A stretch of 64,000 bases of DNA. Source: Massilia sp. Se16.2.3 (GTDB taxonomy: Bacteria; Pseudomonadota; Gammaproteobacteria; Burkholderiales; Burkholderiaceae_D). Shown here piece by piece: positions 1 to 64,000 of the stretch (positions are counted from its first letter, which is position 1; every line of letters begins with the position of its first letter). The position numbers and the translations under genes are program-made. Where the stretch lies: contig NZ_CP050451.1 in the NCBI RefSeq assembly GCF_014171595.1, forward strand, positions 2,170,001 to 2,234,000, written 5' to 3'. The notes under the pieces were generated by a model. The model was not told the DNA's origin. It worked only from the letters and a program-made list of their open reading frames with translations, and ran no database searches.

Positions 1-1529
1 TCGATGCGCAGGAAGGCCCGATGCCGCAGACCCGTTTCGTGACCCGCAAGGCGCTGGCCCTGGGCCTGAAGCCCATCGTCGTCGTCAACAAGGTCGACCG
101 TCCGGGCGCGCGCGCCGACTGGGCCATCAACCAGACCTTCGAACTGTTCGACAAGCTCGGCGCCAACGACGAGCAGCTGGACTTCCCGATCGTCTACGCC
201 TCGGGCCTGAACGGCTACGCCGGCCTGACCGAAGACGTGCGCGACGGCGACATGAAGCCGCTGTTCGACGCCATCCTGCAACACGTGCCGGTCCGTGACG
301 ACAATCCGGAAGGCCCGCTGCAGATGCAGATCACCTCGCTGGACTACTCGTCCTACGTCGGCAAGATCGGCATTGGCCGCGTCAACCGCGGTACCGTCAA
401 GACCGGCCAGGACGTCATCGTCATGAACGGCCCGGACGGCACCCCGATCAAGGGCCGCATCAACCAGGTGCTGAACTTCAAGGGCCTGGAGCGCGTGCTG
501 GTCGACTCGGCCGTCGCCGGCGACATCTGCCTGATCAACGGTATCGAAGAAATCGGCATCGGTTCGACCATCTGCGCACCGGACACCCCGGAAGCGCTGC
601 CGATGCTGACTGTCGACGAACCGACCCTGACCATGAACTTCATGGTCAACAACTCGCCGCTGGCCGGCCGCGAAGGCAAGTTCGTCACCAGCCGCCAGCT
701 GCGCGAACGCCTCGAGCGCGAACTGAAAGCCAACGTCGCGCTGCGTGTCTCGCCGACCGACGACGACACCACCTTCGAAGTCTCGGGCCGCGGCGAGCTG
801 CACCTGACGATTTTGCTGGAAAACATGCGTCGCGAAGGCTTCGAGCTGGCCGTGTCGCGTCCGCGCGTGGTCTACAAGATGGTCGATGGCGTGCGCCATG
901 AGCCGTACGAAAACCTGACCGTCGACGTCGAGGAAGTCAACCAGGGCGGCGTGATGGAAGAACTGGGCCGCCGCCGTGGCGACCTGCAGAACATGGAATC
1001 GGACGGCAAGGGCCGCGTGCGCCTCGAATACCTGATCCCGGCCCGTGGCCTGATCGGCTTCCAGGGCGAGTTCATGACCCTGACCCGCGGCACCGGCCTG
1101 ATGAGCCACGTGTTCCACGAGTACGCACCGGTGGACAACAGCCGTGGCGAAATGGCCGGCCGTCGCAACGGCGTGCTGATCTCGCAGGATGACGGCGCCG
1201 CCGTTGCCTACGCGATCTGGAAGCTGCAGGACCGCGGCCGCATGTTCGTGTCGCACAACGACCCGGTGTACGAAGGCATGATCATCGGCATCCACTCGCG
1301 CGACAACGACCTGGTCGTCAACCCGATCAAGGGCAAGCAGCTGACCAACGTGCGCTCGTCGGGTACCGACGAAGCCGTGCGCCTGGTGCCGCCGATCCAG
1401 ATGTCGCTGGAATACGCCGTCGAGTTCATCGAGGACGACGAACTGGTCGAGATCACGCCGAAGTCGATCCGCCTGCGCAAGCGTTACCTGAAAGAGCACG
1501 AGCGCAAGAAGGCTTCGCGCGAAGCGTAA
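1..1529 (+). CDS. typA: BipA/TypA ribosome-associated GTPase, 5' end cut off by the window
   Basis: Translational GTPase of the EF-G family that binds ribosomes and helps assembly and stress adaptation. The frame is open from base 3, so the N-terminal part of the G domain (P-loop, switches; roughly 100 residues) lies outside the window. Visible are the G4 guanine-specificity motif NKVD at about base 90, then the beta-barrel domain II, the EF-G-like domains III and V, and the BipA-specific C-terminal domain ending in a Lys/Arg-rich tail. About 508 residues of a family of roughly 605 are present, without frameshift. A strong hairpin terminator follows, so it ends its transcript here. Confidence 0.96.
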
Positions 1530-1560
1530 TGCACTGCGGGATGTTACGTCCCGCGTGTTG

Positions 1561-1607
1561 AAAAGCCGCTGTCACCGCATGCGAATGCGGGGCAGCGGTT
1601 TTTTTAT
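1561..1607 (+). terminator. Rho-independent terminator of typA
   Basis: A GCCGCTG/CAGCGGT stem lies 30 bases after the typA stop and is followed by a run of seven T. Confidence 0.8.
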
Positions 1608-1624
1608 GTTAGCGGCGGTGCACT

Positions 1625-1757
1625 GTAGGGTGGGCTTCGCATTGAAGCCCTCGGCTTCAATGCCCCACGCGGTAGAGCGTTCATGCACCCCCAGCAGCAT
1701 TTTGACGTAGCGGTATGCATGAGTACAACCGCGTGGGCACGGAGTGCCCGCCCTACG
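1625..1757. repeat. REP-like inverted pair, locus A
   Basis: Two copies of the window's intergenic repeat face each other. A forward copy at 1625-1672 begins GTAGGGTGGGC and ends CCCCACGCGG, with an internal GAAGCC/GGCTTC stem. An inverted copy at 1729-1757 begins CCGCGTGGGC and ends GCCCTACG. The same unit recurs at 3561-3661 and 34461-34529. The pairing resembles BIME-type REP elements. No REP-associated transposase is seen nearby. Confidence 0.7.
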
Positions 1758-1797
1758 ACGTGTGCGCCGTTCTGGCCGAGCTTGCTAAGATTGGCTC

Positions 1798-3555
1798 ATG
1801 CGTATCCTCTGGACTTACCTGAAACCCCACTGGCGCCTTGGCCTGCTGGCCCTGCTGTTTGCCGGCCTGGCCCAGGTGCTGGCCCTGGTCGACCCGATCA
1901 TCTTCGGCACCATCATCGATCATGTAACGAAGCCGCACGCGGCCCAGGCCGATCTGATGGCGCCGGTGATGCGCCTGCTCGGCCTGGCCGTGCTGGTGGC
2001 CGTGCTGTCGCGCCTGGCGAAGGCCTTGCAGGAATACGTGACGCGCCTGGTGGTGCAAAAGCTGGGCGTGGCCATCTTCAACGACGGCCTGCGGCATTTG
2101 CTGCGCCTGCGCTTCCAGGAGTTCGAGGACCTGCGCAGCGGCGAGATGTTGTCGCTGCTGCAGAAGGTGAGGGCGGATAGCGAGCGCCTCATCAACACGT
2201 TTATTAACACGGCGTTTGCCGCGCTGGTGGGGGTGAGTTTTCTCGCCTGGTATGCGGTGACGAAGCACTGGCTGCTGGTACCGGTATTCCTGGTCGGGGT
2301 ATTGGTGCTGGGCGGGCTGACGGGGCTGCTCAGCCGCGAGATCAAGACCCAGCAGCGCTCGATCGTGCGCGAAACGAACCGCAATTCCGGCTTCATCAGC
2401 GAGTCCTTGCGCAATATCGAGCTCATTAAAAGCCTGGGCCTGACTTTTCCCGAAATCCGCCGCCTGCGCAGCCAGACCGACGCCATCTTCGCGCTCGAGA
2501 TGGAAAAGGTGAAGCGGGTGCGGCTGCTGTCCTTCCTGCAGGGCTCGACGCTGTCGCTGTTGAAGCTCGCGATCCTGTTTGCGCTCCTGTGGCTGATTTT
2601 TCGCGACGTGCTGTCCACCGGAGAGCTGATCGCGATGCAGTTCATCTCCGTGTCGATCTTCGCGCCGCTGCAGGAGCTGGGCAACATCATCCTGGCGCAC
2701 CGCGAAGCCGAGGCCTCGCTGCTGAACCTCAAGACGCTGATGGACAAGCCGGTCGAGCGGCGCCCGCCCGACCCGGTGGAGATCGGGCCGCTCACCGAAC
2801 TGCGCTTCGCGGACGTGCGCTTTCGCCACAAGGGGGCGCCTGAGGACGCGCTGCAGGGCGTGTCTTTCGAGGCAAAGCTCGGCCAGACGATTGCCTTTGT
2901 CGGGCCCTCGGGCTCAGGCAAGTCGACGCTGGTCAAGCTGCTGGTCGGCCTGTACACGCCAAACGGCGGGCAGGTTTCGTACAACGGCGTACCGACGACT
3001 GACCTGCGTTTCAACCGCGTGCGTCGCCAGATCGGCTTTGTTACCCAGGAAACCTATCTGTTTGCGGGCACCATCCGCGACAACATCCGCTTTGTACAGC
3101 CCGAGGCCAGCGACGGGGAGATCGTGGCGGCGATGCGCCAGGCTGCCTGCGCTTACCTGCTGGAGCGTTCGCCCGAGGGGCTCGATACCGTGATAGGCGA
3201 GCGCGGCATGAAGCTGTCGGGCGGGGAAAAGCAGCGGCTGTCGATCGCACGGGCGCTGGTGCGGCAGCCGGCGCTGCTGATTTTCGACGAAGCGACCTCG
3301 GCGCTCGATTCGATTACCGAGGAGCAGATCACGAACACGGTGAGGGAGATATCGCGGCGGGCGGCGCAGGTGACGATCCTGATCGCGCACCGCCTGTCGA
3401 CGGTGATGCATGCGGACACGATCTACGTTCTGGAGAAGGGGCAGATCGTCGAGAGCGGGTCGCACGCGGCGCTGCTGGAGGGGAGGGGCTTGTATTACGC
3501 GATGTGGCGCCAGCAGATCGGGGAGCGGCCGGGAGCTCCCACAGGAACCATGTAA
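1798..3555 (+). CDS. ABC exporter, fused permease and ATPase (MsbA/multidrug type)
   Basis: Half-transporter that dimerises in the inner membrane and exports a lipid, drug or peptide; the substrate cannot be told from sequence. Residues 1-300 form the six-helix exporter membrane domain. Residues about 330-575 form the ATPase, with Walker A GPSGSGKST near 368, signature LSGGEKQR near 472, Walker B LLIFDEATSALD near 492 and H-loop AHRLST near 529, all intact. At 585 aa it has the normal family length. REP-like repeats flank it on both sides, and it stands alone between typA and the convergent flagellar operon. Confidence 0.9.
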   Translation: MRILWTYLKPHWRLGLLALLFAGLAQVLALVDPIIFGTIIDHVTKPHAAQADLMAPVMRLLGLAVLVAVLSRLAKALQEYVTRLVVQKLGVAIFNDGLRHLLRLRFQEFEDLRSGEMLSLLQKVRADSERLINTFINTAFAALVGVSFLAWYAVTKHWLLVPVFLVGVLVLGGLTGLLSREIKTQQRSIVRETNRNSGFISESLRNIELIKSLGLTFPEIRRLRSQTDAIFALEMEKVKRVRLLSFLQGSTLSLLKLAILFALLWLIFRDVLSTGELIAMQFISVSIFAPLQELGNIILAHREAEASLLNLKTLMDKPVERRPPDPVEIGPLTELRFADVRFRHKGAPEDALQGVSFEAKLGQTIAFVGPSGSGKSTLVKLLVGLYTPNGGQVSYNGVPTTDLRFNRVRRQIGFVTQETYLFAGTIRDNIRFVQPEASDGEIVAAMRQAACAYLLERSPEGLDTVIGERGMKLSGGEKQRLSIARALVRQPALLIFDEATSALDSITEEQITNTVREISRRAAQVTILIAHRLSTVMHADTIYVLEKGQIVESGSHAALLEGRGLYYAMWRQQIGERPGAPTGTM

Positions 3556-3560
3556 ATGTC

Positions 3561-3661
3561 GGGGGCGACGCCCACCCTACGGTGCGTGGTATTTCCATAG
3601 GCGGGACTTCGGTAGCAAAGCGTGCGCCGATGTTCCCGTAGGGTGGGCTCCGCCCACGCGG
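3561..3661. repeat. REP-like inverted pair, locus B
   Basis: An inverted half copy (3561-3582, containing CGCCCACCCTACGG) and a forward copy (3636-3661, CCGTAGGGTGGGC to GCCCACGCGG) fill the gap between the ABC exporter and the convergent end of the flg operon. Confidence 0.7.
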
Positions 3662-3698
3662 TCTCACCGCCAGAACAGCGGCGACGGGGTGGGGACCG

Positions 3699-4738
3699 CT
3701 AACGCATCCCCAGCAAGGCCAGCACCCGCTCGCGGCTCACGCCCACCAGGGCCGAGGTAATCGCCAGCAGCGACTCGTAATCGTGGCTGGCGGCCGTCGC
3801 GGCGAAATCCTGGGCCGTGATGGCCGGGGCCTCCGGACTGATCTCCGGCTCGACGGCGCGCAGGCTGGCTGCGCTGAGGGCGGCGCTGGCGGCGGCTTGC
3901 GAGCGGCGCACCCGTTCGAGCGCCTGCACCACGTCGCGCAGGTTCTGGCGCAGAGCCTCGGCATTGCCCTTGTTCAGATCCTGCAACTGCAGGTCAGGCG
4001 CGACGGCTTCCGTGCCGACACGACCGCGTCCGGAAATGGCGATGCTGTCGCGCACGGCCGGCCAGTTTGCTTCGGCGGTGGAAAATTCGATACGGCCATC
4101 GCGGCCCAGGCCTGCGCGCACGTTCAGCGGTGCCAGCGTGCGGTCCAGGCGCGCAGCGATCTGTTCGGCGCTCATCTCGGGCTCGAAGCTGGCCGACAGT
4201 TGCGGGCCGCCGGCGCCGCCGATCGAGAACGACAGCGACAGGGGGCGCGGCCGCCTGCAGGCTGGCCGCGTCCAGGCCGCCGATGCGGAAACGCTGCTGT
4301 GCCGGTGCGCCGATCGAAAAGTCGAGCGCCGCGTCGACCGAGCCGCCGGCCTGGCTGGCGCGGGCGGCGAGCGTCGCGCTGAGCTGGCGTGCGCGTGCTT
4401 CGAGGTCGCGCGCGCCGCTCTTCATGCCGGCGATCCTGGCGCTCAGGGCCGCCTTGACCGATTCGAGCTGGCTGGCGACGCGATCGAGGTAGTCGCGGGC
4501 TTGCTGGGCACTGGCGACGTCGCCCTGCAGGCGGGTATCGAAATGGGGCTGGCTGCGGCGTGCGGGGGGCATGCGCGACCAGGCGTTCGGCCGCCTGGAG
4601 GGCCGCGGTTTCGGTGGCGTCAGGGACCGGCTGGGCAGGAACAGGCGCCGGCGCGGCTTGGGTTCCGATGCGGCTGCCGGTCGTCGTGGCGCTATTGAGC
4701 GCCGGGCTGGTGACGGTGGGACGAAGCGAAGTTTCCAT
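3699..4738 (-). CDS. LafW-like flagellar hook-associated/filament protein (two frameshifts in this sequence)
   Basis: Last gene of the flg operon, 3 bp after flgL, in the position of lafW in lateral (Flag-2) loci. The product is about 345 aa once two single-base insertions are undone: one in the G run near 4545 and one in the G run near 4241 (plus strand). The N-terminal 60 residues are low-complexity Ala/Pro. The middle has coiled-coil-like helices. Then comes FRIGG...LSFSIGG followed by MSAEQIAARLDRTL and GRIEFS, which resembles the flagellin/FliD 'hook-IN' module. The C-terminus is helical and ends LLGMR. A hook-filament junction or filament role is inference from position and this motif. 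Confidence 0.55.
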
Positions 4739-4741
4739 CGA

Positions 4742-5653
4742 TTACAGGGCAGAGAACAGGGACAGCGATCCGATCCGGCCATAGGCCTTGTAGGTCGACT
4801 GCAGGGCGGTCGAGTAGCCGTTGAGTTCGGTGGCAGCCACGCCCATGTCCAGTTGGCCGATGTCGGTAATCGCCATCTGGTTCGACAGGCTGACGTTGCT
4901 GTGGTTGGCCGCCAGGGTGTCGAGGATGTTCTGCTTGCCGCCGAGGACTGCGATTTTACCGGAAACCAGGTCGAGCGCGTCGTCGAAGCCGTCGAGGTTG
5001 GCCTGGAGTGTCGCGCGGGTGGCCGGGTCATTGACGTCCAGGTTGCCGCTGCCGAGCGAGGCGATCGTCGCATCCATGCGGTTGAGCAGCTGTTCGATGC
5101 CCTTCAGGTTATCGTTGGCCGCCTGGGTCAGGCCGTTGCCGACGACCACGCGCTGTTCGTTCGTATTGCCGCCAAAGGTGTAACGCGCGCCGGGCGCGGC
5201 GCTGGCATCGTAGACCATGGCCGGGGTCGAGGTCATCGTGCCCGAAAACACGTAGCGGCCTTCCTGGTCGACGGTATTCGCGCTGTAGTACAGGCTGTCG
5301 CGCAGCGCTTCGAGCGGATTGATCATCGCTTTCAGGTCGTCCGGCGTATTGCCGCCGTCGAGCGCCCAGACGATCTGGTCGCGGCCGGAAGTGATGTCGT
5401 TGACCATGTTGCCGAGGTAGCCTTCGGTCTTGGTCAGGCGAATCTTGATCGAGGCGATGTTGTCGCGGTACTGGCCGATGGCCGCTTCCTCGCGCTGCAG
5501 GCGCGACAGGCGGACGCTGTCGACCGGATCGTCCGAGGGCACGAGGATGCGCTTGCCCGTGGCCATCTGTTCGGTCAGCTTGCTGATGCGCTCCTGGTTC
5601 AGCTGGAGCGATTTGTTCATGTTCGACTGGTACTGGGCGGTGGCGATGCGCAT
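4742..5653 (-). CDS. flgL: Flagellar hook-filament junction protein FlgL (HAP3)
   Basis: Joins hook to filament together with FlgK. At 303 aa it is close to the usual size. It starts MRIATAQ, and the N-terminal helices carry the flagellin-like TGKRI..PSDDPV signature; the C-terminal helix ends in a flagellin-type heptad (LNGYSTALQSTYKAYGRI). No frameshift. The start lies 9 bp after the flgK stop, so the two are translated from one transcript. Confidence 0.95.
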   Translation of the reverse strand: MRIATAQYQSNMNKSLQLNQERISKLTEQMATGKRILVPSDDPVDSVRLSRLQREEAAIGQYRDNIASIKIRLTKTEGYLGNMVNDITSGRDQIVWALDGGNTPDDLKAMINPLEALRDSLYYSANTVDQEGRYVFSGTMTSTPAMVYDASAAPGARYTFGGNTNEQRVVVGNGLTQAANDNLKGIEQLLNRMDATIASLGSGNLDVNDPATRATLQANLDGFDDALDLVSGKIAVLGGKQNILDTLAANHSNVSLSNQMAITDIGQLDMGVAATELNGYSTALQSTYKAYGRIGSLSLFSAL

Positions 5654-5662
5654 GATGCTTCC

Positions 5663-7034
5663 TTAACCCATCATCGCCAGCGTGGCGTCGAACAGGGCGT
5701 TAGCGACCGACATGACTTTCATGTTGGCCTGGTACATGTTCTGGTATTCGACGAGGTTGACGGCCTCTTCGTCCTGGTTGACGCCGCTCGTGGTCTGCCA
5801 GTCGTCCACCGCGTGGGTACGCATGGTCTGGGCAGTCACGAGGTCGGCCTGGTTCTGCTGGCTGAGCACGCCCAGCTTGCCGACCAATTGGGTGTCCGCG
5901 TCGGAGAGCAGCACGGTGCCGAGGCCCGTCACGTTGATCGTCTGGCTGTTGATCTGCACCAGTTTCTGCAGGTTGCCGGTGTCGCCTTCGGTACCGTCGC
6001 TCGAAAACGCGAGGCCTGTGGGCTCGAGGCCGGCGGTCACTTGCAGCATGTTGGTGGTGCCAGGCGTGAACACGAACAGGGGTTTGCCCGGCGTGCCGTC
6101 CATGGCAAAGCCGGCCGCCATTTGGGTGTTGACCTTCTCGGCCAGCTGGCGCGCGACGTCGGCCACGCCTTGCTGCATCGGCCGCAGGGTGTCCTTTTCG
6201 TAGACGGTCAGGCCGCCCAGCTGGCCGCCCAAGCGGGTGGCGTCGAGCGCGAAGGTGGTCGAGGCGAACTCCAGCGTGAAGCCCCTGGTCGACGATGCCG
6301 CCGGTGGCGTGCAGCTTGCCGGCGACGCTGCCGATCACCAGCGCCTGGCCGGTTTTCAGCGAGATGTCGCGCACGCCGCCCGGCTGCTCGGACACTTCCA
6401 GCGCCACCTGGCCAGCCAGTTCGTCGATTGCCAGGTCGCGCGCGTCGATCAGGCTCGAGGTCGGCGCGCCGACGGCGTTCGCTTGCGAGATGCGCGTGTT
6501 CAGCGCGGCGATCTTGTCGATGTTGGCATTGGCCGAGTCGACGATGGCGCTGCGCTGCTGGCTGACCGATTGCAGCTGGGCGTTGAAGACGTTGTTCAGG
6601 CTATTGAAGCGCTGGGCCAGCAGGCTCGAGGAGGTAAGCACCTGCTGGCGCAGCGGGGTCGAGGTGGCGTTGTCGCCGGCAACCGCGTTGAGCGAGGCGA
6701 AGAAACCGTCGACCGCCACCGACAGGCTGGCGCTATCGTCGCCCATCACGCGCTCGAGCTGGGTCAGGTAAGGCTGGGTCTGCGAAAACTGGCCGGTCTC
6801 GGCATTCGCGCGCCACATCTGCTGGCTTTTATAACCATCGGAAAAACGGATCAGCGAGCTGACCTGCACACCATTGCCCACGGCCTTGCCGCTGGCATCG
6901 GCACCCACGGCCGACAGCATCGCCGCCTGGCGGGTGTAGCCCTTGGTCTGCAGGTTGGCGATGTTCTGGCTCGTTGCCGACAGCGCCAGCTGCGAAGCCA
7001 GCGCGCCCGACAGCGCGTTGTTCATGATGGTCAT
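5663..7034 (-). CDS. flgK: Flagellar hook-associated protein FlgK (HAP1), one frameshift
   Basis: First junction protein on the hook. The N-terminus (MNNALSGALASQLAL..SQNIANLQTKGYTRQ) is the classic rod/hook/HAP helix. The C-terminus (DEEAVNLVEYQNMYQANMKV) is the conserved axial helix. The frame breaks at a run of four C (plus strand 6283-6286); reading it as three joins both halves into about 456 aa, short for FlgK but complete at both ends. The start is at 7034, or three codons later at MNNAL. It follows flgJ after 64 bp. Confidence 0.92.
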
Positions 7035-7098
7035 GGCGGAGGTCTTTCTGGAGAATCAGGGGTCTACCTGTAAATAGGCGACCGACTGCTTCAGATTA

Positions 7099-7452
7099 TT
7101 AAGTGTTGCCGGGGGTATTTGTTTTCGGCACGAGCTGGCGCAGGATGGCATCGGCCACGCCGAAGGCGCGCTGGCCGGCCATCTGCTTCGAGAGGATGCC
7201 ATCGGCCATGTCCTGCATGTCCTGGTTGACGCGGTCCTTGAAGACGCTGTCCTCGTCGGCCATTTCGCGCGTGGTCGCGCGCATGTCCTTGAGCATCTGC
7301 GAAATGAAGAAGCTTTCGAATTCGACCGCGGCCTTGGTGGCTTTCGCCAGGTAGACCGGATCGGGCGCGCCCTCGGCGGCCGGGGCGACGGCCTCGGTGT
7401 TGAGCACGCCGGCGCGCGGCAGCTGCGGATTGAGCTTGTTTTCAAACTGCAT
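7099..7452 (-). CDS. flgJ: Rod-binding protein FlgJ, N-terminal domain only
   Basis: Rod-capping scaffold protein, 117 aa. Only the rod-binding domain is present (FESFFISQMLKDMR..., then QMAGQRAFGVADAILRQL). The muramidase half usual in beta/gammaproteobacterial FlgJ is missing; a separate glucosaminidase gene lies at 14336-15069 with flgMN. Its ATG overlaps the flgI stop (TGATG), so the two are translationally coupled. Confidence 0.9.
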   Translation of the reverse strand: MQFENKLNPQLPRAGVLNTEAVAPAAEGAPDPVYLAKATKAAVEFESFFISQMLKDMRATTREMADEDSVFKDRVNQDMQDMADGILSKQMAGQRAFGVADAILRQLVPKTNTPGNT

Positions 7453-8576
7453 CAGATCACCACCAGTTCGCCTTCGATGGCGCCGGCCTGGTCGAGTGCC
7501 TGCAGGATGGCCATGATGTCGTCCGGCGAAGCGCCGAGGCTGTTGACCACGTCGATGATGGTCTGCAGCTTCGCGCCCGGTGGCCACTTGAACATCTGGC
7601 CCGAACCCTGGTCCACCGACACCTGCGACTGCGGCGTGACCGCGGTCTGGCCGCGCGAGAACGGGCCCGGCTGGCTGACCTTCGCGCTTTCGGAAATCAC
7701 GACTTTCAGCGAACCATGGGTGACGGCGGCCGACTTCACGCGCAGGCCGTCGGCGATGACGACGGTGCCGGTGCGCGAGTTGAACACGACCTTCGGCACT
7801 TCCACGCCCGATTCCACCGACAGGTTCGACAGCTTGGCCACGAATGCCACGCGCGCGGTCGGGTCGCTTGGTGCCACGACCTCGACGCTGGTACCGTCGG
7901 CGGTGGTGGCGACCTGGCCAAACTTTCGGTTGATCGCTTCGACGACGTTGGTGGCCGTTTCGAAATGCGGGTGGCGCAGGCGCAGCAGCACTTGCGGGCG
8001 GGTGGCGAAATCGGTGGCGATTTCGCGTTCGATCATGGCGCCGTTCGGGACGCGGCCGGTGGTCGGGGTGTTCACCGTCACCGAGGAGCCGCTCTTGCCG
8101 GAGGCCGACAGGCCGCCGACGACCAGGTTGCCCGGGCCAGCGCATAGACTTCGTTGTCGGCCGCGCGCAGTTGCGTCAGCAGCAGGGTGCCGCCGCGCAG
8201 GCTTTTTCGCGTCGCCCAGCGAGGACACCGTGATGTCGATCGCCTGGCCGCGGCGGTAGCCCGGCGGGAACACGGCCGAGACCATGACGGCCGCGACGTT
8301 CTTGTTCTTCGCGTCTTGCCCTTCCGGCAGCTTGACGCCGAATTGCTTGAGCATGTTCAGCACCGACTGGCTGGCGAACTTCACCTGGGTCGAGTCGCCC
8401 GAGCCATTCAGGCCGACGACGAGGCCATAGCCGACCAGGGGATTCTCGCGCACGCCCTCGATACTGACCAGATTGCGCAGCGCCTGGGCGGCCTGCGCGG
8501 GCACGGCCGCGCTCAGGGCGAGCGCGGCGGCGAACATGATACGGCTGAGGAGGGCAAGACGGCGAAACTGAATCAT
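7452..8576 (-). CDS. flgI: Flagellar P-ring protein FlgI (compensated frameshift pair)
   Basis: Periplasmic P-ring subunit around the rod, 374 aa. A Sec signal peptide covers residues 1-29 (cut after AQA). The conserved start LVSIEGVRENPLVGYGLVVGLNGSGD and end DDIMAILQALDQAGAI are intact. Between about 8130 and 8205 the frame is wrong: a run of five A/T where four are expected, then one base missing at the GCCCGGG junction. The correct frame there reads SLRGGTLLLTQLRAAD. The pair restores the frame, so the stop is unaffected. Confidence 0.93.
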   Translation of the reverse strand: MIQFRRLALLSRIMFAAALALSAAVPAQAAQALRNLVSIEGVRENPLVGYGLVVGLNGSGDSTQVKFASQSVLNMLKQFGVKLPEGQDAKNKNVAAVMVSAVFPPGYRRGQAIDITVSSLGDAKKPARRHPAADATARGRQRSLCAGPGNLVVGGLSASGKSGSSVTVNTPTTGRVPNGAMIEREIATDFATRPQVLLRLRHPHFETATNVVEAINRKFGQVATTADGTSVEVVAPSDPTARVAFVAKLSNLSVESGVEVPKVVFNSRTGTVVIADGLRVKSAAVTHGSLKVVISESAKVSQPGPFSRGQTAVTPQSQVSVDQGSGQMFKWPPGAKLQTIIDVVNSLGASPDDIMAILQALDQAGAIEGELVVI

Positions 8577-8588
8577 GTCATTCCTGGG

Positions 8589-9245
8589 TTAAAACGGCAT
8601 CAAGGGACCCGTGAAGAAGCGGGTCAACCATCCGGCGGAGTTGGCATCGGCCAGCACGCCTTTCGCCGAATACGCGATGCGGGCATTGGCCACGCGCAGC
8701 GACGACACCTGGTTCTCGGCATCGACATCGGCGGCGCGCACATAGCCCTTCAGGCGGACGAATTCCTCGCCCTGGTTCAGGGTCATGTTCTTTTCGCCGG
8801 CCACGCGCAACAGGCCGTTGGGCAGCACTTCCTGCACGATCACGGTCAGGGCGCCGGACAGGGCGTTCTGCTGGGTGCTGGTCGAGTCGCCCGAGAAGCT
8901 GCGATCAGCCGAGATGTCGACCCCGGTCTTGCCGAAGGTCTTGCCCAGCACGCCCAGCGGCGTCACGCCGACCGAGGAGCCCTTGCTGAAGCTGGTCCCG
9001 GCGCGCTTGCTGGCCTGGGTGGTCTCCTGCAGGATCACGGTGACGACGTCGCCGACGCGGTAGGCACGCGCATCCGAGGTCAGCGACAGCGCGTCGCTGC
9101 TGAACACGCCGCCGGATACGCCACGCGAAGCGGTTGGTGCGACCGGCACCGGTGCTTCGTCGACTGCCGCCACTTTCGGCGCGGTCGACGCACAACCGGC
9201 AAGCAGAAGGGCAAGGACGGTTGCCGCGATGCTCGCACCCTTCAT
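8589..9245 (-). CDS. flgH: Flagellar L-ring lipoprotein FlgH
   Basis: Outer-membrane L-ring subunit, 218 aa. It has a lipoprotein signal with lipobox LLAGC (Cys about residue 18) and the FlgH core YRVGDVVTVILQETTQASKRA, ending GWLTRFFTGPLMPF. The ATG overlaps the flgG stop (TGATG), and 12 bp separate it from flgI. Confidence 0.95.
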   Translation of the reverse strand: MKGASIAATVLALLLAGCASTAPKVAAVDEAPVPVAPTASRGVSGGVFSSDALSLTSDARAYRVGDVVTVILQETTQASKRAGTSFSKGSSVGVTPLGVLGKTFGKTGVDISADRSFSGDSTSTQQNALSGALTVIVQEVLPNGLLRVAGEKNMTLNQGEEFVRLKGYVRAADVDAENQVSSLRVANARIAYSAKGVLADANSAGWLTRFFTGPLMPF

Positions 9246-10030
9246 CAGCGCGCCGCCTGTGCCAGGTACTGCAGCATGTTGTCGGCGGCGGACAGCACCT
9301 TGGTATTCATCTCGTAGGTACGCTGGGCAGCGATCATGTCGACCATTTCTTCGACGACCTGCACGTTCGAGCCTTCGAGCGCACCCTGTTTCAGTTTGCC
9401 GAGGGCGCCATCGCCCGGACGGCCTTCGGTTGGCGCGCCGCTGGCGGCCGTTTCCGAGAACAGGTTTTCGCCGAGAGCCAGCAGGCCGGTCGGGTTGACG
9501 AAGCCGGTGAGCGTCAGCGCGCCGAGTTCAGTCGGTGCGGCCTGGCCGGGAATCGTGGCCGAGACGGTGCCGTTTTCGGCAATGGTGATCGCGGTGGCGT
9601 TGTTCGGGACGGTGATCTGCGGCACCAGCGGCAGGCCCCGGGCATTGACCAGGGTACCGTTGGCGTCGAGCTGCAGCTGGCCGGCGCGGGTGAAGGCGGC
9701 ATCGCCGTTCGGGCGGCGCACCTGCAGGAAGCCGTTGCCGGAAATGGCGACGTCGAGCTGCTGGCTGGTCGTTTGCAGGCTGCCGTTGGTGAACACCTTC
9801 TGGGTGCCGACCAGGCGCGTGCCGTTACCGAGCTGGACGCCGTTCGAGACCGTGTTGTCGGCACTCTGCGCACCCGGTTGCGTATCGACCTGGTAGTGCA
9901 GGTCTTCGAAGACGACGCGGTCGCGCTTGAAGCCGACGGTGTTGACGTTGGCCAGGTTGTTGGCGATCGCCTGCAGCTTGGCGTCTTGCGCCTGCACGCC
10001 GGTCTTGCTGATCCACATTGCTGGATTCAT
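9245..10030 (-). CDS. flgG: Distal rod protein FlgG
   Basis: Forms the distal rod that crosses the periplasm; 261 aa, the standard length. It begins MNPAMWISKTGVQAQD with the rod helix and ANNLANVNTVGFKRDR signature, and ends with the conserved VVEEMVDMIAAQRTYEMNTKVLSAADNML helix. Intact. A Shine-Dalgarno-like AGGAGAAG precedes the ATG. Confidence 0.97.
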   Translation of the reverse strand: MNPAMWISKTGVQAQDAKLQAIANNLANVNTVGFKRDRVVFEDLHYQVDTQPGAQSADNTVSNGVQLGNGTRLVGTQKVFTNGSLQTTSQQLDVAISGNGFLQVRRPNGDAAFTRAGQLQLDANGTLVNARGLPLVPQITVPNNATAITIAENGTVSATIPGQAAPTELGALTLTGFVNPTGLLALGENLFSETAASGAPTEGRPGDGALGKLKQGALEGSNVQVVEEMVDMIAAQRTYEMNTKVLSAADNMLQYLAQAAR

Positions 10031-10081
10031 GAACTTCTCCTTGTATTTCCAAACGCTATGATGCCGCGGAGGGCAGGGCTT

Positions 10082-10807
10082 TTAAGCGCCGATTAGACGG
10101 TTACCTACCTCGTTCATCTTGTCACTGGCCTGGAACAGCTTCATCTGCATTTCGAAACTGCGGTTCAGCGCCATCGTCGCCACCATCTCTTCGATGGCCG
10201 AGACGTTGCTGCCTTCCAGGGCGCGCGAGCGCACGGTGATGTTCGGGTCACCCTGCAATTGATCGCCACTCCGCGAGACGATCAGGCCGGCCTCGTTCTT
10301 GGTCAGTTCCGGGCCTTCGGCCGTTACCAGGCGCAGCTTGTCGATCACCTGCATCGTGGTTGCGCCTTCGCCCATCACGGAAATCGTACCGTCGGTACCG
10401 ATCTCCACGGCGGAGTGGGGCGGCAGCACGATCGGGCCGCCGTCGCCGAGCAGCGGGCGGCCCGCCACCGACAGCGCGCCGTTGGCATCGATGTCGATGG
10501 TGCCGGCGCGCGTATAGGCTTCCTGGCCGCCGAATTCGACCGCGAAGTAGCCGTTGCCATTGATCGCCACGTCGAGCGGACGGCCGGTTTCACGGATCGT
10601 GCCCGGCTTGGCCGAGATGGCGTCGGCCTGCGTTTTCGCCATGTGCACGTCATCGTAGCCGTAGCCGCCGAGCGACTGGGTCGAGACCAGTTCCAGGTTC
10701 GCGCGAAAGCCGGCCGTGTCCATATTGGCCAGGTTGTTCGCGTGGACCTGCTGGGCACGCAGCGTGTGTTCGGCGCCGGAGACGGCGGTGAAGATCAGTT
10801 TATCCAT
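10082..10807 (-). CDS. flgF: Proximal rod protein FlgF
   Basis: Rod protein between the FliE/FlgB/FlgC base and FlgG; 241 aa. Starts MDKLIFTAVSGAEHTLRAQQVHANNLANMDTAGFR and ends in the axial helix SAIEEMVATMALNRSFEMQMKLFQASDKM. Intact, and 23 bp downstream of flgE. Confidence 0.96.
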   Translation of the reverse strand: MDKLIFTAVSGAEHTLRAQQVHANNLANMDTAGFRANLELVSTQSLGGYGYDDVHMAKTQADAISAKPGTIRETGRPLDVAINGNGYFAVEFGGQEAYTRAGTIDIDANGALSVAGRPLLGDGGPIVLPPHSAVEIGTDGTISVMGEGATTMQVIDKLRLVTAEGPELTKNEAGLIVSRSGDQLQGDPNITVRSRALEGSNVSAIEEMVATMALNRSFEMQMKLFQASDKMNEVGNRLIGA

Positions 10808-10830
10808 GCGTGTTCAGTCCTGGTCCGGTC

Positions 10831-12018
10831 TTACAGTGCCTGCATCAGCGACTGCATCATCTGGTTTTCGGTGGTGATGACTTTCGAGTTCGCCTGGTAG
10901 TTGCGCTGCGAGGTCATCAGGCCGACGAGTTCGGAGGTGATGTCGACGTTCGAGCCTTCCAGTGCGCCGGTATTCAACTTGCCCGACAGGCCTGCGCCCG
11001 GGGTGCCGTACAGCGCCAGGCCCGAAGCGGCATTCGCCTGCCAGCTCGTTTCGCTGGTGGCGGTCAGGGCGCCTTCGTTGGCGAAGGTGGCCAGGGCGAT
11101 GGTGCCGACGGTCTGCTTCTGTTCGTTGCTGTAGCGGGCGACGACCGAACCGTCACCAGCCAGCTCGACGCCGACATAGGTGCCCGAGGCATAGCCGTCG
11201 GTGCTGTTGGTCGTGGTGGTCGCTTCGCCGGCGAACTGGGTGGTGCCGGTGTAGTCGATCGTGAAGGCGATCGGGTCGGAGCCGTTGGCCGTGTTCAGGG
11301 TCAGGGTGCCGCTCTTGGCGGCGCTGGTCAGCTGGCCCTTGCCATCGAAGCTCAGGGTGCCGGCAGTCGCTGGTGCCGCGCCGTCGAAGCCGTAGTGCAC
11401 GGCCACCTGGTTGCTGCCGGCCTGCTTGACGAAGTACTGCGACACGGTGTGCTGGGTGCCGAGCGAATCGTACAGGACCGATTGCTTGACCATGTTGTAG
11501 CTCGACGGGTCGGTGCTGTCGAAGGTGGTGGTGGTCGGTGCTTTCCAGTCGGCCGACAGGTTGCCGACGAAATTCACGCCGGTCGATGCCGAGGCGGCGA
11601 TCTGGCCGGTCGGGATCTTGATGTCGCCCATGGTACCGAGGGTGCCGTTCACGGTCGGGCCATAACCCTGCACCTTGCGGCCGGCGGCGTCGACCAGGTT
11701 GCCGGCATTGTCGGCGGCGAAGATGCCGACGCGGCTGTACGAGACGGCGCCGGTGGTGTCGCGGCTGACGAAGAAGCCGCGGCCGTCGATGGCGGCGTCG
11801 AGCGAGCGGCCGGTCGATTCGACCGAGCCGTTCAGTTCGATGTTCTGGGTCAGCGAGCCGACCGAGACGCCCGTTGCCTGCTCGCCCGCATACATGGCGG
11901 CGAAGTTGGCGCGGCTGCTCTTGAAGCCGTAGGTGCTCGAGTTGGCGATGTTGTTCGAAACGGCTTCCAGCTGCTCGTTGATGGCCTGGATACCGGAGAG
12001 GGCGATATTGAAACTCAT
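10831..12018 (-). CDS. flgE: Flagellar hook protein FlgE
   Basis: Subunit of the universal-joint hook; 395 aa. The N-terminal axial helix reads SFNIALSGIQAINEQLEAVSNNIANSSTYGFK. The middle is a Gly/Ser/Thr-rich surface domain, and the C-terminal helix (VDITSELVGLMTSQRNYQANSKVITTENQMMQ) is conserved. Intact. It sits between flgD and flgF, as in most loci. Confidence 0.96.
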   Translation of the reverse strand: MSFNIALSGIQAINEQLEAVSNNIANSSTYGFKSSRANFAAMYAGEQATGVSVGSLTQNIELNGSVESTGRSLDAAIDGRGFFVSRDTTGAVSYSRVGIFAADNAGNLVDAAGRKVQGYGPTVNGTLGTMGDIKIPTGQIAASASTGVNFVGNLSADWKAPTTTTFDSTDPSSYNMVKQSVLYDSLGTQHTVSQYFVKQAGSNQVAVHYGFDGAAPATAGTLSFDGKGQLTSAAKSGTLTLNTANGSDPIAFTIDYTGTTQFAGEATTTTNSTDGYASGTYVGVELAGDGSVVARYSNEQKQTVGTIALATFANEGALTATSETSWQANAASGLALYGTPGAGLSGKLNTGALEGSNVDITSELVGLMTSQRNYQANSKVITTENQMMQSLMQAL

Positions 12019-12035
12019 GACTGTCTATCCTTGAA

Positions 12036-12716
12036 TTAGTTGGAGGCCAGCTCGGCGGCCTTGCCGTTGAAACCAGTGATGGCGGCCGGGTCGACTGCGC
12101 CGACACCTTCCACCTGCAATACGACGGAACCGCTGCCCGACAGGCGCACGCTGCTCACAGTGCCGGCGACTTCCACACCGACAGCCGCGCCCTCGGTGGT
12201 CCGGGCCGCGATCGCATAGCTGCCCGGCGCCAGTCCCAGCGCGCCCGGATCGATCGTGAAACCCCGGGTGCCGGCCGCATGGAAGGGCAGCGACACCGAA
12301 TGATTCTGGCCATCGGCGCCGGTCAGCACGACATTGGTCGCGCCGGCGGACGGCAAATTGATGCTGGCGCTGATCGCCTTGCCGTCGACGCGCACACGGT
12401 CGGTGGCGACGGTGACTTGCGATCCGACCTGGCCGCCCATGGCCAGCACCTGCATGCTTTGCAGGACGCTGGCGCTGGCGCTGGTGGTCTTCGACAGGCT
12501 TTGCAGGGCCTCGGTCTGGGACAGCTGCGAGAGCTGGTTGACGAACTGGCTCGGGTCGGACGGGGCCAGCGGATCCTGGTTGCGGATCTGGGCGACGAGC
12601 AGCTTGGTGAACATGTCCTTGTTGGCGGAGACGTCGGCGCTGGCCGAGACGGGATCAAAGCCGGTGGCGGCGGTGTTGTTCGCGCCTGCGATGGCGTTAT
12701 TGGTCAGCATTGTCAT
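12036..12716 (-). CDS. flgD: Hook cap/scaffold protein FlgD
   Basis: Cap that guides hook subunit assembly; 226 aa. The N-terminal region carries FTKLLVAQIRNQDPLAPSDPSQFVNQLSQLSQTE, the FlgD signature. Behind it are the FLIG-like/FnIII domains (GATNVVLTGADGQ..., GLAPGSYAIAA). Intact. Confidence 0.96.
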   Translation of the reverse strand: MTMLTNNAIAGANNTAATGFDPVSASADVSANKDMFTKLLVAQIRNQDPLAPSDPSQFVNQLSQLSQTEALQSLSKTTSASASVLQSMQVLAMGGQVGSQVTVATDRVRVDGKAISASINLPSAGATNVVLTGADGQNHSVSLPFHAAGTRGFTIDPGALGLAPGSYAIAARTTEGAAVGVEVAGTVSSVRLSGSGSVVLQVEGVGAVDPAAITGFNGKAAELASN

Positions 12717-12726
12717 CCTCTTGAGC

Positions 12727-13131
12727 TCAGCCTTCGCCCAGTTTCAGCAGCGACTGCTGCATCGATTTGATCCGGCCCAGCACCTCGACATTGGTCTCGA
12801 AGGCGCGCGAGGCGGACATCATGTCGGCCATTTCGGCGACCGAGTTCACGTTCGAATAGACGACCATGCCTTCGGTGTCGGCCAGCGGGTTGCCCGGCTC
12901 GTAGACCTTGCGCACCGGGTCGGCGCTCTGCACGACGTCGAGCACCTGCACGCGGCCGCCCGCATCGTTTTCCATGACGGCGGCGAAGACGGGTTTGCGG
13001 GCGCGGTAGGCTTCGGCCTCGGAAGGCGCGGCGGTGTCGGCGTTGGCCAGGTTCGAGGCGATCGTGTTCAGGCGCACCGACTGGGCGGCCATCGCGGAAC
13101 CGGCAATGTTGGAGATATCCTTGAAGCTCAT
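12727..13131 (-). CDS. flgC: Proximal rod protein FlgC
   Basis: Rod subunit, 134 aa. Starts MSFKDISNIAGSAMAAQSVRLNTIASNLANADT, contains PVFAAVM, and ends with the axial helix SVAEMADMMSASRAFETNVEVLGRIKSM. Intact. Confidence 0.96.
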   Translation of the reverse strand: MSFKDISNIAGSAMAAQSVRLNTIASNLANADTAAPSEAEAYRARKPVFAAVMENDAGGRVQVLDVVQSADPVRKVYEPGNPLADTEGMVVYSNVNSVAEMADMMSASRAFETNVEVLGRIKSMQQSLLKLGEG

Positions 13132-13149
13132 ATGTCGATGTCCGCTTGT

Positions 13150-13515
13150 TTAGCCTTGGCCACTGATTGCTTTTTGCAGCCCGCGCAGCTTCATGTTGAT
13201 GAAGGTAAGGCTGGTCTGGAAGTCGGATGCGTTCTGCGAAAACGCGGCCTGTTCGACGCCGATTTCGACGGTGTTGCCATCGGCGCTGGGGTGGAAGGGC
13301 ACGCGGTACAGGGCCTCGGCGTCGGTCGACAGCGTCGCTTCGCCGGCTTCCTCGTCGATGCGCTGTTGCAGGGCGGCGCCGAAGTCAAGGTCGCGCGCCG
13401 TGTAGCCTGGCGTGTTCTCGTTGGCGATGTTCGCGGCCAGCACGCGGGTCCGTTCGGCGCGCACATGCAGCGCGTCCGCGTGGACTCCGAGGGCTTCCTT
13501 AAAATTAATCGTCAT
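13150..13515 (-). CDS. flgB: Proximal rod protein FlgB
   Basis: First gene of the minus-strand flg operon; 121 aa rod subunit. It has the ANIANENTPGYTARDLDF motif and the C-terminal helix ASDFQTSLTFINMKLRGLQKAISG. A good ribosome site (GGAGG) lies 8 bp before the ATG. The operon promoter must lie in the 74-bp gap to flgA, but I see no convincing sigma54 or sigma28 match there. Confidence 0.95.
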   Translation of the reverse strand: MTINFKEALGVHADALHVRAERTRVLAANIANENTPGYTARDLDFGAALQQRIDEEAGEATLSTDAEALYRVPFHPSADGNTVEIGVEQAAFSQNASDFQTSLTFINMKLRGLQKAISGQG

Positions 13516-13589
13516 GTTCGATCCTCCGTCGCTGTGCTGCGGTGTGTTTCGTTAGAATGGGTAAATCGTCGATTGCCAAGGTTGCTGCA

Positions 13590-14318
13590 ATGATTTTTCG
13601 TACTGTCCGCTCAGTCGCGTTGTTGTCGGCCTTGTTGCCGGTGTCCTTGCCTGCGTTCGCTGCGCCGTCCGCCGCGCCGAGCATCGCCAGCCAGGTCGAA
13701 GAGGCTGCCCGCGCCGAGCTCGAGAAGCAGACCGCTGCTTCCGGCCTTGCCGACGCCCGTTTCGAGCTGACCGTCGTGCCGCCGCGGGTGGCACCTGCCT
13801 GTTCCGGGCCGGTCGAGGTCGATACCATCGATACCCGCCAGGCCATCCGCATGCGCTTCGGTGTGCGCTGCCCCCAGGCCGGCGCCGCGCGCCAGGAATA
13901 CATCGTCCGGGCCCGCGTTTTCGCGTCGGTCGTCCTGACCGCGGTGCCGGTTGCCGCCAACGAAGTGCTCACTGAAACGCATGTTACCGTAGGGCAACGT
14001 GAGATTACCAGCATTCCCGATCCTGTGGTGAACCCAAGTGACGCAGTAGGACAAACCAGCCGCAGAATGTTGCGCGCGGGCGACGTTCTACGTAACAATT
14101 CGCTCACGGCACCCGTCCTGGTCAAGCGTGGCGATGCCGTGGTGATGATTGCGCGCATCGAAGGCATCGAGGTCAGCACGGCCGGCGAAGCACTCGATGC
14201 GGGTGCGCGCGGGGCGGTCGTGCGGGTACGTAACAATTCGAGCGGGCAGACGCTGCGCATGCGGGTCAGCGCGCCGGGAACGGTGGAACCGGTCGACATG
14301 CCGCGCACCAGCCAGTAA
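13590..14318 (+). CDS. flgA: Flagellar P-ring assembly chaperone FlgA
   Basis: Periplasmic chaperone for FlgI ring assembly, 242 aa from the chosen ATG. That start gives a clean Sec signal peptide (MIFRTVRSVALLSALLPVSLPAFA); an in-frame start at 13542 would bury it. The SAF-domain core is visible (VAANEVLTETHVTVGQREI..., AGDVLRNNSLTAPVLVKRGDAV) and the end RVSAPGTVEPVD is typical. Divergent from flgB and convergent with the glucosaminidase gene. Confidence 0.93.
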   Translation: MIFRTVRSVALLSALLPVSLPAFAAPSAAPSIASQVEEAARAELEKQTAASGLADARFELTVVPPRVAPACSGPVEVDTIDTRQAIRMRFGVRCPQAGAARQEYIVRARVFASVVLTAVPVAANEVLTETHVTVGQREITSIPDPVVNPSDAVGQTSRRMLRAGDVLRNNSLTAPVLVKRGDAVVMIARIEGIEVSTAGEALDAGARGAVVRVRNNSSGQTLRMRVSAPGTVEPVDMPRTSQ

Positions 14319-14335
14319 CGATGCGCTTGTAACGA

Positions 14336-15069
14336 TCAGCCGCCGATCCCCTGCAACTTGTCCGCCAGGCGCGCCAGCTTCGTGGCGTAGGCGGGATCGG
14401 TGGCATAGCCGCCCTTGGCCAGGCCCTGGGCAAAGGCGTGGGCATCGTTGCCGGTGCCGATCGCGCCACGATAACGCGGGTTATCGAGCAGCATCTTCGT
14501 GTAGTCGCGGAAGGCGCTGGCCGCGTCCGGATAGGCCTTGAAGCGTGCACTTGTCTTGATCGCCGCGCCGCCGACATACTCGGTGGTCGCGGTCTCGCTG
14601 ACCGCGCCCTCCCACTTGCTGCCGGCCTTGATGCCGAACAGGTTGTGGCTGGTGGCGCCGTCGGCGTTGCGGATCGGGCGCTGGCCCCAGCCCGATTCGA
14701 GCGCGGCATGGGCCTGCACCAGTTCCGGTGCAACGCCGAGCTTGCCGGCGGCTTCCCGGCCCAGGGCGCGATGCTGTCGAGGAAAGCCTGCTGGTCGCCG
14801 CTGGCGGCGCCGTCGCCCCCGGTTTCCGGCGCGGCCAGCACGGAAGCCTCGCTGCGGGCACGCCAGAGGCTGCCTTCGGCGGTCAAACCCGGCGCAGGGG
14901 CGGGTGCCGAGGCGCCGCCGCCGTTCTGGATGAATTCCGCCACCTCGCCCTGCAGGGCACTGAAAGTGCTGGCGAATCCGCTGCCGCCGCCGATGGCCGC
15001 CGTCGGGCGGGTGGACGTGGTGGGCAACGTGGCCGACAGCGGCGTTGTCGAAAACTCAGCGTGGCGCAT
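14336..15069 (-). CDS. FlgJ-type flagellar glucosaminidase as a separate gene (one frameshift)
   Basis: Peptidoglycan hydrolase with the FlgJ C-terminal domain: VQAHAALESGWGQRPIRNADG..NLFGIK, with the catalytic Glu in ALESGWG, then AFRDYTKMLLDNPRY. It probably opens the wall for the rod. The N-terminal ~90 residues are a low-complexity linker with no rod-binding domain. A base is missing near 14775 (IAPWA should continue as ALGREAAGKLG); corrected length is about 244 aa. It is the last gene of the fliA-motAB-flgMN run, so muramidase and rod-cap functions of FlgJ sit in different operons here. Confidence 0.85.
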
Positions 15070-15505
15070 AGGTACCGTCTCCGCCGTGCAGCACGCGCTG
15101 CATGGTGGTGAATTGCTCGGCCAGCAGGTTGCCGTTGCGCGTGGTCGCGCCCTTGCAGGCGACCACCAGCCGTTCCAGCTCGCCCCAATTCGCCGCCAGC
15201 GTGGCACGGCCGGGTTCGGGCTGGGTGGCGATGAAGGTCGCCATCGTGGCGTCAGGACCGTGCAGGGCGCGCACCAGCGCCACGCGCTGGCGGCGGCGCG
15301 CATCCATCGCGTCCAGCGCCGGCGTGAGTTCCTCGGCCAGCTGGGCCAGCTCGGCACCGCGATGGCGCAGGGCGGCCTGGAACTGGCGCTCGAGCAGGGC
15401 GTGGATCTCCGCCGCGGCGTGCAGATCCTGTGCGACGCCGGCGACGAGAGCGGCGACCGCTCCCCGGCGCGTCAGGCGCGGCGCTGCCGGGGTTGCAGCC
15501 GTCAT
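15056..15505 (-). CDS. flgN: FlgN-like export chaperone for FlgK/FlgL
   Basis: Helical cytoplasmic chaperone, 149 aa, from the ATG that overlaps the flgM stop (TGATG). Leu/Glu/Ala-rich helices (HALLERQFQAALRHRGAEL) and a Trp-containing WGELERLVVACKGATTRNGNLL segment fit FlgN. Identification rests on size, composition and the invariant place after flgM. It overlaps the start of the glucosaminidase gene. Confidence 0.8.
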   Translation of the reverse strand: MTAATPAAPRLTRRGAVAALVAGVAQDLHAAAEIHALLERQFQAALRHRGAELAQLAEELTPALDAMDARRRQRVALVRALHGPDATMATFIATQPEPGRATLAANWGELERLVVACKGATTRNGNLLAEQFTTMQRVLHGGDGTYAPR

Positions 15506-15792
15506 CAACGGCCTCCGTGGAAGCGCTGGATCATGCCGGCCAGGCGCTTCGCGTCGAAGGGCAGCTCGCCCTTGGCCAGCGCGTCGCGCAGTTCGGCCAC
15601 GCGGGCGGCGTCGAATTCGGGCATGCTGCGCAGGGCCTCGGTGGCCGGCTGCAGCACGCTCGACTGCAGCGGGGAAGCGCTGCCCGTTGCCGCGCTCGGG
15701 GTGCTCGGTGCCGCTTCGGCAGGTGCCGCCACGGGGGCGGTGGCGCCGACTGCGGGCGTCATGATGGATGCGCCGTTTCCAGTGATTTTCAT
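15505..15792 (-). CDS. flgM: Anti-sigma28 factor FlgM
   Basis: Binds and inhibits FliA until it is exported through the finished hook. It is 95 aa from the ATG at 15792, which is preceded by GAGG and gives the usual MKITG start; an upstream ATG at 15825 would add 11 residues. The disordered Ala/Pro N-terminus and C-terminal sigma-binding helices (RVAELRDALAKGELPFDAKRLAGMI) are typical. It is in one run with fliA, which it regulates. Confidence 0.9.
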   Translation of the reverse strand: MKITGNGASIMTPAVGATAPVAAPAEAAPSTPSAATGSASPLQSSVLQPATEALRSMPEFDAARVAELRDALAKGELPFDAKRLAGMIQRFHGGR

Positions 15793-15827
15793 GCGGGTAC
15801 CTCGGTTTTTCGATTGAATCGTCATGG

Positions 15828-16787
15828 TTACTTCGCCAATTGGCCGCGCAGCGTGGCCGCGTCGCGTTCGTTCGCGTCCTTGCCAGGCGCGCTGACCGAC
15901 ACGCCGTCGACCAGCTCTTCGGTCGCGCCGGGCGCGCCAAACATGCCTGCCACGGTGCGCGATTGCTTGCGCGTCAGGATCATCAGTTCGATGCGGCGGT
16001 TCACGTCCGCGTCGGTGTGTTCGCTGTCGAGCGGCGCCCGGTCGGCCATGCCGACCACCTGCAGCACGCTGTCGGGGCGCATGCCGCCGGTGAGCAGCTG
16101 GGCGCGCGCGGCCATCGCGCGGTTGGTGGACAGGGTCCAGTTCGACATGCCCGTCTTCTGGGCGAACATGTACTGCACCGAGTCGGTATGGCCGACGACC
16201 AGCATCTGGTTTTCCATCTGTGCGAACAGCGGCCCCATTTGCTGCAGCAGGCGCGCGAAGCGCCCGGTCGGCAGGGCGCTGCCGCGCATGAACATGCCTT
16301 GCTTGTCGGTGTCGTGCAGCATCACGCGCAGGCCGAAGGGCGTCACGGTCGTTTCCAGGTTCGAGGCCAGGCCAGCTTCCTCGCTCATCTTTTCCAGCTT
16401 CTTCGACAGCGCCTTCAGGTCGCTTGGCGAATCGTAGGATACGCGCGCGGCGCCGTCTGCGCCAGCCTCGCCCGCTTCCTTGCCCGGACCGGAACCGTCA
16501 TGCATGGTCGGGAAACGCTCGATCAGGCTGCCGCTCGGATTGCTGGAGATTTCCGGGCGCTTGCCCGGGCCTTCGAGCTGGCCGGCAGCGGCGTCGCGCA
16601 TCATGGCCTGGACCGCTTCCTTCTCGCGCGCGGCCATCAGCCACAGCACCAGGAACAGCGACAGCAGGGCCAGGCAAAAGTCGGCGAAGGCGACTTTCCA
16701 GGCGCCGCCGTGCTCGTCGTGGTCGTGCTTGCCGCCGCCGCGCTTGACGATGGTTTCGCCGTGGTGCTTGTCGTTCAGCTTGGACAC
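15828..16787 (-). CDS. motB: Flagellar stator protein MotB (LafU-like)
   Basis: Peptidoglycan-anchored stator subunit, 319 aa. A cytoplasmic His-rich N-terminus leads to one membrane helix FADFCLALLSLFLVLWLM that carries the ion-binding Asp (FAD). A plug/linker follows, then an OmpA-like peptidoglycan-binding domain (LVVGHTDSVQ...NWTLSTNRAMAARAQLL...ADVNRRIELMILT). Starts 3 bp after motA. In this position it corresponds to lafU of lateral systems. H+ versus Na+ coupling cannot be told. Confidence 0.93.
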   Translation of the reverse strand: MSKLNDKHHGETIVKRGGGKHDHDEHGGAWKVAFADFCLALLSLFLVLWLMAAREKEAVQAMMRDAAAGQLEGPGKRPEISSNPSGSLIERFPTMHDGSGPGKEAGEAGADGAARVSYDSPSDLKALSKKLEKMSEEAGLASNLETTVTPFGLRVMLHDTDKQGMFMRGSALPTGRFARLLQQMGPLFAQMENQMLVVGHTDSVQYMFAQKTGMSNWTLSTNRAMAARAQLLTGGMRPDSVLQVVGMADRAPLDSEHTDADVNRRIELMILTRKQSRTVAGMFGAPGATEELVDGVSVSAPGKDANERDAATLRGQLAK

Positions 16788-16790
16788 GCT

Positions 16791-17702
16791 TTACCCCGTC
16801 ATCCGGTCGCTGTTGCGGCGGCGCTTGTTCTGCGACTCGTCCTCGCCTCCCATGGCGTTGATCCACTGTTCCAGCTGGGCGAAGCTCGGCTTGGTGTTCA
16901 ACTGGATCAGGCGGCGGCCGGCGTCGATCGCCAGCAGCGCGGGTTTCCCGGCCACGTGGGTGCACAGCACGACCTTCACGGTCTCCATCGTCGACGCCTC
17001 GCCATTGACCAGCTGTTTCATCATGTTCGAGATCGGGTCGAGCAGGCCGTAGCAGAAGAAGATACCGATGAAGGTACCGACCATCGCCGCGCCAACCTTC
17101 TCGGCGATCAGGCCCGAATCCGCGCCGCCCGAGACCGAATACATCGCCATCACGATGCCCAGCACGGCCGCCAGGATGCCGAAACCCGGCATGCCTTCGG
17201 CGATCTTGTGCAGCGACTTCGACGGCTGGGTGAGTTCCTCGTGGATGGCTTCCAGTTCCTGCTCGAGCACGCCTTCCAGTTCGTGCGCGTTGATCTTGCC
17301 CATCGCCATCAGGCGGAAATTGTCGACGATGAAAGCCAGCAGCTTCGGCTCGTCCAGGATGCGCGGGTAGCGCTGGAAGATGGCGCTGTCCCTCGGTGCC
17401 TCGACGTGGGCGTCGAGCGCCTTCAGGCCGCCGGCGGCCAGTTGCAGCAGTTCGTACATCAAGAGCAGCAGCTGGCGCTGGAATTCCGAGTCGTGCTTGG
17501 TGCGCGAGGCGATCTTCTTGAGCTGGTGCAGCATCTCGGTCAGCACGTGCTTTTCGTTGCCGATCACCAGCGCACCGAAGGCGGCGCCGACGATGATCAG
17601 GATCTCGACCGGATGCCAGATCGCAGTGACCGTGCCGCCCATCAGCGCGAAGCCGCCGAACACGCAGCCGAGCACGATGAAAATACCTAGGAGTTGCTGC
17701 AT
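16791..17702 (-). CDS. motA: Flagellar stator protein MotA (LafT-like)
   Basis: Four-helix stator subunit, 303 aa. The first helices (LLGIFIVLGCVFGGFALMGG, PVEILIIVGAAFGALVIGN) are followed by the cytoplasmic loop with charged residues that engage FliG, then helices 3-4 (PGFGILAAVLGIVMAMYSV, GTFIGIFFCYGLLDPISN) with the conserved proline. Located 39 bp after fliA and directly before motB. Confidence 0.94.
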   Translation of the reverse strand: MQQLLGIFIVLGCVFGGFALMGGTVTAIWHPVEILIIVGAAFGALVIGNEKHVLTEMLHQLKKIASRTKHDSEFQRQLLLLMYELLQLAAGGLKALDAHVEAPRDSAIFQRYPRILDEPKLLAFIVDNFRLMAMGKINAHELEGVLEQELEAIHEELTQPSKSLHKIAEGMPGFGILAAVLGIVMAMYSVSGGADSGLIAEKVGAAMVGTFIGIFFCYGLLDPISNMMKQLVNGEASTMETVKVVLCTHVAGKPALLAIDAGRRLIQLNTKPSFAQLEQWINAMGGEDESQNKRRRNSDRMTG

Positions 17703-17741
17703 GACAGGCCTTTCTGGAGGAGGTACATTTGTTCTCTTTTG

Positions 17742-18503
17742 TTAGCGCGTCCCGAGGGCCGCCTTCATCTTGGTCAGCGCGCTCTTGTTGAGCTGGCAGA
17801 CGCGGGCGTCCGACAAGTCGAGCACGGCGGCGATTTCCTTGTAGCTGAGCTCGAACTCATAGATCATCTGGATGACGCGCTGCTCGCGCTCGTTCAGGGC
17901 GCCGAGCGCCTGCTCGAGGCTGCGGCGCACCATCAGCGATTCTTCCGGGCCGGGCGCGCTGTGCGCCTGCTCGGTCGCTTCCTGCAGCACTTCGTCGAAG
18001 CTCAGCATCTCTTCGGCGCTGTCGTCGAGCAGGTGCTGGTAATAGTCTTCCTGGCTGATCCCGAGTGCATCGGCCGCTTCCTGCGGCGTCGGCTCGCGGC
18101 CCAGCGAACGGGTCAGGGCGCGGATGCTGTCGCGCAGGCGGTGCGCATCCTGGCGCACGCCGCGCGGACGCCAGTCCCGGCGGCGCAGCTCGTCGAGGAT
18201 GGCGCCGCGGATGCGCAGCGAGGCGAAGCTGCCGAAGCCGGTGTCGGGCTCGCCGTAGCGGCGCAGCGCCTCGAGCAAGCCCATCAGCCCGATCTGTTCC
18301 ATGTCTTCGCGCGACATCGCGCCCGACTGCTGCGAGTTCAGCTGGCGCACGATGCGCTTCACCAGCGGCGCATAGGCCACCAGGTGACGCTGCTCCTCGC
18401 GCGGGCTCATGCTGGCGGCGGCCGCAGCCTGCGTGTACTCGCTGGCGCTGGCGCTGTCGGCGTAATCGGCAAAATAGGCCACGTGGTCCCCGGATTTATT
18501 CAA
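17742..18503 (-). CDS. fliA: Flagellar sigma factor sigma28 (FliA/LafS)
   Basis: Directs RNA polymerase to late flagellar genes; 253 aa. Region 2 (LVAYAPLVKRIVRQL...SREDMEQIGLMGLLEALRRY), region 3 (GREPTPQEAADALGIS) and region 4 (ALGALNEREQRVIQMIYEFELSYKEIAAVLDLSDARVCQLN) are complete. It overlaps the end of fliL by 8 bp. Lying between fliL and motAB with flgM behind, it is arranged like lafS, so the locus has its own late-gene switch. Confidence 0.94.
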   Translation of the reverse strand: MNKSGDHVAYFADYADSASASEYTQAAAAASMSPREEQRHLVAYAPLVKRIVRQLNSQQSGAMSREDMEQIGLMGLLEALRRYGEPDTGFGSFASLRIRGAILDELRRRDWRPRGVRQDAHRLRDSIRALTRSLGREPTPQEAADALGISQEDYYQHLLDDSAEEMLSFDEVLQEATEQAHSAPGPEESLMVRRSLEQALGALNEREQRVIQMIYEFELSYKEIAAVLDLSDARVCQLNKSALTKMKAALGTR

Positions 18504-18981
18504 CGATCAGCTTGCCGATCATGACTTCGTCGAAGGGCTTCTCGCGGTCCTCGGCAGCATAATTGGCATCGAAAGTCTTGTTCAGCTGGGCGGCGTACTG
18601 CTCGACCGACATCGACGAGGCTTCCGCCATCGTGTGGTTCGAAAGCGCGCGCACCACAATCGAGCGCAGCAGCGGCAGATGGTCTTTCGCTTCCTTCTCG
18701 CGCTCCTCGTCGGTGGACAGCACCAGGTCGGTCGACAGGTAGTGGGTCGTCGCTTCGTTCTGGCCGCGCTTGAGCATCACGATCACCTTGTCGAGGGTGA
18801 TGTACTTGACCGGCTTGTCCGACTTTTCCTTCTTCTTCGGTTCGGCGTGGGCGGATTTGCCCTCGGCCGGCGCCGCATGGGCTTCCTGGGCATTCATCCA
18901 CCACATCGCGCCACCGGCGGCACCGGCGCTGACCAGCGCGACGGCAACGACGCCGATGATCATCTTGAGCTTGCTGTTCAT
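18496..18981 (-). CDS. fliL: Basal-body-associated protein FliL (LafF-like)
   Basis: Single-pass inner-membrane protein next to the stator, 161 aa. A short N-tail, a membrane helix (MIIGVVAVALVSAGAAGGAMWWM) and a periplasmic domain with KYITLDKVIVMLKRG and HYLSTDLVLS are visible; it ends DEVMIGKLIVE. Starts 18 bp after fliK and runs into fliA. Confidence 0.88.
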   Translation of the reverse strand: MNSKLKMIIGVVAVALVSAGAAGGAMWWMNAQEAHAAPAEGKSAHAEPKKKEKSDKPVKYITLDKVIVMLKRGQNEATTHYLSTDLVLSTDEEREKEAKDHLPLLRSIVVRALSNHTMAEASSMSVEQYAAQLNKTFDANYAAEDREKPFDEVMIGKLIVE

Positions 18982-18999
18982 TGTTCTGTCAGTTGGTAA

Positions 19000-20164
19000 T
19001 TACGCGCGGCCGTTCAGGGAGAACGATGACGCGCCGGTGTTGGCTTCGGCCAGGGCATTGCCCGGCATGTGTTCCTGCTCGCGGCCATCCTGCTGGCGGC
19101 CGCGACCGCTGCCGTCGCCCGCGAACTGCGGCGTCGCGTTGGCGCCGCGCGGGGCAGGGGCGACGTTGACGGCAACGTCCGTGAACTGGCGCTGGGCCAG
19201 GTCGCTGCGCAGATTTTCGCTGACCGTCTGCAGCTGGCGCAGCACTTCGCCGTGGGTGGCCGAGATGTTCACCTCGAGCGAACCGGCGCTGTGGCGGATC
19301 GCGATCTCGACGCGGCCCAGCATCGGTGGTTCGAGACGAATCACGGCTTGCTCCGCGCCCTTGCCGACCTGCAGCTGGAGGCGCTCGCCGAGGGCTTCCT
19401 GCAGCGTCTGGCGCCATGCGGTCGGCGGACCGGACAGGGTGACCGTATCGGCGCTGCGCTGGCCGCCAGGCGCCGGCGCAGGTGCCGCCACGCCGAAGCT
19501 GCCCGCGGGCGAACGCTCGGCGATCGGTGCCGCCTGCTCCTGCGCGGCATCGCTTGCGGCCAGGGTGTCGCCGCCGGTACCCGTACCGGCAGCTGCCACC
19601 GGGGCCGGTGCTGCCGCAGCCGTGGCTGGTACCGCAGCCTGGACCGGTGGCAGCACTGCCAGCGCCGGCGCGGCCGGCAGTGCCGGCTTGCCGGCAACCC
19701 CGGCGAAGGCCTTGCGTGCGCCTTCGCCGGTGTCCGCCAGCGACATGCCGGCGTCGGGCGACGGCTTCGATTCTTTCGCTGCCGGTGCGCCCGGCAGGGC
19801 GGCCACGACCGCGGCCAGCGTGGCCTGGGCCACGGGCATCAGGGCATTGCCATCGACATCGCGCCCAGCAGGGCGGCGTCGGCGGCCGGTTGCTGCTCGT
19901 CAGCCGGCGTTTCGGTAGCGGGCAGCGCGGTGTCCGCGAGCGGAATTTCCGCATCGGCGGCCGGCGCAGCCTGGTCCAGGCCCAGCCATTGCGCAAAGGC
20001 GCGCGCCGGCTGGGCGGGGCTTGCTGCGCCGCGTCGCCGGCCTGCGCGGGGACGGCAGCCGCGCGCTCCTGCGCCAGGGCAGGGGCCGCAGCCTCGTTCG
20101 CGGGAGCGTTTGCAGCCGGCTTGGCGGCGGTGGCGGCGTTCAGGGAAGTCAAAGTCAGGTTCAT
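19000..20164 (-). CDS. fliK: Hook-length control protein FliK (LafE-like), two frameshifts
   Basis: Ruler protein that switches export from hook to filament. The first two thirds are Ala/Pro-rich and disordered. The C-terminal domain (VIRLEPPMLGRVEIAIRHSAGSLEVNISATHGEVLRQL) is the FliK/Flg_hook fold that contacts FlhB. One base is missing near 20017 and another near 19843; repaired, the protein is 388 aa, a normal FliK length. It follows the fliT-like gene with a 4-bp overlap. Confidence 0.88.
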
Positions 20165-20478
20165 TCGTGTTGTCCGGCCGGTTCGTTCTCGCTGGCGAGC
20201 GCATACGCGATCCAGCCATCCTTGTTGTTACGCATCTCGGCAAGGCGGGCGCCGAGGCTTGCCAGCGCGTCGCCGCAGCCCGCCGCGGCGCTGTCGTGGG
20301 CGATGCGCAGTTGCGCCAGCGCCTTCAGCTCGGCAGCCGTCCACGGACCGCGCGCTTTCCATGCGGCCAGTTGGGGACCGAGCGCCCGGGCCAGCGCGTC
20401 CAGGCGCTCCCAGTCGCGCGCGGCGCCGGCCTGGTCGAAGGCCAGGGCCAGCTTGCCGATTGCCGCGCTCCTAGGCAT
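20161..20478 (-). CDS. Small FliT-like flagellar chaperone (LafD position)
   Basis: 105-aa all-helical acidic protein (LALAFDQAGAARDWERLDALARALGPQL, ELKALAQLRIAHD). It overlaps fliS by 8 bp and precedes fliK, where fliT/lafD sits in other loci. I infer a filament-cap export chaperone from position and helix pattern; there is no strong motif. Confidence 0.6.
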   Translation of the reverse strand: MPRSAAIGKLALAFDQAGAARDWERLDALARALGPQLAAWKARGPWTAAELKALAQLRIAHDSAAAGCGDALASLGARLAEMRNNKDGWIAYALASENEPAGQHE

Positions 20479-20860
20479 TGCGCGCCTGTACGCCCTGCCA
20501 GCCCTGGCGGATCGTGCTCAGGACGCCGACCACTTCGTCGACCATGGCCGGATCCATCTTGATGCCGGCGCCTTGCAGGCGTGCCGAGCAGAAGTCGTAG
20601 AGGCTGGCGAGGTTGGCCACGACCTCGCCGCCGCCCTCGAAGTCGAGCGAGCTGGACAGGCCGTTGATGATTTCGCAGCACTTGTCGATGCTGGCGGCTT
20701 TTTGCTCGTAGCGCTTGCCGACGATGTGGCCGCGTGCGCGTGCCAGTTCGTCGAGCAGGCCGTCGGTAAGCAGCAGCACCAGCTCGACCGGGGTCGCGCG
20801 CGAGGTCTGCGAATCGAGATTGACAGCGTGATAATTGCCGTAGGCTTCTTGATAGGACAT
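20471..20860 (-). CDS. fliS: Flagellin export chaperone FliS
   Basis: Binds the flagellin C-terminus and prevents early polymerisation; 129 aa. The start MSYQEAYGNYHAVNLDSQTSRATPVELVLLLTDGLL and the central KAASIDKCCEIINGLSSSLDFEGGGEVVANLASLYDF are diagnostic. Lies 10 bp after fliD. Confidence 0.95.
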   Translation of the reverse strand: MSYQEAYGNYHAVNLDSQTSRATPVELVLLLTDGLLDELARARGHIVGKRYEQKAASIDKCCEIINGLSSSLDFEGGGEVVANLASLYDFCSARLQGAGIKMDPAMVDEVVGVLSTIRQGWQGVQARNA

Positions 20861-20870
20861 GGCTATGAGT

Positions 20871-22235
20871 TTAGTCTTTGCTGCTGCTGAACAAAGCGTC
20901 GAACAGCGAGGTGTTATAGGACATACTGCTTTGAACGGACTGCAGTTGGGTGAACTGCGTCAGGTAGCGCTTGTAGGCGCTGTCATACTGTCTGTCGAGG
21001 GCGGTTTGGCGTTCCGTCAAGTCGCCCTGCAGTTTGCCGACCACTTCCTTGCGGCGGCCGATCTGGCCATCCGCGCTGTTGGTCCACAGCTTCAGGTAGG
21101 AGTCGAGCTGGCCGGCGATGCCGCTGGTACTGCCGGCGGCGGTGCTGCCGATCAGCGTATCGAGGCCGGTCGGATTGGTTGCCAGGGCCTTCGTCATGCG
21201 CGCGCTGTCCAGGCTCAAGCTACCGTCGCGCGCCGCGAGGATGCCGAAACTGGCAAGACTCGTGCTGCCGCTGCCGCGCAACATGCCCACCAGGCGATCG
21301 CGCAGGGCCCGCACGCCACTGTCGCCGGAGAATGCACCGGCAGCGTCGCCCGCGGTCGGATCGCCAGGGCTGACCAGGCCGTCGATCGCGGATTTGAGCT
21401 TGTTGTAGGCGTCCACAAAAGCTTGCGCGTTCGACGTCGTCTTCGACGGATCGGTGGCCACGGTGAGCGTCACCGGCGCGCTGCCGGTGGTTTGCGCTTT
21501 CGACAGCGTCATGGTGACGCCGTCGATCACGTTCAGGGTGTTGCTGGCCTGGCGAATCTCGGTGCCCGCTTCGGAGCCGACGTTCACGATGGCGTCCAGG
21601 GGTTTCGCCAGCTCGGCCGGCGCGCCCAGGCGCGTTGCCAGGTTGGCGTCGACACCGCTGGTCGAGAGCGAAATCGCGTTGTCCGCGCCCGTCTGCTTCG
21701 AGGTCAGCACCAGTTCCGACGTGGGCACGCCGTTGACGATGCCGGTGCTGACCACCGAGGCCGATACGCTGGTGTTGCCTGGCGCGGCATTGATCGCGGC
21801 GGCCAGGTCGCGCACGCTCCAGTTGGGCTTCGTGTTCAGCTGCAGCGTGAACGAATTGCTACCGGCACCCAGGGTCAGCGAGCCCTGGCCGGCGAAGTCG
21901 CTCATGCTGGAGTACGACAGCTTCTGCGCGCTCGCGACCTGCTTCACAAAAAACGCGTAGCTGCCCGCGGTCGCGGTCGCGCCCGCCGTGGCGCTGGCCA
22001 CGCTCGTGTCGCTGAAGGCCGCGCTGTAGGCCGAGATCGTCTTGTTCACACCGGTCATGGCCAGCAGGCTGCTCTGGAAGGTATTCAGGGCCGAACCGAG
22101 CGTGCCCAGGGCTTTTTCGGTGGCGCTGGCCGTCTGCGTCTGGCGCGTGAGGATCGTCTGGCGTCCGGACGTGAAGCTTTCCGCCATGGCTTGCGCGGTA
22201 CTCGTTGGATCGTAGGTATTGCTGATGCCTGCCAT
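20871..22235 (-). CDS. fliD: Filament cap protein FliD (HAP2)
   Basis: Cap that folds flagellin at the filament tip; 454 aa. N-terminal helices, then the D2/D3 core with the hook-IN-like FTLQLNTKPNWSVRDLAAAINAAPGNTSVSASVV, and a C-terminal coiled region KEVVGKLQGDLTERQTALDRQYDSAYKRYLTQFTQLQSVQSSM. Intact. AAGGAG lies 7 bp before the ATG. Confidence 0.95.
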   Translation of the reverse strand: MAGISNTYDPTSTAQAMAESFTSGRQTILTRQTQTASATEKALGTLGSALNTFQSSLLAMTGVNKTISAYSAAFSDTSVASATAGATATAGSYAFFVKQVASAQKLSYSSMSDFAGQGSLTLGAGSNSFTLQLNTKPNWSVRDLAAAINAAPGNTSVSASVVSTGIVNGVPTSELVLTSKQTGADNAISLSTSGVDANLATRLGAPAELAKPLDAIVNVGSEAGTEIRQASNTLNVIDGVTMTLSKAQTTGSAPVTLTVATDPSKTTSNAQAFVDAYNKLKSAIDGLVSPGDPTAGDAAGAFSGDSGVRALRDRLVGMLRGSGSTSLASFGILAARDGSLSLDSARMTKALATNPTGLDTLIGSTAAGSTSGIAGQLDSYLKLWTNSADGQIGRRKEVVGKLQGDLTERQTALDRQYDSAYKRYLTQFTQLQSVQSSMSYNTSLFDALFSSSKD

Positions 22236-22259
22236 TTGGTTCTCCTTGATGAGCGGGTG

Positions 22260-22721
22260 TTACGCCCGGCCCGCCAGCCACGATTGGGTGGCGATCTCGT
22301 CTTCACGCTTCCTGCTCGCGCGGTCCTGCTCGCGCGCCAGGGCGTCCTGCTGTTGCTCGAGCACCTTGCCGAGCAGTTCGCGGCGCGTCCACGCCTGTGC
22401 CAGGTTGCGCTGCGATACCGCCATGTTCGCCTCGTGCAGCTGGAGGTCGGTACGGTGGGTATCGGCCAGCGCGAACACGGCCTGTTTGTACTGTCCGCAG
22501 TTCAGTGCCAGCGCCGGCGCCAGGCGGCCGGCCGCGCCTTTGCCCGCGCTGCTGCCCGAAGCGCCGCTGCCTTCGGCCAGCGCGGTCAGGCGCTCGAGGT
22601 TGGCCTGGTAGCGCGCGCGCGTGGCTTCCTGGCGCGCCAGTTCGGTCTGCAATTTGTCCACTTCCGTGCCGCGCAGGCGGACCAGGGTGTCGATGCTGCG
22701 GATGCTGTCGCGGCGGGTCAC
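22260..22721 (-). CDS. fliJ: Flagellar export protein FliJ
   Basis: 153-aa coiled-coil protein that docks on the FliI ATPase and the FlhA gate. The long helices are rich in Arg, Gln and Glu (DTLVRLRGTEVDKLQTELARQEATR, KVLEQQQDALAREQDRASRKREDE). Identified by coiled-coil pattern and by its invariant place after fliI. Confidence 0.88.
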   Translation of the reverse strand: MTRRDSIRSIDTLVRLRGTEVDKLQTELARQEATRARYQANLERLTALAEGSGASGSSAGKGAAGRLAPALALNCGQYKQAVFALADTHRTDLQLHEANMAVSQRNLAQAWTRRELLGKVLEQQQDALAREQDRASRKREDEIATQSWLAGRA

Positions 22722-22746
22722 TGCTTCACCTTCATGTTCGTCATCG

Positions 22747-24062
22747 TCATGCCATCATTGCTTGCAGTTGCGTCACGCAGGTGTCCATTGGCGCGCCTTC
22801 GCGCGTGCCCTGGCACAGGAAATGTTCGATATGCGGATGCAGGCGCACCGCGCGGTCGGTCTCCGGGTCGGCGCCAGGCGTGTACGCGCCCAGCGGAATC
22901 AGGTCGCGCACGCGCGCATGGCGTGCCAGCGAAGCCTTGAGCTTCCTCGCCGCGTTCTGGTGTTCGGGCGTGACCACCTGGGCCATGCAGCGGCTGATCG
23001 ACTGGGCGACGTCGATGGCCGGGTAGTGGCCGCGCTCGGCCAGTTCGCGCGTGAGCACGATGTGGCCGTCCAGGATCGCGCGGGCCGTGTCGACCACCGG
23101 ATCCTGCTGGTCGTCGCCTTCGGCCAGCACCGTGTAGATGGCGCTCATGCTGCCGTTCGGGTTCTCGCCATTGCCGGCCGATTCCACCAGCTGCGGCAGG
23201 TTCGAGAACACCGAGGGCGGATAACCGCGCGTGGCCGGCGGCTCGCCCAGCGACAGCGCCACTTCGCGCAGCGCCATCGCATAGCGGGTCAGCGAATCGC
23301 ACAGCAGCAGCACGTTCTGGCCGCGGTCGCGGAAGTGCGCGGCGATCGAGTGGCACAGTTCCGTCGCCATCACGCGCATCATCGGCGACTCGTCGGCCGG
23401 TGCCACGACCACGACCGCGCGTTTCAGGCCTTCGGGGCCGAGCGACTTCTCGACGAATTCACGCACCTCGCGGTTACGCTCGCCGATCAGCCCGACGACG
23501 ACCACATCGGCCACGGTCTGGCGCGTGATCAGGCCGAGCAGCACCGATTTACCGACACCGGAACCGGCCATCAAGCCGACGCGCTGGCCCTTGCCGAGCG
23601 TGAGCATCGAATTGATCGCCCGCACGCCGACATCGAGCGGCTCGTCCACCGGCGTCTTGCGCAGCGGGTTGACCTTCGGCGGGGTGAAATTCAGCGGCTG
23701 GTCGCCGCCGAGTTTGCCGAGCCCATCGATCTCTTCGCCCAGGCCATTGACCATGCGGCCCAGCCAGGACGGGCCGATCATGAGGTTCGCGGCGGTTTTC
23801 TCGGGCAGCACGCGCGCACCGGTCGCCAGGCCCTGCGCTTTCTTGAACGGCATCAGGTAGGACACCTTGTCGCGAAAGCCCACGACCTGGGCATCGAGCC
23901 AGCCACCATCGACTGTCTCGACGCGGCAGCGCTGGCCGGTGTGCAGCTTGCAGCCGACCGATTCGAGCAGCAGGCCCGGGCGCCGATCAGGCGGCCCGTG
24001 GGCGTGGCGACCGGCACCGCGCCGATGTCGAGCGAGCGCAGAGTGTCCAACAGGGCGGTCAT
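22747..24062 (-). CDS. fliI: Flagellar export ATPase FliI (one frameshift)
   Basis: Hexameric ATPase of the flagellar type III export apparatus. Walker A GLMAGSGVGKSVLLG, the GLIGERNREVREF segment, Walker B QNVLLLCDSLTRYAMALREVALSLGEPPATRGYPPSVF are intact. The first ~27 residues (from MTALLDTL at 24062) are out of frame with the rest because a base is missing near 23977 in GCGCCCGGG; repaired length is 438 aa. Its ATG overlaps the fliH stop (ATGA). Confidence 0.93.
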
Positions 24063-24747
24063 GCGTCTTCTCCTTCGGCGGCGGCGAGGGCGTCGCGCAC
24101 CTGGTCCATGCAGGCGCTCAGGCGGCCCCTGGCAGCCGGCGTCGACTTCATGGTCGCCCGCCTTGACACGGATTTCGCCCGGCTCCAGGGATGGATCGGC
24201 CAGCAGATTCCACTTCCCGGCACGCTTCGGATCGAGTTCTGCCACGCGCTTGAGTTCTTCCGGATTCATCAATACCTCGACTTCGTCGCGGGCAGGCGGC
24301 ATCGCGGCCAGCGCCTCGTCGACCAGGGCGAGCAGCTGGGTCGGCTGCAGCGCCAGTTCGGCACGGATCACCTGGCGCGCGATCTTGCCGACCAGGTCCA
24401 CGACTTCCTTGCGCTGGGCGGCCTTGAAATCGCTCTTGAGCTTTTTCAGGCCGCGCAGGGCGGCGTCGACCGGCTTGGCAAGCGCCTCGAACTGGGCCAG
24501 CGCCAGCGCGCGGCCTTCTTCCAGGCCGCGCTCCACACCTTCGGCATGGCCGGCGTCACAGGCTTCGGCACGGTTCCTGTTCGAGGCCGGCTTCATAGCC
24601 ATCCTGCTGGCCCTGGCGAAAGCCGGCCGCCAGCGCACCATCCCAGTCGTCCTGGGTGGTGTCGGCAGAGGCAGCGCCTGGCGCAGTACCCGCTGACGCG
24701 CGCACTTGCGCCAGCGGTGGGAAGTGATAAGGCCGGAACTGCTTCAT
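24059..24747 (-). CDS. fliH: Export ATPase regulator FliH (two frameshifts)
   Basis: Stator of the FliI ATPase that links it to FliN. Starts MKQFRPYHFPPL and has the glycine-zipper-like helix FRQGQQDGYEAGLE...GHAEGVERGLEEGRA, then the FliH/VSCL domain LVGKIARQVIRAELALQPTQLLALVDEAL...VLMNPEELKRV...EPGEIRV. An extra base near 24582 and an extra G near 24127 break the frame; corrected length is 228 aa. It overlaps fliG by 4 bp. Confidence 0.88.
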
Positions 24748-25766
24748 TCAGCGGTGGCCTCGGCGAACAGCTGCACGTCGATCTCGCCGGCGTCGGCCAG
24801 CGCCTTGACGGCAACCATGATGTCCTTGCGGGTCTGCTCGATGCGCGACATCGGCACCGGGCCCGAACGGCGCATCAGGTCCTCGAAACTCTGGGCCTGG
24901 CGCTTCGGCATGGCCGACAGGATCGCGTCGCGCAGGGCAGGCTCGGCCCCCTTGAGCGCGATCGCCCACTGCTCGAGCGGAATGTCGTCGAGCAGGCGCG
25001 TGATGACCTGTTCGGTCTGGCGCGACAGGATGAAGAAGTCGTACATCGACATCTCGATCTGCGACACCACGTCCGGGTCGTGCGCACGCAGCAGTTCGAC
25101 CATGCCGGCGCGGTTGTTCGGCAGGCGGTTCAGGATTTCGGCAACCTGGCGCACGCCTTCGACGCTCGCGCTTTGCGTGTCGAGGGCGGCCAGGCAGCGC
25201 GCCACCAGCTCTTCCAGTTCCTGCAGCAGGTCGCGGTCGATCTCGTCCAGGCGCGCCAGGTTCAGCAGCACCAGGTCGCGGCTGCCTTCCGGCAGCGACT
25301 CGATGATCTGGCCGGCCAGCGCGGGAGGCAGGAAAGCCAGGAACACGGCCTGCATCTGCACGTGCTCGTGGGCGACGAATTCGGCCAGCCACTTCGGCGA
25401 GGCGTACTGCAGGCGCGCCATCATTGGACGGATCGCGTCGCCATAAATCGTGTTCAGGACGCTGTTGGCGATGTCGCTGCCCAGCGCCAGGTCGAGCGAG
25501 CGCTTCAGGTAGGTACGCGAGGCGCCGTGCAGGCCGCTTTGCTGGCGGTAGTCGTCGAAGAAATTCCCGACGGCGTACTTCACCGAGTCGACCTTGATGC
25601 CGCTCATGCGCGACATGACCTGGGTCAGCTCGATCAGCTCGTCGCGCTCGAGGCAGCGCAGCACGGCCGCGGCCGGTTCTTCGCCAATCGACAGCAGGAC
25701 GATCGCGGCCTGCTCGACAGGAGTCAGGACAGCGCCTTCTTCAGCGTTATTGTTCATTTCGGCCAT
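24744..25766 (-). CDS. fliG: Motor switch protein FliG
   Basis: C-ring torque protein that contacts MotA; 340 aa. The N-domain (VEQAAIVLLSIGEEPAAAVLRCLERDELIELTQ) binds FliF. The middle has the EHVQMQAVFLAFL segment (EHPQ-like) and the C-domain has IPLEQWAIALKGAEPALRDAILSAMPKRQAQSFEDLM with the charged torque helix. Intact. Its start overlaps the end of fliF by 20 bp; MNNN three codons later is an alternative start. Confidence 0.95.
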   Translation of the reverse strand: MAEMNNNAEEGAVLTPVEQAAIVLLSIGEEPAAAVLRCLERDELIELTQVMSRMSGIKVDSVKYAVGNFFDDYRQQSGLHGASRTYLKRSLDLALGSDIANSVLNTIYGDAIRPMMARLQYASPKWLAEFVAHEHVQMQAVFLAFLPPALAGQIIESLPEGSRDLVLLNLARLDEIDRDLLQELEELVARCLAALDTQSASVEGVRQVAEILNRLPNNRAGMVELLRAHDPDVVSQIEMSMYDFFILSRQTEQVITRLLDDIPLEQWAIALKGAEPALRDAILSAMPKRQAQSFEDLMRRSGPVPMSRIEQTRKDIMVAVKALADAGEIDVQLFAEATAE

Positions 25767-27476
25767 GTTTCTTCTGCACCCATTGTTTGACGACTTCGGC
25801 GACGCGTTCCGGCTCCTTGCCGGCCAGCACCTTCAGATGATCGACCATCACGTCCACGGCCGATCCGGCTGGCGGCAGGTCGTAGTTTTCCAGCAGCGGC
25901 ACCACCGGCGAGGCGGCAACGCCACCGGCACCAGGCAAGGCGACAGCCGCACCGGCCAGGGCCGGGGCCGCGCTGCTCAAGGCGGTGGCGCCGTTCGGCA
26001 GGGGCCGCCGCGGCGGCGCCAGGTGCCGGCAGGGCGGGGACCATGCGCCCGGTAATCGTGCGCAGCAGCGGACGGAACCAGCAGCAGGTAGCCGAGCAGG
26101 GCGCCGACGATCCAGATGCCGTAGCCGGTGGCGTCGACGATGGTGTCGCGCTCCTGCCACCACGGTTCAATCGGCGCCGCCTTCGGGAAGCTCATCGCCG
26201 ACACTGCCAGCACGTCGCCGCGCGCCGCGTCGATGCCGAGGCCGCCGCGCAGGATCTTGTCGATGGTGCTCAGCTCAGCCGGGGTGAAGCCCGTCCCGGC
26301 ATTGGCCGCGCTGGCGTTGTTCAGAACGACGGCGACGGACAGCTTGCGCAGGCGGCCACGCGAGCGCTTGATCTGGGTGATCGCACGGTCGTAGGCGTAC
26401 TGGCGGGTCGTTGCGTTCTTGCGCGAATTGGCGTTGTCCTTCTCGGCGGCGGCGGCCGCTGCCGGGTCGGCGGCACCCGGCGTGCCCGGTGCTGCCGCGG
26501 GATCGGCTGCTACCGGCGGACGGTTCGACAGCGTGCCCGGCACGCCCATGGCGAGACGGTTCTTTTCCAGTTCCTCGCGCATCGCTTCGCTGGTGACCTT
26601 CGGCGCTTCGCCGTACTTCTCCTGGGTTTCCTCGATCTTGTCGTTGTCGATGTCGGCGGTGACGCTGACCTTGAAGTTGTTACCGCCCAACACCGGGCCG
26701 AGCAATTCGTTGACGTTGTTGCGCACTTCGTTCGACACGCGCTGGGCCGCGGCGTCGCCCTGGGCCGCGCCATCGAAGCCTTCGCTCAGGTCGACGCGCG
26801 AGGACAGGTAGTTGCCGGCCTGGTCGACCAGCGACACGCGGCTTGGGCTCAGGCTGGCGACGCTGCCCGAGACCATGTTGACGATCGCGGCGATCTGCTC
26901 GTTGCCGAGCGTACGGCCCGGTTTGGTCGCGATCACGACCGATGCCGAACTCTGGTCGGAAGCACCGGCGACAAAGGAATTACTCTTGGCAATGGCCAGG
27001 TGCACGCGCGCCGACGCGATGGCGTCCAGCGTCAGGATGCTCTGCGCCAGCTCGCCTTCGAGGCCGCGGCGAAAGCGCACGTCCTGCACGAACTGCGACA
27101 CGCCCAGCGGATCGTTCTTGTCCATCAGCTCCAGGCCGGCGGGCAGCTGGGCGGTCACGCCCTTGGCGGCCAGCAGCATGCGTACCTTGCCCAGCTCGTT
27201 GGAGGGCACCATTACCTGGCCGCTGTCCGGATGGATGCGGTAGGGGATCTGCTCGGCCTCGAGCACGCCCATCATGTCGCTGGCGGCGACTTTTTCGCGC
27301 GCGCCGAACACCGGCTTGTAGTTGGCCTGGTCTTGCCACATGAACATCATGACCGCGGCGGTGATGACGATGGCCAGCACCAGCAAGGGGGTCAGGTTGT
27401 TGCGCAGCGCTGGCGGCAGGCCGGGCAGGGCACCGAGCTTGGCGCCTTGAAGTGCATTCTTGAGTTTCGAGATCAC
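25747..27476 (-). CDS. fliF: MS-ring protein FliF (two frameshifts)
   Basis: Inner-membrane ring that founds the basal body. TM1 LLVLAIVITAAVMMFMW near residue 35, ring-building motifs (NYKPVFG..., QFVQDVRFRRGLEGELAQSILTLDAIASARVHLAIAKSNSF, ASVVIATKPGRTL), a Pro/Ala periplasmic insert, TM2 GIWIVGALLGYLLLV, and a cytoplasmic C-tail ending VAEVVKQWVQKKHGRNEQ that binds FliG. Extra bases near 26074 and 26000 shift the C-terminal 150 residues; repaired, it is about 575 aa. Confidence 0.93.
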
Positions 27477-27504
27477 GTTGGTGGGTTCCGCTTGGGTGTT
27501 CGCG

Positions 27505-27852
27505 TCAGACAGGGAGCTTGATCAGTTCGTCGACGGCGCCCATCACTTTGTTACGTACCTGCATCAGCATCGAGAAGGACAGGCTGGCCTGCTGGCTGGC
27601 CAGCATGGCGCCCACCAGGTCGTCGCTCTTGCCGCTGTCGACGTCGGCCATCTTGACCGCCGCTGCCTGGTCCTCGGCGTCGACGCTGTGCAGGGCGTTC
27701 TTCATGGTGTCGCTGAAGGAGAACTCGGCATGTCCGCTTTGCGCGGTCGATTCGATCGACGGCGCGATCGATGGTGCATTGGCAATTCGCTGCGCTTCGT
27801 TTGTCAGTGCTGCAAGATCGGCCTTGATCTGGCCAGCCAATTCAATTCCCAT
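27505..27852 (-). CDS. fliE: Hook-basal body protein FliE
   Basis: Adaptor between MS-ring and rod, 115 aa, and first gene of the long minus-strand fli run. The C-terminal half FSDTMKNALHSVDAEDQAAAVKMADVDSGKSDDLVGAMLASQQASLSFSMLMQVRNKVM is the FliE signature. AGGA lies 8 bp before the ATG. Confidence 0.95.
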   Translation of the reverse strand: MGIELAGQIKADLAALTNEAQRIANAPSIAPSIESTAQSGHAEFSFSDTMKNALHSVDAEDQAAAVKMADVDSGKSDDLVGAMLASQQASLSFSMLMQVRNKVMGAVDELIKLPV

Positions 27853-27976
27853 TTGTTAAATCCTGTGGTTGCATTGTTGCGTGTGAGCGACTCAGCCAGT
27901 GGCATTTTTGAGACATTTGACGACTGGTGCGGCTGATTGAACGGGTCGAATGTTAAATGCCGGGCAGTGCAAGTCA

Positions 27977-27993
27977 GAGCAAAAGCACGACCG
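27977..27993 (-). promoter_or_regulatory. Candidate sigma54 promoter for fliE
   Basis: Minus strand reads CGGTCGTGCTTTTGCT: GG and GC are exactly 10 bases apart and the -12 box TTGCT is perfect, but the -24 box (GGTCGT for GGCACG) is imperfect. It sits about 125 bp upstream of the fliE ATG. Confidence 0.35.
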
Positions 27994-28075
27994 TAAAACC
28001 CCTCTTATTTCACCTTTCTCCTCGTACAGCGCTTGAGGGATACTATGGACTCGCTCGATTCAAGATACGATCTTA

Positions 28076-28085
28076 CCGTACGGCA
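28076..28085 (+). promoter_or_regulatory. CCGTACGGCA palindrome-based element
   Basis: The palindrome CCGTACGG followed by CA lies upstream of fliM, in the same orientation relative to the gene as the copy upstream of fliC (36451-36460). Confidence 0.25.
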
Positions 28086-28134
28086 ATGCTGATTTCAAAG
28101 AGGAATATCGAGTGATCCGAAACATCCAAGCAGG

Positions 28135-28140
28135 TATAAT
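28135..28140 (+). promoter_or_regulatory. TATAAT -10 box toward fliM
   Basis: Perfect TATAAT preceded by G, 60 bp before the fliM ATG. No good -35 is seen at 16-18 bp, so an activator would be expected. A second TATAAT at 28181 is too close to the start codon to leave a normal leader. Confidence 0.35.
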
Positions 28141-28199
28141 TGTTGCCCTAGGGAATGAAATAAAGACACTCCCCTCCAGATATAATCAATTCGCCATAA

Positions 28200-29072
28200 A
28201 TGCCGATTAACAATTCAACACCTCAGCCGCGGCCGCACCAGGTGCTCGATCCGACCCTCCTGGGCCGGCCCGTGCATTTGCTGCCGGCCTTCGCGGCCAC
28301 GTTCGCCGACGACCTGGTGGCGATGCTGGCCGCGCCAAGCTGGCGCCGTTACTGGGGCGGCTTCGTGCTCGACGGCGTCGAGTTCGCCCGTGCGCCGGAA
28401 AGCGCGTCGCTGCGCTGGCTCGGCATGGGCGGTCCGCAGGGAACGGCTGCCGTCGCTTTCGAGCGTTCGCTGCTGGTGGGACTGCTCGAAGCACGCTACG
28501 GCGGCAGGGGCCGACCGGGCCGCTGCGCGACCCCGCGGCTGAACCCGTAACCGCCACCGAGGCACGCCTGGCGCAGACCCCTGACGCAGCAGCTTGCCGA
28601 AGTACTGGCGATGCGCGTGCGGGTGGCGGCGGAAGCGGCAGGCGTGGCAGTGGAGCGCCGTGCGGCGCCCGCTGGCAGCGCGGCCCAGATCGTGCCCGTG
28701 ACGCCTGCCAGGAATGCCCGGGCGATGGCCATCACGCTGCGCGAGCCGCAGAGCGGCAGCACGGCGCGCTGTTTCGTGGCGCCGGACGCCCGCATGATGG
28801 GCCTGATCCTGCAGGCGCTGCAGCCGGAACGTCCGCAGCGCACGACGCGCACGGCCGAGCCGCTTGCCGCCGGCCTGAAGGTCAAGCTCGACGGCCGCCT
28901 GGTGAGCCACCAGATCACGCTCGAGGCGCTGTTCGGGCTGAAGGTGGGCGACGTGATTCCGGTGACTGTCGGCCGCGCCGACGTCCTGCTCGACGAAGCC
29001 TGCCTGTTCACGGCAGCCGTTGCCGAGCACAAGGGAAAACTGTGTTTAACCTCTTTTGAAGACGCTGAATAA
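28200..29072 (+). CDS. fliM: FliM/SctQ-like motor switch protein without CheY-binding peptide (compensated frameshifts)
   Basis: C-ring component, 290 aa. The N-terminus (LDPTLLGRPVHLLPAFAATFADDLVAML) resembles the compact FliM/SctQ family. The C-terminus is a SpoA domain (LKVKLDGRLVSHQITLEALFGLKVGDVIPV...GRADVLLDEACLFTA). It lacks the N-terminal EIDALL-type CheY-binding peptide of chemotactic FliM. A missing base near 28504 and an extra C near 28587 put about 28 residues out of frame; the correct reading contains GPLRDPAAEPVTATEARLAQ. First gene of the plus-strand run; fliN follows with no gap. Confidence 0.8.
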
Positions 29073-29411
29073 ATGGACATGAATCTGAACGAGCAACTGG
29101 CTGCCGACGTCCTCCTCGATGACAACGTCGAAGCTGCCGCGCCTGTACGCAACCCGCGCCTGCCGCAAATGATGCGCCGCATCCCCGTGACGCTGACGCT
29201 GGAAGTGGGCTCGGCCCGCATCTCGCTGCAGGACCTGATGGACCTGGGCCCGGCCAGCGTGCTGCCGCTCGACTCGGTCGCTGGCGAGCCGCTGGTCCTG
29301 AAAGTGAACGGCGCCGCCATCGGCCGCGCCGAAGTGGTGGTGGCGGGCGAGCAGTACGGCCTGAAAGTGATCGACCTCGACGGCCTGAACCTGGACCTGA
29401 TCGCCCCATGA
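29073..29411 (+). CDS. fliN: Motor switch protein FliN
   Basis: 112-aa C-ring protein with a single SpoA domain: IPVTLTLEVGSARISLQDLMDLGPASVLPLDSVAGEPLVLKVNG, then IGRAEVVVAGEQYGLKVIDL. The ATG follows the fliM stop directly and the end overlaps fliP (ATGA). No fliO lies between fliN and fliP. Confidence 0.95.
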   Translation: MDMNLNEQLAADVLLDDNVEAAAPVRNPRLPQMMRRIPVTLTLEVGSARISLQDLMDLGPASVLPLDSVAGEPLVLKVNGAAIGRAEVVVAGEQYGLKVIDLDGLNLDLIAP

Positions 29412-30157
29412 CCCTGAGCCGTCGCATGACCGCAGCGGCCGGCGTCGCGGCTGCACTCCTTCTGATCTCCGTTCCCGCCAGCGCCGCCGACGTACTGGCC
29501 GGCGTCATTCCGGGCGCGAAGTCCGGTCTCTCCGTCAAATCGCAGATCCTGGTCCTCATGACCCTGCTCGGGCTCCTGCCCGTGCTCGTCATGATGATGA
29601 CCAGTTTTACGCGCTTCGTGATCGTGCTGTCCCTGCTGCGCCAGGCCCTCGGCCTGCAACAGGGCCTGCCCAGCCGCGTCATTACCGGCATCGCCCTGAT
29701 CCTCACCCTGCTGGTGATGCGTCCGATCGGCGTGCAGGTGTGGAACGAAGCCTTCGTGCCCTACGACCGCGACCAGATCGGCCTCGAGCAGGCCCTGGCA
29801 ACGGCCGAGAAGCCGCTGTCGCGCTTCATGCTGGCCCAGACCAGCAAGAGCGCGCTGGCACAGGTGGCGCACCTGGCCGGCGAAGCCCCGTCGATGAAGC
29901 CGGAAGACCGCTCCTTTGTCGTCAAGCTGGCCGCCTTCGTGCTGTCCGAACTGAAGACCGCGTTCCAGATCGGCGCGATGCTGTTCATCCCCTTCCTCAT
30001 CATCGACCTGGTGGTCTCGTCGGTGCTGATGGCAATGGGCATGATGATGCTCTCGCCCCTGGTGATCTCGCTGCCGTTCAAGCTGCTGCTGTTCGTGCTC
30101 GTCGATGGCTGGACGCTGACCGTCAACACGCTCGTGGGCTCGATCCACGGTTACTAG
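29408..30157 (+). CDS. fliP: Flagellar export gate protein FliP
   Basis: Core subunit of the FliPQR gate, 249 aa. A cleavable signal peptide (1-26, ends ASA) precedes the conserved block VLMTLLGLLPVLVMMMTSFTRFVIVLSLLRQALG and C-terminal helices ELKTAFQIGAMLFIPFLIIDLVVSSVLMAMGMMML. Intact. Confidence 0.96.
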   Translation: MTLSRRMTAAAGVAAALLLISVPASAADVLAGVIPGAKSGLSVKSQILVLMTLLGLLPVLVMMMTSFTRFVIVLSLLRQALGLQQGLPSRVITGIALILTLLVMRPIGVQVWNEAFVPYDRDQIGLEQALATAEKPLSRFMLAQTSKSALAQVAHLAGEAPSMKPEDRSFVVKLAAFVLSELKTAFQIGAMLFIPFLIIDLVVSSVLMAMGMMMLSPLVISLPFKLLLFVLVDGWTLTVNTLVGSIHGY

Positions 30158-30169
30158 ATAAACCTCTTC

Positions 30170-30184
30170 ATGAGTCCTGCTTAA
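30170..30184 (+). other. Duplicated fliQ start forming a 4-codon mini-ORF
   Basis: ATGAGTCC occurs at 30170 and again at the fliQ start (30184). The first copy opens a mini-ORF, ATG AGT CCT GCT TAA, whose stop overlaps the fliQ ATG as TAATG. It may couple translation or be a small duplication; the two ATGs are not in the same frame. Confidence 0.4.
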
Positions 30185-30453
30185 TGAGTCCCGATATCGC
30201 AGTCGACCTGGTCGCCGAAGCCTTGCGCGTGGTGATGCTGCTGGTGCTGGTGCTGGTGGTGCCGGGCCTGCTCGTCGGCCTGCTGGTCGCACTGGTGCAG
30301 GCCGCTACCCAGATCAACGAGCAAACCCTGAGCTTCCTTCCACGCCTGCTCGTGACGCTGGTCGCGCTGATCCTGGCCGGCCACTGGATGACCGGCTACC
30401 TGATGGACTACTGCGTGTCGGTGTTCCAGCGCGCCGCCACCATCGCAAGCTAA
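30184..30453 (+). CDS. fliQ: Flagellar export gate protein FliQ
   Basis: 89-aa two-helix gate subunit. Starts MSPDIAVDLVAEALRVVMLLVLVLVVPGLLVGLLVALVQAATQINEQTLSFLPRLL, the standard FliQ profile. Lies 26 bp after fliP and 3 bp before the GTG start of fliR. Confidence 0.95.
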   Translation: MSPDIAVDLVAEALRVVMLLVLVLVVPGLLVGLLVALVQAATQINEQTLSFLPRLLVTLVALILAGHWMTGYLMDYCVSVFQRAATIAS

Positions 30454-30456
30454 AGC

Positions 30457-31233
30457 GTGGAATTAGTCAACTACCTGCTGCCCCTGATCGGCGCGCTGTG
30501 GTGGCCGTTCTGCCGCATCATGGCGCTGCTGTCCTCGGCCCCTGCCATCGGTGAGGGCGCGGTACCGATTCCCGTGCGCGCGCTGCTGTCGATGGTGCTG
30601 GCCTTCCTGATGCTGCCCCTCACCAAAGGCATGCCGATGCCCGACCCGTTCTCGCTGCACGGCGTGGTCGCCATGTTCGAACAGGCGGTCATCGGCGGCG
30701 TGCTGGGCTTCGCCCTGCAGTTCGCCACTTCCGCCGTATCGATGCTGGGCTTCCTGGCCTCGAGCCAGATCGGCTTTTCGATGGCGCAGATGAACGACCC
30801 CGTCAACGGCCAGCAGTCCGACGTGATCTCCAGCGTGCTGTCGCTGGTGGCCATCTTTGTCTTCTTCGCCATCGACGGCCACCTGGTGCTGGCCAGCGTG
30901 CTGGGGCAGAGCTTCAAGGCCTGGCCGGTGGGGCAGGGCCTGGGGCCGCTGGTGCTGCAGACGGTGGCGCTGAACCTCGGCTGGGTGTTCGCCGCGGCGA
31001 TGCTCCTCGCCTTGCCGATCGTGTTCTCGACGATGGTCGTGCAGATCGGCATGGGCTTTCTCAACCGCGTGGCACCCTCGCTGAATCTGTTCTCGCTGGG
31101 CTTTTCGCTGGTGACCGTATTCGGCCTGATGATGCTGGTGCAGCTGGTGCGCTTCATCCCCGAACACTACATCCAGCTGACCAACGCCGTACTCGAGATG
31201 CTGCAACAACAGATGAAGGCACCCCATGGCTGA
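30457..31233 (+). CDS. fliR: Flagellar export gate protein FliR
   Basis: 258-aa membrane protein of the export gate, reading from a GTG codon. FliR features are ALWWPFCRIMALLSSAPAIGEGAVPIPVRALLSMVLAFLMLP, GVLGFALQFATSAVSMLGFLASSQIGFSMAQMNDP, and the C-terminal helix LNLFSLGFSLVTVFGLMML. The end overlaps flhB by 8 bp. Confidence 0.95.
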   Translation: MELVNYLLPLIGALWWPFCRIMALLSSAPAIGEGAVPIPVRALLSMVLAFLMLPLTKGMPMPDPFSLHGVVAMFEQAVIGGVLGFALQFATSAVSMLGFLASSQIGFSMAQMNDPVNGQQSDVISSVLSLVAIFVFFAIDGHLVLASVLGQSFKAWPVGQGLGPLVLQTVALNLGWVFAAAMLLALPIVFSTMVVQIGMGFLNRVAPSLNLFSLGFSLVTVFGLMMLVQLVRFIPEHYIQLTNAVLEMLQQQMKAPHG

Positions 31234-32365
31234 AGGCGCGGGTGGCGACAAGACAGAAAAAGCCTCGGCCCAGAAGCTCCGGAAGGCACGCGAGGAAGGC
31301 CAGGTCGTCCGTTCGAAAGACCTGTCCACCGCGATCGGGGTCCTGGTCAGTCTGAAGCTGTTCGTGCTGATGGTGCCGACCTACCTGGAATCGTTCAGAG
31401 CCCTGTTTCGCCTTGTGTTCGTCCCTTTGGGCGAGACCGGCGCGATGGAAAATGCGATGTCGGTGGTCTTCATGGCCGCGACGCTGCTGCTGGTGAAGAT
31501 GGTGCTGCCGCTGGCGGCGGTCCCGGTGGCGATCGTGATCGGCGGCCTGGTGCCGGGCGGTTGGGTCATGAGCGGCAAGAACCTGATGCCGAAAATGTCG
31601 CGCCTGAACCCGATGACGAACCTGGGCAACCTGGTCTCGCAAAAGCATGCGATCGGCTTGGCGACCTCGATCGCGAAAGCCGTGGTGCTCGGCATCGTGC
31701 TGGTGCACGTGATGCGGTCAAGCGTGTCGGGCTATGTCGAGCTGCAGCGCCTGCCCCTGGGCGACGCCATCCTGCGCGGCAGTTCCATGATGTTCGATGC
31801 GCTCATGGCGCTCGTTGCCGTGTTCGTGATCTTCGCCGTGCTCGACGTGCCGATCCAGGCCTTCCAGTTCGCGAAAAACCAGCGCATGAGCAAGCAGGAA
31901 CAGAAGGAAGAACACAAGACCAGCGAAGGCCGCCCGGAAGTGAAGCAGCGCATCCGCCAGCTGCAGCACCAGCTGGCGCGGCGCAGCGTGAACAAGACGG
32001 TGCCGACGGCCGACGTCGTGATCGTCAACCCGGAACACTATGCGGTGGCGCTGAAGTACGACACCGACCGCGCCGAAGCCCCTTATGTCGTGGCCAAGGG
32101 CGTCGACGAGATGGCGCTGTACATCAAGCGCGTCGCGGCCCAGCACAAGGTCGAGACATTGACGCTGCCGCCGCTGGCGCGCGCGATCTATAACACCAGC
32201 CAGGTGCAGCAGCAGATTCCCGCCCAGTTGTACCAGGCGGTGTCGCAGGTGCTGAACTATGTGCTGCAATTGAATGCTTTCCGTGATGGCCGGCGCCAGG
32301 CGCCCCCGCGGATCCCGACCGATGTGGCCGTGCCACACCATTTGAGCGAGGTAACACCTTCATGA
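31226..32365 (+). CDS. flhB: Export substrate-switch protein FlhB (NPEH cleavage site)
   Basis: 379 aa: an N-terminal Lys/Arg/Glu-rich segment (DKTEKASAQKLRKAREEGQVVRSKDLS), four membrane helices, then the cytoplasmic self-cleaving domain. The autocleavage motif is NPEH (Asn at residue 268) instead of the usual NPTH; the cleaved N-P bond and the His are kept. The C-tail after PLARAIYNTSQVQQQIPAQLYQAV is Pro-rich. FliK binds here to stop hook growth. flhA overlaps by ATGA. Confidence 0.95.
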   Translation: MAEGAGGDKTEKASAQKLRKAREEGQVVRSKDLSTAIGVLVSLKLFVLMVPTYLESFRALFRLVFVPLGETGAMENAMSVVFMAATLLLVKMVLPLAAVPVAIVIGGLVPGGWVMSGKNLMPKMSRLNPMTNLGNLVSQKHAIGLATSIAKAVVLGIVLVHVMRSSVSGYVELQRLPLGDAILRGSSMMFDALMALVAVFVIFAVLDVPIQAFQFAKNQRMSKQEQKEEHKTSEGRPEVKQRIRQLQHQLARRSVNKTVPTADVVIVNPEHYAVALKYDTDRAEAPYVVAKGVDEMALYIKRVAAQHKVETLTLPPLARAIYNTSQVQQQIPAQLYQAVSQVLNYVLQLNAFRDGRRQAPPRIPTDVAVPHHLSEVTPS

Positions 32366-34455
32366 ATTCGATGAACGCTTTCATCGCCGAGCTGCGCCGC
32401 CAGAAATACGCGGCGCCCGTCTTCATCCTGCTGCTGCTCGGGATGATCATGCTGCCGCTGCCGCCGGTGCTGCTCGACGTCCTGTTCACCTTCAACATCG
32501 TGCTCGCGCTGATCGTGATCACCGTCGCCGTGTCGGCCAAGCGGCCGCTCGACTTCTCGGTGTTCCCGACCGTGATCCTCGGTACCACGCTGATGCGCCT
32601 GGCGCTGAACGTGGCGTCCACGCGCGTCGTGCTGCTGCACGGGCACGAAGGCACGCACGCTGCCGGTAACGTCATCGAGTCCTTCGGTAACGTCGTCATT
32701 GGCGGTAACTTCGTCGTCGGCCTGGTGGTGTTCGTCATCCTGATGATCATCAACTTCGTCGTCGTGACCAAGGGTTCGGAACGTATCTCGGAAGTGTCGG
32801 CGCGCTTTACGCTCGACGCGCTGCCGGGCAAGCAGATGGCGATCGACGCCGACCTGAACGCGGGCCTGATCAACCAGGAAAAAGCCACCCAGCGCAGGAA
32901 GGACGTCGCTGCAGAAGCAGACTTCTACGGCGCCATGGACGGTGCCTCGAAGTTCGTGCGCGGCGACGCCATCGCTTCGATCCTCATCCTCATCATCAAC
33001 CTGATCGGCGGTATTGCCATCGGCGCGCTGATGTACGACCTGCCGCTCGGCGATGCCTTCCGCGTCTATGCGCTGCTGACCATCGGCGACGGCCTGGTCG
33101 CCCAGATCCCTGCGCTGCTGCTGTCGGCCGCGGCCGCGATTCTCGTCACCCGCATCGGCGAGGCCGGTGACCTCGACAAGCAGGTTGGTAGCCAGCTGCT
33201 GGCGCAGCCTGCGGTGCTGTTCTCGGCTGCCGGCGTGATGGTCATCCTGGCCCTGGTGCCAGGCATGCCGAAGCTGGTCTTTTTTGTCTTCGCCGCAGCC
33301 CTTGGCTATGCCGGCTGGCGCCTCTCGCAGCGCGTGGCCCCGTCCGACAATGCCGGCGTGGCCGCCATCGAAGCGGCCCTGCGCGACGAGCGCGCGCCCG
33401 ACCTCGACTGGCAGCAGCTGCCGGTGGTGCAGCCGATCTCGGTGGCCGTCGGCTACAAGCTGGTCGGCATGGTCGACAAGGCGCAGGGCGAGCAGCTCAC
33501 CAAGCGCATCAAGGGCATCCGCCAGAGCCTGTCCGAATCGATGGGCGTGCTGTTACCAGGCATCGGCGTGCGCGACGACCTGGCCCTGCGACCGGCGCAG
33601 TATTCGGTCAGCCTGTCCGGCGTGGTCGTGGCCGAAGGGGAGGTGCATCCCGAGCACCTGATGGCGATTCCGTCGCCGAACGTCTACGGCGAGATCGACG
33701 GCATTCCGGGCCTGGAACCTGCCTACGGCATGGCCGTGACCTGGATCGAACCGCAGCAGAAGGGCGAGGCGCTCGGCCTGGGCTACCAGGTGGTGGAAGT
33801 GCCGAGCGTGATCGCGACCCACTGCTCGAAAGTGATCCGCGACCACCTGCACGAACTGTTCCGCCACGAAGACGTGCCGGCGCTGATGGAGCGCCTGACC
33901 GCCCTGTCGCCGAAGCTGGCCGGTTCGCTGGAAAAGGCATTGAACCATACGCAGCTGCTGCGCGTGTTCCGCGTGCTGCTGGCCGAAGGCGTGTCGCTGA
34001 AGGACATCGTCGTCATCGGCACCACGCTGCTCGACGCGTCGGAGACGACCAAGGATCCGATCCTGCTGGCGGCCGAAGTGCGCTGCGCGCTGCGGCGCCA
34101 GATCGTCTCGAACATGTTCGGCAAGAAGAAGGACATGCCGGCCTTTAACCTGTCGGCCGAACTCGAGAACATGCTGCTAGGGTCGCTCAACCAGGCACGC
34201 CAGAGCGGCGGCGGCAAGGTGGCGCTCGATAACTACCCGATCGACCCGCAGCTGCTGTCGCAACTGCAGATCAACATGCCGGTCGCGCGCGAGCAGATGA
34301 AGCAGCAGCATACGCCGCCGCTCCTGCTGGTGCTGCCGCAGGTGCGCCCGCTGCTGGCGCGCTACGCCAAGCTGTTCGCGCCGGGCCTGTCGGTGCTGTC
34401 GTATAACGAGATTCCCGAGAACCGGGAAGTGTCGATCGTGGGGACGGTGGGCTAA
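32362..34455 (+). CDS. flhA: Flagellar export platform protein FlhA
   Basis: 697 aa, intact. An eight-helix membrane half, FHIPEP-family block (PLDFSVFPTVILGTTLMRLALNVASTR, VTKGSERISEVSARFTLDALPGKQMAIDADLNAGLI) and the cytoplasmic nonameric ring domain to the end. Drives proton-coupled export. Last gene of the fliMNPQR-flhBA run; a REP-like pair follows and no terminator hairpin with T-run is seen. Confidence 0.97.
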   Translation: MNSMNAFIAELRRQKYAAPVFILLLLGMIMLPLPPVLLDVLFTFNIVLALIVITVAVSAKRPLDFSVFPTVILGTTLMRLALNVASTRVVLLHGHEGTHAAGNVIESFGNVVIGGNFVVGLVVFVILMIINFVVVTKGSERISEVSARFTLDALPGKQMAIDADLNAGLINQEKATQRRKDVAAEADFYGAMDGASKFVRGDAIASILILIINLIGGIAIGALMYDLPLGDAFRVYALLTIGDGLVAQIPALLLSAAAAILVTRIGEAGDLDKQVGSQLLAQPAVLFSAAGVMVILALVPGMPKLVFFVFAAALGYAGWRLSQRVAPSDNAGVAAIEAALRDERAPDLDWQQLPVVQPISVAVGYKLVGMVDKAQGEQLTKRIKGIRQSLSESMGVLLPGIGVRDDLALRPAQYSVSLSGVVVAEGEVHPEHLMAIPSPNVYGEIDGIPGLEPAYGMAVTWIEPQQKGEALGLGYQVVEVPSVIATHCSKVIRDHLHELFRHEDVPALMERLTALSPKLAGSLEKALNHTQLLRVFRVLLAEGVSLKDIVVIGTTLLDASETTKDPILLAAEVRCALRRQIVSNMFGKKKDMPAFNLSAELENMLLGSLNQARQSGGGKVALDNYPIDPQLLSQLQINMPVAREQMKQQHTPPLLLVLPQVRPLLARYAKLFAPGLSVLSYNEIPENREVSIVGTVG

Positions 34456-34460
34456 CAGCA

Positions 34461-34529
34461 CCGCGTGGGCACAGGCGCCCACCCTGCGAAGCCGGTCACA
34501 AGCAGGGTGGGGGCCCCGAGCCCACGCCG
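34461..34529. repeat. REP-like inverted pair, locus C
   Basis: An inverted copy (34461-34488, CCGCGTGGGC to CACCCTGCG) and a forward copy (34502-34529, GCAGGGTGGG to GCCCACGCCG) lie between the convergent ends of flhA and the FliK-like gene. They are degenerate relative to loci A and B. Confidence 0.65.
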
Positions 34530-34543
34530 TCACGCAACCCGCG

Positions 34544-35376
34544 CTACCCCTGCGCCGGCAACACCAGCGCCATCTCCGCCACCGCCCTGAACACGGGCAG
34601 CGTCAGCACATCCGCCGCCGCATCGGCTGCCACCACGGCATGCGCCGACCCCGGCGGCAATACGGCGTCGACGAAACTCCAGCGCACCACCACCAGCCCG
34701 GCACGCTCGACGGCCGCCTCGAGCGCCGGCTGGATCGCGCGCAGCCGTGCCGGGCGACCGCGCCCGGCGCCGCCATCTCGATCGCCACGCCGCCAGGCAC
34801 CGGCTCGACCTGCAGCGCCACCTGCGTGCCATCGGCCAGTTCCAGCTCCAGGCGCAATGCCGCGCGCGGACGCTTCCTGCGGCCGGACGAGCCGTCAGCC
34901 GGCTGGCGCAGCACCTGCAAATGCTGGTCGCGCGCGCTGCCAGCGTGCACCGTGAAGCGCCACGGATCGGCAGGCAATACATGGCCCTCCAGCGCACGGC
35001 CCGGTACGCGTCCGTCCTGTGCCAGCACCAGTGCGGCCGGCGGCAGCGCCGCGCGTGCGCGCAGTTCGCGGTCGACCAAACTGGCGCCGTAGTTGCCGAC
35101 CATCGAACGCCAGGCCCCGGCCAGCGTACGCCCGTCCTGCGTAAAAACTCAGCTGGCGCGACATGAAAACCTGGTCGGGACGCATTGCCGCGCCATCCGC
35201 CTGGAGCGGCACCCCGGCGGCGGGGGGACGGGCACCGACTGCGGCAAGGGCAGCTCGGCCTCGGCAGTCGCGGCGAAGACGGCGGAGCCGACCGGCGACA
35301 ACGCCGGCACCGCGCCCACCTGCAGCGATGGGGAAGACGGCGGAAGCAGCGGGACAATCGAGGGAATACTGTTCAT
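34544..35376 (-). CDS. FliK-like hypothetical protein behind flagellin (several frameshifts)
   Basis: About 277 aa after repairing three indels (near 35225, 35145 and 34755). The N-terminus (MNSIPSIVPLLPP) is Pro/Ala-rich. A middle helix MRPDQVFMSRQLSFLRQDGRTLAGAWRSMVGNYGAS is followed by a beta-rich C-terminal part (LRLELELADGTQVALQVEPVPGGVAIEM..LRAIQPALEAAVERAGLVVVRWSF) that looks like the FliK C-terminal fold. It follows fliC on the same strand but beyond a terminator, with its ATG 17 bp past that hairpin. Function unknown; a second hook-length or filament-associated factor is inference. Confidence 0.5.
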
Positions 35377-35392
35377 GAGCGATCCCAAAATG

Positions 35393-35422
35393 AAAAAGGC
35401 CAGCCGAACAAGCGGCTGGCCC
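35393..35422 (-). terminator. Rho-independent terminator of fliC
   Basis: A perfect 9-bp stem GGCCAGCCG/CGGCTGGCC with a 6-base loop is followed on the minus strand by five T, about 40 bp after the flagellin stop. Confidence 0.85.
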
Positions 35423-35462
35423 TCGAGATTCCCAACTAGAGGCTAGTTGAGGGAAGCCGTGA

Positions 35463-36362
35463 TTACTGCAGGAGCGACATGACCATCGACGACATCTGGT
35501 TGGTCTGCTTCAGCATCGCGGTACCGGCTTGCATCAGCATCTGGTTCGAGGTCATCTTCGCGCTTTCCGTTGCGAAGTCGACGTCCATGATACGGCCAGC
35601 GGCGTTCTGCGTGTTGGTGCTGATGTTCGACAGGTTGTTGTAGACGTGGTCCAGACGGTTCGAGACAGCACCGATCTTCGAGCGCAGGGCGCTGACGGAG
35701 TCGATCGAGTCCGACAGATCCTGGATCGTCAGGTTGGCGGCGGTGGCGCCGGCAGCTGCGTCGGTGCCGCTGATTTCGGTGCCGGTAGCGGATGCGCCGG
35801 CGGCGGTGCCACCTGCGAAGCGGCTCGAACCCAGCAGCAGCTTGGCGTGCACGTCGGTCAGTTCGGTGGTGAAGTTACCGCTCATCGTCTCAGCCTTGTC
35901 GGCGCCGATCTGGAAGGTGACCGATGCTTTCAGCTTGCCGGTGTCCTTGTTCAGCAGGGTGGTGCCGCCGAACTTGGTGTTCTTCATGATGTTCGACAGT
36001 TCGTCAGCCAGCGAGTCGAATTCCGATTGCATGGCGGTCTGGTCGTCCTTCGACGACGAGCCGTCGGCTGCCTGGGTGGCCAGGTCTTTCATGCGCAGCA
36101 GGATGTTGCCGGTTTCGTCGAGCGCGCCTTCGGCGGTCTGCAGCATCGAGATCGAATTCTGGGTGTTACGCATTGCGACGGCCATGCCGCTGGTCTGCGA
36201 CTTCAGGCGGGTGGCGATCTGCAGGCCGGCTGCGTCGTCCATTGCCGAGTTGATGCGGTAGCCGGTCGAGAGGCGGGTCATCGAGGTCGACAGCTTCGAC
36301 TGGGTGGTCGACAGCGAGTTTTGTGCGGACAGCGAGGCGGCGTTGGTGTGAAGGCTCAGCAT
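35463..36362 (-). CDS. fliC: Flagellin
   Basis: Filament subunit, 299 aa. The N-terminal D0/D1 (MLSLHTNAASLSAQNSL, STGYRINSAMDDAAGLQIATRLKSQ) and C-terminal D1/D0 (NLSNISTNTQNAAGRIMDVDFATESAKMTSNQMLMQAGTAMLKQTNQ) are fully conserved. The surface domain is short and Ala/Gly/Ser/Thr-rich (SRFAGGTAAGASATGTE), offering many possible O-glycosylation sites. It is a single-gene unit with its own terminator. The glycan genes at 36770-43307 start just upstream on the other strand. Confidence 0.97.
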   Translation of the reverse strand: MLSLHTNAASLSAQNSLSTTQSKLSTSMTRLSTGYRINSAMDDAAGLQIATRLKSQTSGMAVAMRNTQNSISMLQTAEGALDETGNILLRMKDLATQAADGSSSKDDQTAMQSEFDSLADELSNIMKNTKFGGTTLLNKDTGKLKASVTFQIGADKAETMSGNFTTELTDVHAKLLLGSSRFAGGTAAGASATGTEISGTDAAAGATAANLTIQDLSDSIDSVSALRSKIGAVSNRLDHVYNNLSNISTNTQNAAGRIMDVDFATESAKMTSNQMLMQAGTAMLKQTNQMSSMVMSLLQ

Positions 36363-36450
36363 GTTGGGCTCCAGTGTTTGGTTGGTGTCAGAAGGAGCAG
36401 TTCATCTGCTCTCACAAGTACAAGACGACCGTGCTCAGCAATTCATTAAG

Positions 36451-36460
36451 TGCCGTACGG
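36451..36460 (-). promoter_or_regulatory. CCGTACGGCA element upstream of fliC
   Basis: Same 10-mer, same orientation relative to the gene, as at 28076-28085 upstream of fliM. Confidence 0.25.
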
Positions 36461-36646
36461 AAATTTCTTTAAATTTTTTTTTGTGAACAAAATGAGAAGA
36501 GCGCCGGGGATGACGGGATTGACGGGCTGTCAAGGATATCGCTACGGGGCAAGCAGGCGGCAATGCCGGCCATGGCGTTTGTGACATCAAATGCGCGACG
36601 AGTGTCGCGTCCCGCCCAAGAATTGTGTCTTCCGCTGCGCTATATA

Positions 36647-36676
36647 TTGCCGCACGTAAATAGCGCCACCTATAAT
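36647..36676 (+). promoter_or_regulatory. Sigma70-like promoter of the TPR-glycosyltransferase gene
   Basis: TTGCCG, 18-bp spacer, TATAAT; about 90 bp before the ATG at 36770. Confidence 0.5.
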
Positions 36677-36769
36677 AAAGGGCGCGTAACGACAGCCCCG
36701 GTGCTTTCCGCCTCTTGTCCGCCTCCCGCGGTGCGGCGCGCGGCCCGCCCACCCATCTCCCTATAGACC

Positions 36770-38995
36770 ATGTCCAGACACAGCAGAGGCGCAGCAGCGT
36801 TCGCGCAACCGAAGGCCGCCCAGTCCAGCGTCCACCAGCTCTTCGCCGAAGGCCTGGCATGCCACCAGCAGGGCAAGCTCGACCGCGCACTGGCCGCCTA
36901 CGAACAGGTGCTGCGCATCGCTCCCAAGCATTTCGAGGCCCTGCACCACGTCGGCATCCTCTGCTTCCAGGGTGGCAAGCACAATATCGCCGCCAGCTTC
37001 ATCCGCTCGGCCATCGCCATCAACCCCGGCGTGGCCTCGACCCACAGCAACCTCGGCAACGCGCTGAAGGAGCTGGGCCGCCATGACGAAGCGCTGGCCA
37101 GCTATGACCGCGCGCTGGCGCTCGCATCGAACGACGCCGACACCCTGTACAACCGCGGCACTGCGCTGCAGGCGCTCGGCCGCCATGCCGAGGCGCTGGC
37201 CAGCTTCGACGCGGCGCTCGCGCTCAATCCAACGGACGTCGACGCCCACAACAACCGCGCGCTGGTGCTGCGCGAACTGGGCCGCCTTGAAGCCGCCCTG
37301 GCCGGCTTCGACCGCGCGCTGGCATTGAAGAGCGCCATTCCGGCCGTACACAACAACCGCGGTAATGTATTGAAGGACATGCGCAACTTCGCCGAGGCCC
37401 TGCAAAGCTATGAAGCCGCGCTGGCGCTGGCCGGCAACTACGGCGACGCCTGGTACAACCGCGGCATCGCCCTGCATGCGCTGGAGCGCCCGCTCGAGGC
37501 GATCGAGAGCTACGACAACGCGCTGCAGCTGTTCGCGGATTCGGCCGACACGGCATAACCGCGCGCGCGCGCTGTTCCAGCTCAAGCGCTTCCCGGAAGC
37601 CCTGCGCGACTGCGAACGTGCGCTGGCGCTGCAGCCCGACCATGACGAGGCACTGCGCCAGCGCAGCCGCCTGCTGCTCCAGCTCGACCATTTCGAGGCC
37701 GCCCTGGTCAGCATCGACAAGCTGCTCGAAACGAACCCCGAAGACGCCAAGGCGCTGCAGCTGCGCGCGCTGTCGCTGCGCGAAAGCGGCCAGTTCGAAG
37801 CGTCCTTGACCACGATCGACCGCGCGCTGGCGCTGGCACCGGACACCTATGACTTCCTGCTGACCCGCGGCCTGCTGTTGAAAGCCATGCTGCGCCTGGA
37901 CGAAGCGCTTGTCTGTTTCGACAGGACCGTGGAAAAGCGCCCGGAAGAACCGGCCGGCCACTCGAACCGCGGCATGGTGCTGGCCGACCTCGGCCAGTTC
38001 GAGGCCGCCCGCGCCGCCTACGACCAGGCATTGACCCTGGCGCCGGATTTTGTGCAGGCGCGCTGGAACCGCGCGTTGATGCATCTTCTGCTGGGGAACT
38101 TTACGCAAGGCTGGCAGGACTACGAGTCGCGCTGGGACTTCGAAGCCCTCAACACCTTCCGCGAGAAGCGCGATTTCGACGTCCCTCTGTGGCGAGGGTG
38201 CGAATCGCTGGAGGGCAAGACCATCCTGCTGCACGCGGAGCAGGGCCTGGGCGACACGCTGCAGTTTTGCCGCTACGCGCCGCTGGTGGCGGCGCGCGGC
38301 GCGCGTGTGATCCTCGAGGTACAGCCGGCGCTGGCCGCTCTGGTGGCCAGCCTCCCCGGCGTGGCGCAGGTCGTGGCCAAGGGCGATCCGCTGCCGCCAT
38401 TCGACTTCCACTGTCCGTTGCTGAGCCTGCCGCTGGCCTGCGGCACCGATGAGGCCAGCATTCCCGCGCCCGGCGCCTATCTGCGGGCGGACGGCGCCAG
38501 GTGCGCCGAATGGGCGGTCCGCCTCGGCGAAAAGGGGCGCCCGCGCGTCGGCCTGGTCTGGAGCGGCAATCCCGGTCACCGCATGGACCGCTACCGCAGC
38601 ATCGCCTGCAACATGCTCAAGCCGCTGCTGCTGGACGGCTTCGAGTTCGTCTCGCTGCAAAAGGAAGTGCGTCCGCTCGACAGGCTTGCGCTGCAAATGG
38701 ACGGCGTGCGCCAGTTCGGCGAGTACCTGCGCGACTTCAGCGACACCGCCGCCCCGGTCGAGCAGATGGACGTGGTGGTGACGGTCGATACGAGCGTCGC
38801 CCACCTCGCCGGTGCGCTCGGCAAGCCGGTCTGGATCCTGCTGGCCGGCGGCACCCTGGTCGACTGGCGCTGGCAGATGGGGCGCGAGGACAGCCCCCGG
38901 TACCCGGGCGCGCGTTTGTACCGCCAGGAGGTACCGGGCGAGTGGGCGCCGGTGCTGGCCGGGTGGCGGCGGACCTCGCCGCACAGTTCGGGTAG
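36770..38995 (+). CDS. TPR-repeat protein fused to a GT-B glycosyltransferase-like domain (two frameshifts)
   Basis: About 741 aa. Residues 20-470 are roughly a dozen TPR units with the canonical A-N-L/Y/P pattern (e.g. GNALKELGRHDEALASYDRALAL). The C-terminal 260 residues carry LLHAEQGLGDTLQFCRYAPLV, GLVWSGNPGHRMDRYRSI and VVTVDTSVAHLAGALGKPVWILL, as in GT9/GT41-like transferases. An extra base near 37555 and a missing G near 38961 break the frame. Such fusions often modify protein Ser/Thr or build surface glycan; beside flagellin, filament glycosylation is a reasonable inference. Confidence 0.8.
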
Positions 38996-39103
38996 GCGAG
39001 GAGAGCGCCCGGCGCCGCCTGGGCGTACAGCGATCGGGTAGAATCGGCGCCAATGACATGCCGTGGCGTTCCCGGCCTGTCCGCCCATCCTGAAAGCTGA
39101 CGC

Positions 39104-40027
39104 ATGACCCCTCTCCAGCCACGCCGCGCGCTTGTCACCGGCGCCAGCGGTTACCTCGGCGCGCACCGGCGCGGCGCCTGCTGGCCGAAGGCTGGAACGT
39201 GCACGTGCTGGTGCGGGCGGAATCGTGCCTGGATGCGCTGAAGGGGGCAAGCGATGCCGTCACCGTGCACCGGCACGACGGGTCGACGGCGCAGCTGGTC
39301 GACATCCTGGCCCAGGCACGACCCGACACGGTGTTCCACCTCGCCGCCGCTTTCGTGGCCGAGCACGTCCCCGGCGACATCGACCGCCTGGTGCACGCCA
39401 ACCTGCTGTTCGCCACCCAGCTGCTCGAAGCGATGCGCGTCAATGGCGTGCGCCTGCTGGTCAACACCGGCACCGCCTGGCAACACTACGGCAACCGCGA
39501 CTACGATCCGGTCAACCTGTACGCCGCCACCAAGCAGGCCTTCGAAGCCATCCTTGCCTACTACGTCAACGCCCACGGCTTCATCGCCGCGACGCTGGCG
39601 CTGTTCGATACCTACGGCCCCGGCGACGAGCGGCCCAAGCTGATGCGGGCCCTGTGGCGCGCCGCACGCGAGGGCAGGCCGCTGGCGATGTCGAGCGGCA
39701 GGCAGCTGCTCGACCTGGTGTACGTGGATGATGTCGTCGATGCCTACCTGGCGGCCGAATCCGCCTTGCGCGAGGGCGGGGCGGGGCACCGGCACTACGG
39801 CGTGTCGTCGGGTGCGCCGCTCCCCCTTGCGCGACGTCGTCGTCGCGGCCTTCGAACAAGCCGCCGGCGTGTCGCTCGACGCGCGCTGGGGCGCACGCGC
39901 CGACCGCGAGCGCGAGGTGCTGGTTCCGTGGACGGGATTCGAGGCGCCGCCGGGATGGCGCGCGCAAGTCGGATTAGTGGAGGGAATAAGGCGCAGTAGC
40001 CCAGGCGCCATCGGCCACGGCGCTTGA
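39104..40027 (+). CDS. NAD-dependent epimerase/dehydratase (SDR), compensated frameshifts
   Basis: Nucleotide-sugar epimerase or reductase of the extended SDR family, 307 aa. Rossmann motif GASGYLGAH at the start, FHLAAAF, catalytic Tyr-Lys in YAATK, and LDLVYVDDVVDAYL. A missing base near 39164 (should read LARRLLAEG) and an extra C near 39827 offset each other. Follows the TPR-glycosyltransferase on the same strand by 108 bp. Substrate unknown. Confidence 0.85.
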
Positions 40028-40049
40028 GCGCCGGAGCCGGGCATTCGGG

Positions 40050-41099
40050 TCATCGCTGGCCCGAGCGGGCCCGCGTCACCTGATCGATGTAGAAGTCGAC
40101 GATATCCTTGGTCAATTCGACATCGCGCACCGCCGCCTGGTAGAACAGTTCCCTGGCATCGCCGTCCAGCTGGCGGAAGGCGGCCAGGCGGCCGAGCTGG
40201 AAGAGGATCGCAGGAATCGGGGTGGCGGCGGTTTTCTTCTCCAGTGCGCCGGTGAGCACCTGGAACGCCTCGTCGTACTCGCCTTTATCGATATGGCGCG
40301 TGCCCAGTTCCAGCGGGCTGGCGGCCGGGGCGGCGGCCGCATCCCCATGCGTCAGACCGCTCAGATGCCTGGGGTGTGCCGCTTCACGTTGCTCGGGCGA
40401 TGCGCCCAGCCATTGTTCGCAAAAGACGCCCAGGTCACGCGCTTCGGACGGCGTCAGCGACTGCCCGGGGATGACGGCCAGCGAGGTCTTGTACATGCGG
40501 TCCCTGTCGTTGTTCAGGGTGAGTCCGGCATAGGCGGGACGCAAACCCGCGTTGCTGAGCAGTGCGATCAGTTCAGCGAGATTCCATTCGCGGATATGGG
40601 TGGGATTGGCGGGCGGGCCCATGTCCTGGTAGCCCCGTTCCAGGTCGCGTTCCGGTGTCGAGATCAAGGCCACCTTCGCATGGACGAGGTAAGAGCTGAT
40701 CAGTTGCATCAGCCCGGTCGGATTGACCAGGTGTTCGATGACGTCGGAATTGATGACCACCGCCTGGCGCAGGATTTCGGGCGGAATATCCACGCCCCCG
40801 CCATTTTCCAGGTCGACCTCGAACCAATGCCCGAACGGATAGTGATCGCGGCAATATTCAAAATTGCTGCCGAAATCCAGTCCGACGATCTCGAATTCGG
40901 GATGGAGCGCGACCAGCTTGCGTCCCCGGCCGCAACCGATATCGATGATGTAGCGGCACTCGTACTGGTAAGCCAGGACGGCTGCCAGCGGATAGACGTC
41001 CGGTTGCCAGATGGTGCCGTCGTCATGGATATCCGCGTAGTAGGCAGGCTCGGTACGGGCCTGGTAGCCGGGTTTGACGAAGAAATTCGCTGCAGTCAT
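40050..41099 (-). CDS. Class I SAM-dependent methyltransferase with helical C-terminal region
   Basis: 349 aa. Motif I is YIIDIGCGRGRKLVAL with the acidic GLDFG that follows; VINSDVIEHLVNPTGLMQLI and LISTPERDLERGY are the usual methyltransferase blocks. From about residue 265 a TPR-like helical region follows (RHIDKGEYDEAFQVLTGALEKK). With glycosyltransferases upstream on the same strand, it probably methylates a sugar or glycan. Base composition is visibly less GC-rich than the flagellar genes. Confidence 0.75.
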   Translation of the reverse strand: MTAANFFVKPGYQARTEPAYYADIHDDGTIWQPDVYPLAAVLAYQYECRYIIDIGCGRGRKLVALHPEFEIVGLDFGSNFEYCRDHYPFGHWFEVDLENGGGVDIPPEILRQAVVINSDVIEHLVNPTGLMQLISSYLVHAKVALISTPERDLERGYQDMGPPANPTHIREWNLAELIALLSNAGLRPAYAGLTLNNDRDRMYKTSLAVIPGQSLTPSEARDLGVFCEQWLGASPEQREAAHPRHLSGLTHGDAAAAPAASPLELGTRHIDKGEYDEAFQVLTGALEKKTAATPIPAILFQLGRLAAFRQLDGDARELFYQAAVRDVELTKDIVDFYIDQVTRARSGQR

Positions 41100-41245
41100 G
41101 ATAATTCCTAACGAAATACTTGAAACGACAAGGGATTCAGGCCCTGGTACCTTGCACTACGCGATCCGATATTGCCGGGACACGCTTGCCGGCCGCTTGC
41201 ACGCTTCCCGGCCTGGACAGGGGAAGAGGCCGCCGCGCGGGTGAT

Positions 41246-42289
41246 TCAATACCCCAGCTTACGGATCTCGTCACGCGTGGCCACTTCCTGGATAATGCTG
41301 TCGAAACCGCTGCGCCAGTCTTTCGCCAGCATCCTGAGAAGCAGGCTTTTTCCTGCCCGGGTCAGGCTGGTGCGTATCGAACGATTTGTCAGGACGATCC
41401 GGATATTCTCGGCGAGCATATCCACATTGCCCACTGGATGTGTCAGCGCATTGACGCCATGTTTCAGGCCGATACTGCGATACGTGTCCAGGTCGGAAAT
41501 ACAGACCGGAATCTCCAGTTCGAACGACTCCCAGATCGTCAACGGCTGCGATTCGCTCGAACTCGGCAAGACGAAACAGTCGGCCGAAGCGAGGTAGCTC
41601 AAGGTGGCTTCGTTGGGTTGCTCGCCCAGGAAGCGGTAACGCTCGGGGTTGGCATTGACGATCTGCGCTTCCCGGTCGGCCAGCTGGAGATATTTACCGA
41701 TGAAGACGAATTCGACATCGCGCTTCAAATCGTCGCCCAGCAGTTCGATGGCATTGATCGTGTCCTGCACGCGCTTGCGCGGTTCGATGGTACCGATCGA
41801 GACGATGCGCAGCTTTTCCTTGGATGCCGGTTCGATGTCTTGCGAATAGACCCCATTGTTCCAGAAAGGCAGGACATGGAACTGGGCAGGTGAATCGGAT
41901 GTAAAACTGGTGTACACCGTCTTCTGGTAATTCGTCTGGAATACCACCGCGGCAGCGTGCCGGAAACCTTCCGCCAGTTGCGGCATCCTCAGGATCAGGC
42001 GGGGGCCAATGTCGGACTCGTGCATCCACCAGATGCAGGGGCAGCTTGCGCCGAATTTCGCGATGAAATCGCCGCCCATGATGGTGTTGGCGATGATGAG
42101 GTCGACGCCAGCCACGGTGGAGACGATCGGGATATCGAGCGCCTGGAGCTTGGTCTTGATATCGCCTTCGCCGTTAACACGCGGCATCACAACGACTTCA
42201 TGTTCTTGACGGAGATGTTCGGCCAGACGCAATAGCGCAATGCTGGCACCGGTGGTGTAGAACTCGTCGTTAAATAAAAGTATTTTCAT
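41246..42289 (-). CDS. Glycosyltransferase, GT4/GT1 family
   Basis: GT-B fold transferase, 347 aa. N-terminal KILLFNDEFYTTGASIALLRLAEHL, linker LRIVSIGTIEPRKRVQDTINAIELL, donor-site region RYRFLGEQPNEATLSYLASADCFVLPSSSESQPLTIWESFELEIPVC with the E-x7-E element. Donor and acceptor are unknown. No frameshift. AT-richer than its surroundings, which hints at transfer. Confidence 0.82.
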   Translation of the reverse strand: MKILLFNDEFYTTGASIALLRLAEHLRQEHEVVVMPRVNGEGDIKTKLQALDIPIVSTVAGVDLIIANTIMGGDFIAKFGASCPCIWWMHESDIGPRLILRMPQLAEGFRHAAAVVFQTNYQKTVYTSFTSDSPAQFHVLPFWNNGVYSQDIEPASKEKLRIVSIGTIEPRKRVQDTINAIELLGDDLKRDVEFVFIGKYLQLADREAQIVNANPERYRFLGEQPNEATLSYLASADCFVLPSSSESQPLTIWESFELEIPVCISDLDTYRSIGLKHGVNALTHPVGNVDMLAENIRIVLTNRSIRTSLTRAGKSLLLRMLAKDWRSGFDSIIQEVATRDEIRKLGY

Positions 42290-42383
42290 TAATCAAAGGT
42301 GTGATGGTGTTCGGCGTTGGCACAGCACAGGTGTCGACCGTCGACACCTGTGCTGCATTCTCATACTGCTATCCGGTACGGCT

Positions 42384-43307
42384 TCAGGTGCCGCCGAAAC
42401 GATGCCGGTGGTCCAGGCTCAGGCCAAACTCGCTGTCCGATTGCAGCTCTACCAGCGGTATGTCTTCGAGCGCCATCAGGTCGCCGACGAATTTGTCCTC
42501 ATAATATTCGCCTTCCAGCAGCCCGGGGAAGCGCATGGTGGCCAGGACGAACTTTTCCAATGGACCGCTGCCCAGGTAGTAGGCGCCGCCACGCGCCCAT
42601 GGACGGTAGAAAGGCTTGCCGTAGGCGCGCCGGTTCAGCGCCGGGTCTTCACACTTGTTCCAGTGCCAGCAGCGGTCATGCGTCAAGCTGGTAATGGGGA
42701 TCCCGGCATAGGCGTCGCGCTCCTTGAGCAGGAAGGTCGACGCCTTGAGCTGCTGCGGATCGACCAGGCTCTGGTCGTCGTCCACCTTCAGGATGCCGAC
42801 CTGGGAACCGACGTTTTCATATACCCAGTGCAAAGCGGCCGTTACCTTGCGCGGCAAGCCTTCGTAATTGTCGGGGGCATTTACCTGGACTGCGCGCGGA
42901 TGATCGATCGGAGACGTATCCGCGCCGGTCACGATCAGGTAAGGGAATTGGGCGTCTTCGAATTGTTCGGCCAGGCGCAGCGCCGTTTCCTGGTAGCGGC
43001 TGCAACTGATGATCAGCGCAAGCGAGGCTTTCGCCGGGGTTTTCACAATGGCTTCCCGGTAAACCCGCAGCAGGTCGTCCCGGTAGGGAGCAAGTGCGAT
43101 CGCCGCCTTCAGGTAGACGAGTGCCGCGGCATCCTCACCCCGTATTCGCTCGATCTGGAAACGCTTGAAGTCCAGTATCCATTTGAAATCGGAGGGGATG
43201 TACGGATTTTCCTGTTCGATGCGCGCACAGATGTCCATCATGGCGGTCGCATTGTCAGGGGTGACCGCAATCTCGTGCAGCTCCACGATTTGATTGCTAA
43301 AGTTCAT
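42384..43307 (-). CDS. Glycosyltransferase with GT31 (beta-1,3-galactosyltransferase)-like motifs
   Basis: 307 aa. A helical N-terminal part (1-110) leads to a GT-A-like domain: SLALIISCSRYQETALRLAEQF, metal-binding ILKVDDDQSLV, WARGGAYYLGSG, and EGEYYEDKFVGDLM, which resembles the ED-x-x-VG motif of galactosyltransferases. This family is common in eukaryotes and scattered in bacteria. First gene of the minus-strand glycan run. Confidence 0.65.
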   Translation of the reverse strand: MNFSNQIVELHEIAVTPDNATAMMDICARIEQENPYIPSDFKWILDFKRFQIERIRGEDAAALVYLKAAIALAPYRDDLLRVYREAIVKTPAKASLALIISCSRYQETALRLAEQFEDAQFPYLIVTGADTSPIDHPRAVQVNAPDNYEGLPRKVTAALHWVYENVGSQVGILKVDDDQSLVDPQQLKASTFLLKERDAYAGIPITSLTHDRCWHWNKCEDPALNRRAYGKPFYRPWARGGAYYLGSGPLEKFVLATMRFPGLLEGEYYEDKFVGDLMALEDIPLVELQSDSEFGLSLDHRHRFGGT

Positions 43308-43599
43308 ATGGATGTCGATGAGGTGAGAAAGATGGGGACCGCTGGCAGCGGGGCTGCCTGGCGCTTTTCGCCGCTGGAAAGCGGCTTGGCGAGCGCGGCC
43401 GGGAAGCCTGCGTATTTGTGCCAGACAATATCACGAACGCGCAAATGCAAACAAGCTGCCGCAATCGTGTCGGCAGGGGCATCCCGGCGGCCGTCAGGGC
43501 AGGATTCGGATTGCACAATCGAGCGCGTGCTTTGCAAGCACCGACCTGGTCCCGGCGGCTTTGCGCTAGAATCGACCCTTTGCCCGCATAGATCTACGT

Positions 43600-44598
43600 A
43601 TGGAAGTCCCAAACAAGCTACCCGCTCGCCGCCTTTCGGTCGCCCCGATGATGGACTGGACCGACCGCCATTGCCGCGTCTTCCACCGCCAGATCACCCG
43701 CCATACCTGGCTCTACACCGAGATGGTGACGACCGGCGCCCTGGTCTACGGCGACGTCGCGCGCCACCTGCGCTATGACGACATCGAGCACCCGATCGCC
43801 CTGCAGCTGGGCGGCAGCGAGCCGGCGGACCTGGCGAAGAGCGCGAAGCTGGGGCAGGAGTGGGGCTATGACGAGATCAACCTGAACTGCGGCTGCCCGT
43901 CCGAGCGCGTGCAGCGCGGGGCTTTTGGCGCCTGCCTGATGAACGAGCCGCAACTGGTGGCCGACTGCGTCAAGGCCATGCGCGACGCGGTGACGATCGA
44001 CGTCACCGTCAAGCACCGCATCGGCATCGATCACAACGAGAGCTACGATTTCGTGCGCGATTTCGTCGGCACCGTGCGCGATGCCGGCTGCAATACCTTC
44101 ATCGTCCACGCCCGCAACGCCGTCCTGAAAGGACTGTCGCCAAAGGAGAACCGCGAGATCCCGCCGCTGCGCTACGAAGTGGCCTACCAGCTCAAGCGCG
44201 ACTTCCCGGAGCTGGAAATCATCATCAACGGCGGCGTCAGGAACGACGACGAGATCGCGCAGCACCTGCAGCATCTCGACGGCGTCATGCTCGGGCGCGA
44301 GGCCTACCATAACCCCTGGGTAATGGCAGGCTGGGACGCGCGTTTCTATGGCGACGATGCGCCGCACAAGACCCGCGCCGAGGTGCTGGCGGCAATGGTG
44401 CCCTACATCGCGGCCCAGTTGCAGGAATACGGTGGGCATGGCTTGAAGCTCAACAGCATCACGCGCCACATGCTCGGGCTTACCGCCGGCCTGGCCGGCG
44501 CGCGCGCCTTCCGCCAAATGCTCTCCGATCCGAAAAAACTGGCGAGCGGCGACCCGCGTCTGCTGCTCGAAGCGGCAGCCCACATCCGCGACCTGTAG
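43600..44598 (+). CDS. dusA: tRNA-dihydrouridine(20/20a) synthase DusA
   Basis: Flavoenzyme that reduces uridine 20/20a in the tRNA D-loop; 332 aa. LSVAPMMDWTDRHCRVFHRQ, the active-site Cys in NLNCGCPSERVQRGAFGACLM, the FMN-binding KHRIGID and IINGGV, and HNPW-like AYHNPWVM are all present. Stands alone after the glycan patch. Intact. Confidence 0.96.
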   Translation: MEVPNKLPARRLSVAPMMDWTDRHCRVFHRQITRHTWLYTEMVTTGALVYGDVARHLRYDDIEHPIALQLGGSEPADLAKSAKLGQEWGYDEINLNCGCPSERVQRGAFGACLMNEPQLVADCVKAMRDAVTIDVTVKHRIGIDHNESYDFVRDFVGTVRDAGCNTFIVHARNAVLKGLSPKENREIPPLRYEVAYQLKRDFPELEIIINGGVRNDDEIAQHLQHLDGVMLGREAYHNPWVMAGWDARFYGDDAPHKTRAEVLAAMVPYIAAQLQEYGGHGLKLNSITRHMLGLTAGLAGARAFRQMLSDPKKLASGDPRLLLEAAAHIRDL

Positions 44599-45130
44599 TG
44601 GCGCATGGCGGCGCCGGCCTCTCCGCCGGTGCATCGCTTCACGCCCGCACAGGCAGGCCGTGCCAGTCAGGTACCGGAAGCCATTCCGCGGCGGCCGGCG
44701 CTACGCGCATTTTACAAATTCACAACCCGTAATTACAGGCATCGGAACGCCGGCGCACCCGGCGTTTGGATGGCGCCTGCCTGCGCACCATATCGGTGCA
44801 ACTTGTAGTCACACCGGTATGTTGTCAGGGGAAAGCTTCGTTTCATGTAGGAAATTTACTACACGAGCTCGCCTATTTGTCCAGACAACTCACGACTGAG
44901 CTTGCCCTGAGGCAAGTCCCCCTCCATAATTTCGCTCACAGTATTGAGATTTGCCAACCAAGCGTGCTCCCGCACGCGGCATTTCTTGCGGATGCACAAT
45001 TTTCTGCTTTCGCAGTGGCGTTTTGATTTATCCTAACTAAAATTTCCCAACGGGAAGTTCTGCTGCTGTGGTGCAGGCTGTATGCACCAGTAACACCCGG
45101 GCAAATCTGATCAACGGACAGGAAGGCGAA
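44599..45130. other. 532-bp intergenic region upstream of the chemoreceptor
   Basis: No credible ORF. The last 330 bp are AT-richer and contain several short inverted repeats. I looked for a c-di-GMP riboswitch core and for a sigma28 promoter and found neither. It probably carries the chemoreceptor promoter and a long leader. Confidence 0.4.
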
Positions 45131-46900
45131 ATGAATTTATCGAAGATGAAAGTCGGCATGCGCTTGGGTCTGGGCTTTGCCCTGGTCCTCGTGTTGCTCG
45201 TGGTGGTGACGGTGGTCGGCATCGTGCGCATGGCGCAAATCCAGGACCGTCTCGACCACGTCGTGAGCGTGAACAATGTCTCGAGCCGCATGGTCATCGA
45301 GATGCGCAACAACGTGCAGGATCGCCTGGCTGCGCTGCGCGTGCTGACTTTGATGTCCGATGCCGGCGACATGGAGCCTGAGCTCAAGCGCTTCAAGGAC
45401 CTGACCGCCAAGTACGACGAAGCCCAGCGCAAGGTCAGCCAGATCTTCTCTGCCGACGGTTCCGAGGCCGAAAAGGCGCTGCTGAACGACGTCAAGGGCT
45501 TCGAAGCCGCCGCGATGCCGGCCATTGCCAAGGCATCCGATCTCTACCTGGCCAACAACGCCATGGACGCCACCCGCGTCATGGTCAAGGAAGTGCGCCC
45601 GGTGCAGAAGAAGTGGACCGAAGCGCTGGACAAGCTGGTCGCGCTGGAAGACAAACAGAGCGCCGAGAGCCAGGCCGACGCCCAGAGCGCTTTCGTGAGC
45701 GCCCGTAACTTCATGCTGGTGATGCTGGTCATCGCCGTCGGCATGGGTATCGCCGCCGCCTGGATCATCACGCGCGGCCTGATCAAGCAGCTCGGCGGCG
45801 AGCCGGACTACACCACGAAGATCGCCGGCAGCATCGCCCACGGCGACCTGGCCATCGCGATCGACACCAGCACCGCCGACAAGGGCAGCCTGCTGGCCGA
45901 GATGAACGAAATGCGCAATAGCCTGGTCGGCATCGTCGGCCAGGTGCGCCGCGGCACCGAAACCATCGGCACCGCCTCGCGTGAAATCGCCGCCGGCAAC
46001 ATCGACCTGTCCTCGCGTACCGAACTGCAGGCCAGCTCGCTGGAAAAGACGGCCTCGGCCATGGAAACCCTGACCACCACCGTCAAGCAGAACGCGGAAC
46101 ATGCCCGTGAAGCGAACCACCTCGCGGCCAGCGCTTCGGATGTGGCCCGCAAGGGCGGCGACGTGGTGTCGCAAGTGGTCGGCACGATGGGCGAGATCAA
46201 CAGCTCGGCCAGCAAGATCGCCGACATCATCGGCGTCATCGACGGCATCGCCTTCCAGACCAATATCCTGGCACTGAACGCGGCGGTCGAGGCAGCCCGT
46301 GCCGGCGAGCAGGGCCGCGGTTTCGCGGTCGTCGCTTCCGAAGTGCGCAACCTGGCCCAGCGTTCGGCAGCGGCCGCCAAGGAAATCAAGACCCTGATCG
46401 GCGATTCCGTCGAGAAGGTCGAGCGCGGCAGCAAGCTGGTCGGCCAGGCCGGCGTGACGATGGACGAAGTGGTGGCGAGCGTCAAGCGCGTGACCGACAT
46501 CATGGGCGAGATCGCCAACGCCAGCGCCGAGCAGAGCGCCGGCATCGAGCAGGTCAACATGTCGATCATCGAGATGGACAGCATGACCCAGCAGAATGCC
46601 GCACTGGTCGAAGAAGCCGCCGCCGCCGCCCAGAGCCTGCAGGACCAGGCCGGCGAACTGGCGCGCGTCGTCAGCATCTTCAAGCTGGTCGAAGGCGAGC
46701 AGCAGCAGGCCGCCGTCGAGCCGGTCCTGGCCGCGCCAGCTGCCACCGTACCCGCTGTGCGCGCACCGCAGCCACGTGCCCAGGCTGCCCGCCCGGCGCT
46801 GAAGAAGCCGGCCGCGCAGGCGGCCAAGGCGGCGCCGCGTCCCGGCAAGCCGAAGAAGCCGACCGTTGCCGCCGGCAACGACGAATGGGAAGAATTTTAA
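45131..46900 (+). CDS. Methyl-accepting chemotaxis protein, CheR/CheB-tethered
   Basis: 589 aa from the ATG preceded by AGGAAGG; an in-frame upstream start at 45068 would spoil the N-terminal membrane helix. TM1 residues 10-32, a periplasmic four-helix-bundle sensor, TM2 about 193-215, HAMP, and a cytoplasmic coiled coil with the conserved tip [41 protein letters not shown] near 370-415. The tail is Ala/Pro/Lys-rich and ends EWEEF, an xWxxF pentapeptide that recruits CheR/CheB. Ligand unknown; no che genes are in the window. Confidence 0.93.
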
Positions 46901-46977
46901 TTACGGCATTGCCGGACTCACTGAAAGCCCGCAAGCAGTCAGCGGCAGATTGAATCACCTTTTTGGGGAATAACATC

Positions 46978-47322
46978 ATGAAAAAGCCTTACCTGAGCGC
47001 CATCGCTACCCTCGCTTTCACCGCCATCGCCGGTTCCGCATTCGCCGGCGAAGTGCCTGCCTCCTTCGACCCGGCCAAGTGCAAGGTCGAGTACCCGAAA
47101 GCCTCGCTGATGAACGAAGAGCAGGGCACGACCTCGATGTCTTTCCTGGTCAATCCGGACGGCAGCGTTGCCGATTCGAAGCTGGAAAAATCGAGCGGTT
47201 TCAAAGGCCTCGACAAGGCAGCCCAGAAAGGCCTGACCGCATGCAAGTTCAAGCCGGGCACGAAAGACGGTTCGCCAGCCCAGACCTGGGCCAAGGTCGA
47301 CTACGCCTGGAAGCTCGACTGA
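46978..47322 (+). CDS. Secreted TonB-C-domain-like small protein
   Basis: 114 aa with a Sec signal peptide (1-22, cut after AFA). The mature part (CKVEYPKASLMNEEQGTTSMSFLVNPDGSVADSKLEKSSGFKGLDKAAQKGLTACKFKPG) has the TonB C-terminal fold pattern, with no membrane anchor or proline spacer. Two Cys could form a disulfide. A periplasmic role is inferred; partner unknown. Confidence 0.7.
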   Translation: MKKPYLSAIATLAFTAIAGSAFAGEVPASFDPAKCKVEYPKASLMNEEQGTTSMSFLVNPDGSVADSKLEKSSGFKGLDKAAQKGLTACKFKPGTKDGSPAQTWAKVDYAWKLD

Positions 47323-47353
47323 TCTTCCTGCCGCGTTCGTTGTTCTGAACGTG

Positions 47354-47391
47354 AAACAGCACAGCCGGCCTCGCGCCGGCTGTGCTGTTTT
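47354..47391. terminator. Strong hairpin terminator after the TonB-C-like gene
   Basis: A perfect 16-bp stem (AAACAGCACAGCCGGC paired with its complement, 5-base loop) ends in TTTT on the plus strand. Confidence 0.8.
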
Positions 47392-47421
47392 CGGCGCCGG
47401 CCTTCGCACGTGGCTGGCGAT

Positions 47422-47448
47422 CTTGTAGGACAATTCATGTTTTACAAG
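47422..47448 (+). promoter_or_regulatory. Candidate operator dyad upstream of the MFS gene
   Basis: CTTGTA and TACAAG form an inverted repeat with a 15-bp spacer; the right arm lies inside the 8-codon leader ORF. No regulator gene is adjacent. Confidence 0.35.
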
Positions 47449-47463
47449 AAAACATTTGCATGA
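47437..47463 (+). CDS. 8-codon leader peptide MFYKKTFA coupled to the MFS gene
   Basis: ATG preceded by AGGA; reads MFYKKTFA and stops at TGA overlapping the MFS start codon (ATGA). The overlap suggests translational coupling. Whether it is translated is unknown. Confidence 0.35.
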   Translation: MFYKKTFA

Positions 47464-48691
47464 GCGCCCCCGGAAACACACGCTCCCGTCGCATCGTCGG
47501 CATCCTGGCCGTGACCCAGATCCTCGCCTGGGGCAGCCTGTACTACGCTTTCTCGGTGCTCTCGCCCCACATGGGACGCGCGCTCGGCATCGATGCCCAG
47601 GGCGCCATGGCCCCGTTCTCGTGGGCCTTGCTGCTCGGTGGCCTGGTGGCGGCCCCGGCCGGGCGCCTGTTCGACCGTATCGGCGGGCGGCGCCTGATGG
47701 CCTGCGGCTCGCTGCTGGCTGCCTGCGGGCTGCTGATGCTGGCACGGGTCGACTCGATCGGAATGTACTGGCTGGCCTGGAGCGTGCTCGGCATTGCCAT
47801 GGCGCTGACGATGTACGAAGCCGCCTTTGCCACCATCAACCGCGCACTGGCCGAGTCCCCGCGCCGCGCGATCACGACGCTGACCCTGTTCGGCGGCTTC
47901 GCCAGTACCATCTTCTGGCCGCTCACTTTGGCGCTCGATGCCCGTCTCGGCTGGCGTAGCACCTGGCTGGTGTATGCGGCCCTGCAATTATTCGTGTGCG
48001 CACCCCTGCATGCGCTGCTACCCTCGCACACGGCGGCATCCGCGGGACCCGTGGCCGCGTCCACGGGCATGGCGCTGTCCGAAGTGCTGCGCGGGAGCGT
48101 GTTCTGGAAGCTGGCCGCAGCCTTCGCCGCGCAAAGCCTGGTGTCCTCGGCCCTGACCGTCGGGCTGATCCGCCTGATGCACGATGCCGGCCACCCCTTG
48201 TCGACGGTCGTGATGCTGGCCGCGCTGTTCGGGCCGATGCAGGTTGCAGGGCGCATCGCCGAGATGGCGATCGGGCGCCGGGTGCGTTCGCAGACGATCG
48301 GCAGCGTCACTTTCGCCGCACTGCCGCTGGCGCTCGGCCTGCTGTTCGTCTTCATCGACCAGTTGGCGGCCGTCGCCGCCTTCTGCATCGTGTTTGGCCT
48401 GAGCAATGGCGTGCTGACCATCCTGCGTGGCACGCTGCCCCAAGAATTGTTCGGCCGTGCGCACTACGGCGCCATCGCCGGCGCCCGGTCTCGCCCGCGC
48501 TGGTCGCGCGCGCCGCCGGGCCGCTGGCGGTGGCGGCATTGATGGCCGAGACCGGTTCGCCACGGGCCGTGCTGGCGCTGCTGGCGGCAGTCGCCGCGCT
48601 CTCCTTCGCCTGTTACCTGATGGCGATCTGGCGTGCCCGCGCGGGCGCGCCGGCCGCTGAAGGTACGGCCGATGTGTTACGGAAATCTTAA
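47460..48691 (+). CDS. Major facilitator superfamily transporter (one frameshift)
   Basis: Twelve-helix inner-membrane transporter, about 410 aa after adding one base near 48486 (GAIAGA should continue PVSPALVARAAGPLAVAAL). Motif A-like GRLFDRIGGRRLMACG lies after helix 2, and IVGILAVTQILAWGSLYYAFSVLSPHMGRALG is the first helix pair. Similar to oxalate/formate- and monocarboxylate-type MFS proteins, but the substrate is unknown. Confidence 0.82.
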
Positions 48692-48796
48692 CCCGCCATC
48701 GCAAAATGTATCGAATGTAAGAACTTGCATCAGTTCTACTGCACGTAGGAAGCGTTGGCTATAGTGATCTCACACCGAACCACAAGGAGCACTACC

Positions 48797-49240
48797 ATGA
48801 AACGAATCCTACTCACTGTCGCCGCTGCCCTGATCAGCACCGCCGCCTTCACGCCGGCACAAGCGCAAACCAGGACGGAAGTCATTGTCGTGCACAAGGC
48901 GCCACCGGCGCTGCGCCACGAAGCGACCCCGGCAGCACGGCGCGGCTTCGAATGGGTGCCGGGTTACTGGGACTGGAACGGCCGCCGTTACACCTGGGTT
49001 GCCGGCCACTACGAAAAAGTCCGTCCAGGCTATGTGTACACCCGCCCGGAATGGCGCCGTGACCGCAACGGCTGGGTCCTGGCACGCGGCGGCTGGCAGC
49101 ATGGCGACCGCACCGACCGCATGGCGCACGGCGGCGACCGTGACCGCGACGGCGTCCCGAACCGCTTCGACCGCGACCGCGACAACGACGGCGTGCCGAA
49201 CCGGGCGGATAACCGTCCGAACAACCCGAATCGTTACTGA
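48797..49240 (+). CDS. Secreted WxxGxW-repeat protein with Ca-binding type-3 repeats
   Basis: 147 aa. Signal peptide 1-23 (cut after AQA). Residues 50-95 carry YXWGXW-type repeats ([34 protein letters not shown]). The end has thrombospondin type-3-like Asp repeats ([28 protein letters not shown]) likely to bind calcium. AAGGAG lies 9 bp before the ATG. Probably an envelope stress or surface protein. Confidence 0.8.
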
Positions 49241-49270
49241 TCGGGCGGGGCCGGTCTTGACCGGCGCATG

Positions 49271-49305
49271 AAAAAAAGGGCCACCTGCGGGGTGGCCCTT
49301 GTTTT
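49271..49305. terminator. Bidirectional terminator between convergent genes
   Basis: A 10-bp stem AAGGGCCACC/GGTGGCCCTT with a 5-base loop has GTTTT on one side and seven A (T on the minus strand) on the other, serving both the secreted repeat protein and the ECF sigma gene. Confidence 0.85.
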
Positions 49306-49330
49306 GGGCGCTGCGTTCGCGCGCGGGGTT

Positions 49331-50016
49331 TCAGAGCCGTGCCAGCACCCCGGCCACGATGCGGTCACAGCGCGCGCCGTCGAAGGAGAAGGCCGAGATG
49401 GTCGCCGTGTCGAGGTCGCGTGCCAGCGCTTCGCGCAGCAGGCCGCGGGCGCGGAAGAACTGGCTGCGCACCGTGGCTTCCGGAATGCCCGGGGCGTCCG
49501 CCGTTTCTGGACCGACAGGTCCTCCACGGCGCGCAGCATGAACACGGTACGCAGCTTGTCGGGCAGGGCGTCGATGCGTGCCTCGATCAGCCTGCGCGCC
49601 TGCCCACGTAGCGCGGCTTCGTCGGGACCCTCGGATGGGGCGGGCAGGGCGTCGGCCGCAGCGTCATCGCCGACCACGTCGCTGTCCCCGTTCTGGACGA
49701 GTTCGACGATGCCGGCCCGGCGCCGCCCCTTGCGCAGCCTGGCACTCGCTTCATTGACGACGATGCGCGTCAGCCAGGTCGACAGGCTGGCCTCGCCGCG
49801 GAAACTGGCCGCCTTGCGATAGGCGAGCAGGTAGGCTTCCTGCACGATATCCTCGGCTTCCGCGTCATCCCTGACGATGCTGCGCGCGGTCCGGTACAGG
49901 GCCTGGTTGTGCTTGCGCATGATCACTTCGAATGCCGCCTGGTCGCCGTTCGCCACCAGGGCCATGAGCTCGGTGCCGCTCGCATCCGTCAGCGCGATCT
50001 TGCTGCGCAATCCCAT
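49331..50016 (-). CDS. ECF-type RNA polymerase sigma factor (one frameshift)
   Basis: About 228 aa once a missing G near 49513 is restored. Sigma region 2 (FEVIMRKHNQALYRTARSIVRDDAEAEDIVQEAYLLAYRKAASFRGEASLSTWLTRIVVNEA) is clear. After the repair, region 4 reads LPDKLRTVFMLRAVEDLSVQETADAPGIPEATVRSQFFRAR. No anti-sigma gene is adjacent; cupredoxin and DUF4142 genes precede it on the same strand, 11 bp away, and probably form its operon. Confidence 0.88.
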
Positions 50017-50026
50017 CGCTTCCTCC

Positions 50027-50353
50027 TCATTTGACCACCAGCGTGCCCGTCATCGTACGATGCAGCGTGCACAGGTAAGGATAACGCCCCCGGGCCCTTG
50101 CCACGAACTTCCAGCTCGCGCCCGCGGCGATGGCAGGCGAAGCCGGGCCGCCGCCGGGCGCGGTGGCGGTATGCGGAAACGGATCCTTGTTGCGCCAGAC
50201 CACCGTGTCGCCACGCTTCACTTCCAGTGTCTGCGGAATGAAGCGCATCCCATCGATGAGGACGGTATGGATGCCCGGCGCAGCCTGCGCTGCTCCGCCC
50301 AGCAGGAGCAGCGCGAGCGTGCCCGCGACACGGATGTTCGGCCACGAAAACAT
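50027..50353 (-). CDS. Periplasmic cupredoxin (plastocyanin/azurin-like)
   Basis: 108 aa with a signal peptide (1-24). Type 1 copper ligands are visible: His in DPFPHTAT, Cys-His in YLCTLHRTM with Met four residues on. Probably an electron carrier or copper-binding protein. It lies between the DUF4142 gene and the ECF sigma gene. Confidence 0.85.
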   Translation of the reverse strand: MFSWPNIRVAGTLALLLLGGAAQAAPGIHTVLIDGMRFIPQTLEVKRGDTVVWRNKDPFPHTATAPGGGPASPAIAAGASWKFVARARGRYPYLCTLHRTMTGTLVVK

Positions 50354-50359
50354 GATGGC

Positions 50360-50884
50360 TCACTTGAGGCTGGCATCGAGATGCCTGGCATGCTCGAGGT
50401 GGGCGACGAAGGCCGGACGCACCTTCACCAGCGTGTCCTTCAGCTCCGCATTCTTCGCGTTCGGAATCAGGGTCTTGTCGAGCGCATCGATCACGGCCTG
50501 GTGGTAGGCGACTTCATGGGCCACGTAGGCCTGGTCGAAGGCCTTGCCCTTGAGTCCTTTCAGTGTCGCGAGATTATCGCTCCCGCCCGCCTTCAGGCTC
50601 TTGCTCAGTTCGCTGTCGCGGGGCGTCACGTTCAACTTCGTCACGAGTGCCACGGCCTGCTTGTTCACGCCCGCGTGGTCTGTCACCATCTGCTGGGCAA
50701 AAGCCTTGACCTCGGCATTCTCCGTCATGCGTTCGGCCAGCTTGCCGGCATCGATGTCGACGCTGTTGGCCGCCACCACGATGCCGGCAATCTGGGCGTC
50801 GTCCGGGGCGGACTGGGCGAGGGCGGGGCCTGCCAGCGAGAGTGCGGCGGCGATAGCGGTCCATGTGTGCAGTTGGATCTTCAC
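50360..50884 (-). CDS. DUF4142 periplasmic four-helix protein
   Basis: 174 aa from the GTG at 50884, which has AGGAG 5 bp upstream and opens directly into a signal peptide (VKIQLHTWTAIAAALSLAGPALA). The mature part is DUF4142-like: IAGIVVAANSVDIDAGKLAERMTENAEVKAFAQQMVTDHAGVNKQA...VAHEVAYHQAVIDALD. His residues suggest a ferritin-like bundle; no proven function. First gene of the DUF4142-cupredoxin-sigma set. Confidence 0.82.
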   Translation of the reverse strand: MKIQLHTWTAIAAALSLAGPALAQSAPDDAQIAGIVVAANSVDIDAGKLAERMTENAEVKAFAQQMVTDHAGVNKQAVALVTKLNVTPRDSELSKSLKAGGSDNLATLKGLKGKAFDQAYVAHEVAYHQAVIDALDKTLIPNAKNAELKDTLVKVRPAFVAHLEHARHLDASLK

Positions 50885-51010
50885 GAGTGCTCCTTGTTCT
50901 GGTTGGGGTGGGTTCCTACCGAGATTGGATGTCACGTCGTGCGCGGGCGTTGCAAAAATCTTGGCGATGGTCGTTGGACGGGCCTGGAGACGCAGGCGTG
51001 GCGCGGCAAG

Positions 51011-51646
51011 TTATCGACGTGCGCTGCACGGCTTTTCGATCACGGAATAGAAGTACTTCAACACCGCATCGCGCGTGGCGTCGTCGCTACGCTTGAACGC
51101 GCCGAGCGCGTCGTCCCAGCGGTGCACGGACTGGTACTGGTAGCAGTCATTGCCCGTGTTGCGTTTCCCTTCATCGCTCCTGCCTGCATACAGCCCCAGC
51201 ACGAACGGCGGACCGGGCTGCTTCGGGAATACCAGCCGGATATCGGTCAGGTCGACGCGGAAGCTCGGCCAGGTTGCGTTGTCGTCGAGCTGTTCCCTGA
51301 GCTGGGACGGGTTCTTGCCGTTGAAAACAGGTTTCCAGCCGCCCGCGTGGCCCAGCACCATGAGCTGGTTCAGGTCGTACATGCCCATGTTCGAGTTCAG
51401 CGGATACGGCACACCCAGTGCGAAGTCGCACCAGCCGTCGCCGTTGAAATCGGCCTTGATCTCTGCTGGTGCATCGTTCGCAAAATCCACGTCGAGCTTG
51501 GGTAACTTTGCCTTTGGCATCTTGCATCGTGGCGCGTCGGGCCGCAGCTTGATAGCGGCGGGCACGGCGGATGCGTCGGCACGAGCCGATGACAACGGCG
51601 ACATCACGAGCGAAACGGTAATAACCAGTGCTGGTATATGCTTCAT
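51011..51646 (-). CDS. Secreted protein with an FG-GAP/VCBS-like calcium loop, unknown function
   Basis: 211 aa with a signal peptide (1-23, cut after ARA). IKADFNGDGWCDFALGVPYPL matches the Ca-binding loop of FG-GAP repeats, but only one copy is clear. Four Cys could pair. Standalone; unrelated neighbours. Confidence 0.6.
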   Translation of the reverse strand: MKHIPALVITVSLVMSPLSSARADASAVPAAIKLRPDAPRCKMPKAKLPKLDVDFANDAPAEIKADFNGDGWCDFALGVPYPLNSNMGMYDLNQLMVLGHAGGWKPVFNGKNPSQLREQLDDNATWPSFRVDLTDIRLVFPKQPGPPFVLGLYAGRSDEGKRNTGNDCYQYQSVHRWDDALGAFKRSDDATRDAVLKYFYSVIEKPCSARR

Positions 51647-51892
51647 TTGCTTACCTCAAGTCCAAGCAGACTCGACTTTCAGCGGCAGAAGCGCCTGGAC
51701 TGAAGGCCGAGCTACTATAACCCAGAATATTTGCTTTTGAGCTACTCTTCCGTACGAAAAGTAGTGGTATTTATGCAAAAAAAGGTCGATCAAGAGGTGC
51801 GTATCCTGGCTCGGCGCGGCTGGCGGCAGAGCGCTGGACAAAGGCAAGGTCGTTCCTGTCCATCGTTTCATGGCAAGGGCAGTCGTGAACGA

Positions 51893-51927
51893 AAAAGGCC
51901 TCGATTCCATTCGAAATCGAGGCCTTT
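51893..51927 (-). terminator. Terminator of the tRNA-His transcript
   Basis: A 13-bp stem AAAGGCCTCGATT/AATCGAGGCCTTT with a 7-base loop is followed by T on the minus strand, 10 bp beyond the tRNA. Confidence 0.8.
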
Positions 51928-51936
51928 CGGTATTCT

Positions 51937-52013
51937 TGGGGTGGCTGATGGGACTCGAACCCACGACAACAGGAATCACAATCCTGGACTCTACCAACTG
52001 AGCTACAGCCACC
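51937..52013 (-). tRNA. tRNA-His (anticodon GTG)
   Basis: 77 nt including an encoded CCA. The acceptor has the extra G(-1) paired to C73 typical of tRNA-His; D-loop GCTCAGTTGGTAGAG, anticodon loop ATTGTGATT, T-loop GGTTCGAGTCC. Downstream of murI on the same strand. Confidence 0.97.
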
Positions 52014-52087
52014 ATTGTCTTGCTTTTCTGTCTCAGCACTGCCGAGACAGAACGAGATTATACAAACTCCTAAGCAAACTGGCAAAT

Positions 52088-52957
52088 CTAATTGTTCTGC
52101 CGGGTCAACATCCTGCCATCCGGTCCGGATTCGACCTCGTGGACCGGCGGATCGAGCCCCAGCAGGCTGGCAAACGCCGCTGACAGGGCAGTAGCGCTGG
52201 CGCTGGTGTAGCCGTCCAGGCGGGCGGGGAGGACGGCCTCAGGCCTGAGGCTGGCATTGGCCGCCAGCAGGCGCGTCAATTGGCGGGCGACGGCGTCGCC
52301 GGTATCGATCAGCGTGACGGGCCTGTCCGTCGCGGCGGCGATCACGCGCTCGATCGAGGCCTGTACCAGCGGATAGTGGGTGCAGCCCAGCACCAGGGTG
52401 TCGGCGCCCTCGGCCAGCAGCGGCTCGACGTACTTGCGCAACAGTAGCGTGGTCGCTTCCGATTCCAGTTCGCCCAGCTCGATCTGGTCAACCAGGCCGT
52501 GGCAGGGCTGCAGCAGGAAGCGCGCACCCGTCGCTTCGCTGATCTGGTCGCGCAGCAGCAGGAACTTCTTGCCGGACAGTGTCACCTCGGTGGCGAGTAC
52601 GCCGACCGTGCGGCTGCGCGATGCGGCGGCCGCCGGCTTCAGGCCGGGCTCGACGCCGACGATGGGCATGTCGGGATAGCGCTCGCGCAGCAGGGCGATC
52701 GCGGCGATCGTGGCCGTATTGCAGGCGACGACGATGGCTTTGGCACCGCGCTCGACGAGGAAGCCGCCGATCGCGAGCACCCGCTCGGCCAGCACCGGTT
52801 CGGTCTTGGCGCCGTAGGGTGCGAAGGCCGAGTCGGCGAAATACATCAGGTGTTCGTGCGGCAGCTGCGCGCGGATGTGGCGCAGGACCGACAGGCCGCC
52901 GACGCCGGAATCGAAGATGCCGATGGGGGCGTCGGGGGAAGTAGTTGGCGTGGTCAT
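52088..52957 (-). CDS. murI: Glutamate racemase
   Basis: Makes D-glutamate for peptidoglycan; 289 aa from the ATG at 52957, which places IGIFDSGVGGLSVLR near the N-terminus (an upstream in-frame start at 53005 lacks support). Both catalytic Cys are present (VVACNTATIAA, VLGCTHYPLV), with the Asp in FDSG and the His in CTH. Follows fumA on the same strand by 55 bp. Confidence 0.95.
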   Translation of the reverse strand: MTTPTTSPDAPIGIFDSGVGGLSVLRHIRAQLPHEHLMYFADSAFAPYGAKTEPVLAERVLAIGGFLVERGAKAIVVACNTATIAAIALLRERYPDMPIVGVEPGLKPAAAASRSRTVGVLATEVTLSGKKFLLLRDQISEATGARFLLQPCHGLVDQIELGELESEATTLLLRKYVEPLLAEGADTLVLGCTHYPLVQASIERVIAAATDRPVTLIDTGDAVARQLTRLLAANASLRPEAVLPARLDGYTSASATALSAAFASLLGLDPPVHEVESGPDGRMLTRQNN

Positions 52958-53012
52958 GGTGAGCGCGGGGGCGTGCCGCGGATCGAGACCCGCAGCGCGC
53001 ACCAATCGTGTC

Positions 53013-54545
53013 TTAGGCGACGTTGACCGGAATGCCCTTGAGCGATTCGATCCTGGCCGACCATTCCTTCGGACCGGTGTTGTGCACCGATGTACCGTTG
53101 GAATCGACCGCCACCGTCACCGGCATGTCGGCCACTTCGAACTCGTAGATCGCTTCCATGCCCAGGTCCTCGAAGCCGACCACTTTCGCCGACTTGATTG
53201 CCTTCGAGACCAGGTAGGCCGAGCCGCCGACCGCCATCAGGTAGGCCGACTTGTGCTTCTGGATCGCCTCGATCGCGGTCGGACCGCGCTCGGCCTTGCC
53301 GATCATCGAGATCAGGCCGGTCTTTTCCAGCATCATCTCGGTGAACTTGTCCATGCGGGTCGCGGTCGTCGGGCCGGCCGGGCCCACGACTTCATCGCCC
53401 ACCGGGTCGACCGGGCCGACGTAATAGATCACGCGGTTGGTGAAGTCCACCGGCAGCGATTCGCCTTTGGCCAGCATGTCCTGGATGCGCTTGTGGGCGG
53501 CATCGCGGCCGGTCAGCATTTTGCCGTTCAGCAGCAAGGTCTGGCCCGGCGTCCAGGAAGCGACTTCTTCCTTGGTCAGCGTGTTCAGGTCGACGCGCTT
53601 CGATTTCTGGGTATCCGGGGTCCACTGCACGTCGGGCCAGGTCGACAGCGCCGGCGGTTCGATGTACGAGGGGCCCGAGCCGTCCAGCACGAAGTGGGCG
53701 TGGCGGGTCGCGGCGCAGTTCGGGATCATGGCGACCGGCTTCGACGCGGCGTGGGTCGGGTACATGTTGATCTTCACGTCCAGCACGGTGGTCAGGCCGC
53801 CCAGGCCCTGGGCGCCGATGCCGAGTGCATTGATCTTGTCGCACAGTTCGATACGCAGTTCTTCCAGCTTGTTCTGCGGGCCGCGCTGCTTGAGCTCGTA
53901 CATGTCGATGTCTTCCATCAGCGACTCTTTGGCCATCAGCATCGCCTTTTCGGCCGAGCCGCCGATGCCGATGCCGAGCATGCCCGGCGGGCACCAGCCG
54001 GCGCCCATCAGGGGCACGGTCTTCATGACCCAGTCGACCAGGGAGTCGGACGGGTTGAGCATCACGAACTTGGTCTTGTTTTCCGAGCCGCCACCCTTGG
54101 CCGCGACTTTCACGTCGACGGTGTTGCCCTCAACCAGTTCCATGTGGACGACGGCCGGGGTGTTGTCTTTCGTATTCTTGCGCTCGAAGTGAGGGTCGGC
54201 CACGATCGAGGCGCGCAGCTTGTTGTCGGCGAAATTGTATGCACGGCGCACGCCTTCGTTGACGGCGTCGGTGACGGTGCCGGAAAAACCTTCGAAGCGC
54301 ACGCCCATGCCGACCTTCAGGAATACGTTGACGATGCCGGTGTCCTGGCAGATCGGACGCTTGCCCTCGGCGCACATGCGCGAGTTGGTCAGGATCTGGG
54401 CGATGGCATCCTTGGCCGCCGGGCTTTGCTCGGCCTCGTAGGCACGCGCCAAGTGCTGGATGTAATCGGCCGGGTGGTAGTAGCTGATGTACTGGAGAGC
54501 GGCGGCGACCGATTCGATCAGGTCGTCCTGTTTGATGACAGTCAT
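53013..54545 (-). CDS. fumA: Fumarate hydratase, class I (iron-sulfur)
   Basis: Converts fumarate to malate with an oxygen-labile 4Fe-4S cluster; 510 aa. Cluster Cys residues are in PICQDTG, GAGWCPPGMLGIG and PNCAATRH. The C-terminal domain GKMLTGRDAAHKRIQDML...VGPVDPVGDEVVGPAGPTTATRMD is typical. Intact, with the usual betaproteobacterial length. Confidence 0.96.
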   Translation of the reverse strand: MTVIKQDDLIESVAAALQYISYYHPADYIQHLARAYEAEQSPAAKDAIAQILTNSRMCAEGKRPICQDTGIVNVFLKVGMGVRFEGFSGTVTDAVNEGVRRAYNFADNKLRASIVADPHFERKNTKDNTPAVVHMELVEGNTVDVKVAAKGGGSENKTKFVMLNPSDSLVDWVMKTVPLMGAGWCPPGMLGIGIGGSAEKAMLMAKESLMEDIDMYELKQRGPQNKLEELRIELCDKINALGIGAQGLGGLTTVLDVKINMYPTHAASKPVAMIPNCAATRHAHFVLDGSGPSYIEPPALSTWPDVQWTPDTQKSKRVDLNTLTKEEVASWTPGQTLLLNGKMLTGRDAAHKRIQDMLAKGESLPVDFTNRVIYYVGPVDPVGDEVVGPAGPTTATRMDKFTEMMLEKTGLISMIGKAERGPTAIEAIQKHKSAYLMAVGGSAYLVSKAIKSAKVVGFEDLGMEAIYEFEVADMPVTVAVDSNGTSVHNTGPKEWSARIESLKGIPVNVA

Positions 54546-54572
54546 GAAAATTCTCGGAGTAGGTGAACGGTG

Positions 54573-55184
54573 TTAGTGAGGCTTGGTCTGATTGTGAGTG
54601 GAGGTCACGATGCGGTCGGTATAGGCAATGGCCAGGGCCGAGAGCAGGAACACGCTATGGATAACGGTCTGCGCGACCAAAACTTTTGTCTCGTAGGCGC
54701 CCGCGTTGATGAAGGTTTTCAGCAAGTGGATCGAGGAAATGCCGACAATCGCCATAGCCAGCTTGGTTTTCAGCACGGAAGCATTCACGTGCGACAGCCA
54801 CTCGGGCTGGTCCGGATGGCCGTCCAGGTTCATGCGCGACACAAAGGTCTCGTAGCCGCCGACGATCACCATGATGAGCAGGTTGGAAATCATGACCACG
54901 TCGATCAGGCCCAGCACGACCAGCATGATGGTGGTTTCGGTCAGTTTCTTTGGACGCTCCGAGCCCGGAACGGTGACGACATCCAGGATGTGATTGAGCG
55001 AATCGACGTTGCCCATGGCGGCGCCGATCAAGTCCTTCAGTTCGACCCAGAAATGGAACACGTACACGCACTGCGCCAGGATCAGGCCCAGGTAGAGCGG
55101 CAGCTGCAGCCAGCGGCTGGCGAAAATGAAGCGGTTCAGGGGAGTAAGTTGCTGCGGGGTGCGGCCAGGGTGTTGTTGCGACAT
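54573..55184 (-). CDS. UPF0114 (YqhA-like) membrane protein
   Basis: 203 aa with about four membrane helices: FASRWLQLPLYLGLILAQCVYVF, TTIMLVVLGLIDVVMISNLLIMVIVGGYETFVS, MAIVGISSIHLL, and a C-terminal helix. The SRWLQLPLYLGL and YETFVS blocks define the family. Function not established. Directly upstream of fumA on the same strand. Confidence 0.88.
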   Translation of the reverse strand: MSQQHPGRTPQQLTPLNRFIFASRWLQLPLYLGLILAQCVYVFHFWVELKDLIGAAMGNVDSLNHILDVVTVPGSERPKKLTETTIMLVVLGLIDVVMISNLLIMVIVGGYETFVSRMNLDGHPDQPEWLSHVNASVLKTKLAMAIVGISSIHLLKTFINAGAYETKVLVAQTVIHSVFLLSALAIAYTDRIVTSTHNQTKPH

Positions 55185-55393
55185 CGGATACGACTCCAGG
55201 ATTTCGACAAAAGACAGCCCATCATTTTACACCTCTCGCGCCGCCTTGCAGACCACCTCGTTGGAGAGCCCCGCTCCCTGGCAAGCTTGGTAAAATCGCA
55301 CGCATAGGGAAGCGCGTGCCACGATGTGCCGTAAGGGCTCAGTAAGGCTCCGCGCCTAAGGTGTCTGGCAAAACTACTACGATGGAGACTAGC

Positions 55394-57391
<1,998 letters not shown>

Positions 57392-57408
57392 GGTCTTGAC
57401 GAAGGGGT

Positions 57409-57434
57409 GCGGCCCTGCGCACTGCAGGGGCCGC
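57409..57434 (+). terminator. GC-rich hairpin after acs
   Basis: GCGGCCCTGC and GCAGGGGCCGC pair across a short loop, 18 bp after the acs stop. There is no T-run, so termination here is uncertain. Confidence 0.3.
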
Positions 57435-57578
57435 TGCCGGCGCGCCTGCCTTCAGCACCGTGGTCGCCGGCGCTTCAGCTGCCGGTGCATCGCTTGTCCG
57501 CGCTGCGGCCCGCCGCTGCCTGCGCTAGCGCCAGGTCGTCGCTTGACGCGCCGAGGTGTCAGCTTGCAGGGCGTCACC

Positions 57579-57863
57579 TCAGGACAGTTTCTCCGCCACC
57601 TCTTTCAAGCCTGCCTCAGGCAGGAATCCATCGGAAATCGTCAGCACCGAGAACAGGTTCTTCCTGAGCTCGTCCAGCTCGACGGGTCCTGGCTTGAGCG
57701 CTGTCTGCAGCAAGTGAATCGCCATGTCGGCCAGCAGCAGCCGCTGTTTCTCCGGCCACGCAGCGTCGCCGCGCGTGGCGCCATGGGCCAGGCAGCTCGC
57801 TTCGACCTCGCGGTGGATGCCCCATGCCGCGCGTATGAGTTCAGTTCGTTTCGCATCGTCCAT
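57579..57863 (-). CDS. Small hypothetical protein
   Basis: 94 aa from MDDAKRTELIRAAWGIHREV; longer upstream frames start in non-coding-like sequence. Mostly helical, with LLLADMAIHLLQTALKPGPVELDELRKNLFSVL. No recognised domain. Convergent with acs and alone on its strand. Confidence 0.55.
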   Translation of the reverse strand: MDDAKRTELIRAAWGIHREVEASCLAHGATRGDAAWPEKQRLLLADMAIHLLQTALKPGPVELDELRKNLFSVLTISDGFLPEAGLKEVAEKLS

Positions 57864-59167
<1,304 letters not shown>

Positions 59168-59169
59168 GC

Positions 59170-60096
59170 ATGAGGGGCAAACTCCTGTTTGCCCTGGGCG
59201 CGGCGGCCCTGGTGGCCGCCGCCCTGGTGGTCGGGCCTTCGGTGCAGGAGCAGCCGGTTGTCGCCGCGGCCCCTGTGGCGCCGGCATCCGCCGCCAGGCC
59301 CTTCGTGCGCTCGCTCGAAGGCACCCAGACCGACGGCGGAGCCCTGGTCGGCCCGGGCGAAACCCTGGTCGCGAACGAGGATCTCGTCGAGCTCTTCGAC
59401 TATTACCTGAGTGCGCTTGGCGAGAAGAACCTCGAACAGGTGCGCGCCGAGATCGAACGCGAGCTCGACCGGCGACTGCGTCCACCAGCCTCGGATTCGG
59501 CCAAGCGCCTGCTGGCGCGCTATCTCGACTACAAGCATGCGCTGGTGGCGCTGGAGGCGGACAAGCGTCTCGTCGGCGGCGACGTCACGGCGATCCGCAA
59601 GCGCCTGGTCGCCATGCGCCAGCTGCGCGCACGCTACTTCAGTGCAGAGGAGAGCGGCGCCATGTTCGGCCGCGAGGATGCCGAGCAGGCCGATGCGCTG
59701 GCCCGGCTGGAAGTCCGCCAGGACACGCGCCTGACGCCCGAGCAGAAGGGAGAACGGCTGGCCGCGCTCGACGCCGCGCTGCCGCCGGAGGTGCGGGCCG
59801 CGCGCGAGGAACCGCTCAAACTTGCGCACCTGCAGGAATCCGTGGACAGGCTGCGTGCGGGCGGTGCGAACGACGACGAGGTCTTCCGGATGCGCGCCGC
59901 CGCGCTCAACCCCGAGGCGGCGGCGCGGCTGGCGGCGCTGGACCAGGAAGAGGCGCAGTGGCGCGGCAGGATTGCGGCCTACCTGAACGCACGCCGCGGC
60001 GTGCAGGAAGGGCCGGCGCTCGACGCCCTGCGCAATCGCCTGTTCACGCTTGACGAGCAGCGCAGGTTGCCGGCGTACGAGGAGGGATTGCGCTAG
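59170..60096 (+). CDS. lifO: Lipase-specific foldase (Lif)
   Basis: Membrane-anchored periplasmic steric chaperone for the upstream lipase; 308 aa. N-terminal anchor helix (KLLFALGAAALVAAALVVG), Ala/Pro linker, then the Lif signature ELFDYYLSALGEKNLEQVRAEIE (Rx1x2FDY(F/C)LSA type) and all-helical repeats to the end. A GTG at 59164 overlapping the lipase stop is an alternative start two codons earlier. Confidence 0.92.
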   Translation: MRGKLLFALGAAALVAAALVVGPSVQEQPVVAAAPVAPASAARPFVRSLEGTQTDGGALVGPGETLVANEDLVELFDYYLSALGEKNLEQVRAEIERELDRRLRPPASDSAKRLLARYLDYKHALVALEADKRLVGGDVTAIRKRLVAMRQLRARYFSAEESGAMFGREDAEQADALARLEVRQDTRLTPEQKGERLAALDAALPPEVRAAREEPLKLAHLQESVDRLRAGGANDDEVFRMRAAALNPEAAARLAALDQEEAQWRGRIAAYLNARRGVQEGPALDALRNRLFTLDEQRRLPAYEEGLR

Positions 60097-60120
60097 CGCA
60101 GGTGGCGCTGCGATCGTGGC

Positions 60121-60148
60121 GGGGGAACGGCGGCCCGCCGTTCTCCCG
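60121..60148. repeat. Perfect-type intergenic hairpin after the lipase operon
   Basis: GGGGGAACGGCGG and CCGCCGTTCTCCC form a long GC-rich stem, with no T-run. Could be a terminator or processing site. Confidence 0.4.
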
Positions 60149-60242
60149 CGCGAACCTGGAGCAGCGCAAGGTGCCGCGCAAAGCCGCAGCGACGACATCG
60201 ATCCCTGCCGTGCGTGCGCCGCGCCTGGTTATACTTGAACGC

Positions 60243-60667
60243 ATGAGCCGGATCCGCCGACATCTGCTGACTGCATGGATCGCCTTGCTGGCGATGCTGT
60301 TTGGCGCGCTTGCACCAGGCCTGTCGCATGCCGTCGGGCGCGCGGGGCGCCATCGCTGCCGGCACAGTCCGCGTCCGCCCTGCCGCTGCAGCCTGGCGCG
60401 CAATCCTTCGGCTTCCCGATTTGCAGTGCTGCCGGGCACGCTGCGCCCGTGCAGGCCGGCGGCGACGATGTCGATCCCGGCAAGGGCGCCTTCACGCACT
60501 GTCCGTATTGCGCGGACCACCATCACGCGCCCGCTCTGTTGCCGCAAAGCGCAGGCGGGTTGCTTCCCCTTGGCAGCGCCAGCCACCCACCGCTGTTTTA
60601 CACGGCGCCCGAGCCGCTGTTTCATTGGGCCGCGCCCCTGTCGCGCGCGCCGCCTTTCTCTTCCTGA
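60243..60667 (+). CDS. DUF2946 protein with CPYC metal site (one frameshift)
   Basis: About 141 aa after restoring one base near 60340. An N-terminal hydrophobic helix (HLLTAWIALLAMLFGALAPGLSHA) is followed by FPICSAAG and HCPYCADHHHAPALLP. The Cys/His cluster suggests copper or another soft metal. DUF2946 genes often sit next to TonB-dependent metal receptors, as here. Confidence 0.75.
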
Positions 60668-60859
60668 GCTCGTCTACCAGCGCCCCATGTCCGGCATGCA
60701 AGGGCGCACCCATTGCACAGGCTGATTGTCTACGCGGGCACCGTTTCGCCTGTCCCTGCTGGCCGGCCTGCGCCGTCGGGCACGCGCGTTGCATCGCCGC
60801 GCTTTGCGGCACTGCGTCCGTCACCTCGCGGTCCACCGTATCGAACAGGAACAAGAAGA

Positions 60860-63163
60860 ATGAAACACCACCCCATTGCGGCCGCCGTCCTCGCGGCCTT
60901 TGCCGCGGCCGCCCATGCGCAGGAAGCGCAAGACGCGCTAGAACCCGCCACGACGTCGCACGAAAAACAGATGGGCACCGTGGTCGTCACCGGCAACCGC
61001 CCGAGCTCGCTGCCGACCCAGATCCCGACCACGATCGAGGGCATTACCGCCGCCGAGATCGCGCGCACCGTCAACGCCAGCGATGCCGAGGATGCCCTCA
61101 AGTACCTGCCCAGCCTGCTGGTACGCAAGCGCTACATCGGCGACTACAACCATGCGGTACTGTCGACGCGTGCCTCGGGCACCGGCAACAGCGCGCGTTC
61201 GGCCGTGTACGCCGACGGCATCCTGCTGTCGAACTACCTCGGCAACGGCGCCACCTTTGCGCCGCGCTGGGGCATGGTCACGCCCGCCGAGATCGAGCGC
61301 GTCGACGTGCTCTACGGACCGTTCTCTGCAGCCTATGGCGGCAACTCGGTCGGCGCCGTGGTCGACTACGTGACGCGCATGCCGCGCCGCTTCGAGGCGC
61401 ACGCGAAGTTCACCCTGGCGCACCAGCCCTTCCATCTGTACAACACGAACGAACGCTTCGACGGGCGCCAGGGCGGCATCTCGCTCGGCAACCGTGGCGG
61501 CGGGTGGTCCCGGTATATCGACCTCAGCCGCAACGACAGCGAGGGCCAGCCGCAAACCTTCGTCACCCGCCTGCCGGGCGCGGGCACGCCCACGACCAGC
61601 CCCGACAGCGTGGCCGGCGCCGTGCCTGGACAGGACCGGAGTTACCGCGACTGGCTGATCCTCGGCACCGGCACCCAGTACCACACCGTGCAGGACCACC
61701 TCAAGGCCAAGCTGGCCTACGACTTGTCGCCGACGCTGCGCGCGAGCTATGTGCTCGGCATCTGGCAGAACGAATCGGAAGGGCGCCCTGAGACCTATCT
61801 GCGTAACGCTGCCGGCGCGCCGGTCTACAGCGGACCAGTCGTCATTGGCGGGCGCAGCTATACGCTCGGCCAGACCGACTTCAACGTTTCCAATGAAAAC
61901 CTGCGCCACCTGATGCACGGCCTGTCGGTCAAGAGCAATACGAAGGGAGGCTTCGACTGGGTGCTCGCCGCCAGCCTCTACGACTATGACGAAGACGAAT
62001 TGCGCGCCGCCAACGTCGCGCTGCCCGGTGCGCTGGGTGGCGGTGCCGGCAGGATCGTCGATGGCAGCGGCACCGGCTGGAACACGCTGTCGGCGAAAGC
62101 TGTCTGGCGCCCGCAGGGGCAGGGCGGTGCCCACATCGTCGAATTCGGCTACCAGCGCGAAGCCTATCAACTGGCCAGCATCGAACGCGCAACGCCGGAC
62201 TGGGTCGCAGGCGCGCCTGCTGCGCGCAATGCGGCCTTTGGCGGGCGCACCCGCACCCAGGCGCTGTATGCCCGGGACAGCTGGCGTTTCGCCTCTGCAC
62301 GGAAGGCCGTGCTCGGCCTGCGCCTGGAGCGCTGGCAGGCAAGCGACGGACGCACCGCCAACGCCAGCACCACGGTTGGCCATCCGGAGCGGCGTGCGAC
62401 CCACGTGTCGCCCAAGGCAGCGCTTGCCTGGCAAACCACGCCCGACTGGGTACTGAAGGCCTCGCTTGGACGCGCGGTGCGCATGCCCACCGTCTCCGAG
62501 CTCTACCGGGGCGGTGTGAACGGCGCCGGCGTCCTGATCAACAACGATCCCAACCTGGCGCCGGAGCGCTCCTGGACCGGCGAGTTGACGGCCGAGCGCA
62601 AACTCGACGGCGGCTCGCTGCGCCTGACCGCGTTCGGCGAGCGTACTCGCGACGCCCTGTATTCGCAGACGAATGTGCTGGTCACGCCGAACGTCACCAA
62701 TGTGCAGAATGTCGGGCGCATCGATACCGAAGGCGCGGAGCTGGCCCTGACGAAGGCTGACGCAGGGCTGCAGGGGCTTGACCTGAATGCCAGCCTGACC
62801 TGGACCGATTCGACGATCAAGCGCAACGACAAGTTCCCGGCCAGCGTCGCCAAGCGCCAGCCGCGCATTCCCGAGTGGCGTGCCACCGCGGTGGCCAGCT
62901 ACCGCATCACCGACCGGCTGGCGCTCAGCCTTGCCGGGCGCTACAGCGGCGACCAGTTCTCGACGCTCGACAACAGCGACCCCAACGGCTTTGCCTATCA
63001 GGGCAGCAGCCGCTACTTCACGGCCGATGTCCGGGCCACCTACCGCCTGGACGCGCGCTGGAGCCTGGCCGTGGGGGTGGATAACCTGAACAATTACCTG
63101 TACTGGAACTTCCATCCCTATCCGCAGCGGACCTACCTTGCGGAGCTGAAGTTCGATTTGTAG
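60860..63163 (+). CDS. TonB-dependent outer-membrane receptor
   Basis: 767 aa. Signal peptide 1-20 (AHA-Q). TonB box GTVVVTGNR near residue 38, plug domain with PTTIEGITAAEIARTVNASDAEDALKYLPSLLVRKR and IERVDVLYGPFSAAYGGNSVGAVVDYVTR, then a 22-strand-type barrel to the end (TYLAELKFDL). Siderophore or metal substrate; the DUF2946 neighbour makes copper a candidate but does not prove it. Intact, despite a long antisense open frame. Confidence 0.9.
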   Translation: MKHHPIAAAVLAAFAAAAHAQEAQDALEPATTSHEKQMGTVVVTGNRPSSLPTQIPTTIEGITAAEIARTVNASDAEDALKYLPSLLVRKRYIGDYNHAVLSTRASGTGNSARSAVYADGILLSNYLGNGATFAPRWGMVTPAEIERVDVLYGPFSAAYGGNSVGAVVDYVTRMPRRFEAHAKFTLAHQPFHLYNTNERFDGRQGGISLGNRGGGWSRYIDLSRNDSEGQPQTFVTRLPGAGTPTTSPDSVAGAVPGQDRSYRDWLILGTGTQYHTVQDHLKAKLAYDLSPTLRASYVLGIWQNESEGRPETYLRNAAGAPVYSGPVVIGGRSYTLGQTDFNVSNENLRHLMHGLSVKSNTKGGFDWVLAASLYDYDEDELRAANVALPGALGGGAGRIVDGSGTGWNTLSAKAVWRPQGQGGAHIVEFGYQREAYQLASIERATPDWVAGAPAARNAAFGGRTRTQALYARDSWRFASARKAVLGLRLERWQASDGRTANASTTVGHPERRATHVSPKAALAWQTTPDWVLKASLGRAVRMPTVSELYRGGVNGAGVLINNDPNLAPERSWTGELTAERKLDGGSLRLTAFGERTRDALYSQTNVLVTPNVTNVQNVGRIDTEGAELALTKADAGLQGLDLNASLTWTDSTIKRNDKFPASVAKRQPRIPEWRATAVASYRITDRLALSLAGRYSGDQFSTLDNSDPNGFAYQGSSRYFTADVRATYRLDARWSLAVGVDNLNNYLYWNFHPYPQRTYLAELKFDL

Positions 63164-63228
63164 GAGGAGGGGAGCGCCGGCGCACGATGCGCCGGCACTT
63201 GCCCGGCGCATCGCGGCGGCAAGAAAAA

Positions 63229-64000
63229 CTACAGGCTGCCGAGCACCGCGAACGGTACCGATATCTTCACTTCGGCCGACGAGGCGGCCAGGCCCCAGAA
63301 GCCGGAATCGGCATAGAGCTCGATCGCGGACCAGATCCAGCACTGGTACCAGCTGTTGGGCGCCGCGCGGAAAACGGTTTCGTTCGATACACGGCCTTCC
63401 TCGCCTTCCGGATCGTTGCCGCTGCTGTCCAGCCAGCCGACGTGGTCGCTCCAGGAGGGTGTCACGTCGCTCTGCGCGACCCAGGCTTTTTCGGATGCGC
63501 CGAACACCCACAAGCGGGTGTGCTGCCGGTTGTCGGCCACGTAGAAACTGGCCATGTCGAACCAGACATGGGAATAATCGACCAGGGCGGCGAACCGCTG
63601 GCGCGGGTCGCCTTCGCCGGAGAAGAACCAAAAACCCACGCCGGCGGCCACGCTTTGCGTGCCGCGCCCGATCGACTGGGTGCGCAGGTCGTATTTGCCG
63701 GTCAGGCGATTGGCATGCTCGATGCCCTGGCCACTGCCCGACACCCAGTCGAAATCGTAGGGAGGCGCTTCCAGGCGCAATACGGCGCTTGGGAAGCTGC
63801 CGGCATCCTGCAGCACGGGGGTGTCGCGTTGCCCGAACCGCTCGACTGCCTTCAGGCGCTCGTCGACGAGCTTGCGCCACTCTTCTTCCAGGTGGCGGCG
63901 CTCGGCGGTATTGTGCCGGGCGTGTGCGGGGCGAGTTCGCGCGCCCCGTCCTGGTAGCGTGCGACCTCGAGGCGCTGGCGTTGCCGCTTCGCGACCACCT
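63229..64000 (-). CDS. Unknown protein, 5' end outside the window, one frameshift
   Basis: At least 255 residues. The N-terminal visible part is charged and helical (AERRHLEEEWRKLVDERLKAVERFGQ), with a missing C near 63935 that shifts the first 20 codons. The rest is beta-rich and aromatic: YDFDWVSGSGQGIEHANRLTGKYDLRTQSIG, VDYSHVWFDMASFYVADNRQHTRLWVFGASE. No signal or membrane helix is visible and I do not recognise the family. Convergent with the TonB receptor. Confidence 0.6.
   Translation of the reverse strand, partial: GGREAATPAPRGRTLPGRGARTRPAHARHNTAERRHLEEEWRKLVDERLKAVERFGQRDTPVLQDAGSFPSAVLRLEAPPYDFDWVSGSGQGIEHANRLTGKYDLRTQSIGRGTQSVAAGVGFWFFSGEGDPRQRFAALVDYSHVWFDMASFYVADNRQHTRLWVFGASEKAWVAQSDVTPSWSDHVGWLDSSGNDPEGEEGRVSNETVFRAAPNSWYQCWIWSAIELYADSGFWGLAASSAEVKISVPFAVLGSL

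Follow-up and report, generated by a model that had tools for sequence, protein, structure and literature searches.

The window, a stretch of 64,000 nucleotides, contains between positions 3699 and 36362 a single lateral-type flagellar locus with 39 gene positions in 33 kb. Its host genome is Massilia-like and carries a second, polar-type flagellar region elsewhere. Judging from the DNA, we consider it likely that in this Massilia-group bacterium the locus specifies a whole second flagellum, lateral (laf) in type, beside the polar-type one, and we extend this view to the regulation, use and origin proposed below. The locus is not new in kind, and the features that set it apart are shared across its clade.

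Composition of the locus

The longest minus-strand run begins with fliE (27505..27852; tblastn with Flag-2 FliE, 44%), fliF (25765..27476; TIGR00206 above cut-off), which is broken towards its 3' end and covered by two HSPs in two frames, and fliG (24744..25766; TIGR00207 under cut-off; tblastn with Flag-2, 46%). It continues with a frame-broken fliH (24021..24969; tblastn 35%, alignment with relatives), fliI (22750..24062; TIGR01026 above cut-off, best model NF005535 under cut-off), which is matched in two frames and broken near 23976, and fliJ (22260..22721; tblastn 29%, PF02050 in a relative's orthologue). These are followed by fliD (20871..22235; NF005955 best, under cut-off), fliS (20471..20860; TIGR00208 above cut-off) and an ORF placed in the fliT (lafD) position (20161..20478) by location only, which has no Pfam match and resembles an ORF in the relative G298. 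Next come fliK (18989..20164; C-terminal part of E. coli Flag-2 FliK matched by tblastn at 19066-19404), the frame of which appears broken by eye, fliL (18496..18981; alignment, PF03748 in a relative's orthologue), the lateral sigma28 gene (fliA/lafS, 17742..18503; TIGR02479 above cut-off, best model NF009091 under cut-off), motA/lafT (16791..17702; TIGR03818 above cut-off) and motB/lafU (15828..16787; best NCBIfam match NF005273 LafU, under cut-off). The run ends with flgM for the anti-sigma28 factor (15505..15825; PF04316 above cut-off), flgN (15059..15487; alignment, tblastn, PF05130 in a relative's orthologue) and a separate, frame-broken glucosaminidase gene (14336..15069, aligned at 14348-15069; PF01832 with E 2.3e-31 in a relative's orthologue) that is also present in all seven relatives. 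This order bears out the earlier placement of flgM-flgN-glucosaminidase after motB.

Beyond the glucosaminidase gene, the same strand carries the rod and hook genes flgB (13150..13515; NF009328 best, under cut-off; TIGR01396 above), flgC (12727..13131; TIGR01395 above cut-off), flgD (12036..12716; NF007198 best, under cut-off), flgE (10831..12018; NF005286 best, under cut-off; TIGR03506 above), flgF (10082..10807; NF009280), flgG (9245..10030; TIGR02488) and flgH (8589..9245; NF001304), the last three above cut-off. Then follow flgI (7452..8576; NF003676 above cut-off), with a local out-of-frame patch and paired 1-base gaps, the rod-binding part of flgJ (matched stretch only, 7123..7335; tblastn with E. 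coli Flag-2 FlgJ, 37%), flgK (5666..7034; two-frame matches, 170.5 of 170.75 bits with TIGR02492 for its first part), broken near 6300, and flgL (4742..5653; TIGR02550 above cut-off). Last is a lafW-like hook-associated gene (3699..4738), broken in the assembly: a relative's ORF aligns with it at 3702-4542 in two frames, and the tblastn match with E. coli LafW is weak (32% at 4023-4259, E 6e-5). Members of this lafW family, at 24% and 53 bits to E. coli, occur in the window and in 7/7 relatives.

On the plus strand, flgA (13542..14318, start uncertain; tblastn with E. coli Flag-2 FlgA, 30% at 13692-14294) diverges from flgB. The export and switch genes form a second plus-strand group: a frame-broken fliM (28200..29072; PF01052 in a relative's orthologue), fliN (29073..29411; tblastn 49%), fliP (29408..30157; TIGR01103 above cut-off), fliQ (30184..30450; tblastn 59%, alignment), fliR (30457..31233; TIGR01400 above cut-off), flhB (31226..32365; 333 of 349 bits with TIGR00328) and flhA (lfhA, 32362..34455; 771 of 772.1 bits with TIGR01398, and the FlhA tree described below). 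The flagellin gene lafA (35463..36362, minus strand; best NCBIfam match NF038071 LafA, 346 of 365 bits) adjoins this group, as previously described; what that description missed is an extra gene between flhA and flagellin. This is a second FliK-C-like (T3S4-like) gene on the minus strand (matched stretch 34753..35376, frame uncertain; 51% in alignment with a relative's orthologue), found near flagellin in 7/9 loci of the family. PF02120 touches 15 of the 30 members of this protein family, and a fold search matched the C-terminal domains of PscP and FliK below significance. With E. coli LafA as query, no clear flagellin was seen in the 40 kb examined of each of G056, G572 and G761, three of the seven relatives.

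The matches are far from chance (E-values down to 1e-231), and those core genes that were found follow one and the same order in 7/7 relatives. Profile and tblastn matches confirm the gene content, order, strands and coordinates given in the initial annotation, including a sigma28, FlgM, stator, flagellin and chaperones belonging to the locus, with the fliT-position ORF resting on position only. It had also reported fliO, flhDC and che genes as missing, and K-12 FliO, FlhC, FlhD and CheA/B/R/W/Y/Z indeed gave no tblastn match within the window; none of the window ORFs scanned is FlhF or FlhG. K-12 FliO scores 58 bits in the genome's own polar region versus no match in the window, where fliN, fliP and fliQ lie end to end, an arrangement that bears on the missing fliO. 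FliO is poorly conserved, and a diverged copy could escape tblastn with the K-12 protein. Some 9 kb away from the locus there is an MCP gene. Points that the initial annotation had passed over, besides the gene between flhA and flagellin, are the lafW-like gene, the absence of lafK and lafZ and about nine broken frames.

Lateral ancestry and the polar-type region

For all 27 comparable genes of the window, E. coli Flag-2 gives a better score than the primary flagella of E. coli, and 26/28 genes of the genome's own polar region show the opposite preference. Window FlhA is 58% identical to E. coli LfhA and 43-44% identical to the primary FlhA of its own genome and of E. coli. In an FlhA tree of 106 rows (B. 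dolosa not among them), it falls among 35 lateral rows that are separated from the 71 others with an SH-aLRT support of 100. This lateral clade includes the lateral loci of Vibrio and Pseudomonas; within it, 25 beta-type laterals including the window group at 100, and three Flag-2 rows of Enterobacterales join them at 88. Hook, rod, export, sigma28 and flagellin genes occur in both flagellar sets, and four Flagellin_N genes in the genome divide by position into one flagellin and one FlgL per system. The region of the relative G269 that matches the polar locus encodes FlhF (TIGR03499) and MotC/MotD.

The tree, the gene-by-gene scores and the second locus agree with the proposal of a lateral (laf) system in a beta-proteobacterial background. 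That proposal was to be given up if FlhA/FliI grouped with primary betaproteobacterial flagella in a genome lacking a second flagellar locus; FlhA groups with the lateral, not the primary, references (SH-aLRT 100), and because the genome carries a polar-type region, this outcome did not occur. That several lateral-type NCBIfam models stay below their cut-offs is a point in favour of a diverged or duplicated primary beta-proteobacterial set, lateral-like in gene order only. We regard such an origin as practically negligible: the FlhA split at 100, the 27/27 scores and the separate primary-type locus all contradict it. The description 'Flag-2-like' holds for the core; lafK and lafZ were not found, and the locus is therefore not Flag-2 in the strict sense.

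Regulation, function and alternative readings

In all nine gamma-proteobacterial lateral loci covering the stretch between fliM and fliE, lafK is located there. A tblastn-type search returned no lafK match in the window or its seven relatives (0/8), the gene is absent from 7/7 named beta lateral loci checked, and it is also missing from one locus, probably of Steroidobacteraceae; all these loci without lafK retain the core genes. LafK itself scores 309-519 bits in three gamma genomes, and the best match anywhere in this genome reaches 42% and 224 bits. For lafZ, tblastn found no match in the window or in 40 kb of each of the seven relatives; the gene is poorly conserved, and a diverged copy could escape such a search. 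The divergent fliE/fliM gap contains a conserved palindrome, TTACC-N4-GGCAA (28073..28086, plus strand), exact in 8/9 family loci and a candidate regulator site; another candidate site, TTTCCGTACGGCA (36451..36463, minus strand), lies upstream of the flagellin gene. The pattern TTWCCN4GGCA shows no genome-wide enrichment (46 matches versus 42 for the reversed control), and a sigma54 scan yielded next to nothing, even in LafK-positive gamma controls, and so carries no weight either way. The CheY-binding N-terminal motif of FliM, which we take to be LSQxExDALL, is missing from the lateral FliM of the window and the seven relatives and from E. coli LfiM, and is present in the genome's own primary FliM.

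How might such a system work? We envision that the genes lying on one strand between fliE and the glucosaminidase gene, both included, would supply the basal body, export chaperones, a dedicated sigma28 with FlgM and a dedicated stator, and that the lateral sigma28 would direct transcription of the flagellin gene. The two usual parts of FlgJ would be separate genes, with the glucosaminidase as the wall-cutting part, and, as the missing FliM motif indirectly suggests, the lateral motor may turn without CheY-P input. With lafK gone, activation of the early operons would fall to another regulator, possibly a protein that binds the fliE/fliM palindrome or the host's primary regulator FlhDC. Motility on surfaces or at high viscosity, driven from the side of the cell, would be the most likely use. 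The set was probably inherited within Massilia near typA, which lies close to the locus in 4/4 same-genus loci (window included) and in 0/4 others (40 kb examined each), and its earlier source may have been a gamma-proteobacterial lateral lineage. Counting against this explanation are the reports on B. dolosa, B. thailandensis and strain A1, the flat TTWCCN4GGCA count, the three relatives without a clear flagellin and, should they be real, the broken frames.

In the assembly, about nine of the 39 gene positions have a broken frame (five called by two-frame matches, fliF by HSPs, flgI and fliM by alignment, fliK by eye). Queries from four relatives find 4-6 frame-changed genes in the window versus 0 or 1 per comparison between relatives; if these were real mutations of a decaying locus, then the lateral system would be dead in this strain. 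This is very improbable, as the polar region of the same genome is affected at the same rate: 5/34 genes are frame-changed, with 29 odd-length gaps, in the 35.7 kb around polar FlhA, against 5/36 genes and 27 gaps in the lateral locus with its typA neighbour (30.3 kb). A control comparison of G269 with G298 gave 0 and 0 frame changes and 0 and 2 odd gaps in the two regions. Short gaps also favour homopolymers (15/38 at runs of 3 or more, against a background of 14%), and a TPR gene outside the locus likewise looks broken by eye. Because the polar region shares the rate of broken frames, assembly error rather than decay is suggested.

A weightier alternative, if still an unlikely one, is that the lateral-type set takes part in the polar flagellum or modulates it and builds no separate side flagella, as reported for Sphingomonas sp. 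A1. At 73% identity to the window protein, LfhA of strain A1 is closer than E. coli LfhA (58%), and it belongs to the same 25-row clade. According to the titles of two papers on this strain, a single polar flagellum is built from two gene sets, and the lateral-typed flagellin makes up a polar flagellum, not lateral flagella; a further report describes A1 flagellins assembled into one heteromeric flagellum (PMC13015449). In B. dolosa, TEM showed no lateral flagella, and a lafA deletion left the cells with more polar flagella (PMC5773237). Loss of lafK might also remove independent control. A shared organelle, however, would not need a hook, rod, export apparatus, sigma28 and flagellin for each set, and a complete second flagellum remains our preferred reading, with the studied relatives arguing for caution in predicting side flagella from this locus. 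Tentatively, and with clearly less confidence, we suggest that the beta branch lost LafK; that in the Massilia family another activator acts on TTACC-N4-GGCAA, perhaps also on CCGTACGGCA at flagellin; that a second T3S4 protein (FliK-C-like) was gained and could time filament export; and that the set was subordinated to the polar organelle or merged with it, no longer an independent motor for swarming.

Relation to known lateral systems

Lateral flagellins of beta-proteobacteria are already in print (PMC5773237), as is the set of Sphingomonas sp. A1; the novelty implied in the initial annotation is overstated, because the locus belongs to this published group. Compared by description, B. dolosa AU0158 and other beta-proteobacteria resemble the window in pairing a polar set with a flagellin of the lateral type, and the B. 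dolosa AU0158 kind is said to lack lateral-specific FliO, FlhF, FlhG, FlhC and FlhD (PMC5773237). The B. dolosa genes are spread over three regions, reportedly without FliL and FliT, and lafA adjoins fliM (PMC5773237), whereas in the window a single 33 kb locus includes fliL and has lafA next to flhA. The lateral flagella proposed for B. thailandensis are said to serve intracellular swimming, not swarming; the main text of the same paper contains no mention of LafK (PMC5773237). The lateral-typed set of strain A1 is the nearest studied relative found; unlike the window locus as read from its genes, it has a part in building one polar flagellum, according to paper titles.

With Flag-2 of E. coli and other Enterobacterales (E. 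coli E1624, L007), the window shares the core genes, the divergent operons starting with fliM and fliE, lafW and the order fliD-fliS-(fliT)-fliK-fliL-sigma28-motA-motB. It departs from the three-cluster layout lfhAB..J / lfgNMA-BCDEFGHIJKL / lafWZABCDEFSTU in that fliD..motB directly adjoins fliJ, motB is followed by flgM-flgN and a separate glucosaminidase gene, flagellin lies by flhA, an extra FliK-C-like gene is present, and lafK and lafZ were not found. Three genes, lafK and lafZ among them, serve in one study to distinguish Flag-2 from primary flagella (PMC6993521). The Vibrio and Pseudomonas lateral loci differ from the window in carrying lafK between fliM and fliE. A 2024 paper states that lafK has been reported in all lateral clusters except that of Plesiomonas, which like the window is without LafK and for which FlaK is suggested as a stand-in (PMC11242183). 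The absence of lafK bears on why studies of B. dolosa and strain A1 found no side flagella, and LafK-free beta lateral loci make the activation of lateral flagella without LafK testable in soil bacteria.

Lateral ancestry and a second, polar-type locus

The initial annotation had described the flagellar block at 3699-36362 as lateral, and its gene order, strands and limits all agree with profile and tblastn matches. Its lateral type is borne out by the FlhA phylogeny, in which 35 lateral rows split from 71 others (SH-aLRT 100); this tree covers FlhA only (106 rows, quick IQ-TREE with SH-aLRT support only), carries two long end branches among its non-lateral rows and is drawn with its root at the midpoint. 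Window FlhA, whose best named matches are Massilia species at 95% identity and below, pointing to a Massilia-like organism, groups with Massilia inside a 25-row beta-type lateral clade (SH-aLRT 100), which joins Enterobacterales Flag-2 (88), then the Pseudomonas laterals (88) and then Vibrio. If the midpoint root is right, the beta laterals would descend from the gamma lateral lineage, a derivation given in a passage of PMC8042155, citing Liu and Ochman 2007. The same source places enteric primary FlhA among beta primaries; our tree agrees, with E. coli FlhA and the genome's primary copy both located there. The Pseudomonas and Stutzerimonas lateral loci L096, L097, L098, L099, L103 and L107 carry lafK and form a distinct clade, and P0166, a lateral FlhA from Sphingomonas sp. 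A1 (Alphaproteobacteria in NCBI taxonomy), lies among beta-proteobacterial and Steroidobacteraceae rows.

Pairwise comparisons are consistent with this placement. Window FlhA shares 58% identity with its counterpart in E. coli strain E1624, whose Flag-2 locus is intact, and 43-44% with the primary proteins of its own genome and of E. coli, these two being 62-63% identical. FliF (315 bits with Flag-2 versus 194 with primary), FliI (540 versus 414) and FliG (320 versus 129) point in the same direction as FlhA. Among 28 genes compared, 27 were matched in the window, and the Flag-2 protein outscored the K-12 primary one in 27/27; window FliM matched neither query in this comparison. For the own polar region, the primary protein outscored Flag-2 in 26/28, all but motA and flagellin (equal).

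A second flagellar locus, which the initial annotation had proposed to look for, is indeed present in the genome (G000; 5.35 Mb in one contig, with the window at C1:2170001-2234000): another FlhA is encoded at C1:4986057-4988036. The surrounding 100 kb match fliE, fliFGHIJ, fliK-R including fliO, flgB-I, flgK and flgL, as well as fliA, fliD, fliS, flagellin and flhBA. The corresponding region of the comparison genome G269 encodes FlhF (TIGR03499 above cut-off), FliA and MotC/MotD, which identifies a polar-type system. Flagellin_N occurs in four genes of G000, whose positions assign one flagellin and one FlgL to each system. Two relatives have an additional FlhA/SctV-type match, the third in each genome: 814 bits at G056:C1:1190330-1192273 and 654 bits at G761:C1:955829-957793. 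These would belong either to an injectisome or to a further flagellar set.

Absence of lafK and candidate regulators

Whereas lafK occupies the fliM-fliE interval in 9/9 gamma lateral loci with that region covered, it was found in 0/7 named beta lateral loci and had no match in the window or in the lateral loci of seven relatives. One of these relatives, G572, is not a member of Burkholderiales, its closest named FlhA kin being Steroidobacteraceae. The best LafK-like protein in the whole own genome reaches 42% and 224 bits; LafK of three gamma genomes scores 309-519 bits, and intermediate proteins (257-277 bits) occur in G572, G027 and the genome of lateral locus L101.

How might these loci be activated? 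Conceivably, a replacement activator acts at a candidate palindrome, TTACC-N4-GGCAA, which is exact in the fliE/fliM gap of 8/9 Massilia-family stretches (window, G269, G298, G056, G706, G761, L104 and L108) and has one mismatch in the ninth (L132), although these related sequences are not independent. It was found, exactly or with one mismatch, in 0/6 stretches from other loci lacking LafK; the 10 gamma stretches contain no exact match and one with a single mismatch. By eye, the fliM side shows a TATAAT-like box downstream. The motif TTTCCGTACGGCA is located upstream of the flagellin gene, and two of the four genomic copies of TTWCCGTACGGCA fall in the fliE/fliM gap and the gap upstream of flagellin. 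Across the genome, a less strict pattern shows no enrichment (46 hits versus 42 for the control), so the replacement activator is a lead rather than a result. Alternatively or in addition, the host's own regulator may stand in, because FlhC is present in 6/6 family genomes tested (in G000 at C1:4303818); G572 has a match below cut-off only, and none was found in G027. By analogy, a passage of PMC11242183 suggests FlaK as a stand-in for LafK in Plesiomonas.

Reading frames, neighbours and accessory genes

About nine lateral genes of the window look split across frames. The lateral stretch (30.3 kb) shows frame changes in 5/36 genes and 27 odd-length gaps against G269, and the own polar FlhA region (35.7 kb) shows 5/34 and 29, some of these gaps being alignment artefacts at ~75% identity; in a G269 versus G298 control, neither region has frame changes, and odd gaps number 2 (lateral) and 0 (polar). 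Short gaps fall at homopolymers of at least 3 in 15/38 cases, versus a 14% background. Given the equal break rate in the polar region and the homopolymer bias, we do not call the lateral locus dead; the G000 assembly seems to carry uncorrected indels, and the broken frames fit genome-wide assembly error. Across G000 C1:4945000-5024999, coding genes carry frequent odd-length indels against G269, as does the lateral locus.

To the left of the locus are an ABC transporter and typA (TIGR01394), the latter a fragment at the edge of the window. To its right, Pfam matches at 36770-44634 mark a TPR-repeat protein with an apparently broken frame, along with a methyltransferase and glycosyltransferases; adjoining the lateral flagellin, this group looks like a flagellin-glycosylation island. 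Near flagellin, 7/9 family loci (window, G269, G298, G706, L104, L108 and L132) carry a gene of 285-366 residues, matched weakly in G572 and not found in the stretches examined of G056 and G761. Pfam Flg_hook is touched by 15/30 members of its family (best E 2.3e-4), and the PscP and FliK switch domains are the top two Foldseek hits of its AlphaFold model (mean pLDDT 64), neither significant; its reading as a second FliK-C-like protein is moderately supported. At 16403-19453 of lateral locus L078 (G706; joined coordinates 36403-39453), three lateral-type flagellin genes, each encoding 291 residues, lie in tandem.

The lateral FliM start lacks the CheY-binding motif in the window, the seven relatives and E. 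coli LfiM, whereas the own primary FliM has it; the lateral motor would therefore likely be independent of CheY. A methyl-accepting chemotaxis protein gene nonetheless lies nearby, at 45068-46900 (+).

Distribution and known lateral systems

FlhA matches at 1e-60 occur in 208 of 300 Burkholderiales genomes; among the matches listed, ordered by E-value, only 5 genomes (own included) reach 67-100% identity to window FlhA, the others lying at 48% or below. In the class (369 genomes), 2 reach at least 72% (own included), the remaining matches listed at E 1e-195 being 48-52% identical. Within the family (145 genomes), lateral FlhA at 76-100% is found in 26, spread over 5/44 genera, and in 6/8 same-genus genomes listed. 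With G572 FlhA as query, the best 120 database matches extend the distribution to Undibacterium, Ramlibacter, Ideonella, Herbaspirillum, Paracidovorax, Rugamonas, Steroidobacter and Sphingomonas sp. A1. The lateral block lies near typA in 4/4 same-genus loci (window included), and typA was not found in the 40 kb examined in 4/4 loci outside the genus. Lateral locus L105 (Ralstonia sp. ASV6) has another layout, in which flagellin precedes fliM and flg genes follow flhA, and L109 (Pantoea coffeiphila, 10001-11707) has a truncated flhA against lafU, like the E. coli K-12 deletion remnant.

We found no description of this LafK-less variant in the open-licence literature, judged partly from the top of longer result lists. 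Passages of PMC5773237 describe a lateral flagellin in Burkholderia dolosa, where microscopy found no lateral flagella, with homologues including Duganella, Janthinobacterium, Roseateles and Chromobacterium; LafK has no occurrence in its main text. According to a passage of PMC12248157, lateral sets frequently lack FliO, and part of PMC6993521 gives the Flag-2 layout with lafK, lafW and lafZ as marker genes. A separate glucosaminidase gene, present in the window and 7/7 relatives, has no match in E. coli Flag-2. The lateral-type flagellar locus is real and was well read, and its kind is already known in this bacterial group.
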